From positions 1 to 33,105 of the forward strand of contig CAIZLM010000026.1 in assembly GCA_903933805.1 (NCBI GenBank): DNA of 33,105 bases. The letters run 5' to 3'. The position numbers and the translations under genes were made by a program. Positions within the stretch are counted from its first letter, which is position 1; the number at the start of each line of letters is the position of its first letter. Origin of the DNA: an uncultured Bacteroidota bacterium. Lineage in GTDB: Bacteria; Bacteroidota; Bacteroidia; Chitinophagales; Saprospiraceae. Shown piece after piece: positions 1-33,105 of this stretch. The notes under the pieces are model-generated. The model was not told the origin of the DNA, searched no databases, and saw nothing but the letters and a program-made list of their open reading frames with translations.

Positions 1-810
1 AACTGCCATGACGATGATCAACACCAGTCGCGGTATGGAGGAGAATACTTCCGCCATGCGCATGACCAATGTATCGACCGGAAAAGAGAAGCGTTTTGAG
101 AGATACGGAACACGGCGCAACCCCCACCCTAACCTGTTGAAAACAAACATTACGACCAGGAATACGCCAATACCATGGCCTATGGCTACAAAGGCATTGG
201 CGGTGTCCAAAGCGTAGAATCGAACCGTCACCGCATAAAACCAAGCCACGGGTAATCCCAGAAAAAAAAATAAAACCTGACCCCGCATCACCTGCCATTG
301 GTCGTCACCAAAGAACCCGGCGACCATCCCAAGGCTCAGACCGATCAGCAGGGCAACAGCCATGGCCAAAGCGCCGGTGATCAGCGCAATTCGGGCGCCA
401 CTGACCACCGTTGCAGCCACATCACGGCCTTCTGCATCGGTACCCAACCAATGGATAAATCGAGCTTGCAAACCAGGGTGCACAGATCCCGGTTTTTCAA
501 AGACACCTGTATTCAACGATGAGTTTTCGCCCGGCGAAAAGGGAATAGGTGCAAAAAAAGGTGGAAAGTCATAATTAGTCGGCGATTTCCAGGCCTCCAA
601 AGCATGAACGCTGTTTTGCAATCGGCGCAGGGCATCGGCTTTATAGGGCGTATTTTCAGGCACCCAAATGGTCCGCAATCCGGGCCAATATATTTCACCG
701 CCTATTTGACAATACAAGGGGCGACCATTGGCTATTAAATCCCGAAAGATTGCCATAAAAAGCAGGAATCCCAATATCCAAAAAGCCGAAATGGGTAATT
801 TAGCGTTCAT
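1..810 (-). CDS. ABC transporter permease, OppC/DppC type (3' part outside window)
   Basis: Reading the minus strand from the ATG at 810-808 gives 270 codons that run open to the window edge, so the C-terminus is missing. It begins with a hydrophobic segment (about residues 7-24), followed by a periplasmic stretch of about 120 residues. Then comes the signature WLGTDAEGRDVAATVVSGAR, matching the LGTDxxGRDVxSRxxxGAR region of OppC/DppC inner-membrane permeases, with several more membrane segments after it. Such permeases form the translocation channel of peptide (or nickel) importers with an OppB-like partner and two ATPases, none of which is visible here. The start codon overlaps the stop of the upstream kinase (ATGA, 807-810), indicating translational coupling. 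The substrate cannot be told from the sequence. Confidence 0.85.
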   Translation of the reverse strand, partial: MNAKLPISAFWILGFLLFMAIFRDLIANGRPLYCQIGGEIYWPGLRTIWVPENTPYKADALRRLQNSVHALEAWKSPTNYDFPPFFAPIPFSPGENSSLNTGVFEKPGSVHPGLQARFIHWLGTDAEGRDVAATVVSGARIALITGALAMAVALLIGLSLGMVAGFFGDDQWQVMRGQVLFFFLGLPVAWFYAVTVRFYALDTANAFVAIGHGIGVFLVVMFVFNRLGWGLRRVPYLSKRFSFPVDTLVMRMAEVFSSIPRLVLIIVMAV

Positions 811-1694
811 GGTTTACCACTAAAAGGGAAAATAAGGTTGTAACGCTTCGATAAGGCCAATACAGGCGCCATCGTTTTGCTAAATCCCAACAGAAACCCG
901 CCGCCGCCTGCTCCACAGATTTTGAAGGTTATTTCTCCGCTTTGGAGATTTTCAGTCCAAAGCGTGCGCATTGTGGCTGGTACCATGGGCTCAAAATAGT
1001 CGAGTTGAAACTGGGACACTAGGTTCAAATGGTGCCAAAATTGTTCTGTATTTGCTGTAAGCCAGTGGTGTACCAACGCCTCATTGGAGGGCAAATATTG
1101 ATGCTGCAATGCAGCAGCCAAAGGCTCCGTTTTGCTTTTTTCCATGAACCACTGCACCAAATGCCCTGTTTGTCGCGGTAAACCTGAGTCAATCAAAAAA
1201 ACGATGGGGCTTTCTTGCCAATCCGGTAAGGATGCGCTTGTGACATTGTTTCTATTGCGGATGATCAAAGGTTTTTTAAGATAACTTGTCAAAGGGTCTA
1301 TCCCGGAACTCTCGCCATGGAAGAAACTTTCCATGGTGGCAAAAGCAATCTTTAGCTCCAAAAGATCATCAGATTTGTTGCGGCAATAGCGATTGTACAC
1401 AGCCGCACACAGGGCTCCAGAACTTCCCAGCCCATACCCAATAGGAATGGTCGATTTAAATACAAGTCCGCGATTTAAGTCTTTCTGAAACGCTTTTATG
1501 TCAAGGGCGCAGGCATTTCTCAGTTGATCACTTGTAGCAAATTCGAAGATTTTTTGCTGCAGCACATCGTCTGGTTGGGCGCCCGTTGTCACCCATTTTC
1601 CGCTGTAGGCAGGCACTGGCATTGCCAGCGCTGTACTTCCGAGGAGTAGGACATGCTCGCCAAAAAGCAGCAATTTAGAAGAGTAGTTACGCAT
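807..1694 (-). CDS. GHMP kinase, mevalonate kinase-like
   Basis: This 295-residue cytoplasmic kinase has the three GHMP motifs. An N-terminal [13 protein letters not shown] strand (7-19) corresponds to the GKxxLxGEHxVxxG of mevalonate kinases. The glycine-rich phosphate loop is [10 protein letters not shown] (86-95), and the C-terminal motif is KICGAGGGG (258-266). HGESSGIDP (126-134) resembles the mevalonate kinase segment HGxxSGxDP, so ATP-dependent phosphorylation of mevalonate for isoprenoid synthesis is the best guess. The related GHMP kinases of unknown substrate found in Bacteroidota are the main alternative. No other mevalonate-pathway gene is in the window. It is the upstream gene of an ATGA-coupled pair with an ABC permease. 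A TACTTTTG element lies directly upstream on the minus strand (1707-1700), so the transcript would be almost leaderless. Confidence 0.7.
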
Positions 1695-1699
1695 AGCTG

Positions 1700-1707
1700 C
1701 AAAAGTA
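1700..1707 (-). promoter_or_regulatory. Bacteroidota -7 promoter element (TACTTTTG) for the GHMP kinase
   Basis: An exact match to TAnnTTTG read on the minus strand, ending six bases before the start codon at 1694. No convincing -33 TTTG is visible at the usual spacing. If used, the 5' leader would be only a few bases long. Confidence 0.4.
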
Positions 1708-1774
1708 TTTTTAAACGCGCGGTTTTTCAGAAAAATCGCAAGGCAGTGTAACTCATTTCAAGTTGAACAATCGC

Positions 1775-1782
1775 TACCTTCG
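1775..1782 (+). promoter_or_regulatory. Probable -7 promoter element (TACCTTCG) for gcvP
   Basis: TACCTTCG differs from TAnnTTTG at one position, and the same octamer precedes mqnA (7370-7377). A start site near 1787 would give a leader of about 80 bases to the ATG at 1867 and would rule out the ATG at 1792 as a practical start. Confidence 0.4.
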
Positions 1783-1866
1783 CCCCGTTTAATGGCTCGT
1801 GAGAAATTTAACATGAATTTCTCCAAGCGATCATCACCACTCACTCACCTTCTCACTCATTGTATC

Positions 1867-4716
1867 ATGAGTCAATTTCAACACCCCGACCGCTTTGAGC
1901 GGCGTCACATTGGCCCAAGCGAAGCCGAAACTGCAGCCATGCTGGAGTTCTTAAACGTCCAAACGCTGGACGAACTTGTGTCACAGACTGTCCCAGACGC
2001 CATTCGGTTGAAAAAGCCCCTGAATTTACCGCCGGCTCAATCAGAATTTGAATACCTGAGTGGGTTGAAAATCGCTGCCTCCAAGAATCGAATCATGCGA
2101 AATTTCATTGGAATGGGATACTACGGGACCATTACCCCTTCCGTAATCGCCCGCAATGTATTCCAAAATCCGGGTTGGTACACACAATATACCCCTTACC
2201 AAGCTGAAATTGCCCAGGGGCGTTTGGAAAGTCTGCTGAATTTTCAAACCATGGTAACAGATATGACAGGCTTACCGATTTCAAACGCGAGTCTGCTCGA
2301 TGAGGCAACTGCCGCTGCAGAAGCGATGAACATGTTTTACCATGAAAAAAACAAGCGCGCCAAAGCCGGCGCTGAAGCAAACGAGTTTTTTGTTTCCGAT
2401 AAGGTTTTTCCACAAACCTTGGATGTATTAAAAACTCGGGCCCTACCCCATGGCATTCAATTGGTGGTTGGCGATTGGGCTACTGCTACCCTGTCAGACA
2501 AAACCTTTGGCGTTTTATTGCAATATCCTGATGCCCAAGGCAATGTCTCTGATTATCGCGCTTTCGCAGAGATGGCAAAAGCCAAAGGCATATACCTCTG
2601 TGTCGCAGCAGATATTCTCTCCTTGGCGCTGCTCACCCCACCGGGAGAATGGGGCGCCGATGTCGCGGTTGGCAACACACAAAGATTCGGTGTGCCGATG
2701 GGTTATGGTGGGCCTCACGCTGCTTACTTCGCCTGCTCGGAGGATTTCAAGCGACAAATTCCTGGCCGTATTATCGGCGTTTCGGTGGACAAACACGGAC
2801 AAAGAGCCCTTCGCATGGCACTTCAAACACGGGAACAACACATCCGCCGAGAAAAAGCAACATCCAATATCTGTACCGCTCAGGCCCTGCTGGCCAATAT
2901 GGCTGCCATGTACGCTGTGTACCACGGTCAAGACGGAATACGAGGCATTGCCCAAAGAACACATTTCATGGCGTCGGCACTGGCAATCAGCCTTGAAAAA
3001 GCAGGTTTTCAACTGACCAACGCCCATTTTTTCGATACCATTCGGATTGAACTGAATGTTGAGCTGTTGGCTGAAATTCGGAACAAGGCAGAAGCCGCAG
3101 GGTATAATTTTTTCTATGAAGCGCATGCGCTCCAAATTACGCTGGATGAAACAGCTACCTTAGGCGATCTGGTTGCCATCAGCACGCTTTTCAACGCTAC
3201 CATGGAAGGCAACGGCACGAATCGTTTGCCTGAACACCTGCAGCGCAGCAGCGCATTCCTCACGCACCACGTGTTCAATGCGTACCACACGGAAAGCGAT
3301 ATGATGCGGTACGTCAAACGTCTTGAAAACCGGGATCTTTCTTTGATGCACTCTATGATTTCATTGGGATCTTGTACCATGAAATTAAACGCTGCCACGC
3401 AAATGATGCCGGTAAGTTGGGAACATTGGTCGGACATGCACCCGTTCATGCCGGCAGATCAAACTCAAGGATATGCGCACGTGATCCAAGAACTGGAGGA
3501 ATATCTTTGTGAAATAACAGGTTTTGATGCCTGCTCATTACAGCCAAATTCAGGCGCCCAAGGGGAGTATGCAGGACTTATGGCCATTCGCGCATTCCAC
3601 CAGGCGAATGGTGATACACACCGAAATGTATCGCTTATCCCGTCATCTGCTCATGGAACCAACCCTGCCTCGGCTGTTATGGCCGGTATGGAAGTCATCG
3701 TGGTGGCCTGTGACGAACGTGGCAACATTGATCTAGCCGACCTTCGGACCAAGGCCGCGTTGCACGCAGACCGCCTTTCCTGTCTGATGGTTACCTACCC
3801 CAGTACGCACGGGGTCTTTGAAACAACCATTAAAGATGTTTGTAGCATCATCCACGAATATGGTGGCAAGGTGTACATGGATGGCGCCAATATGAACGCC
3901 CAGGTTGGCGTCACCAGTCCCGCCACCATCGGTGCCGATGTTTGTCACTTAAACCTGCACAAAACTTTTGCCATTCCCCATGGCGGCGGCGGACCAGGTA
4001 TGGGCCCAATCTGCTGCAACAACAGCCTGGCACCCTACTTGTCGAAACACGTTTTTGCAGACATGGGCGGTAGTCAGGGTACCACAGCCATTAGTGCTGC
4101 CCCTTGGGGCAGCGCCAGCATTCTACTAATTTCGTACGCATATATCAGGATGCTCGGCCCAGAAGGCGTAACCAATGCTACCAAGTATGCTATTCTCAAC
4201 GCCAATTATATTAAATCAAGGTTGGAGACAGCCTTTCAGATTTTGTACACTGGCGAAAATGGCCGTTGCGCACACGAGATGATTGTTGATATGCGACCAT
4301 TTAAGGCTGTTGCCGGGGCTGAAGATATCGCCAAGCGGTTGATGGACTACGGATTCCACGCGCCCACGCTTTCTTTTCCTGTTGCCGGAACGATCATGAT
4401 TGAGCCGACAGAAAGTGAGAGCAAAGCGGAATTGGACCGTTTCTGTGATGCCCTGTTGGCCATCCGCAAAGAAATTGACGAGGTAGCCAATGGCGATTAT
4501 TCGTTGGAAGACAATATGTTGCACAACGCTCCCCATACCTGTGAGGAGATGACATCTGATACCTGGACACACGGATATTCACGCGAAAAAGCTGCTTTCC
4601 CACTGCCCTATTTGCGTCAGGGGTGGAAATTCTGGGCAAGCGTGGGCCGCATTGATCAAGCTTTTGGTGATCGCAACTTGGTATGTACCTGCCCATCGGT
4701 GGAATCGTACGCTTAA
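1867..4716 (+). CDS. gcvP: Glycine dehydrogenase (decarboxylating), P-protein
   Basis: This is a PLP-dependent decarboxylase of the glycine cleavage system. It releases CO2 from glycine and passes the aminomethyl group to lipoylated H-protein. At 949 residues it is the fused, homodimeric type, with the N-terminal half equivalent to GcvPA and the C-terminal half to GcvPB. The start [13 protein letters not shown] is typical of the family. The PLP lysine is K699 in [20 protein letters not shown], and [10 protein letters not shown] and [11 protein letters not shown] are also present. The open frame extends upstream to an ATG at 1792, but those 25 Ser/Thr/His-rich residues have no counterpart in the family and lie against the putative -7 element, so 1867 is preferred. 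gcvT and gcvH are not adjacent. A long nested palindrome follows the gene. Confidence 0.97.
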
Positions 4717-4731
4717 TAGGTTGACGTGAAT

Positions 4732-4963
4732 GGGTTTTATCTCGCGAAGGCGCAAAGGCGCAAAGGGGCGAAGGCGGTAAGGAGCGAAGGCGGTAAGGGG
4801 CGAAGGCGCGAAGGATTAAAAGATAATAACTGGTTAGCGTGGTCGCTTCTGAGACAAAAAAGTGGGCATTTTTTGCCAGACACAGACAGCGTGCCACCTA
4901 ACCAGTTACAAAAGATAATCCCTTTGCCCCTTTGCGCCTTCGCGCCTTCGCGAGATAAAACCC
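4732..4963. repeat. Nested composite palindrome: GCGAAGGCG-rich inverted repeat enclosing a GTAACTGG-family element
   Basis: The outer arms are 4732-4774 and 4920-4963. They are near-perfect reverse complements of about 43 bases beginning GGGTTTTATCTCGCGAAGG and made of iterated GCGAAGG/GCAAAGG units. The left arm continues into more imperfect units (GGCGGTAAGG twice) to about 4815. At the centre sits one copy of the interspersed palindrome described below (4827-4908). The whole lies between the convergent gcvP and FAD oxidase genes, where it could act as a bidirectional terminator, though neither arm is followed by a clean T-run. Confidence 0.8.
4827..4908 (+). repeat. Interspersed palindromic repeat, copy A
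   Basis: It starts TAACTGGTTAGCGTGGTCGC and ends CGTGCCACCTAACCAGTTA, with central GAGACAAAAAA...TTTTTTGCCAGA. It is 82 bp, with a small internal duplication of CAGACA compared with the other copies. It is nested in a different inverted repeat (4732-4963). Confidence 0.85.
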
Positions 4964-4996
4964 TTCGCGTCTTTGTTTTAAAGGGTAGAATTGGCG

Positions 4997-6280
4997 TCAG
5001 TGGATCGGTGAAATGCGTGTTCTTAATGCCGAATAAAATTTCGGGTGACCAAATTCAGATGGGTTAATACCTCCCATTTTGGGATTTGAACATGCGTCTT
5101 TGGTGAGGTATATTTTTCCACCCAAATGCCAGACCAGGTCATCCAGTTTTTCAACAAGTCGGAAGATGGTGGGGGTACGTGGAAAATCGAGTGCCAACGA
5201 ATAGCCTTTAATGGGAAAGGTGTTTACCGCATTTGATGCGCGTTCTCCATGTTTCTTTAAGACACTCAAAAAGGGTACTTCGGGGCTTTTTCCAACCACC
5301 TCCAGGAGGCGCCTGATACCGTCAAACGCATTGTTTTCAGGCAAGCAAAACTGATATTGAATAAATCCACGTCGCCCGTACAACCTGTTCCAGTTGCGCA
5401 GGGCATCCAAGGGATAAAAGTAGGCGTCCATGGTTACAACCTTCTCCGCGTTTTTGTTTTTATGAAAATACAGTGCATTAAAAGCGCGGACACTCATCGG
5501 ATTGAGCAACCATTTGGGTGCAAAAACAGGGATATTGGTTTTAGGCGCTTCTAACCATTGAATGGGGGTGTCTTCTACCAGGTGTTCCGCCAAATGAACG
5601 GCCCCCTGCCCCATTCTACTACCCTTTGACGTTGTGTCAATCCACCCTGCGGCATAAGACTCCGGACGACGTTGCTCCATTGCTTGAAATAATCCGTCCA
5701 AACTATGACACTGAATGGTCTTTTGACGCATTCGGGATGATGGAACACGTTGTAATTGAAAACAAGCAGACAGAATAATACCGGTCCAACCCATTCCACC
5801 ACAAGTCTGCCAAAAAAGTGATGTATTTTGATGGCGGGAGCAGACCACAATATCGCCTTCGGCAGTTATCAATTCAAAAGAAACCAACCAATCAGAGAAA
5901 CAGCCCTTCAGCGGATGGTTTTTGCCATGTACATCAGAGGCGATGGCACCGCCAATCGTAACTTGCTTTATCCCTGGCGTCACGTGGAAGAACCAACCTG
6001 CCGGAACGATGATTGGAAGGAGGTCAGACAATAAAACACCTGCTTGGCATGAAATAACCCCTGCGACCGGGTCAAAATCTAGTATTTCACGGAGCCCCAG
6101 TGTTGAGATTACGCGGTGCCCCAAGGAGGCATCGCCATAACTTTTTCCATTTCCACGGGCAATGATTTGTTCATTGGCAAGAATACACCGTCGAACGCCT
6201 TCAATATCTTGTGGACTTGTAACTTCGGCTTCGACGATGGGATAATTTGCCCAACCGCTTATTTTTTGCAGCGTTTTCAT
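4997..6280 (-). CDS. FAD-binding oxidoreductase, DprE1-like
   Basis: This 427-residue flavoprotein belongs to the vanillyl-alcohol-oxidase/PCMH superfamily. The FAD-binding half shows RGNGKSYGDASL (42-53), GGAIASDVHGKNH (110-122) and GGMGWTGIIL (161-170). The C-terminal half contains KIYLTKDACSNP, comparable to the lysine-containing region of decaprenylphosphoryl-ribose 2'-oxidase DprE1. In actinobacteria DprE1 oxidises the prenyl-phosphate ribose to a 2-keto form that the reductase DprE2 then reduces. Here no short-chain reductase or UbiA-type prenyltransferase is adjacent, so the substrate is open. No signal peptide is seen. The gene is monocistronic, convergent with gcvP and divergent from the secreted propeller gene. 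The ATG at 6280 fits the family N-terminus. Confidence 0.8.
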   Translation of the reverse strand: MKTLQKISGWANYPIVEAEVTSPQDIEGVRRCILANEQIIARGNGKSYGDASLGHRVISTLGLREILDFDPVAGVISCQAGVLLSDLLPIIVPAGWFFHVTPGIKQVTIGGAIASDVHGKNHPLKGCFSDWLVSFELITAEGDIVVCSRHQNTSLFWQTCGGMGWTGIILSACFQLQRVPSSRMRQKTIQCHSLDGLFQAMEQRRPESYAAGWIDTTSKGSRMGQGAVHLAEHLVEDTPIQWLEAPKTNIPVFAPKWLLNPMSVRAFNALYFHKNKNAEKVVTMDAYFYPLDALRNWNRLYGRRGFIQYQFCLPENNAFDGIRRLLEVVGKSPEVPFLSVLKKHGERASNAVNTFPIKGYSLALDFPRTPTIFRLVEKLDDLVWHLGGKIYLTKDACSNPKMGGINPSEFGHPKFYSALRTRISPIH

Positions 6281-6472
6281 AGTGGTTTGTGCTTTTATGT
6301 AAGCAAATTACGCAACAATGCGGTCAAAGATACTGCACTGCTACCTTTAATAACGCACCTTTCAGGTACCAAGCAACTACTTTGCGAACAATGTTAAACC
6401 AAAGCCGTTTCTTGTCCATAAGTTGTGTTGTAACTGTCAATATTGCTATAATTGACAAAACCGATCATTGTT

Positions 6473-7360
6473 ATGTTTTCAATTTTTCGCCTTTTCGGCA
6501 TTTGTTTGATCTGTATTCCTGTCGCACTGGTGGGCCAGGAAGCCCAAATTTTAAAAAGAATACCGCTGCCACCTGCACTCAAAGAAATTTCAGGTATGAC
6601 AATTTTGCCAAACGGCGATATGTGGCTGCTGAATGATTCTCACAATCCACCGGATCTTTTCAAATTTGATCCTGTTGAGAAAAAAATATTGGCGGTAAGG
6701 CATTTGCCTGTTCAGAATTTTGACTGGGAAGATATCACCAGTGACCATCAGGGCAATCTGTATATCGGCGATTTTGGCAACAACTACAACTGTCGGCAAA
6801 ACTTGCGCATATTGGTGTACAATCCAGCTACTGGTTACCTTGACAGCATTCAATTTCATTATCCTGACCAAAAAGCGTTTCCGCCAGCGCGACAGGAGGA
6901 CTGGAATTACAACTGTGAAGCTTTGGTATTTTTCAGAGACAGCCTGCATTTGTTCTCGAAAAATGCTTTTAGCGGTAATTTTTTCACCAAACACTATGTG
7001 CTGCCAGCCAGACCAGGGAATTTCACAGCTGAACTACGCGACAGTTTGCAACTCAAAAACCGCGTTGTAACGGGCGCTGCCTTGAGCAAGGATGGCCTGA
7101 CATTGGCACTTACAGGGTATATTATCAAAACAAAACTGGGGTTTTTACCCTTTACACGAGCAAGCGCCCTATTCTTTACAGGATTTAACGAGGGCTATTT
7201 TTTATCCGGAAAAATTCAAAGGCGCCGTTTGCCAAAATTTATTTTTGCTAGACAATTTGAGTCCATTACACCGTGGAAGAATACGCAATGGTTGGTGGCC
7301 AATGAAAACAGAAAACCCCAACGCCACAGTATTTGGCGTATTAATGGTGTGAGACATTAA
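6473..7360 (+). CDS. Secreted beta-propeller-like protein of unknown function
   Basis: From the ATG at 6473 the 295-residue product starts with a signal peptide (MFSIFRLFGICLICIPVALVGQ). An upstream in-frame TTG at 6452 is less likely. The mature part has propeller-like blade phrases: ISGMTILPNGDMWLLNDS, FDWEDITSDHQGNLYIGDFG, then CEALVFFRDSLHLFSKN. The DWEDI...LYIGDxGNN phrase recurs in uncharacterised secreted propeller proteins of Bacteroidota. I recognise no catalytic motif and no T9SS sorting tail. It precedes mqnA by 24 bases, but mqnA has its own -7 element in that gap. Confidence 0.65.
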   Translation: MFSIFRLFGICLICIPVALVGQEAQILKRIPLPPALKEISGMTILPNGDMWLLNDSHNPPDLFKFDPVEKKILAVRHLPVQNFDWEDITSDHQGNLYIGDFGNNYNCRQNLRILVYNPATGYLDSIQFHYPDQKAFPPARQEDWNYNCEALVFFRDSLHLFSKNAFSGNFFTKHYVLPARPGNFTAELRDSLQLKNRVVTGAALSKDGLTLALTGYIIKTKLGFLPFTRASALFFTGFNEGYFLSGKIQRRRLPKFIFARQFESITPWKNTQWLVANENRKPQRHSIWRINGVRH

Positions 7361-7369
7361 TCCAAAAAC

Positions 7370-7377
7370 TACCTTCG
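7370..7377 (+). promoter_or_regulatory. Probable -7 promoter element (TACCTTCG) for mqnA
   Basis: This octamer is identical to the one before gcvP and lies 7 bases upstream of the mqnA ATG, between that gene and the preceding stop codon. Its position would make the mqnA message nearly leaderless. Confidence 0.35.
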
Positions 7378-7384
7378 TGCTGCT

Positions 7385-8155
7385 ATGCCGAAAATTCGAA
7401 TATCTGCTGTTAGTTATCTGAATACCAAGCCCTTCATATACGGACTGTTCCGCAGTGATTTAGCAGATTCCATCGAGCTAAGTCTAGACATTCCGTCCGT
7501 TTGTGCTGAAAAATTACTCGCAGGAACCGTTGACCTTGCACTCACCCCAGTGGCCATTATCCCAGAATTATCGGAAGCCTACCTCGTTTCTGATTATTGT
7601 ATTGGGACCGTTGGAAAAGTAAAAACGGTGTGTATTTACGCAGAACAACCCCTCTCCGAAATCAAAAAAATATACCTTGATTTCCATTCCAGAAGTTCTG
7701 TGGCCCTTACCAAACTGCTTTGTAAGCACTACTGGAATATAACGCCAGAATTAATCCCCGCTACACAAGGATTTGAAGATCAAATAGTTGGCACCAATGC
7801 TGCTTTGATTATTGGCGACAGAACCATTGGCCTGGAAAATCGATATCCGTTTGTTTATGACCTAGGAGAAGCGTGGATGGCCTGGACGGACTTGCCTTTT
7901 GTCTTTGCCGCCTGGATCGCCGTAAAACCGCTGAACCCAGCGATCATGGCCCGATTTAACCAAGCATTGCAATCGGGTATAGACCACATCCCTGAACTGG
8001 TCAAAATACTCCCCACCATGCACAATTTTGATGTTGAAGCATATTTTAGAGACAATATCAGCTACAACCTAGACGACGCCAAATGGCAGGGACTCAACCA
8101 TTTCCTCCAATACATAGCCGGTGAAAAAGGATTTCAACTGCACAGAACAGTCTGA
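7385..8155 (+). CDS. mqnA: Chorismate dehydratase, menaquinone biosynthesis (futalosine pathway)
   Basis: At 256 residues the length is typical of MqnA. The protein opens with the family hallmark SYLNTKPF (10-17), the substrate-pocket segment of the periplasmic-binding-protein-like MqnA/MqnD fold. GTVDLALTPVAIIPEL and IYLDFHSRSSVALTKLL follow at the expected places. MqnA dehydrates chorismate to 3-[(1-carboxyvinyl)oxy]benzoate, the first step of the futalosine route to menaquinone. The related MqnD is the alternative, but the SYLNTKP motif and the DxxSRSSVAL region favour MqnA. It sits between the propeller gene and msrA with short gaps (24 and 33 bases) and is probably co-transcribed with msrA. 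Confidence 0.9.
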   Translation: MPKIRISAVSYLNTKPFIYGLFRSDLADSIELSLDIPSVCAEKLLAGTVDLALTPVAIIPELSEAYLVSDYCIGTVGKVKTVCIYAEQPLSEIKKIYLDFHSRSSVALTKLLCKHYWNITPELIPATQGFEDQIVGTNAALIIGDRTIGLENRYPFVYDLGEAWMAWTDLPFVFAAWIAVKPLNPAIMARFNQALQSGIDHIPELVKILPTMHNFDVEAYFRDNISYNLDDAKWQGLNHFLQYIAGEKGFQLHRTV

Positions 8156-8188
8156 AACCATCGAGCGTCGTTAAACCAACTGGAATGT

Positions 8189-8788
8189 ATGTTGTTGTTG
8201 TCAAAAAAGAATTCAATGTCAACAAAAGAACAACCAGCTGACTTTCCCCAAAAAACAGCCGTAGCAACCTTGGGAGGGGGATGTTTTTGGTGTGTGGAAA
8301 TCATGTACCAAGACCTACAAGGCGTGTTGAAGGTGGAGAGCGGCTATTCCGGTGGACGTTCTGTTAATCCCACCTACCAAGAAATTTGCACTGGACGTTC
8401 GGGCCATGCCGAGGTCATTCGGGTTACTTTTGACCCGTCTCTCCTAAGTTACAGGGAAATATTGGACGTTTTTTTTACGATCCATGATCCTACCACCCTG
8501 AATCGTCAGGGGAATGACCGCGGGACACAATACAGATCCGTCATTTTTTACCATTCCGAAGACCAAAAAATTATTGCACGGGAATCAAAAATAGCGGCCC
8601 AAGCGCTTTGGGAAAGTCCCATTGTTACTGAAATTTCTTTGCTGGAAAATTTTTATCCTGCAGAAAGCTACCACCAAAACTACTTCAAAGACAACCCCAA
8701 CCAGCCTTATTGCTCCATTGTTATTGCTCCTAAAGTGCGGAAATTTCGTGATAAATACCGCAGCAAGTTGAATCCATCTGTCATCTGA
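8189..8788 (+). CDS. msrA: Peptide-methionine (S)-S-oxide reductase
   Basis: This 199-residue enzyme carries the active-site motif GGGCFWC (29-35, catalytic Cys32), the downstream GYSGG, a histidine-containing GHAEVIRVTFDP, and the block FFTIHDPTTLNRQGNDRGTQYRS, all characteristic of MsrA. It reduces methionine-S-sulfoxide in damaged proteins or free methionine, using a thioredoxin-type reductant. No signal peptide is evident, so it is probably cytoplasmic. An in-frame ATG at 8216 would remove nine residues and fits the family equally well. The gene ends tail-to-tail with the T9SS type B gene, the stop codons overlapping within 8781-8788. Confidence 0.95.
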   Translation: MLLLSKKNSMSTKEQPADFPQKTAVATLGGGCFWCVEIMYQDLQGVLKVESGYSGGRSVNPTYQEICTGRSGHAEVIRVTFDPSLLSYREILDVFFTIHDPTTLNRQGNDRGTQYRSVIFYHSEDQKIIARESKIAAQALWESPIVTEISLLENFYPAESYHQNYFKDNPNQPYCSIVIAPKVRKFRDKYRSKLNPSVI

Positions 8789-9860
8789 CCAAACTGAAAC
8801 CGCCTTTTTCAAAAAAAGTAGTCCCATCAAAACGCTCCAACTCAGCCCCAAATATATAGGTTCCGGTATCCATCACCTTTCCGTTGTATAGGCCATCCCA
8901 GCCTTCATCCGGACTGTTGGGTGTAATATTCCTTCGGTCATAAATAAGATCACCCCACCTATCAGCAATGAAAAAACGTTTAATATTCACGACAGTCCGA
9001 TCACAATGGAGCGAATAATGGTTGTCTGGCCATCGTGCATCCGGGCTAAACACATTGGGGGCGTACACTTGGTTTTTATTTGAGATGCGGAATTTTACCT
9101 CATCCTGCAAAACACAACCACTAGTATCTGTTGCAATGAGGGTAAAAACAACCGGTGCCGTCAACATGATACAAGACGTGCTACACAAGGAATCTGGACA
9201 AGGCGCTGTAGGAAGCCATACAAAACTTGTAGGAGTTAGCCCATATTGGGGCGTAATACACACCGTATCACCTTTAATGATGACCCTGTCTTCTCCAATA
9301 TAGAGCCACAAATTTCGAAATTCCAAGTCGATGGCCACAATAGAATCACAGCCAGAACTAGAGGCATTGGGGAGTATTTCATAGCCTACCCGATTGTTGT
9401 AGTCGTATCGCGTACCGTTGATTGTATAAAACCCATCGGGACAAAGGGTGTCCCTCAAGTTAGAAAAAGGCGGTGTTAGTACTGTAATCAGCACATTGAC
9501 AATGCTGTCACAAAGCCCGCTTGAAAAAACTTCTGTACCTTGCAAATGAAAGGCATGATAAGCTGTTCCGTTGACATAAATGGAGTCACCCTCACAAATG
9601 GTGGCGAAAAAATTGGCGCTGACAGGGTGTAAGTAAGTAAGCTGAACCTGCACAATACTATCTCCGCCGTTCAAAGCAGCCCCTGTCAACACGACCACGC
9701 CCACCGGTTTTGATGGGCCAAACACTTGATCGCCTACGATAACCTCTTGGTCGTTGCAGAAGGTATCGCGCAACAAATATTGTCCAATTTGGCCCGAGGC
9801 CGAGCCCAGCGACAAAAGAAATATGATAGCCAATAAAAAGTACTGTGAGCTCTTAAACAT
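8781..9860 (-). CDS. T9SS type B (gliding-motility-associated) secreted protein
   Basis: The 359-residue product has a signal peptide (about 1-23, ending SASGQ). Three degenerate repeats of about 45 residues follow at roughly 29-78, 86-130 and 136-182. Each begins with a cysteine cluster (DTFC, TICEGDS, DTLCPDG) and ends (C/G)DSIV plus a short beta strand. The last 98 residues are a type B sorting domain: VYAPNVFSPDA, then FFIADRWGDLIYDRR, EGWDGLYNGKVMDTGTYIF and a final beta strand. Such tails direct export through the type IX secretion system to the cell surface or medium. The partner or role is unknown; the repeats suggest an adhesive or structural protein. Confidence 0.88.
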   Translation of the reverse strand: MFKSSQYFLLAIIFLLSLGSASGQIGQYLLRDTFCNDQEVIVGDQVFGPSKPVGVVVLTGAALNGGDSIVQVQLTYLHPVSANFFATICEGDSIYVNGTAYHAFHLQGTEVFSSGLCDSIVNVLITVLTPPFSNLRDTLCPDGFYTINGTRYDYNNRVGYEILPNASSSGCDSIVAIDLEFRNLWLYIGEDRVIIKGDTVCITPQYGLTPTSFVWLPTAPCPDSLCSTSCIMLTAPVVFTLIATDTSGCVLQDEVKFRISNKNQVYAPNVFSPDARWPDNHYSLHCDRTVVNIKRFFIADRWGDLIYDRRNITPNSPDEGWDGLYNGKVMDTGTYIFGAELERFDGTTFFEKGGFSLVR

Positions 9861-9954
9861 GGGGCTGATACTTTGATCGGAGGGTCAAACCCAGTGGCTA
9901 ACCACTGAATTCAGCCACAAAAATCGCACAAGTTTTTCGATAAGTGCAAAACAA

Positions 9955-9980
9955 ATTTACTATCTAACCAGTTACTTTTA
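9955..9980 (+). repeat. Remnant half of the interspersed palindromic repeat
   Basis: TATCTAACCAGTTACTTTTA matches the outer right end of the element (CTAACCAGTTAC). The sequence upstream shows no convincing left arm. The end creates TACTTTTA (9973-9980), close to the -7 consensus, 40 bases before the next gene. Confidence 0.5.
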
Positions 9981-10019
9981 ACCATTGCTATTCCGTCTTG
10001 TTTACAATTGAACCTTTCT

Positions 10020-10460
10020 ATGATTTATTACCGACAATGCTGTTTGCTGTTTCTATCACTTCTGGGGAGTATCGCCATTCTTTTCGGTCAAACAAACAAT
10101 ACCCGAACTGTATTGGCTGTTGAGCAAGCCCGATTTGATGCGATGATTCAGTCCGATACCATTAAACTTGAAACATTGCTGGACAAGAAATTGTTGTACA
10201 TCCATTCCAATGGACTAAAAGAAACCAAAAAAGATCATATTCGATCTATAGGTACTCGAAAAATAGTGTACCAGCAAATGAATCGGGCGGAAAATAGTAT
10301 CCGTTTTTTTGGAAAAACGGCTATTTCTGCTGGTGTCATTCAGGTTAAAGGAATACTTTCTGGAACCCCTTTTGATGTACGGATGTTGTACACCGCAATT
10401 TACCGGAAACGAAAACATAAGTGGTTGTTGGTAAACTGGCAGAGTACGCGTCTATCCTAA
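10020..10460 (+). CDS. Small secreted SnoaL/DUF4440-like (NTF2-fold) protein
   Basis: From the ATG at 10020 (a TTG four codons upstream is less likely) the product is 146 residues. The signal peptide runs about 1-23 (ending ILFGQ). The mature part shows the DUF4440/NTF2-like pattern: VLAVEQARFDAMIQSDTIKL, LLDKKLLYIHSNG, then strand-rich IQVKGILSGTPFDVRMLYTAIYRKRKHKWLLVNWQSTRLS. This ends as these small alpha+beta-cone proteins usually do (W.l...qsT.l). Some family members bind small ligands, but no activity can be assigned. The stop codon TAA lies in a decayed copy of the palindromic repeat. Confidence 0.75.
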   Translation: MIYYRQCCLLFLSLLGSIAILFGQTNNTRTVLAVEQARFDAMIQSDTIKLETLLDKKLLYIHSNGLKETKKDHIRSIGTRKIVYQQMNRAENSIRFFGKTAISAGVIQVKGILSGTPFDVRMLYTAIYRKRKHKWLLVNWQSTRLS

Positions 10461-10545
10461 TGGTTACCGACTTCAGCAGCAAACTGTCTTGCACAACTAG
10501 ATGCGTTTTTTGTCTCCGACACGACTACCTAACCAATCGCCTTAA
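10458..10545 (-). repeat. Decayed copy F of the interspersed palindromic repeat
   Basis: The right half, 10503-10540 (TTTTTTGTCTCCGACACGAC followed by TACCTAACCAAT), matches the reverse complement of the left arm of the intact copies. The left half (TAATGGTTACCGAC...CTGTCTTGC) is heavily diverged and begins at the TAA stop of the preceding gene. The orientation is opposite to copies A, B, D and E. Confidence 0.6.
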
Positions 10546-10552
10546 TTATTCC

Positions 10553-10759
10553 ATGATTTTGAAAAAGTTAACCGCTCCAAAACGGGACAAGCTGGTAGAA
10601 AACAGGGATTACTACCTCGAAAATGGGTATTGGGTCATGACAGCTCAATTTCTTCGTCAACGGGGTTATTGTTGTGGCAGTGGATGCCGACATTGTCCTT
10701 ACACCAAATTAGACTATACCCTACCCGGGGAATCAACAAAAAAGGAGACTTGTCAGTGA
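10553..10759 (+). CDS. DUF5522 family Cys-rich miniprotein
   Basis: The 68-residue product starts at the ATG at 10553. The open frame extends further upstream, but only into the decayed repeat. It contains the hallmark GYCCGSGCRHCPY (38-50), with four cysteines and a histidine that could hold a metal or iron-sulfur centre, preceded by DYYLENGYWVMTAQF. Proteins with GYCCGxGCRHCPY are widespread in Bacteroidota and annotated DUF5522; the function is unknown. The stop codon overlaps the stop of the opposing glucosaminidase gene (TCAGTGA, 10753-10759). Confidence 0.88.
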   Translation: MILKKLTAPKRDKLVENRDYYLENGYWVMTAQFLRQRGYCCGSGCRHCPYTKLDYTLPGESTKKETCQ

Positions 10760-11538
10760 TGATCAAGTTCTGTCAGGTTTAATACCCGAATCAGGGCCAT
10801 TGTTTTCTTTCCATATTCAGGATCATCGGAGTATCCGGCCTCAACCAAGGCGCGAACCCAAACACGGTAGTCTTTTTCTCCACTTTTGACCAAATTTGAA
10901 AACGGAACTGTGTTGCACAACAACAAGCTTTGAGCGCTGAAACTGCCCCATAAGTTTTTGAAAACATGCATACCCGCAGTATTTTTTCGCGAATTACTGG
11001 GCGTATTGAGGGGTGATTTCAAAAAATAATTGTTGGTTTTTATCGCCATCAACTCGTCACCAGCATCACTTTCCAAGAGGGCTTGCGCCATTAAAATACT
11101 GGCAGGCACACCAAAATGCCGCATTTCAGCAATGGCTACTGGACCAAACTTTTTCACAAAGCGTTTACACTTCCAATCGTTGCGGGAAACCAACGCATGG
11201 GGCACCCCATACCGCACAGCATACGTTGGATCAATGATACAGGTTGTGTTGTTGATGAACTCCACCTTTCGAGTTGTTTTTCGGGGAACGTCTGATTTGG
11301 ACTCAAATAAACCCCAAAAATTGGTCGTCGTGTGCCCCTCTTTTCGCTCCACCACAGATTTTTGAATAGAAATTGCACCGACGTTGATGGACACCTCTTC
11401 AGACCACACAAAATATACGATCCCCATTACGACAAGCAATCTCCACCAAAAACTTTCCACCAAAATTTCAAGGTGCTGCGTTGCTGATGCATCAACAGTA
11501 TAAAAATCTTGATTGTCGTTTGATTTGAAGTTAAACAT
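10753..11538 (-). CDS. Membrane-anchored glucosaminidase-domain protein (peptidoglycan hydrolase)
   Basis: This 261-residue protein has one N-terminal membrane segment (about 30-46) and no cleavable signal, predicting a type II anchor with the C-terminus in the periplasm. The C-terminal part, from about 130, matches the glucosaminidase (GH73-like) fold: GVPASILMAQALLESDAGD with the likely catalytic Glu156, then the AIKTNNYF segment, LWGSFSAQSLLL, and a terminal DYRVWVRALVEAGYSDDPEYGKKTM typical of the family. It should cleave the glycan backbone of peptidoglycan during growth or division. Next to it, divergently, is an N-acetylglucosamine kinase gene, which fits cell-wall sugar recycling. The 11539-11782 gap is AT-rich and presumably holds both promoters. 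Confidence 0.82.
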   Translation of the reverse strand: MFNFKSNDNQDFYTVDASATQHLEILVESFWWRLLVVMGIVYFVWSEEVSINVGAISIQKSVVERKEGHTTTNFWGLFESKSDVPRKTTRKVEFINNTTCIIDPTYAVRYGVPHALVSRNDWKCKRFVKKFGPVAIAEMRHFGVPASILMAQALLESDAGDELMAIKTNNYFLKSPLNTPSNSRKNTAGMHVFKNLWGSFSAQSLLLCNTVPFSNLVKSGEKDYRVWVRALVEAGYSDDPEYGKKTMALIRVLNLTELDHH

Positions 11539-11687
11539 GCTCTATTGTGTTGATTTTATCGACAAATTTAAAGCATTTTTTTTATTTAAAAACAAAATGT
11601 TTTAAAAATAATTTTCTAGTTGTGTAGAACGACAAATCAAATTTGAATGCTTTTTTGTCATTAATACGTTAGTTTTGAAGAAAAACC

Positions 11688-11695
11688 TATTTTTG
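11688..11695 (+). promoter_or_regulatory. -7 promoter element (TATTTTTG) for the BadF-type kinase gene
   Basis: An exact TAnnTTTG match in the AT-rich divergent region, about 85 bases upstream of the ATG at 11783. A TTTG at 11674-11677 is too close to be the -33 element, so only the -7 part is supported. Confidence 0.4.
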
Positions 11696-11782
11696 CACCC
11701 ATTCGTGTATTTTTTACAAAAAGGGGGTACTTTTTAACCTCCACCCTACTGATCTGCATTTCATAACGAACATACATAAAAC

Positions 11783-12631
11783 ATGGTAATCATAGCTGAC
11801 TGTGGGTCAACAAAATGCGACTGGCTTTTGCTGCATGGCGGGCGCGACCAACAACTGGAGAACACCGTTGGTTTCAGTCCGTTTTTTCACACAACGGAGG
11901 AGATCAAAACGATTTTGGTAGAACAGTTGATGCCGAAACTAAACCCAGCTTTGGTTACAGAGGTCTATTTTTATGGAACTGGCGTACACGATGAGCACCG
12001 CAGTGAGATCGTTGGCGCTGCGCTCCGATCAGTTTTTCCCGATGCCGTCGTGGAAGTAGAGCATGATTTACTGGCAGCGGCCAGATCTGTGTGTGGTCAC
12101 AATGCAGGTATTGCGTGTATCTTGGGGACCGGTTCAAACAGTTGTTACTACGATGGGAAGCAAATATTGGACAATGTTCCTTCTCTGGGTTGGTTGTTGG
12201 GTGATGAGGGCAGTGGAACCCACCTTGGCAAGGCGCTATTGCGCGCATGGTTTTACCGTGAATTACCGGCTGATCTGAATGCGACCTTCAACAAAGCTTT
12301 TCCAGAGGGCCAGGACGCCATAAAAGATCGGGTGTATGACAAGGGTGCCAATGCTTACCTTGCTACCTTTACCCGATTTTTGGGTGACAACGTCCAACAC
12401 CCTTTTGTACAGAACCTTATTTCCGACAGTTTGGGAGAGTTTTTAGACCGACAGGCATGCAAATACAGCGGTCACCAGCATGTTCCGATACATTTTGTCG
12501 GATCTATAGCCTATCATTTTCAGGATATTTTAGTCCGGTGTTTGGAAGAAAGGAAGTTAAAATTGGGCACCGTGGTTCGAAAACCCATCTACTCCCTCGC
12601 CGATTTTCACCGCCACAAGACCGATCATTAA
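11783..12631 (+). CDS. N-acetylglucosamine kinase, BadF/BadG/BcrA/BcrD ATPase family
   Basis: The 282-residue protein of the ASKHA fold shows the phosphate-1 loop IIADCGSTKCDWLL (3-16), a second phosphate loop GTGSNS (115-120) and GDEGSG (140-145), in the order and spacing of bacterial and eukaryotic N-acetylglucosamine kinases. EHDLLAAAR supplies the conserved catalytic-type Asp region. It would phosphorylate GlcNAc with ATP in the cytoplasm, feeding amino sugar or recycled cell-wall sugar into metabolism. It lies 43 bases ahead of pfkA on the same strand and opposite a glucosaminidase, so the three make a coherent wall-sugar to glycolysis neighbourhood. The sugar specificity is inferred from family resemblance and context. 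Confidence 0.85.
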   Translation: MVIIADCGSTKCDWLLLHGGRDQQLENTVGFSPFFHTTEEIKTILVEQLMPKLNPALVTEVYFYGTGVHDEHRSEIVGAALRSVFPDAVVEVEHDLLAAARSVCGHNAGIACILGTGSNSCYYDGKQILDNVPSLGWLLGDEGSGTHLGKALLRAWFYRELPADLNATFNKAFPEGQDAIKDRVYDKGANAYLATFTRFLGDNVQHPFVQNLISDSLGEFLDRQACKYSGHQHVPIHFVGSIAYHFQDILVRCLEERKLKLGTVVRKPIYSLADFHRHKTDH

Positions 12632-12674
12632 GTGAGTTATTGGGTGTTTGAATACTGTTTCTGAAAGAAAAAAA

Positions 12675-13664
12675 ATGTCAAAAGAAATAAAACGGATTGC
12701 AGTTTTTACCTCAGGCGGTGATGCGCCAGGCATGAATGCGGCGGTACGCGCCATCGTTCGAAATGCGTTTAACAACGACCTGCATATTTACGGTATTATG
12801 CGTGGATATGAGGGCATGATAGATGGCACCATCCGGCGGTTGGAAACAACCGATGTCGGCAATATTATCCACCGAGGAGGCACAATATTAAAGACAGCAC
12901 GAAGCCAGCGTTTTATGACCCCAGAGGGCCGAAAACAAGCTTATGAAAACCTTTGTGACAGTGATATTGACGCCTTGATAGCCATCGGCGGCAACGGCAC
13001 ATTCACTGGTGCCACCAAATTTATGGCTGAATATCCAGATATTCCAATGATTGGCATTCCTGGCACCATTGACAACGACCTTTTCGGCACCGATTTCACG
13101 ATCGGTTTTGATACGGCTGTAAATACGTCCGTACAGGCTGTTGATAAGATCCGAGACACAGCAGACTCCCACAATCGATTGTTTTTTGTGGAAGTAATGG
13201 GCCGTCATTCAGGCTTCATTGCCCTTCATACCGCCATTGCCGGCGGTGCTGGCGGTGTTTTGATACCCGAAGAAGATACCTCCATAGACGATTTGGTACG
13301 GTTGCTTAAAAGGGGGGCTAAACGTGCAAAATTGTTCAGCATTGTCATCGTTGCGGAGGGCAACAAAATGGGAACGGTGTACGATATTGCCGCTCAAGTA
13401 GAAGGAAAAATCGACCTATATGACGACATTAAAGTAACGGTCATTGGTCACCTTCAACGCGGTGGGTCGCCCTCATCGTTTGACCGAGTGTTGGCTTCCA
13501 TTTTAGGATTTTCCGCTGTTGAGGGCCTATTGGCTGGGAAATCAGGCGTTATGGTGGGCATTCGTAACAACAACGTGCAGTACACGCCATTCGATGAAGC
13601 CATCACTAAGAACAAGCCCTTGAACAAGGACTTGCTTCGCATGGCGCATATTCTGGCTCAATGA
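12675..13664 (+). CDS. pfkA: 6-phosphofructokinase
   Basis: From the ATG at 12675 (a TTG at 12648 is an artefactual extension) the enzyme is 329 residues. It shows FTSGGDAPGMNAA (11-23), the catalytic PGTIDNDLFGTD (129-140), GFDTAVN and EVMGRHSGFIALH, all diagnostic of ATP-type PFK. It phosphorylates fructose 6-phosphate, the committed step of glycolysis. The nucleotide motif reads GGNGTFTGA (105-113) instead of GGDGS: the glycine associated with ATP use is kept, but the Mg-associated aspartate is asparagine. I recall the same change in other Bacteroidota PFKs, but this should be checked by alignment. The stop overlaps the stop of the convergent plsC-like gene (TCAATGA, 13658-13664). Confidence 0.95.
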   Translation: MSKEIKRIAVFTSGGDAPGMNAAVRAIVRNAFNNDLHIYGIMRGYEGMIDGTIRRLETTDVGNIIHRGGTILKTARSQRFMTPEGRKQAYENLCDSDIDALIAIGGNGTFTGATKFMAEYPDIPMIGIPGTIDNDLFGTDFTIGFDTAVNTSVQAVDKIRDTADSHNRLFFVEVMGRHSGFIALHTAIAGGAGGVLIPEEDTSIDDLVRLLKRGAKRAKLFSIVIVAEGNKMGTVYDIAAQVEGKIDLYDDIKVTVIGHLQRGGSPSSFDRVLASILGFSAVEGLLAGKSGVMVGIRNNNVQYTPFDEAITKNKPLNKDLLRMAHILAQ

Positions 13665-14404
13665 TGCTGTTGTGCGTAAGACTTCATGCGGCTACGCATC
13701 ATATTTTCTACTTTTTCACGCAACATTGGAATATCGTTGGCAGTCAAATCGGCTGTGACAATTGGATCTTCCCAAACAACCCTCACCACACCGGGCTGTA
13801 ACCCATCCCCGTGGGCGCCGGTAATTTCCTGCATGTTAACCAGCGTCTGAACTGCCAGTGGCGCCCCGGTTTGGATCGCTATTCTGAATGCTCCATCATA
13901 AAACGGCGCAAGGGCTTCCGGCGTTCGGTTTCTACTGCCTTCGGGATAAATAAAAATACTCCATCCTTCCGCCAATTGTTGCTTCAGGGCCACCACGCTG
14001 CGTGCTCGACTCATGGCGCTGCTCCTGTCCACAATCAGGCACATTTTACCCACAATAAAGCCAAAAACGGGAATTTTTTTCAATTCCTGTTTTGCTAGAA
14101 ATCGGAAAACACCCGGGTAGGCATGCGCATTGACGATGAAATCAAGAGACGATCGGTGGTTGCCCACGATGACGTACGACTGCGAACGCAAGAGTTTTTT
14201 GCGGCCCTCCACTTTCATCCTAATACCCACCAATCGCAGGAAAAAAGGGGTGAAAGCATGGTGTAGATACCAAATGTTGTGGCGTAAAGCCCGCGTTCCG
14301 GGTGTTACTAACATGTTGAAAACCACAATGGGCAAACTTAAAAACATCAACAACAGGAAGATAACGACGGCCCAAATGGCCCAAATTTTTCTGAATAGCT
14401 TCAC
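13658..14404 (-). CDS. plsC: 1-acyl-sn-glycerol-3-phosphate acyltransferase
   Basis: The 248-residue protein has an N-terminal membrane anchor (about 9-31) followed by the acyltransferase domain. The catalytic HX4D is NHRSSLDF (H83, D88), and the substrate motif YPEGSRNRTPEALAPFYDGA starts near 153, with a further block APLAVQTLVN. It transfers an acyl chain to lysophosphatidic acid at the inner membrane to make phosphatidic acid. The final residues SRMKSYAQQHH are basic and unremarkable. Two TACTTTT elements lie 20-34 bases upstream of the start, the outer one formed by the end of repeat copy B, so that repeat may supply or modify its promoter. Confidence 0.9.
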   Translation of the reverse strand: MKLFRKIWAIWAVVIFLLLMFLSLPIVVFNMLVTPGTRALRHNIWYLHHAFTPFFLRLVGIRMKVEGRKKLLRSQSYVIVGNHRSSLDFIVNAHAYPGVFRFLAKQELKKIPVFGFIVGKMCLIVDRSSAMSRARSVVALKQQLAEGWSIFIYPEGSRNRTPEALAPFYDGAFRIAIQTGAPLAVQTLVNMQEITGAHGDGLQPGVVRVVWEDPIVTADLTANDIPMLREKVENMMRSRMKSYAQQHH

Positions 14405-14435
14405 CCTTTTTTCTTTTTCGGCATAAAAGTAAAAA

Positions 14436-14576
14436 GTAACTGGTTAGGTGGTCGCGTCTGAGCCAAATAAGTGGCTATTTTTTGCCAGCCTTAGCAGCTA
14501 AACAGTAAAAAATGCGCGAAGAAAGGCGAAAAATGGTCCTTTTTTGGACCAGACTGCGTGCGACCTAACCTGTTAC
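14436..14576 (+). repeat. Interspersed palindromic repeat, copy B (expanded centre)
   Basis: The left arm is GTAACTGGTTAGGTGGTCGC followed by GTCTGAG. The right end is GACCTAACCTGTTAC. Between them the usual core (CAAATAAGTGGCTATTTTTTGCCAG) is followed by about 60 extra bases, which end in a second hairpin-like TGGTCCTTTTTTGGACCA. The total length is 141 bp. Confidence 0.8.
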
Positions 14577-14687
14577 AATAAAAATACACCCGATGGCTGA
14601 AAAAGACAGCCGGGAATCGCTCCACTATTTTTAAAATTGGCAGCCAAAGGTCACAAATTTTATAAATCAGTGGAATGTAGAATTAGT

Positions 14688-14704
14688 TTGGCACAAAACT
14701 TGTA
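14688..14704 (+). promoter_or_regulatory. Sigma-54-like -24/-12 promoter
   Basis: TTGGCAC (14688-14694), five bases, then TTGTA (14700-14704) has the exact spacing of the RpoN consensus TGGCAC-N5-TTGCA, with one change (GC to GT) at -12. Transcription would start near 14716 and read into the small T9SS-domain gene at 14797. No activator-binding site was recognised. Confidence 0.5.
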
Positions 14705-14755
14705 TATAATTCATCACCCGTATTTATTCTATTCCGTTTCACCGCTAACGCAGAC

Positions 14756-14776
14756 GAAGTTTATAGTTTAAACTTC
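14756..14776 (+). promoter_or_regulatory. Small hairpin in the leader of the T9SS-domain gene
   Basis: GAAGTTTA-tagtt-TAAACTTC is a perfect 8-bp stem with a 5-base loop, 20 bases before the start codon. It could protect the 5' end of the message or affect translation. No T-run follows, so it is not a terminator. Confidence 0.4.
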
Positions 14777-14796
14777 TGATAATCTAGAAAAGTAAC

Positions 14797-15105
14797 ATGA
14801 CTGCTGCATTTTTTGACGCATCGAACATTCCCCAAAAATTCGAAGGAAATGTTGAAATATTACAAAATTCCCCTAATCCATTCATCGAAATGACCTTGCT
14901 GTGGTTCAAATTGCCTGCAACTGCCAATGTTCTACTCCGCATTTTTGACGCCGTAGGCAAAGAAGTTACCGCGAAAACCGGTTTGTACCAAAGCGGCGAA
15001 AACCACATGCTGTTGCACCGAGCAGACCTTCAGGAACCAGGTTTCTACACCTGCCGCTTAGAAACCCCATTTGGCACCGCAAGTCGAAAATTGATGATGT
15101 ACTGA
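14797..15105 (+). CDS. Stand-alone T9SS type A sorting-domain protein
   Basis: The 102-residue product has no signal peptide. Almost its whole length is a type A sorting domain: LQNSPNPFIEMTLLWFKLP (about 23-41), the amphipathic strand VLLRIFDAVGKEV, then GENHMLLHRADLQEPGFYTCRLET and the terminal GTASRKLMMY. These domains normally sit at the C-terminus of large secreted proteins and are cleaved by PorU. A protein made only of the domain, without a Sec signal, cannot follow the standard route. It is therefore either a remnant of a larger gene or a cytoplasmic or regulatory derivative. A plausible promoter in front and a good terminator behind (15183-15218) argue for a real, expressed small gene. 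Confidence 0.75.
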   Translation: MTAAFFDASNIPQKFEGNVEILQNSPNPFIEMTLLWFKLPATANVLLRIFDAVGKEVTAKTGLYQSGENHMLLHRADLQEPGFYTCRLETPFGTASRKLMMY

Positions 15106-15182
15106 ATCGAAAAACATCAAGTAAGTAACAATATCGGGAAAAAGAGCAACTAACTTTTTTTCAATCCAACTTTCCCGTTAAG

Positions 15183-15218
15183 GTCGCCTGTGGTGCATAA
15201 CCCCGGCGACTTTTTTTT
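15183..15218 (+). terminator. Rho-independent terminator of the T9SS-domain gene
   Basis: GTCGCC (15183-15188) pairs with GGCGAC (15205-15210), and eight T follow directly. It lies about 80 bases after the stop at 15105. Confidence 0.75.
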
Positions 15219-15245
15219 GTACACCATGGTCACACTTTTCGGGTG

Positions 15246-15285
15246 TAAAAAGAAGCCTTTATAGCGTTGTGCTACAAAGGCTTCT
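15246..15285 (-). terminator. Rho-independent terminator of ndk
   Basis: On the minus strand AGAAGCCTTT (15285-15276) pairs perfectly with AAAGGCTTCT (15260-15251). The stem continues through GTAGC/GCTAT with one mismatch and is followed by TTTTT. It is 60 bases beyond the ndk stop. Confidence 0.85.
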
Positions 15286-15345
15286 TGCACGAAAGACGGT
15301 TCTCGTCCGGAGATGACCTATTAAAAGACTCGAACGAGTTGAGCC

Positions 15346-15765
15346 TTAGAACAATTCTACGCCGGCAAAATGAAATGCGCCCTCAATAGCAGCATTTTCA
15401 TCGCTGTCAGAGCCGTGCACGGCATTTTCCCCCATACTGGTAGCGTATTTGGCACGAATGGTGCCGGGGGCAGCATTGGCCGGGTTGGTAGCCCCGATCA
15501 AGGTTCTGAAATCCTCCACTGCGTTGTCTTTTTCCAAGATTGCTGCCACGATGGGGCCACTGCTCATAAATGCACACAGTTCGCCATAAAAAGGGCGCTC
15601 TTTGTGCACTTCGTAGAATTCCCCTGCCTTCTCTAGGCTGAGTTGTGTCAATTTCATTGCGACGATGCGGTAACCTGCCGCATTGATCATTTGAAGAATA
15701 TTTCCAATGTTGCCGGCGCGAACAGCGTCGGGCTTAAGCATCGTGAATGTGCGATTTGCAGCCAT
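15346..15765 (-). CDS. ndk: Nucleoside diphosphate kinase
   Basis: At 139 residues it is the standard length. It opens [17 protein letters not shown] and carries the active-site [12 protein letters not shown], with the phosphorylated histidine at His117. [16 protein letters not shown] and [16 protein letters not shown] are also textbook segments. It transfers gamma-phosphate between nucleoside tri- and diphosphates through a phosphohistidine. It is flanked by its own promoter (15880-15907) and terminator (15246-15285), so it is monocistronic. Confidence 0.97.
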
Positions 15766-15879
15766 GTTTTAGTGCTAATTGAGAGTGAATAGAAGATAAT
15801 TGCGTGAAAAATGCGTGGTTGTAAACTCGGTTAAGTTGTGCTAAGGTTGCCCTCATCGCCTGTATCACGCTTTGGGCCG

Positions 15880-15907
15880 CAAAGGTAGAACAAGATTTTA
15901 TTTCAAA
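15880..15907 (-). promoter_or_regulatory. Promoter of ndk (TTTG ... TACCTTTG)
   Basis: On the minus strand TTTG (15907-15904) is followed after 16 bases by TACCTTTG (15887-15880), an exact TAnnTTTG. The spacing is slightly shorter than the commonly described 17-23. The leader to the ATG at 15765 would be about 110 bases. Confidence 0.5.
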
Positions 15908-15976
15908 TGAAGCATAAAAAAAGGTTTGCAAAAAAATATTCTGCGGCAACCCGGGTTTTTGTAGCGTTTGAATCCG

Positions 15977-15984
15977 TACTTTTG
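15977..15984 (+). promoter_or_regulatory. -7 promoter element (TACTTTTG) for the DHH phosphoesterase gene
   Basis: An exact TAnnTTTG, 25 bases ahead of the ATG at 16010. A TTTG at 15958-15961 lies 15 bases upstream and could be the -33 element at short spacing. Confidence 0.5.
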
Positions 15985-16009
15985 CCTGCTTTTTTAAAAA
16001 GCAATCAAT

Positions 16010-17020
16010 ATGGAATTTCCAACCTCGCTTCGCCAACTGATTTGTGTGCCACAAAACGTGGCTATTTTTTCCCACCGCAATCCAGACGGCGATGCCATTG
16101 GCAGCGCCCTGGCCATGCGGCACTACCTGGAACAATATGGTCACACCATTCACGTTATCTTCCCTTCCGAGTTCCCAAAAGAATTCGAATCGTTGCCTGG
16201 ATCCGAAGACATTTTAATTTGGGATATCCACACAGAAGAAAGCAAGCAAGTGTTGTCCCAAAAAAACCTGTTTTTCTACCTGGATTTTAATGCCTTGGGC
16301 AGAATTGATCGATTGGGTGATTTTGTGAAAGATTTGCCGGGAAAACGCATCATGATTGACCACCATTTATACCCGGATCCAATCGCCGATTATGTATTCT
16401 CAGAGCCAGATGCAAGTAGCACCTGTGAACTTATTTACCGTTTTATTGAAGGAATGGGTGATATTATCAAAATAAGTCCCACCGTTGGAAAGTGTATTTT
16501 GACCGGAATAATCACCGATACGGGCTCATTTCGTCATGCTACCAACCCATCGATATACCGCATCGCTGCGGACTTGGTGGAGCGCGGAACCGATGATACA
16601 GCCGTTCAGGACATGATTTTTAATTCAAACGAAGAAAAAAACCTGCGATTGCTGGGACACTGCCTCTCCAACCGAATGGAATACTGGCCTGAATACCGCA
16701 CGGCATTGATTTGGCTGTCCAAAAAAGACTACGAAACTTTTAACATTCAACGGGGCGACACAGAGGGTATTGTCAACTACCTCCTCAGTATGCGATCCGT
16801 GCGGTTGGCGGCATTTATACACAACCAACCTACCGTTGTGAAGCTCAGTCTCCGATCAAAAGGCGACCTAGATGTGCAGGAAATTTGTAAAAAACACTTC
16901 AATGGTGGCGGACACAAAAATGCCTCCGGCGCTTTTTCACACAGCAGTTTGAAAGACACCATTGAGCGATTCAAAAAAATACTACCTGAGTACAAACAAG
17001 TACTGGAAGGCCTTAAATGA
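16010..17020 (+). CDS. DHH-family phosphoesterase, NrnA-type oligoribonuclease/pAp phosphatase
   Basis: The 336-residue protein has the DHH domain metal motifs SHRNPDGDAIGS (21-32), a conserved Asp in LDFNALGRID, the name-giving DHH at 117-119, and GIITDTGSFRH. The C-terminal DHHA1 domain ends with the substrate motif GGGHKNASG (299-307). Members of this architecture degrade nano-RNA (2-5 nt) and dephosphorylate 3'-phosphoadenosine 5'-phosphate using Mn2+. The ATG at 16010 is supported by the -7 element just upstream. A longer frame starting further upstream on the plus strand is not this gene. Confidence 0.92.
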   Translation: MEFPTSLRQLICVPQNVAIFSHRNPDGDAIGSALAMRHYLEQYGHTIHVIFPSEFPKEFESLPGSEDILIWDIHTEESKQVLSQKNLFFYLDFNALGRIDRLGDFVKDLPGKRIMIDHHLYPDPIADYVFSEPDASSTCELIYRFIEGMGDIIKISPTVGKCILTGIITDTGSFRHATNPSIYRIAADLVERGTDDTAVQDMIFNSNEEKNLRLLGHCLSNRMEYWPEYRTALIWLSKKDYETFNIQRGDTEGIVNYLLSMRSVRLAAFIHNQPTVVKLSLRSKGDLDVQEICKKHFNGGGHKNASGAFSHSSLKDTIERFKKILPEYKQVLEGLK

Positions 17021-17021
17021 G

Positions 17022-17073
17022 GTAATTTCAGTTTTGTTTGCTAAAAATATTGCCCGTTCATCAAACCAGTTAC
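17022..17073 (+). repeat. Remnant of the interspersed palindromic repeat
   Basis: It ends in AAACCAGTTAC (17063-17073), the outer right end of the family. The left part (GGTAATTTCAG...) is only a weak match. It lies just after the DHH gene and 48 bases before the first FKBP gene. Confidence 0.4.
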
Positions 17074-17120
17074 AAAAAATAATTCTTCAACCTGAATCTT
17101 TAAATTTCATCAAAAAAGAA

Positions 17121-17993
17121 ATGCGGAATCTCTTGTTTTTGGCTATAATAGCCTTCTCATTTGCACAGGCCTCTTGCGACAAAGGCGGCCCCATCAAAAC
17201 CAAAGGTGGCAACACGGTCATCAACCACACCAACAACGATGGCCCTAAAATTACCAATGGTCAAACGGTGTTAATCAGCGTCAATACTTGGCTGAATGAC
17301 TCCCTTATCCAAAGTACCCAGCGCGACAACGAAGGTCCTCGTGAATTTACACTTCCTGATTCAAGCGCCATGAAAGGTCGTGTGCCCGCTGTATTTGAAG
17401 CGTTACTGTTGCTCGCCAATGGTGACAGCGCAACGGTACTTCAACCCGTTGACTCAATCATGAAACGCAGTATTCCGAAAGAATTTGGCGAAGTGAAGCA
17501 AATTCGATTTGAATTGCGCGTCGTTGACATCCTAACGCCTGAGAAAATTGCTCAACGTGAGGCCGACGAGCAAAAGAAAATGGAGGGCGTAAAATCGCAG
17601 GGTGTTGAGGTCGCTGCAATCGTAAAAACGGCGATTGACGACTATAAAGCCAACAAACTCGGCGACAAGTTGCAGAAATCTGCATCCGGGCTTGAGTACA
17701 TCGTACTAGACAAAGGCGCCGGTGCTTCCATCAAAGATGGCGACAAAATCCCCACCAATTACTACGGTGTGTTGAAAAGCAATGGTACCATGTTTGACAA
17801 TTCTTTCGACCGCGGTGGTGCTGCGCCCTTTACCGTGGGTGGTTTGGTTCCCGGCTTCAATGAAGGCATGAAATTGCTCAACAAAGGTGGCAAGGCAATC
17901 CTCTTTATCCCTTACGATTTGGCGTACGGCGAAGCTGCCAATGGACCAATCCCGGCCAAAGCTGATTTGGTATTCTATATCGCAGTAGAGTAA
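17121..17993 (+). CDS. FKBP-type peptidyl-prolyl isomerase, probable lipoprotein
   Basis: From the ATG at 17121 the product is 290 residues. The N-terminal hydrophobic stretch ends FAQASC (Cys19), an approximate lipobox, so a lipoprotein is likely. Residues about 45-135 form a degenerate FKBP-like domain (NGQTVLISVNTWLNDSLIQST...). A helical, charged linker follows (EKIAQREADEQKKMEG), then a canonical FKBP domain from about 193: YYGVLKSNGTMFDNSFDR, GLVPGFNEGMKLLNKGGKAILFIPYDLAYGE and a final strand. It should catalyse cis-trans proline isomerisation in the periplasm and aid outer-membrane or secreted protein folding. The next gene is a paralogue with the same two-domain layout. A perfect 20-bp terminator follows. 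Confidence 0.9.
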   Translation: MRNLLFLAIIAFSFAQASCDKGGPIKTKGGNTVINHTNNDGPKITNGQTVLISVNTWLNDSLIQSTQRDNEGPREFTLPDSSAMKGRVPAVFEALLLLANGDSATVLQPVDSIMKRSIPKEFGEVKQIRFELRVVDILTPEKIAQREADEQKKMEGVKSQGVEVAAIVKTAIDDYKANKLGDKLQKSASGLEYIVLDKGAGASIKDGDKIPTNYYGVLKSNGTMFDNSFDRGGAAPFTVGGLVPGFNEGMKLLNKGGKAILFIPYDLAYGEAANGPIPAKADLVFYIAVE

Positions 17994-18004
17994 TTTTTTT
18001 CTCC

Positions 18005-18054
18005 AATATAGCGCAGCATTGGCAATATTTTGTGCCAATGCTGCGCTATATTTT
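18005..18054 (+). terminator. Terminator of the first FKBP gene, perfect 20-bp stem
   Basis: 18005-18024 (AATATAGCGCAGCATTGGCA) is exactly complementary to 18033-18052, with an 8-base loop. The stem ends in TATATT and is followed by TTC, and a T-run (TTTTTTT) precedes it just after the stop codon. The perfect stem is unusually long for a simple terminator. Confidence 0.75.
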
Positions 18055-18058
18055 CTCA

Positions 18059-18221
18059 GTAACTGGTTAGGTGCCACGCTGTCTGGCCCAAAAAGGCACA
18101 TTTTCAGCCATACTTCGCAGATTTTTTTGACCGTAGCGCTGCCACGGCCTACAAAAATCCGCTTCGTCTAACAAAAAATGGCCCATTTTTTGTCTCAGAC
18201 GCGACCACGCTAACCAGTTAC
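18059..18221 (-). repeat. Interspersed palindromic repeat, copy C (inverted, expanded centre)
   Basis: It starts GTAACTGGTTAGGTGCCACG and ends GACCACGCTAACCAGTTAC. The TCGCGTCTGAGACAAAAAA arm is on the right, so this copy is inverted relative to A, B, D and E. The centre is expanded by about 80 bases containing a second inverted repeat (GCAGATTTTTTT...AAAAATCCGC around CCGTAGCGCTGCCACGG). The total is 163 bp. The right end forms TACTTTTC (18219-18226), 17 bases before the next start codon. Confidence 0.85.
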
Positions 18222-18242
18222 TTTTCTCAAACAATACCCATC

Positions 18243-19100
18243 ATGTTGAAAATCAAATTTTTGTTTGGCTTTTTACTGATCGCCGCGAGTTCTTTTGCGC
18301 AAACACCTGCCATCACCACAGAACATGGTTACCGTTTTTACCACCACATCAAAACCGGTGGGCAAAAACCAAAACGTGGTGAAACAATTAAAGCGTATGT
18401 CAATATTTTTATCGGCGATACCCTCTTGAGCAGCTCAAGAAAAAACCTGGGTGGTACCTATAAATTTGATATCGCCCCAGAAGACGCCGTACTCGAACAC
18501 TACCCACCGCTGATGGATGCTGCCTTGCTGATGGGTATTGGCGACAGCGCAACTATTTTTCAACCGCTTGACACCGCCATGCGACGTTTTGTTCCAAAAG
18601 CGGTTCAAAACCAAAAAGAATTGCGGTTTGAAATAGCACTCGTTCAAGTTATCAATGCTGACGACAAAGCCAAAGCCGAACAAGCGGCAAGCCTCCGGGC
18701 TGCAAGCCTAAAGACAATGGCCGCCTCTAAAGTTCAAGAATACAGCGCAGGAAACCTTCAGGAACAGCTGACAACCACAAAATCAGGATTAAAAGTACTC
18801 CTTTTGGAACGTGGAAGAGGGAAAAGAGTGCTGGTAAACGACGCTGTGCAAGTGCATTATTTTGGATTCCTGAAAAATGGCACTTGCTTCGATAACTCCT
18901 TTGAACGCCATCACCCGTTGGCGTTCCCTGTGGGTGTGGGACAAATGATCCCCGGATTTGACGAAGGGGTGATGCTCCTGCCACGCGGTTCAAAAGCATA
19001 TCTGTTTATACCTAGTGCGTTGGCTTATGGTGATGCCGTTGCAGCAGATGGCCAGATTCCAGCAAATTCTGAACTTATTTTTTACATTGAAATACTGTAA
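18243..19100 (+). CDS. FKBP-type peptidyl-prolyl isomerase (secreted paralogue)
   Basis: The 285-residue product has a signal peptide (about 1-19, ending SSFAQ) but no lipobox cysteine. Like its upstream neighbour it has a degenerate N-terminal FKBP-like domain (RGETIKAYVNIFIGDTLLSSS, then LMGIGDSATIFQPLDTAMRRFVPK). An Ala/Lys-rich helical linker follows, then a C-terminal FKBP domain: VQVHYFGFLKNGTCFDNSF, IPGFDEGVMLLPRGSKAYLFIPSALAYGD and SELIFYIEIL. The shared architecture and sequence point to a tandem duplication, after which one copy kept a lipid anchor and this one became soluble. The two are separated by a terminator and repeat copy C, so they are probably transcribed separately. Confidence 0.9.
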   Translation: MLKIKFLFGFLLIAASSFAQTPAITTEHGYRFYHHIKTGGQKPKRGETIKAYVNIFIGDTLLSSSRKNLGGTYKFDIAPEDAVLEHYPPLMDAALLMGIGDSATIFQPLDTAMRRFVPKAVQNQKELRFEIALVQVINADDKAKAEQAASLRAASLKTMAASKVQEYSAGNLQEQLTTTKSGLKVLLLERGRGKRVLVNDAVQVHYFGFLKNGTCFDNSFERHHPLAFPVGVGQMIPGFDEGVMLLPRGSKAYLFIPSALAYGDAVAADGQIPANSELIFYIEIL

Positions 19101-19179
19101 AGATCGCGCCAGATGCTTCTTTTCGTGTTCTTTCAACCCTTTTTACAATTCACTTTTACTAAAAACTCCGTTTCCAGAC

Positions 19180-20290
19180 ATGACTATCGAACAACTCAAA
19201 GAGTTGAAGGATAAACTGGCGGTCCTTAGGAGGTATCTTTGACGTGGATCACCGATCCATTGAAGTTGAAGACCTGACCAGCCAAACCCTAGACCCAAAC
19301 TTTTGGAATGAGCCCAAGCGGGCCGAAACAATCCAACGAAAAATCGGCATCAACAAAAAGTGGCTCGACGAATTCGGCGCACTCGCCCGAGCAGTAGATG
19401 ACACGGAAGGACTGTATGAATTCCAAAAAGAAAGCATGGCCACAGAGGCCGAAGTAGATGCCCAATACGTTGAAACCGCCGGTATCTTAGCCGATGCAGA
19501 ATTCCGCAGTACGCTCAACCAAAAAGAGGATGAAATGAACGCCGTGCTTACCATCAACGCGGGCGCAGGCGGAACAGAAGCGTGCGACTGGGCATCGATG
19601 ATACTCAGGATGTACCGAATGTGGGCAGAAAAAGCCGGTTACAAAGTAATTGACCTTTTCGAACAAGATGGTGAAGCAGCCGGCATCAAATCCGCCAGTA
19701 TTGAAATCCGGGGCGATTATGCCTACGGTTGGCTCAAAGGCGAAAATGGTGTGCACCGGCTGGTGCGGATCAGCCCATTTAATGCACAGGGAAAACGACA
19801 AACGTCTTTTGCCTCTGTTTTTGTGTATCCACTCATCGAAAACGACGAAATCGAAGTTGTCGTTAGCCCTGATGACATCCGCTGGGATGTGTTTCGGGCT
19901 TCCGGAGCAGGTGGCCAACACGTCAACAGAACAGAATCCGCCGTTCGTGTGACCCACATCCCCACGGGTATTGTTGCGGAATGCCAAGCCGACAGAAGTC
20001 AGCACCGAAACCGCGATACCGCCCTGAATATGTTGAAAAGTCGCCTCTACCAACTCGAATTGCGCAAACGCCAGGCGGAAAAAGATAAAATTGAAGCCGG
20101 TAAAAGCAAAATAGAATGGGGCAGCCAGATACGTTCCTATGTACTCGACGACCGCTGGGTAAAAGACTTGAGATCAGGCTATAAAGTACACAATCCTGAT
20201 GCCGTCCTGAACGGCGAACTCAATGAATTTTTTAAAGCCTACCTGATGTGGGAGCGAAATCCAACCGGGGAAGTGGACGACGATGAATAA
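19180..20290 (+). CDS. prfB: Peptide chain release factor 2, with programmed +1 frameshift
   Basis: The first frame starts at the ATG at 19180 and reads 20 codons ending AGG AGG TAT CTT, then an in-frame TGA at 19240-19242. The sequence AGGAGGTATCTTTGAC is the classic RF2 frameshift site: an internal Shine-Dalgarno-like AGGAGG (19228-19233), slippery CTT, TGA and a following C. After the +1 slip, translation continues GAC GTG GAT to the TAA at 20288, giving 369 residues in total. The long second frame contains ISPFNAQGKRQTSF (the region recognising the stop codon) and the peptidyl-release motif GAGGQHVNRTESAVR. RF2 terminates at UGA and UAA, and the shift autoregulates its level. Confidence 0.97.
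19228..19243 (+). promoter_or_regulatory. prfB recoding site
   Basis: AGGAGG-TAT-CTT-TGA-C: the internal anti-Shine-Dalgarno pairing sequence sits three bases from the slippery CUU. The UGA followed by C is a weak stop. Low RF2 makes the ribosome slip to GAC and complete the protein. Confidence 0.95.
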
Positions 20291-20292
20291 TT

Positions 20293-20370
20293 GTAACTGG
20301 CAAGGTGGTCGCGTCTGCGACAAATAAATGGGCCTTTTTGGGCCAGACAGCTTGCCCCCTAACCAGCTAC
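20293..20370 (+). repeat. Interspersed palindromic repeat, copy D
   Basis: This compact 78-bp copy starts GTAACTGGCAAGGTGGTCGC and ends CTTGCCCCCTAACCAGCTAC, with central ACAAATAAATGGGCCTTTTTGGGCCAGA. It lies three bases after the prfB stop codon. Confidence 0.85.
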
Positions 20371-20401
20371 GAATAATGAACGGCACAAATGATCATACTT
20401 C

Positions 20402-20445
20402 GAGGAGGTTTCTCATGAATTTGAGAAAGCCTCCTCATTTTTTTT
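20402..20445 (+). terminator. Rho-independent terminator downstream of prfB
   Basis: GAGGAGG-TTTCTCA pairs with TGAGAAA-g-CCTCCTC (one bulged G) and is followed after one base by eight T. It should end prfB transcription, including read-through of repeat copy D. Confidence 0.85.
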
Positions 20446-20505
20446 GCGCGTTTACTCGTTTTCTCGCCAAACTTGATTTTATTTGCTGCTTAAATCACCG
20501 ACTTT

Positions 20506-21378
20506 ATGACTTCACGTCGCCGTGCACTCAAAACAATGCTGGCAGGGGTAGCAGCCCTCTCTACCTCCCCAATGCCCACTTTTGCCGCGCTCAACCAACC
20601 CTCCCCCGACCTGCGCAATGGTAATATTCGCCACGCCGTTTGTCGCTGGTGCTACGATGGCTTTACCCTGGAAGAATTGTGTACATTCTCCAAGCAGATT
20701 GGTATCACCGCAATCGACCTGGTAGGTCCTAAAGATTGGCCCATTTTAAAACAATACGGCCTCGATTCCTCCATGTGCAACGGCGCCGAAATAAACCTGG
20801 TGGATGGTTGGAACGACCCGAAATTTCACCCGCAACTCATCAAAAACTACTCGGAAATGATCCCTGTAGTGGCCAAAGCAGGTTATAAAAACCTGATACT
20901 TTTCAGCGGAAATCGCCGGGGCATGGACAATGAAACCGGCCTGAAAAATTGTGTCGAAGGTTTGAAAAAAATCCTGGGACTGGCCGAAAAAAACGGCGTT
21001 GTGCTTCAAATAGAAGTATTCAACTCCAAAGTGGACCACAAAGACTACATGGCCGACAATACCCCTTGGACCATCGAACTCTGCAAACAGCTCGGCTCAG
21101 AACACTTTAAAATTTTATACGACATCTACCACATGCAGATCAATGAGGGCGATATCATCCATACCATTCGGGACCACCACCAATATTTTGGGCATTACCA
21201 CACAGCCGGGGTACCGGGTCGAAATGAAATAGATGATCGCCAAGAATTGAACTATCCGGCCATTATGAAAGCAATCGCAGCAACCGGATTCCAAGGCTAT
21301 GTGGCCCAAGAATTCATCCCCCTGTCAAAAGACCCGATGGCCGCCTTAGCAGCAGCCATCGATATTTGTGATGTTTAG
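20506..21378 (+). CDS. Tat-exported TIM-barrel isomerase, hydroxypyruvate isomerase-like
   Basis: The 290-residue product starts with an Arg-rich Tat-type signal (MTSRRRALKTMLAGVAAL..., about 1-27). The rest is an AP-endonuclease-2/xylose-isomerase-like TIM barrel: NIRHAVCRWCYDGFTLEEL, GITAIDLVGPKDW, LQIEVFNSKVDHKDYM with the metal-site Glu, ILYDIYHMQINEGDI and GHYHTAGVPGRNEIDDRQELNYP, then GYVAQEFIP. This pattern is that of the hydroxypyruvate isomerase (Hyi) family, in which Glu, Asp and His ligands bind a divalent metal. Exported homologues in Bacteroidota often stand near GMC oxidoreductases, as here. The true substrate is unknown; a keto-sugar or keto-acid produced in the periplasm is plausible. 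Confidence 0.85.
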   Translation: MTSRRRALKTMLAGVAALSTSPMPTFAALNQPSPDLRNGNIRHAVCRWCYDGFTLEELCTFSKQIGITAIDLVGPKDWPILKQYGLDSSMCNGAEINLVDGWNDPKFHPQLIKNYSEMIPVVAKAGYKNLILFSGNRRGMDNETGLKNCVEGLKKILGLAEKNGVVLQIEVFNSKVDHKDYMADNTPWTIELCKQLGSEHFKILYDIYHMQINEGDIIHTIRDHHQYFGHYHTAGVPGRNEIDDRQELNYPAIMKAIAATGFQGYVAQEFIPLSKDPMAALAAAIDICDV

Positions 21379-21459
21379 TTATGACAACCTGTACTTGAGT
21401 TAACCCCAGAATCACACTTTACATTATTTCAATCTTTTATCTTTTTTAAGCAATAAAAA

Positions 21460-23136
21460 ATGGCAGAAAAATACGACGCAATCGTGGTCGGATCCGGTAT
21501 TTCCGGGGGCTGGGCCGCTAAAGAACTTACTGAAAAAGGACTTAAAGTACTCTTGTTGGAGCGCGGAAAAGATGTAAAACACGTCACCGATTACGATACA
21601 GCCAACAAACACGTGTGGGAATTTCCCCACCGTGGACGGATTACAGAGGAAATGAAGGTAAACCATCCGGTTCAAAAACGAGATTACCCTTACTCTGAAT
21701 TTAAGCCTGATTGGTGGGTTGATGATAAAGAATGCCCCTACACAGAAGTCAAACGCTTCGACTGGTACAGAGGATTTCATGTTGGCGGCAAATCGCTGAT
21801 GTGGGGGCGTCAAAGTTACCGCTGGAGTCCCATGGACTTTGAAAGCAACGCAAAAGACGGGCATGGCGTCGATTGGCCTGTTCGGTACGATGATCTGGCG
21901 CCTTGGTACGACTATGTAGAAAAGTTTGCCGGCATCTCTGGCTCCATGGAGGGGCTTCCCCAGCTTCCCGATGGAAAATTTTTGCCGCCCATGGCATTGA
22001 ACATTGTTGAAAAAGACGTGGCCGCTAGGATCAAGGCAAAATATGAACACCGCCGACTGATTATTGGCCGTACAGCCAACCTGACGGAGTCCATCAATGG
22101 TCGTGGTTCTTGCCAATACCGCAATTTATGTTCCAGAGGATGCCCCTTTGGCGCCTATTTCAGCACCCAATCCGCTACCCTGCCAGCGGCAGTCGCAACG
22201 GGAAATCTCACGTTGCGTCCATTTTCATTGGTCAATCAAATCTTATACGACAAAGACAAAAAACGCGCAAAAGGCGTACTGGTCATTGATGCTGAGACGC
22301 TACAAACCATTGAATATGAGGCGAAAATAATCTTTGTTTGTGGTTCTACCCTGGGATCAACATTCCTCTTGCTCAACTCCATTGAACTGGGCGGATTGCC
22401 CGATGGCCTGGGTAATACCAGCGGCCAATTGGGACAAAACCTGATGGACCACCACTTCCGCTGTGGCGCCAATGGTGAAGTAGAGGGCTATGACGACAAG
22501 TACACGTACGGACGTCGCGCCAATGGTTTTTACATCCCCCGCTACCGCAATTTCTTCGGCGATAGCCGCCCCTACCAGCGTGGTTTTGGCTACCAAGGCT
22601 CCGCCAGTCGTCAAGGTTGGGAGCGTGAAATAGCCGAGCTTAGCATCGGTGCAGACTTGAAAAACGCCCTGGTGGAACCCGGCAAGTGGACCATCGGCAT
22701 GACGGGTTTTGGTGAAATGCTGCCTTACGAAAAAAACAAGGTCACCATTGACAAAACCAAAAAAGACAAATGGGGACAATATGTGCTTTCCATTGATTGT
22801 GAGCTCAAAGAAAACGAGCAAAAAATGCGGCAGGATATGATCAACGATGCAGCAGAAATGCTGGAGGCCAGCGGCGTGAAAAATGTAAAAACCTATGACA
22901 ATGGATCCTTCCCCGGAATGGCTATTCATGAAATGGGCACTGCACGCATGGGAAAAGACCCAAAAACATCGGTGCTCAACAAGTGGAATCAAATGCACGA
23001 TGTACCCAATGTGTTCGTCACAGATGGCTCTTGTATGACGTCGATCTCGTGTGTAAATCCGTCCCTTACCTTTATGGCACTCACCGCAAGGGCTGCAGAA
23101 TATGCTGTAAACGAACTCAAAAAAGGAAATTTATAA
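21460..23136 (+). CDS. GMC family oxidoreductase (large catalytic subunit)
   Basis: The 558-residue flavoprotein has the N-terminal dinucleotide fold AIVVGSGISGGWAAKEL with GSGISG at 11-16. It also has a sugar/FAD region GGKSLMWGRQSYRW, the Cys-containing CQYRNLCSRGCPFGAYFSTQ, and the C-terminal GMC signature HEMGTARMG...CVNPSLTFMALTAR, with the probable catalytic pair His490 and Asn533. It resembles the large subunit of gluconate 2-dehydrogenase-type enzymes, which oxidise sugars or sugar acids and pass electrons to a partner or quinone. It has no signal peptide of its own. The gene 39 bases downstream encodes a subunit-3 protein with a Tat-type N-terminus, so the pair may be exported as a folded complex. 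Confidence 0.9.
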   Translation: MAEKYDAIVVGSGISGGWAAKELTEKGLKVLLLERGKDVKHVTDYDTANKHVWEFPHRGRITEEMKVNHPVQKRDYPYSEFKPDWWVDDKECPYTEVKRFDWYRGFHVGGKSLMWGRQSYRWSPMDFESNAKDGHGVDWPVRYDDLAPWYDYVEKFAGISGSMEGLPQLPDGKFLPPMALNIVEKDVAARIKAKYEHRRLIIGRTANLTESINGRGSCQYRNLCSRGCPFGAYFSTQSATLPAAVATGNLTLRPFSLVNQILYDKDKKRAKGVLVIDAETLQTIEYEAKIIFVCGSTLGSTFLLLNSIELGGLPDGLGNTSGQLGQNLMDHHFRCGANGEVEGYDDKYTYGRRANGFYIPRYRNFFGDSRPYQRGFGYQGSASRQGWEREIAELSIGADLKNALVEPGKWTIGMTGFGEMLPYEKNKVTIDKTKKDKWGQYVLSIDCELKENEQKMRQDMINDAAEMLEASGVKNVKTYDNGSFPGMAIHEMGTARMGKDPKTSVLNKWNQMHDVPNVFVTDGSCMTSISCVNPSLTFMALTARAAEYAVNELKKGNL

Positions 23137-23175
23137 GCCCTCAAACCCATCTATCAGCAACAACCTAAACATACT

Positions 23176-23766
23176 ATGAACCGTCGCGAACTTTTACAAC
23201 GCACCTCCCTCGTCATAGGTGGCAGCTTGCTTGGCGCCGACAGCCTGTTGGCCAAAACCATCAACTGGGATGCCCTAGACGACGATACCCTTTCGGCGAA
23301 AGGCTATGGTATCTTTTCTAAAGCACAAGTGAAACTGCTGAATGAAGTGGCAGACACCATCATACCAACCACCGATACGCCTGGTGCAAAAGCTGCCAAA
23401 GTCGGACCTTTTATGGCTGTAATAGTCAGTGACTGCTATGAACGACCCAAACAAAAGCGCTTCCTTGATGGACTTATCACCCTCGATCAGGCCTGTAAGA
23501 ACAGCCATGGAAAAACTTTTCTCCATTGCTCGCCACAGCTCCGCCACGACCTACTCGTAGAATTGGATGCACAGCAAAAAGCCTATTCTAAAACCAAGAA
23601 AAAAGATGATCCTGACCACTATTTCAGGGTTATCAAAGATTTGGTGTTGTGGGGATACTTTACCTCCGAAATTGGTGCTACCAAGGCGCTGCGCTCGGTC
23701 GATTACCCCGGTAGATACGAAACCATTGACTATAAAAAAGGCGATCGCGCTTGGGGACAATACTAA
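23176..23766 (+). CDS. Gluconate 2-dehydrogenase subunit 3 family protein
   Basis: The 196-residue protein has a twin-arginine-like N-terminus (MNRRELLQRTSLVIGG, about 1-26). It then matches the subunit-3 family: VKLLNEVADTIIPTTDTPGAKAAKVGPFM, a conserved DC in VSDCYE, and a C-terminal LVLWGYFTSEIGATKAL...YPGRY. Subunit 3 accompanies GMC-type large subunits and probably provides the export signal and maturation or anchoring. Its position directly after the GMC gene is the standard arrangement. No cytochrome c subunit is in the cluster, so the electron acceptor is not identified. Confidence 0.9.
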   Translation: MNRRELLQRTSLVIGGSLLGADSLLAKTINWDALDDDTLSAKGYGIFSKAQVKLLNEVADTIIPTTDTPGAKAAKVGPFMAVIVSDCYERPKQKRFLDGLITLDQACKNSHGKTFLHCSPQLRHDLLVELDAQQKAYSKTKKKDDPDHYFRVIKDLVLWGYFTSEIGATKALRSVDYPGRYETIDYKKGDRAWGQY

Positions 23767-23912
23767 CGTACTTTTGCCGCATCTGGTGAATTACATGGTG
23801 AAGGTCGTGGCAATTTTTTTAGCACTCAAAACGTAATGTCGGCAAATTACGCTGCTAAATGTCAAATTTGTACGCCACAAGTTTGCCCACAACAAGTACT
23901 ATCTACAATGCA

Positions 23913-23955
23913 GAGGTTTACCATGCACATCTACGGAAGTGCATTGGTGAACCTC
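23913..23955 (+). other. Isolated long hairpin of unknown role
   Basis: GAGGTTTACCATGCAC (23913-23928) pairs with GTGCATTGGTGAACCTC (23939-23955), with one wobble or mismatch and one bulged T. The loop is 10 bases. No T-run follows, so it is not a standard terminator. The rest of 23767-24058 holds nothing else I can identify. Confidence 0.6.
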
Positions 23956-24058
23956 GCGTCGTTATAAACCCTACTTACGTAAGAATTTAAGGTCATCCCC
24001 TAAAATCTCAAAGCCTGATATGATTTGCGTCGTACCTTCCCGCAAAATTTACTTCTCC

Positions 24059-26965
24059 ATGCGGAAAACTCAAAGCTCTTTTTCACTATTTTGGTTGCTG
24101 CTCTGCACCTTTTTTAGCAGTTTGCACCTTGCTATCGGCCAATCAACGCCAACGGATGCCGCGACAAGGATGCAGGGCTTTGAACAGCGGAAAGCACTGA
24201 AAAACAACTCCTTACTCTCCGCCATCACCCCTGAAAGTATAGGACCCAGTATTTTTTCCTGCCGCATCACAGACCTGGACGTCAATCCTGATGACCCAAC
24301 AGAACTCTATGTGGCTTATGCCTCTGCAGGACTCTGGCACAGCAAAAACAACGGAACCAAGTTGGATCCAATTTTCGACCATCAAGCAAGCATGACAATC
24401 GGCGATATTGCCGTGGATTGGAAAAACAACATCCTTTGGGTAGGTACGGGAGAGGCCAATAGCAGCCGCTCTTCGTATGCCGGGACTGGCATTTACCGCA
24501 GCGCCGATGGTGGTGCATCTTGGGAAAACTGCGGCCTTGCAGAAAGCCACCACATTGCCCGTATAGTCTTACATCCCAATGATCCCAACACCTTGTGGGT
24601 GGCCGTTGTTGGACACTTGTATTCCCCCAACACAGAACGGGGCATTTATAAAACCACAGACGGTGGAAAATCCTGGAAACAAACCCTTTTTATCAACGAA
24701 AACAGTGGCGCCATAGACCTGGTACTCGACCCCTCCAACCCCAATACGCTGTACGCGGCATCTTGGGAACGGAGTCGCACCGCCTGGAATTTTGCCGGCG
24801 CAGGTGAAGGATCGGGTATATGGAAAAGTACCGACGGCGGAAGCACTTGGGCGTTATCCAGTACCGTGGCCAGCGGATTCCCCACGGGTAAAACCATCGG
24901 TCGAATCGGGCTTTCTGCCGGCAAAAAAGAAGGCAAAACAGTCCTCTATGCTTGTCTGGACAACCAAAATCCAAAACCAAAAAAAGAGACATCAAAAGAA
25001 GACGCGCTCACCACAGACCAATTGCGGGATATCTCCACAGAAGATTTTTTAAATATCCCTGACAATAAACTGACCGATTTCTTAAAAGAACACGACTTCC
25101 CAGAAAAATACAACGCAAAAAAAGTAAAAGCTTTGGTGGAAAAAGACAAGTTCAAGCCCCTCGCTTTGGTGGAATACTTGGAAGACGCCAACAATAAACT
25201 TTTTGAAACCGATTATACCGGTGCTGAATTGTTCCGCAGCGATGATGGCGGCACCACCTGGACCCGCACCCACAGCGATCCGTTGGAACAATTACATTTT
25301 ACCTACGGGTATTACTTTTCCAATGTGCGCTGCATGCCCGAAGATGCCGACAAGGTGTATATGATTGGCTTTTACATCATCAGTTCTGATGATGGGGGCA
25401 AAACATGGGCAAACATCAACGGCGACAACGTGCATGTTGACCACCATGCACTGTGGCTAAATCCCGCACGGCCAGGGCATCTTGTCAATGGCAATGACGG
25501 CGGTTTAAATATCTCTTGGGACAACGGAACTTCCTGGATAAAATGTAACAACCCCGCTGTTGGTCAGTTTTATGCCATCGAAACCGACGAATCAGAACCC
25601 TATAATGTCTATGGCGGTGCACAAGACAATGGCGTCTGGGTTGGCCCCTCCGACTACGAGGCATCCACAGCATGGCAACAAACCGGACAATATCCATACA
25701 AGGAACTGATGGGGGGCGACGGCATGCAAATACAAGTTGACTCTCGGGACAATACGACGGTGTACACAGGCTTCCAATTCGGCAATTATTTCAGAATCAA
25801 TAAGTCCGATGGAAAATCAACCCCAATTACTCCCAAACACGACTTGGGTGAGCGCCCCTTGCGGTTCAATTGGCAAACCCCCATCCATTTGAGCCGCCAC
25901 CAACAGGATGTGCTGTACCTGGGCGCAAACAAATTATACCGTTCTTTCAACCAAGGCGACAATTGGGAAGCCATTTCCGGAGACCTCACCCAAGGCGGAA
26001 AACAGGGCAATGTACCCTATGGTACCCTCACCAGCATCCATGAAAGTCCCCTGAAATTTGGCCTGCTTTACGCAGGTTCTGACGATGGACTGCTCCATGT
26101 TTCACGCGATGGCGGTGAAAACTGGACAAGAATATCCGACAGTCTCCCCCAAAACCTGTGGGTCTCCCGTGTTCAGGCGTCAACCCATGCGCGCGCTCGT
26201 GTGTACACGAGCCTAAACGGATACCGATGGGACGATTTCAATGCCTACCTTTATACCTCAGAGGACTATGGGAAAAACTGGACACGTATTGGCGCCAACT
26301 TACCTGCAGAGCCCATCAACGTCGTGCGAGAAGACCCCACCAATCCCGATGTGCTCTATGTAGGAACCGACCACCAGGTGTATGTATCCCTTGACAAGGG
26401 GGTAACTTTCCAAACGCTGAGCAATGATTTTCCAGATGTTCCTGTGCACGACCTGAAGGTGCAAACCAGCTCCAAAGAACTCATCATCGGCACCCATGGA
26501 CGGGCATTGTACAAGACCTCCATTGACCTTGTGCAACAACTCAACAGCGATTTACGCGCAGAAACCATCCACCTTTTTAAAGTGCCCAACAAAAAATACA
26601 ACAAAAATTGGGGTAAAAAACAACCTTACAAGGCTTTGAAGGATCCTGTGTTGCCGATATCTTTTTGGGTAGCCACCAAAGGTGATGTTGAATGGACCTT
26701 GAAACACCAAGAAAGTGGTATTGTGTTGAACAACGGCGTACTTCAGGGATCACCAGGGGTTAATATTTTCAACTTTTCGATGGATGTACAAGCTACTTCT
26801 TTAAAAAAATACAAGGAAATACTCCAAACGGCGCAGAAAGATCAAAAAATAACGTTTGATTTGGCCAAAGCCGACACAGGAAAGACCTACCTCCGAAAAG
26901 GGGACTATATCTTTGTGGTGTCTAAAGATGGCAAGACCTCCGAGCAGGCCGTTGTCATCGAATAA
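24059..26965 (+). CDS. Large secreted VPS10/BNR-repeat beta-propeller protein
   Basis: From the ATG at 24059 the product is 968 residues with a signal peptide (about 1-28, ending LHLAIGQ). A TACCTTCC element at 24033-24040 supports this start over an upstream in-frame ATG at 24020. The body consists of repeated BNR/Asp-box phrases such as YRSADGGASW, YKTTDGGKSW, WKSTDGGSTW, FRSDDGGTTW, ISSDDGGKTW, VSRDGGENW and TSEDYGKNW. These define two seven-to-ten-bladed propellers like those of sortilin/VPS10 and xyloglucanase-type GH74 folds. A Lys/Glu-rich insertion sits between propeller blocks at about residues 300-385, and a beta-sandwich-like tail ends the protein. No obvious T9SS tail is seen. Such proteins are abundant in Bacteroidota and usually uncharacterised; glycosidase activity is not demonstrated by these motifs. 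Confidence 0.85.
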   Translation: MRKTQSSFSLFWLLLCTFFSSLHLAIGQSTPTDAATRMQGFEQRKALKNNSLLSAITPESIGPSIFSCRITDLDVNPDDPTELYVAYASAGLWHSKNNGTKLDPIFDHQASMTIGDIAVDWKNNILWVGTGEANSSRSSYAGTGIYRSADGGASWENCGLAESHHIARIVLHPNDPNTLWVAVVGHLYSPNTERGIYKTTDGGKSWKQTLFINENSGAIDLVLDPSNPNTLYAASWERSRTAWNFAGAGEGSGIWKSTDGGSTWALSSTVASGFPTGKTIGRIGLSAGKKEGKTVLYACLDNQNPKPKKETSKEDALTTDQLRDISTEDFLNIPDNKLTDFLKEHDFPEKYNAKKVKALVEKDKFKPLALVEYLEDANNKLFETDYTGAELFRSDDGGTTWTRTHSDPLEQLHFTYGYYFSNVRCMPEDADKVYMIGFYIISSDDGGKTWANINGDNVHVDHHALWLNPARPGHLVNGNDGGLNISWDNGTSWIKCNNPAVGQFYAIETDESEPYNVYGGAQDNGVWVGPSDYEASTAWQQTGQYPYKELMGGDGMQIQVDSRDNTTVYTGFQFGNYFRINKSDGKSTPITPKHDLGERPLRFNWQTPIHLSRHQQDVLYLGANKLYRSFNQGDNWEAISGDLTQGGKQGNVPYGTLTSIHESPLKFGLLYAGSDDGLLHVSRDGGENWTRISDSLPQNLWVSRVQASTHARARVYTSLNGYRWDDFNAYLYTSEDYGKNWTRIGANLPAEPINVVREDPTNPDVLYVGTDHQVYVSLDKGVTFQTLSNDFPDVPVHDLKVQTSSKELIIGTHGRALYKTSIDLVQQLNSDLRAETIHLFKVPNKKYNKNWGKKQPYKALKDPVLPISFWVATKGDVEWTLKHQESGIVLNNGVLQGSPGVNIFNFSMDVQATSLKKYKEILQTAQKDQKITFDLAKADTGKTYLRKGDYIFVVSKDGKTSEQAVVIE

Positions 26966-27053
26966 ATACAGCTCATTGCGCCAATTTGCGCTGATTCTTA
27001 ATCGCTTCAAACACCATCAGTTTTCCACAAAAATTTTAAACCTATTCTTTGTA

Positions 27054-27833
27054 ATGAAAAATTTGAAAAACCTTTTTCTAGCAATACTCGTACTCGGTGC
27101 AACTGCGCTGACTGGCTGCCTGCACATCATTGAAGAGGCTACCTTTAGAAACAACGGCAGCGGCACGTATAAAATGACGTTCGACATGAGTGAACTCAAA
27201 GGCATGATGGACATGATGAAAGGCATGGGCGGCGAAGGTGCTGCAGAACCGAGTGACTCATCCAATTTATCTGACGGCGGTGACTTCACGCCCCCCGCAC
27301 CTTCACCGGAAGCATCCAACCCCATGAGTGGGCTGTCTGAACAATTTGGCGGTGTTGCAACATCCCTAAAAAACATTCCCGGTATTTCCAATGTGGTGGA
27401 AATGAATGATACGACAGCTTTCAACTTTGGCTACTCGTTTGATTTTGCAGATATCGCGGCCCTCAATCGAGCGCTTAAAGTTATCGGCAAAGAAAAATAC
27501 GACACTAAAAACGAGGAAACATTCAAGTACAACGGAAAAAGTTTCGAACGACTGGGAGTGGGTGATATGGGCGCCGAAATCAAAAAAGCGGTAGCCGAAA
27601 ATACCGGAGAAGCAGAAGGCGAAGAAGGACAGGCTGATATGATGAAAATGTTTTTCGCAGATATGAGCTACAAGCAGGTGTACCACTTTCCCGACCGCGA
27701 AGTGAAAAAATCTGACAATAAACTCGGTGAAATTGGTGACAACGGGCACTCCCTGACGATCAACATCAAACCATTCGACGAAGAGCAGCAAAAACAAAAA
27801 GTTTCTGTAGCAACCAAAATTAAGCTCAAATAA
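27054..27833 (+). CDS. Putative lipoprotein of unknown function
   Basis: From the ATG at 27054 the 259-residue product begins with a lipoprotein signal peptide ending LTGC (Cys22). After it come EEATFRNNGSGTYKMTFDMSELKGMMD, a Met-rich helix, and a disordered stretch rich in Ser, Asp and Pro (about 60-95). The C-terminal part is mixed alpha/beta and ends in VSVATKIKLK. I recognise no named family with confidence. The pattern (outer-membrane lipoprotein beginning with a short 'GSG.Y...DMS' strand) is seen in uncharacterised Bacteroidota proteins. It is followed by a strong terminator (27851-27899) and is probably monocistronic. Confidence 0.75.
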   Translation: MKNLKNLFLAILVLGATALTGCLHIIEEATFRNNGSGTYKMTFDMSELKGMMDMMKGMGGEGAAEPSDSSNLSDGGDFTPPAPSPEASNPMSGLSEQFGGVATSLKNIPGISNVVEMNDTTAFNFGYSFDFADIAALNRALKVIGKEKYDTKNEETFKYNGKSFERLGVGDMGAEIKKAVAENTGEAEGEEGQADMMKMFFADMSYKQVYHFPDREVKKSDNKLGEIGDNGHSLTINIKPFDEEQQKQKVSVATKIKLK

Positions 27834-27850
27834 GTCAATTGTTTTCCCCG

Positions 27851-27899
27851 TCACGCAAAGATACCCTGCGCTAAGGCCCTGTATCTTTGCGTGATTTTT
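27851..27899 (+). terminator. Terminator of the lipoprotein gene, perfect 14-bp stem
   Basis: TCACGCAAAGATAC (27851-27864) is exactly complementary to GTATCTTTGCGTGA (27881-27894), followed by TTTTT. The right arm contains TATCTTTG (27882-27889), an exact -7 promoter match facing kynU, so the hairpin could double as part of the kynU promoter. Confidence 0.8.
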
Positions 27900-27933
27900 G
27901 TAAATACTAAGGTGCCAATGTAATACCTGCGCC

Positions 27934-29265
27934 TTGTCTTTACTTCACAACAAATACAACCAAACAAATAATCCATTGGCGTATATTTACAAAAACACCC
28001 TCGCCTTTGCCCAATCACTTGACGAACAGGATCAACTACGTCGTTTCAGACAACAGTTTATCTTTCCATCACAGAAGGGGGTAGAAAGCCTTTATTTTTG
28101 TGGAAACTCCCTGGGACTTCAGCCTAAGACCGTACGGGATGCCCTGCTTTCAGAGCTTGATCAATGGGCTGACCATGCTGTTGAAGGCCATTTTAAAGGG
28201 GATAAGCCTTGGATGCACTACCACAAACTCCTGACAGCGCCATCTGCCACATTGGTGGGCGCCCTTCCACATGAAGTGGTGGTGATGAACACCCTCACCA
28301 CAAACCTCCATCTGTTGATGGTGTCCTTTTACAGACCAACGACCAGCCGTTTCAAAATCATCATGGAAGCAGGTGCATTCCCCAGCGACCAATATGCCAT
28401 GGAGAGCCAAGTGCATTTGCATGGGTTTGATCCTGCAGAAGCGATTATCGAAGTTGCACCAAGGGCCGGCACTGAATTATTGAACACCGCCGATATTTTG
28501 GAAGCCATTGAGCAAGCCGGAGACGCGCTCGCTTTGGTGATGTTCAGCGGCGTCAATTACTATACAGGTCAATTGTTTGACATCGAAGCAATCACCGCAA
28601 AGGCACACCAAGTAGGCGCAAAGGCAGGTTTTGATCTGGCCCATACCACCGGCAATATTCCACTCCATTTACACCAGTGGGGGCCTGATTTTGCGGTCTG
28701 GTGCAGCTACAAATACCTCAATGCCGGACCAGGGGGGCCTTCTGGACTGTTTGTGCATGAGCGGCATGCCGACAACCCCAGTCTGCCACGATTTGCAGGA
28801 TGGTGGGGGCATGATGAAAGCGAAAGATTCAAAATGTCCAAAGGATTCAAGCCGATGTACGGTGCCGAAGGGTGGCAACTCAGCAACGCTCAGATTTTTT
28901 CCTTTGCTGCGCACTTGGCGGGTTTAAAAATAATGGACGAGGCTGGTATTGAAAATTTACGACAAAAAAGTCTGGTACTCACCGGATACTTAGAGCATAT
29001 TTTGGACGAACTCAATGGGGAAGCGGAACATTTTCGGATCATAACACCCCGAGATTCAGCCGCCAGAGGCTGTCAATTGTCCGTATTGACCAACAATGGG
29101 GGACGAGCACTGTTTCAGTTTCTAACGGACAATGGTGCAATAGTCGACTGGAGAGAACCCAATGTAATTAGGATCGCCCCGGTGCCCATTTACAACAGTT
29201 TTGAAGATATCTGGAAATTGGGTGCCCTCATCAGCCAATACCTGCAAGCAAACCATCAATCTTGA
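27934..29265 (+). CDS. kynU: Kynureninase
   Basis: This PLP enzyme hydrolyses kynurenine (or 3-hydroxykynurenine) to anthranilate (or 3-hydroxyanthranilate) and alanine, in tryptophan degradation and de novo NAD synthesis. The sequence shows YFCGNSLGLQPK, the VMNTLTTNLHLLMVSFY segment, GAKAGFDLAHTTGN with the Asp that binds the PLP nitrogen, and the Schiff-base lysine in WCSYKYLNAGPGGPSGLFVHE (Lys260 if started at 27934). There is no in-frame ATG near the N-terminus. The frame must start at a TTG, either 27934 (443 residues) or 27976 (429 residues, closer to typical kynureninase N-termini such as NTLAFAQSLDEQDxLRxFR). No other kynurenine-pathway gene is in the window. Confidence 0.93.
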   Translation: MSLLHNKYNQTNNPLAYIYKNTLAFAQSLDEQDQLRRFRQQFIFPSQKGVESLYFCGNSLGLQPKTVRDALLSELDQWADHAVEGHFKGDKPWMHYHKLLTAPSATLVGALPHEVVVMNTLTTNLHLLMVSFYRPTTSRFKIIMEAGAFPSDQYAMESQVHLHGFDPAEAIIEVAPRAGTELLNTADILEAIEQAGDALALVMFSGVNYYTGQLFDIEAITAKAHQVGAKAGFDLAHTTGNIPLHLHQWGPDFAVWCSYKYLNAGPGGPSGLFVHERHADNPSLPRFAGWWGHDESERFKMSKGFKPMYGAEGWQLSNAQIFSFAAHLAGLKIMDEAGIENLRQKSLVLTGYLEHILDELNGEAEHFRIITPRDSAARGCQLSVLTNNGGRALFQFLTDNGAIVDWREPNVIRIAPVPIYNSFEDIWKLGALISQYLQANHQS

Positions 29266-29343
29266 TTTATTCATCATATTAATTCTTCGTAACATTGCCC
29301 TATTAAATTGACGTTACATTTCAAATTTGTTCAATATCTGATC

Positions 29344-30963
29344 ATGAAAAATTTTCTTTTACATTTTCTTTTCCTTATCCCACTGCTATCGTCCGCCCAA
29401 ACGACCACAAAACCTACGCGTCCGCTGTTTGACAAAAAAACTGTCGGAGAAATTAGAATCACATTTGCGACGAAAAACTGGTCCGATGCGCTGGACTCCC
29501 TTCGGATATACGGCGGTGGACTGATGAATGCCACTGCCACCATTGATGGTATCACCTACCAAAGTGTGGGCGTACGTTTCCGCGGAGACAAGTCCTATGC
29601 CACGGGCCTGAAGCGCAACCCACTCAGTTTGAAATTGAACCACACCATCGCCGATCAAAACCACCAAGGCTACACCAGTCTCAAACTTTCTGCTGCTGTA
29701 CGCGACCCCAGTATGGTGCGCGAGATATTGTTTCATGAAATAGCCGGCAAGTACATGCCTACGTCACAGGCCTGCTACACCAAACTGTTTGTCAACGACG
29801 AGTACATCGGCGTATTTGTGGACCTTGAAAACGTTGAAAAACAAATGCTGGAAGCGAACTTCTCCACTGGGAAGGGTGCTTTTTTCAAGGCAGGCGTTGA
29901 CTACAAACCTGAAAATCTCCCCAACGACTGCAAACTCAATATTTTCGGATCCCTGGAATACGAAGACAATATAGAGTGTTACAAGGGAAATTTTGAAATG
30001 AGTTCGAACTCCGGATGGGCAGAATTACAAGAACTGACCCGTCAGTTGGCGCAAGGTCCAAAAGAAGTTGAAAAAATCCTGGATGTTGACCGCGCACTTT
30101 GGATGTTGGCTTTGAACAACGTAATGGTTAATTTAAGCAGCTATTCAGGCAACCACAGCATCAACTACTACCTTTTTCGGGACGGGAACGGCCGTTTTCA
30201 GCCCCTTCATTGGGACCTGAATTTATCATTTGGGAGCTACAAAAATACCGGTAGCGGCAGTGACCTCGAATTAAAAGGCCTCCAAAACCTGGATCCTCTG
30301 CTGCACGCCGACAACCCGTATAAACCCCTAGCCAGTCAGTTGCTGAAGGATCCCTTCAACCGGAAAGTGTACCTTGCCCACATCCGCCAAATCAATGAAG
30401 AGAACTTTCTGAACGGCAGTTACGAAAAACGCGCCCAAGAGCTACAGGGAATGATTGTCGTTCCTTTCAACGAAGACAAAAATAAAACCTACAGCTTGGA
30501 TGACTTTACGCGAAGCCTCAAAGAAACCGTCGGCAAAAAAAGTAAAATACCCGGGCTGGTCGAATTGATGGGCAAACGGTCAAGATTTCTCAAATCACAC
30601 CCTGAACTTACTTCACTGCCAAGTACAATCTCCGACGTAAAAGTATTGGGCCGCGGCAAATTTGAAAATCAACCACTAAACGCCTTTAATATTACCGCAA
30701 AAGCCGATCGGTTTCCCAAACGCTTGTTGCTTTGCTACCGTTTTAACATAACAGAACCCTATTCTACCATCCCCATGAGTGAGGACAACACAACCACCAT
30801 GCCCTCCGGCATGAAAGCCTTTACAGCCATGGTAGAAGCAAAAACAAGGGAAGCAGAAATGGAGTATTTCATCATCGCAGAAAACGCCGGAACCGTGGGT
30901 TTCGCACCAGTCAATTACTCAAAACAAGCGCTGAAAATCAAATTAAGCGATCTGAATAAATAA
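29344..30963 (+). CDS. CotH kinase family secreted protein (first of a tandem pair)
   Basis: From the ATG at 29344 the product is 539 residues with a signal peptide (about 1-18, ending LSSAQ). The CotH domain shows GVRFRGDKSY, LSLKLNH, LKLSAAVRDPSMVREILFHEIAGKYMP, then NDEYIGVFVDLENV. The metal/nucleotide-site region is INYYLFRDGNGRFQPLHWDLNLSFGSY (Asp291 in WDLN). CotH proteins are atypical protein kinases first known from Bacillus spore coats. In Bacteroidota they are secreted and often modify or assemble surface proteins, but the targets are unknown. The C-terminal 100 residues look like a beta-sandwich domain. The stop codon overlaps a remnant of the palindromic repeat. Confidence 0.88.
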   Translation: MKNFLLHFLFLIPLLSSAQTTTKPTRPLFDKKTVGEIRITFATKNWSDALDSLRIYGGGLMNATATIDGITYQSVGVRFRGDKSYATGLKRNPLSLKLNHTIADQNHQGYTSLKLSAAVRDPSMVREILFHEIAGKYMPTSQACYTKLFVNDEYIGVFVDLENVEKQMLEANFSTGKGAFFKAGVDYKPENLPNDCKLNIFGSLEYEDNIECYKGNFEMSSNSGWAELQELTRQLAQGPKEVEKILDVDRALWMLALNNVMVNLSSYSGNHSINYYLFRDGNGRFQPLHWDLNLSFGSYKNTGSGSDLELKGLQNLDPLLHADNPYKPLASQLLKDPFNRKVYLAHIRQINEENFLNGSYEKRAQELQGMIVVPFNEDKNKTYSLDDFTRSLKETVGKKSKIPGLVELMGKRSRFLKSHPELTSLPSTISDVKVLGRGKFENQPLNAFNITAKADRFPKRLLLCYRFNITEPYSTIPMSEDNTTTMPSGMKAFTAMVEAKTREAEMEYFIIAENAGTVGFAPVNYSKQALKIKLSDLNK

Positions 30964-31003
30964 CCACTTGGTATGTCGCGTGCATAACAACCCAACCAGT
31001 TTA
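30961..31003 (+). repeat. Remnant of the interspersed palindromic repeat at a stop codon
   Basis: TAACCACTTGGTATGTCGCGTG is followed by ACCCAACCAGTTTAG, which keeps GTCGCGT and the CCAACCAGTT end of the family. It begins on the TAA of the preceding gene. Confidence 0.4.
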
Positions 31004-31074
31004 GAAAAAAACAAATGACAATAAAACACCTCGTTTTTACTTCTGGTCTGAAATACATAACAAGCATTTAACAC

Positions 31075-31113
31075 AAAAACCGCCGGGCATCTTTTGCCGC
31101 CCGGCGGTTTTTT
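31075..31113 (+). terminator. Terminator of the first CotH gene, 14-bp stem
   Basis: AAAAACCGCCGGGC (31075-31088) pairs perfectly with GCCCGGCGGTTTTT (31099-31112), with a 10-base loop, and the T-run continues. It is a strong intrinsic terminator 112 bases past the stop. Confidence 0.9.
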
Positions 31114-31126
31114 CTTTATTTTGCCC

Positions 31127-31203
31127 GTAAGTGGTTAAGTGGTCGCGTCTGAGACAAAAAAATAGCCATTTTTTGCCAGACAGCGTGCCTACTAACCAAT
31201 TAC
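31127..31203 (+). repeat. Interspersed palindromic repeat, copy E
   Basis: This compact 77-bp copy starts GTAAGTGGTTAAGTGGTCGC and ends CGTGCCTACTAACCAATTAC, with central GAGACAAAAAAATAGCCATTTTTTGCCAGA. It lies directly after the terminator at 31075-31113, and its right end runs into TACTTTTG (31201-31208). Confidence 0.85.
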
Positions 31204-31208
31204 TTTTG
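31201..31208 (+). promoter_or_regulatory. -7 promoter element (TACTTTTG) for the second CotH gene, built on the repeat end
   Basis: An exact TAnnTTTG whose first three bases are the last three of repeat copy E. It is 30 bases upstream of the ATG at 31239. A TTTTTTG inside the repeat lies 25 bases upstream, longer than the usual -33 spacing. Confidence 0.5.
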
Positions 31209-31238
31209 TCCAACTTTATCGCAACTGAAAAATTCCAC

Positions 31239-32831
31239 ATGCGCACTATTGGCTCAATATTACCCACCCTCTTGTTCCTGCTGTCTGTTCTTTCGCCCAT
31301 TCAAGCCCAAGAATTCTATGGATCCGGTATTCAAGAAATCATCATCGAATTACCGTATCAACAATGGGACGTAAAACTTGACTCCCTAAAAAAAGTTGAT
31401 ACTGAAGCCCGAGCACTGGGTACGGCATGGGTAAATGGTGTTCGCTTCGACAGTGTTGGTGTTCGTTACAAAGGCAACAGTTCCTACTTCCGTACCCGCA
31501 ATGAAACCTTCAAAAAATTGCCCATCAATGTAAAATTGGATTTTACCAAGCAGGGCCAGCAACTGAAAACAGGGCATAACACGCTGAAACTATCCAATGC
31601 ATTCCTAGACCCCAGCTTTGTACGAGAACCTTTGGCCTATGAAATGGCCAGAAAATATATGCCCGCACCCCTGTGCAATTTTACCCGGCTAACCATCAAC
31701 GGTACCTTTTACGGGCTTTATGTCAACTCCGAGTCAATTGATCTCAATTTTATCAAAGAACACTTCGGTACAAACGCGGGAAATATCGTCAAATGTGACC
31801 CCGACAACTGGAAACGGGTCAGAAGCCAAACAGGATGCCCAAAAGGCGAAAATGCCTCTTTGGCCTACCTCAACGACAATCCCGGTTGCTATGATGCCTT
31901 TTATGAAGTTGATAAACCCTCCACGTGGAAACTGCTGCTCAACCTCATCCGGGTATTGAACAAAACACCCGAGAAAATCGAATCCGTTTTGGATGTTGAC
32001 CAAACACTTTGGATGCTCGCACTCAACAATGCCATGGTAAACCTAGACAGCTACAACGGCTCCCTTTCCCACAACTATTACCTATGGTTTGATACCACAG
32101 GGGTGGCTCACCCCCTGATCTGGGATCTCAACATGGCTTTTGGTGGCTGGAGAAGAAATTTTAGCTTTGAAGAAATGAAAGATGATGAGCTCATCCAATA
32201 CCAGCCACTGGCTGAAATTGAGAATATCAAGCGCCCCCTGATATCCAAATTGTTGCGAAATAGTTTCTATCGTAAAATATACCTTGCACACCTGAGAACC
32301 ATTACAAATGAATGGCTGGCCAATGGTCAACTCATGAACCGCGCCCAAGTCATGACCAAAGAAATAGAACCTTGGGTGAAAAAAGATGTGCTTAAACTGT
32401 ATCCCTTGACTGATTTTCAGCAGGCACTGGATAAAACAATGAAATCAGGGCCCGACAATGTCATCGGCTTGCGGCAACTAATGGCCAAAAGAAGTGAGTG
32501 GCTGGCCAAACATCCACTGTTGAATAAAATTCAACCAACCATTAAGGACGTTAAATACACCAAAAATGGCGATAAAATAAATGTCTCTGCTGCCCTAGTC
32601 AACGCCACCAAGGGCAGCTGGGTTTACTACCGAAAAGATAAAATGTTCGCTTTTGGCCGTATCCCCATGCACGACGATGGCGCCAATGGAGATATCACCG
32701 CTGGCGATGGCGTATTCACGGCGCAATTGGACGGAAATGCCGCCAAACACTACTACATCGCCGCAGAAGGCGATGAAGGCGGAAGTACTTTCCCAGAACG
32801 GGCTTCTTTCGAATTTTTAACGGTTCAGTGA
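31239..32831 (+). CDS. CotH kinase family secreted protein (second of a tandem pair)
   Basis: From the ATG at 31239 the product is 530 residues with a signal peptide (about 1-24, ending SPIQAQ). The frame stays open upstream only through repeat copy E. It shares the CotH framework with its neighbour: GVRYKGNSSY, NTLKLSNAFLDPSFVREPLAYEMARKYMPAP, TFYGLYVNSESID, QTLWMLALNNAMVNLDSYNGSLSHNYYLW and LIWDLNMAFGGWRR (Asp296). The C-terminus differs and carries MHDDGANGDITAGDGVFTAQL, a motif typical of small beta-sandwich domains in such proteins. Both copies are likely products of one duplication. A terminator and repeat separate them, so expression is probably independent. Confidence 0.88.
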   Translation: MRTIGSILPTLLFLLSVLSPIQAQEFYGSGIQEIIIELPYQQWDVKLDSLKKVDTEARALGTAWVNGVRFDSVGVRYKGNSSYFRTRNETFKKLPINVKLDFTKQGQQLKTGHNTLKLSNAFLDPSFVREPLAYEMARKYMPAPLCNFTRLTINGTFYGLYVNSESIDLNFIKEHFGTNAGNIVKCDPDNWKRVRSQTGCPKGENASLAYLNDNPGCYDAFYEVDKPSTWKLLLNLIRVLNKTPEKIESVLDVDQTLWMLALNNAMVNLDSYNGSLSHNYYLWFDTTGVAHPLIWDLNMAFGGWRRNFSFEEMKDDELIQYQPLAEIENIKRPLISKLLRNSFYRKIYLAHLRTITNEWLANGQLMNRAQVMTKEIEPWVKKDVLKLYPLTDFQQALDKTMKSGPDNVIGLRQLMAKRSEWLAKHPLLNKIQPTIKDVKYTKNGDKINVSAALVNATKGSWVYYRKDKMFAFGRIPMHDDGANGDITAGDGVFTAQLDGNAAKHYYIAAEGDEGGSTFPERASFEFLTVQ

Positions 32832-32904
32832 TGGGCGTAAGCCTCTCACGAACCCCATTTGCGCATTTGGTATCCACAACCACTGCGAGGCCACCGGATG
32901 AATG

Positions 32905-33035
32905 GTCGGCAAAAGCCGACTAAACGCGGCCACCGCGCCCATGCCCCCGATGGGCAATACCATCGGGGCAATCTATATGACCCCAAAGGGCCATATCAGT
33001 AGGGGTAAAGTTGCGAAATCGCAACTTTACCCCTA
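32905..33035 (+). ncRNA. Candidate structured RNA: five consecutive hairpins
   Basis: The stems are 32905-32920 (GTCGGC-AAAA-GCCGAC), 32925-32937 (CGCGG-CCA-CCGCG), 32945-32968 (CCCCGATGG-gcaata-CCATCGGGG), 32975-32996 (ATATGaCCC-CAAA-GGGcCATAT) and 33001-33034 (AGGGGTAAAGTTGCGA-AA-TCGCAACTTTACCCCT), the last followed by ATTTTT as a terminator. The region is much richer in G+C than the flanks and has no open frame of note. GGCCACCG occurs twice (32889, 32928). It could be a small RNA, a regulatory leader or the end of a mobile element; no known family was recognised. Confidence 0.4.
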
Positions 33036-33040
33036 TTTTT
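33000..33040 (+). terminator. Strong intrinsic terminator, 16-17-bp stem
   Basis: AGGGGTAAAGTTGCGA and its exact complement are separated by AA, giving an effectively four-base loop. ATTTTT follows. It ends either the second CotH transcript or the structured block before it. Confidence 0.85.
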
Positions 33041-33056
33041 GTTTCAAAATTTGACG

Positions 33057-33105
33057 ATGCAGTTCGCAGACATAAAAAACGACATCGCTTTCCGCAAGAT
33101 TTTTG
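33057..33105 (+). CDS. Rpn/PD-(D/E)XK nuclease family transposase-like protein (5' end only)
   Basis: The ATG at 33057 opens a frame of 16 codons to the window edge: MQFADIKNDIAFRKIF. This matches the conserved N-terminus (xKNDxAFKxIFG) of the Rpn family, the recombination-promoting nuclease/putative transposase proteins that are common in Bacteroidota. The rest of the gene is outside the window, so intactness and the catalytic residues cannot be judged. Confidence 0.7.
   Translation, partial: MQFADIKNDIAFRKIF

Follow-up and report, generated by a model that had tools for sequence, protein, structure and literature searches.

The usual view of bacterial MITEs is that each arises by deletion from a single insertion sequence and does not last long. 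In the excerpts of PMC10969869 and PMC9769881, the described examples (Correia, ERIC, MITEAba12 and MITECca01) are short and non-coding, carry terminal inverted repeats, lie mostly between genes and reach high copy numbers. The repeat described here, which is scattered over a window of 33,105 nt (the whole stretch of DNA analysed) from an uncultured Bacteroidota bacterium, shares these features and is a MITE, i.e. a short, gene-less, non-autonomous element. MITECca01, from a Cardinium symbiont within the Bacteroidota, is traced in a passage of PMC9769881 to one IS982 parent, whereas here a body of ~162 bp is combined, over many genera, with ends that correspond to three or more transposon specificities. 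The ISBst12 group of the IS66 family is similar in its ends: the part of PMC12898284 dealing with ISDge4 describes an observed transposition with an 8-bp repeat, and gives GTAACTGCTCAGCA and GTGACTACTCAGCA as the ends. The window element likewise has GTAACT.. ends and an 8-bp duplication, but it has no transposase gene and no body in common with the insertion sequences (IS) that we found. REP/BIME palindromes, associated with RAYT enzymes, are also abundant and intergenic; a passage of PMC3733652 gives 20-40 bp for REPs, as opposed to ~78 or ~163 bp for the window element.

An earlier note had described the window repeat as a single ~78-bp family with five full copies and four remnants. The five full copies were recovered, at almost the same coordinates, by a profile and by a covariance model (Table 1), and the common ends, the core made of an A-tract, GGCC and a T-tract, and the conserved asymmetry of the arms were correctly seen. 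The short form is real (A, D and E), but two size classes had been mixed, as C is ~163 nt long and B is a decayed long copy. One remnant is supported; the other three cannot be told from noise with either the short or the long profile (9955-9980, best E 6.9; 30961-31003, E 5.2; 17022-17073, absent at E up to 10), and because of these three the density in the window is one copy per about 5.5 kb, not one per 3.7 kb, with a similar value genome-wide. Copy C scores E 1.6e-54 with a profile built excluding the window copies, which is far beyond chance, and as DNA it forms one long hairpin (-40.6 kcal/mol, z -6.3). The upstream part of a mechanical ORF (31131-32831) is overlapped by copy E.

Table 1. 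Copies of the repeat in the window and their flanks.
Feature	Position	Strand	Remarks
Copy A, short form, 84 nt, including a small internal duplication	4826..4909	+	8-bp target duplication AAAAGATA at both sides
Target duplication of copy A, 8 bp	left 4818..4825, right 4910-4917	none	AAAAGATA
Decayed short-form remnant	about 10473..10536	-	short profile E 3e-7; covariance model only E 0.2
Copy B, decayed long form, 141 nt	14436..14576	+	7/8 flank match
Copy C, full long form, 163 nt	18059..18221	-	target duplication TGAGAAAA, 8/8
Copy D, short form	20293..20370	+	7/8 flank match; begins 3 bases past an ORF stop
Copy E, short form	31127..31203	+	7/8 flank match

The repeat is very abundant in the host genome, where its left end has 762 matches in 4,206,178 bases as compared to 16 for a reversed control pattern, an excess of about 746 left ends in 4.2 Mb. 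Many copies, a length of ~78 or ~163 bp (under ~300 bp) and the lack of any coding capacity are what is expected of a MITE. We collected copies from 34 host stretches; 80 pairings minus three compound ones gave 77 copies, 75 of them with full flanks. Fifty-two are 75-84 nt long, two have 135 and 141 nt and 23 have 161-165 nt, a long-to-short ratio that is biased because the stretches were picked around matches to copy A. Both size forms occur with target duplications, and the ~78-nt form can be read as the ~163-nt form with part of its inside deleted: the latter would be the full element, and deletion between two near-repeats inside it would yield the short copies. The intergenic bias suspected earlier is evident, since 67 of the 77 copies lie outside ORFs of >=100 aa, compared with 18% of random positions. 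Several contigs of the host draft begin with copies of the repeat, so the repeat probably breaks the draft assembly.

The element starts with GTAAC and terminates with GTTAC (12-bp ends GTAACTGGTTAG), and its terminal inverted repeats of 12-16 bp (GTAACTGGTTAGGTGG / CCACCTAACCAGTTAC) are again those of a MITE. The earlier note had asked for target-site duplications, and these were found at a fixed length of 8 bp. The duplication is exact in 27 of the 75 copies and matches at 7/8 positions in 20 more, the flanks of the remaining 28 matching at 6/8 or worse; at k=8 the positional match of the flanks is 75% vs 35% for shuffled pairs, a value reached in 0/200 shuffles. One copy (L034, 5129-5207) is nested within another, long copy with the target duplication TTTTTTGA, and is the sole empty-site evidence. 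The 12-mer expected from slippage between the ends (GTAACTGGTTAC/GTAACCAGTTAC) was considered as an excision scar; it occurs twice in 377,461 bases, once with 7/8 flanks, which is too few.

In related genomes, IS66-family transposons of the ISBst12 type have these 12-bp ends and the 8-bp duplication as well. L080 (genome G009) has the ends GTAACTGGTTAGCCT and the target duplication TTTTCAGA, its tnpC being broken by two IS1-like inserts; L090 (G042) is 1554 bp long with the duplication AAAAAAAT, and the C-terminal part of its ORF is, by eye, in a different frame from its relatives; L078 (G025) is a 1050-bp relative with an internal deletion. In the host genome this lineage is represented by four pieces of tnpC, which have GTAACTGGTTAG-type ends that are exact or decayed. 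An intact transposase with GTAACTGGTTAG ends was looked for there and not found, and the sole complete ISBst12-type gene of the host has the ends GTAACTATCCAG. The predicted transposase gene flanked by the same ends thus exists in related genomes, but each example is broken or frame-shifted and the host has only fragments, so that no clearly intact partner with GTAACTGGTTAG-type ends is present among L078, L080, L090 or the host fragments. Two host elements were rejected as parents: L043, a classical IS66, ends in GTAAGCCTCCCAC, and L045 has only GTAACT in common with the MITE. A truncated relative, L044, was also considered. With the ends removed, short-word BLAST between the long copy and eight IS elements or fragments gave only chance matches of 9-13 nt, except for L123, whose MITE-like end matches the long copy. 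Descent from these IS is therefore not supported by any common body sequence.

GTAA ends together with an 8-bp duplication are characteristic of an IS66/ISBst12-dependent element. Since the copies have 8-bp duplications and GTAAC..GTTAC ends, lie between genes and have same-ended transposons in related genomes, their sequences indicate that the window MITE most likely depends for its movement on an ISBst12-type IS66 transposase acting in trans. This enzyme would recognise the 12-bp ends and leave the 8-bp duplication.

The window element has relatives well beyond its host. Hairpin elements of ~162 bp were detected in 174 of 398 genomes of the host's bacterial family, in 61 of 112 genera (E<=0.001), and in 8 of 394 other genomes of a phylum sample (E<=1e-5); 386 of 395 genomes of that sample had no match to the lineage. 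The best 7 candidates per genome were scored in these covariance searches, which therefore give presence and not copy number. Sixty wider members had been pre-selected with a model (R1) trained on class I, i.e. on one of the end classes given below, and are thus enriched for class I similarity; L145, L156 and L170 were not used. Some MITEs with such ends have another body: L127 of G258 failed to align, and L124-L126 (G172), L128-L129 (G258), L132 (G278) and L143 (G205) are of different length and different by eye.

The ends of the lineage fall into at least three classes (I to III), namely 8-bp (IS66), 3-bp TNA and TA, the latter two being IS5-like; L215 is outside all of them. The TNA class is presumably the IS1031-like group and the TA class the IS427-like group of the IS5 family. 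The terminal ~12-14 bp vary between classes and match different transposons, and two elements of G059 have cores that are 87% identical and ends that are 46% identical. A profile of the core based on sequence only, with the ends removed, matches 26/27 class I, 12/12 class II and 20/20 class III members at E<1e-3, i.e. 58/59 classed members and in addition one unclassed member; the exception is L208 (class I, 0.0085), and among 1200 shuffled decoys there was one match (4.9 bits). The IS5-like element L239 has ends (TAGACTTCTTGCGAAAG) similar to the MITE ends, while L244, L245 and L247 have the ends GAGTATGTTC and the duplications TAA, TTA and TTA, respectively. The IS5 groups thus have ends and 2-3 bp duplications as in the class II and III relatives; they are not the class of the window element, and the ends are only in part common to the IS elements observed and the MITEs (GAGTATGTTC vs GAGCATGTTG). 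An autonomous element with class II ends was sought in two stretches of G020 with ends about 1 kb apart, and no transposase was seen there by eye; besides ordinary genes, the stretches contain 161-nt elements flanked by TAA and TTA duplications, one element of ~49 nt and an isolated end. On the core tree the fewest class changes are six and no bootstrap tree has any class as one clade; the firm branches by themselves require no more than a single origin of each class.

Over its whole length the long element forms a single imperfect hairpin, and across the lineage both a length near 162 and the pairing are conserved, with compensatory changes. Alignment A1 contains relatives found via their ends and not via structure (8 of 23 long copies of G000, 7 of 9 complete ones of G014, both of G376 and one each of G210 and G281; L127 of G258 was omitted as not alignable). 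In A1, 96.5% of the cells are paired, and there are 19 double-changed pairs vs 12.5 in shuffled and at most 8 in slid controls. Alignment A2 (37 of the 60 fetched members and 5 others, hand-picked for variety) has compensatory changes in 41/44 pairs, vs 31.0 shuffled and up to 31 slid, and a covariation score of 0.585, vs 0.190 shuffled and at most 0.173 slid.

In quasi-palindrome correction one arm templates the other during replication, and this process rather than structural selection could have produced the compensatory changes, the whole element being one long hairpin and as such a substrate for it. We find this doubtful, since free correction would erase the specific mismatches, loops and left/right asymmetry that are conserved across genera, and the length remains near 162. 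It is unlikely that the body is kept for host use, as a two-way transcription terminator, an RNA processing site or a small RNA, with transposition as mere spread. The compensatory changes, the T- and A-tracts beside GC stems and the intergenic placement would agree with such a role, but no clear preference for convergent genes is seen among the 61 copies with both neighbours (16 +-, 17 ++, 15 --, 13 -+; all gaps >100 bp: 33 +-, 45 ++, 30 --, 40 -+), and copying from arm to arm could maintain the pairing without selection. That the repeat is simply a MITE formed by internal deletion of a single IS66 element is improbable. The wider lineage would then be convergence, long hairpins with similar ends scoring in a structure model, and such a model was indeed used for part of the member finding; moreover, a passage of PMC5896051 reflects the common view of MITEs as IS without transposase, and MITECca01 comes from ISCca4 according to an excerpt of PMC9769881. 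Against this, no internal sequence is in common with the IS elements found, elements of ~162 bp with a core that can be aligned are present in 61 genera, the sequence-only profile matches all end classes, the A1 relatives were found through their ends, and most of the phylum sample (386/395) has no match. Finally, the earlier note suggested that a RAYT (IS200-like Y1) enzyme might move the repeat, in the manner of REP/BIME elements. These would be palindromic, mostly intergenic, of conserved orientation and present in hundreds of copies like the window repeat, but this reading is very improbable in view of the 12-16 bp terminal inverted repeats, the DDE transposons with the same ends and, above all, the 8-bp target duplications, which RAYT/IS200-type moves are not known to leave and which therefore point to a DDE transposase.

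The earlier suggestion of a MITE-like, non-autonomous element agrees with the terminal inverted repeats, the 8-bp duplications, the intergenic placement, the nested insertion and the same-ended transposase relatives, and the repeat still appears to be outside the described families. No Rfam family was matched at the gathering cut-off by 25 sources, among which the window element was represented by L144, a close long copy from the host genome, and no published element in the open-access literature searched was recognised as the window repeat. Most Rfam matches were of microRNA models on long hairpins, far below cut-offs, and Flavo-1 was matched once, at 23 bits against a cut-off of 42, and by none of 20 additional members. 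The passages of PMC12888890 that we considered for an IS66-linked MITE concern a different element, a MITE of 161 bp that has a 4-bp repeat and lies within another element.

The A-tracts of the body are phased most strongly at 10.5 bp, with a mean R of 0.75 vs 0.39 in shuffles. As proof of bending this is suggestive only, since 9.3% of random mirrored layouts are equally phased and 1/60 column shuffles reaches R 0.75. The predicted curvature is the stronger signal, though it depends on the wedge parameters chosen: the ends ratio is 0.635 vs 0.895 in tract-rich controls, 4/747 of which are as low. By class, and with the same parameters, it is 0.619 for I and 0.617 for III, class II being less curved (0.696).

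Taken together, the repeat is quite probably an ISBst12-mobilised MITE, and its abundance a local burst of an old lineage with a conserved body and exchangeable ends. This ~162-bp lineage would extend across genera and into some other families of the phylum. We read it as a conserved chassis whose hairpin body would be the selected part, with length, sequence and pairing kept while the ends change. The hairpin or curved DNA may help to join the ends or make insertions harmless, and the complementarity of the two arms could allow a new end on one arm to act as template for the opposite arm, and thereby a change of transposase. We are evenly divided on the more far-reaching reading of a phylum-wide parasite that hops between transposases, i.e. 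a curved ~162-bp hairpin, selected for its shape, that would swap its ~12-bp ends among unrelated transposases (IS66/ISBst12 and two IS5-like types) by arm copying, and so be independent of any IS and outlive it. A body of fixed length and pairing that many genera have in common, together with the ends of different transposase types, would make non-autonomous elements lineages of their own, able to switch enzyme, and is a directly testable case for a role of the MITE interior.

By the features tested the repeat is a MITE, and it is unusual in that a conserved body is combined with differing ends. All five full copies claimed in the earlier note were found in the window (see table); of the four remnants listed with them, one (about 10473-10536) was supported and the other three were no better than noise. 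The family is abundant in the host genome (4,206,178 bases in 336 contigs, the window being contig C26), where the left-end pattern with at most 2 mismatches gave 762 matches as opposed to 16 with a reversed control, and the right end with at most 1 mismatch gave 471 as opposed to 0. By our own arithmetic, this corresponds to roughly 1.4-2.9% of the genome in about 746 copies of 78-163 bp each. No Rfam family scored over its cut-off, and in the passages and listings available from the open-access literature we recognised neither this element nor any IS66-linked MITE.

Full copies of the repeat in the window
Copy	Position	Strand
A	4826-4909	
B	14436-14576	
C	18059-18221	minus
D	20293-20370	
E	31127-31203	

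Units of 8 bp (AAGGCGCN) form an inverted array around copy A (window 4732-4818 and 4921-4963), 95% complementary across 43 nt; the copy lies in the loop, as does its target duplication AAAAGATA. Among the first 100 of the 762 matches, the left end lies inside the first 50 bases of seven contigs (C2, C38, C40, C48, C49, C61 and C81), so the assembly was probably broken by the repeat. A long copy is also held by L118 (CAJAVU010000005.1), a contig binned in an uncultured Flavobacteriales MAG and the sole record in a scan for the exact 27-base end that may have omitted the host genome itself; this contig is perhaps misbinned.

The size survey covered 34 stretches around matches plus the window (377,461 bases) and gave 80 paired elements. 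With three compounds set aside, the 77 elements counted comprise 52 of 75-84 nt, 23 of 161-165 nt and 2 decayed ones of 135 and 141 nt. Judged from the sequences, the short form can be read as a long form that lost the segment between two internal near-repeats (..AAAAAAGTGGCCATTTTTTGCCAGAC on the left, ..GAAAATGGGCCTTTTTGGGCCAGAC on the right), and the position of the join, compared by eye, varies among the 78, 79 and 80-nt versions, suggesting that such deletions occurred more than once. Folded as single-stranded DNA, copies C (-40.6 kcal/mol, z -6.3) and A (-21.8 kcal/mol, z -6.1) each give a single long hairpin.

Target-site duplications are present: among the 75 elements with full flanks they are exact over 8 bp in 27, match at 7/8 in 20 more and at 6/8 or fewer in 28, and the positional identity of the flanks has a sharp peak at k=8 (75% vs 35% shuffled; 0/200 shuffles). 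Exact duplications accompany 20/51 short copies and 7/24 of the long and two intermediate ones taken together; on short copies they are no proof that the short form moves, since shortening in place would also keep them. A nested insertion, with a short copy inside a long one and TTTTTTGA on either side, is found in L034, a stretch of the survey. Most copies are located between genes: 67 of the 77 midpoints fall outside ORFs of at least 100 aa vs 18% of random positions; the neighbour orientations of the host copies reveal no clear preference for convergent genes. Directly upstream of a MITE copy in another stretch (L020 6827-6838) there is a 12-bp palindrome, GTAACTGGTTAC, whose flanking 8-mers match at 7/8. 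It is a possible collapse or excision scar, and only 2 such 12-mers occur in 377 kb.

Sixty further members were sorted into end classes by their first letters, with one left unclassed. Class I (IS66-like) has GTA/GTG/GTT-type ends in 27 members from 11 genomes, with flanks matching at 8/8 in 7 and at 7/8 in 5. Class II (IS5-like; GAGC/GAAG-type ends, 12 members, 9 genomes) has an exact 3-bp TNA in 7, class III (IS5-like; (TA)GACTT-type ends, 20 members, 6 genomes) has TA on both sides in 12, and flanks matching at 5/8 or better are found in none of either class. A sequence-only profile built from class I cores trimmed of their ends recovers 26/27 members of class I, 12/12 of class II and 20/20 of class III at E<1e-3 (E calculated from a small set), with one match, of 4.9 bits, among 1200 shuffled decoys. 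Two members from one genome (G059) have cores that are 87% identical and ends that are only 46% identical. The core tree (42 rows, ends excluded) needs at least 6 class changes and 0/200 bootstrap trees have any class as one clade; its firm branches alone force no more than one origin per class.

Ends similar to those of the MITEs are found on IS elements. G204 has an 871-bp IS5-like element (PF01609) with GAGTATGTTC ends, of which three copies were examined: L244, L245 and L247 have the duplications TAA, TTA and TTA. G020 has an 882-bp IS5-like element with two ORFs and TAGACTTCTTGCGAAAG ends. Within class I, MITEs of G012 and G003 share the end GTAAAAACTTAG with IS66 elements of G007, and MITEs of G059 and G012 share GTAACTATCCAG with the IS66 of the host. 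The class II elements listed for G020 come in two sizes, about 50 bp (L286 1126-1174) and about 161-163 bp, a parallel to the 78/163 pair of the host.

In the passages available, GTAA ends and 8-bp duplications are described as IS66 features (PMC11946415) and as shared by the ISBst12 group; its member ISDge4 (GTAACTGCTCAGCA) was observed to jump with an 8-bp repeat (PMC12898284). Two elements from the host's genus have GTAACTGGTTAGCCT ends: L078 (G025), which is 1050 bp long and has an internally deleted tnpC, and L080 (G009), which has the duplication TTTTCAGA and a tnpC broken by two IS1-like inserts. The latter (585-3714) is an IS66/ISBst12-type transposon, and both inserts in its transposase gene are the same IS1-like element. 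L090, from a sister genus (G042), has GTAACTGGTTAGCC ends and the duplication AAAAAAAT; its tnpC ORF is long, with the C-terminal part in a frame different from that of its relatives. Pfam places three IS66 loci in the host genome, namely a classical IS66 with other ends (L043), its truncated relative (L044) and a single gene of the ISBst12 type, whose ends are GTAACTATCCAG. Searching the host with the L090 protein added four fragments of the GTAACTGGTTAG lineage, 57-59% identical, with stops in 3/4 and ends of this type exact or decayed. One of the four, L123, has the left end of the MITE itself across 36 bases with no visible duplication, and so may be a recombinant. Beyond the ends, the body has nothing in common with these IS elements and fragments. 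The enzyme of the burst is either lost, or absent from the draft, or the GTAACTATCCAG relative working on foreign ends.

Across 398 family genomes, a degenerate end pattern gave 566 matches in the host and at most 45 in any other. In G014, of the same genus, a sister element of 162 nt accounts for ten end matches, nine of them complete in the fetched stretches. Four of 20 fetched stretches (L130, L131, L134, L136) contain MITEs of 147-162 bp whose body is recognisably the same; others contain MITEs with unrelated bodies. MITEs with GTAACTGTTTAG ends in L128 (584-763, G258) and L124 (557-671, G172), both with flanks at 7/8, contain many repeats that resemble ACTAAACCCT and have a telomere-like appearance. 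In G166:C12 (66-3195), five same-strand matches to GTAACTGGTTAGCCAG, spaced 519 bp or double, are probably a tandem array.

An alignment of 19 elements, all found through their ends (A1), has a common hairpin with 96.5% of cells paired and double-sided changes in 19/44 pairs, vs 12.5 shuffled and at most 8 slid. The covariance model R1 matched 174/398 family genomes and 61/112 genera at E<=0.001, the matches listed being nearly all full-length (158-165 nt). A second model, R2, matched at E<=1e-5 the host and 8/394 other genomes of a phylum sample, 5 of these in one other family; the 386/395 genomes with no R2 match indicate that the model does not suit just any hairpin.

The alignment A2 comprises 42 members of all classes, and 89.8% of its cells, which count sequences and not independent events, are paired. 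Double-sided changes occur in 41/44 pairs (31.0 shuffled, up to 31 slid) and the covariation score is 0.585 (0.190 shuffled, at most 0.173 slid); A1 is the cleaner test, because R1 had helped to choose the rows of A2. Predicted curvature is high in 42/42 members (mean z -5.6 vs shuffles), with an ends ratio of 0.635 vs 0.895 in tract-rich control DNA. The A/T tracts are 10.5 bp apart, the spacing test being weak (9.3% of mirrored random layouts are equally phased). The covariation could come in part from arm-to-arm copying without selection, but such copying does not explain the conserved asymmetry of the element. On the basis of covariation and predicted curvature we propose that the body is a hairpin or curved chassis that would help synapsis of the ends or limit harm, and that a new end would spread to the opposite side by arm-to-arm copying.
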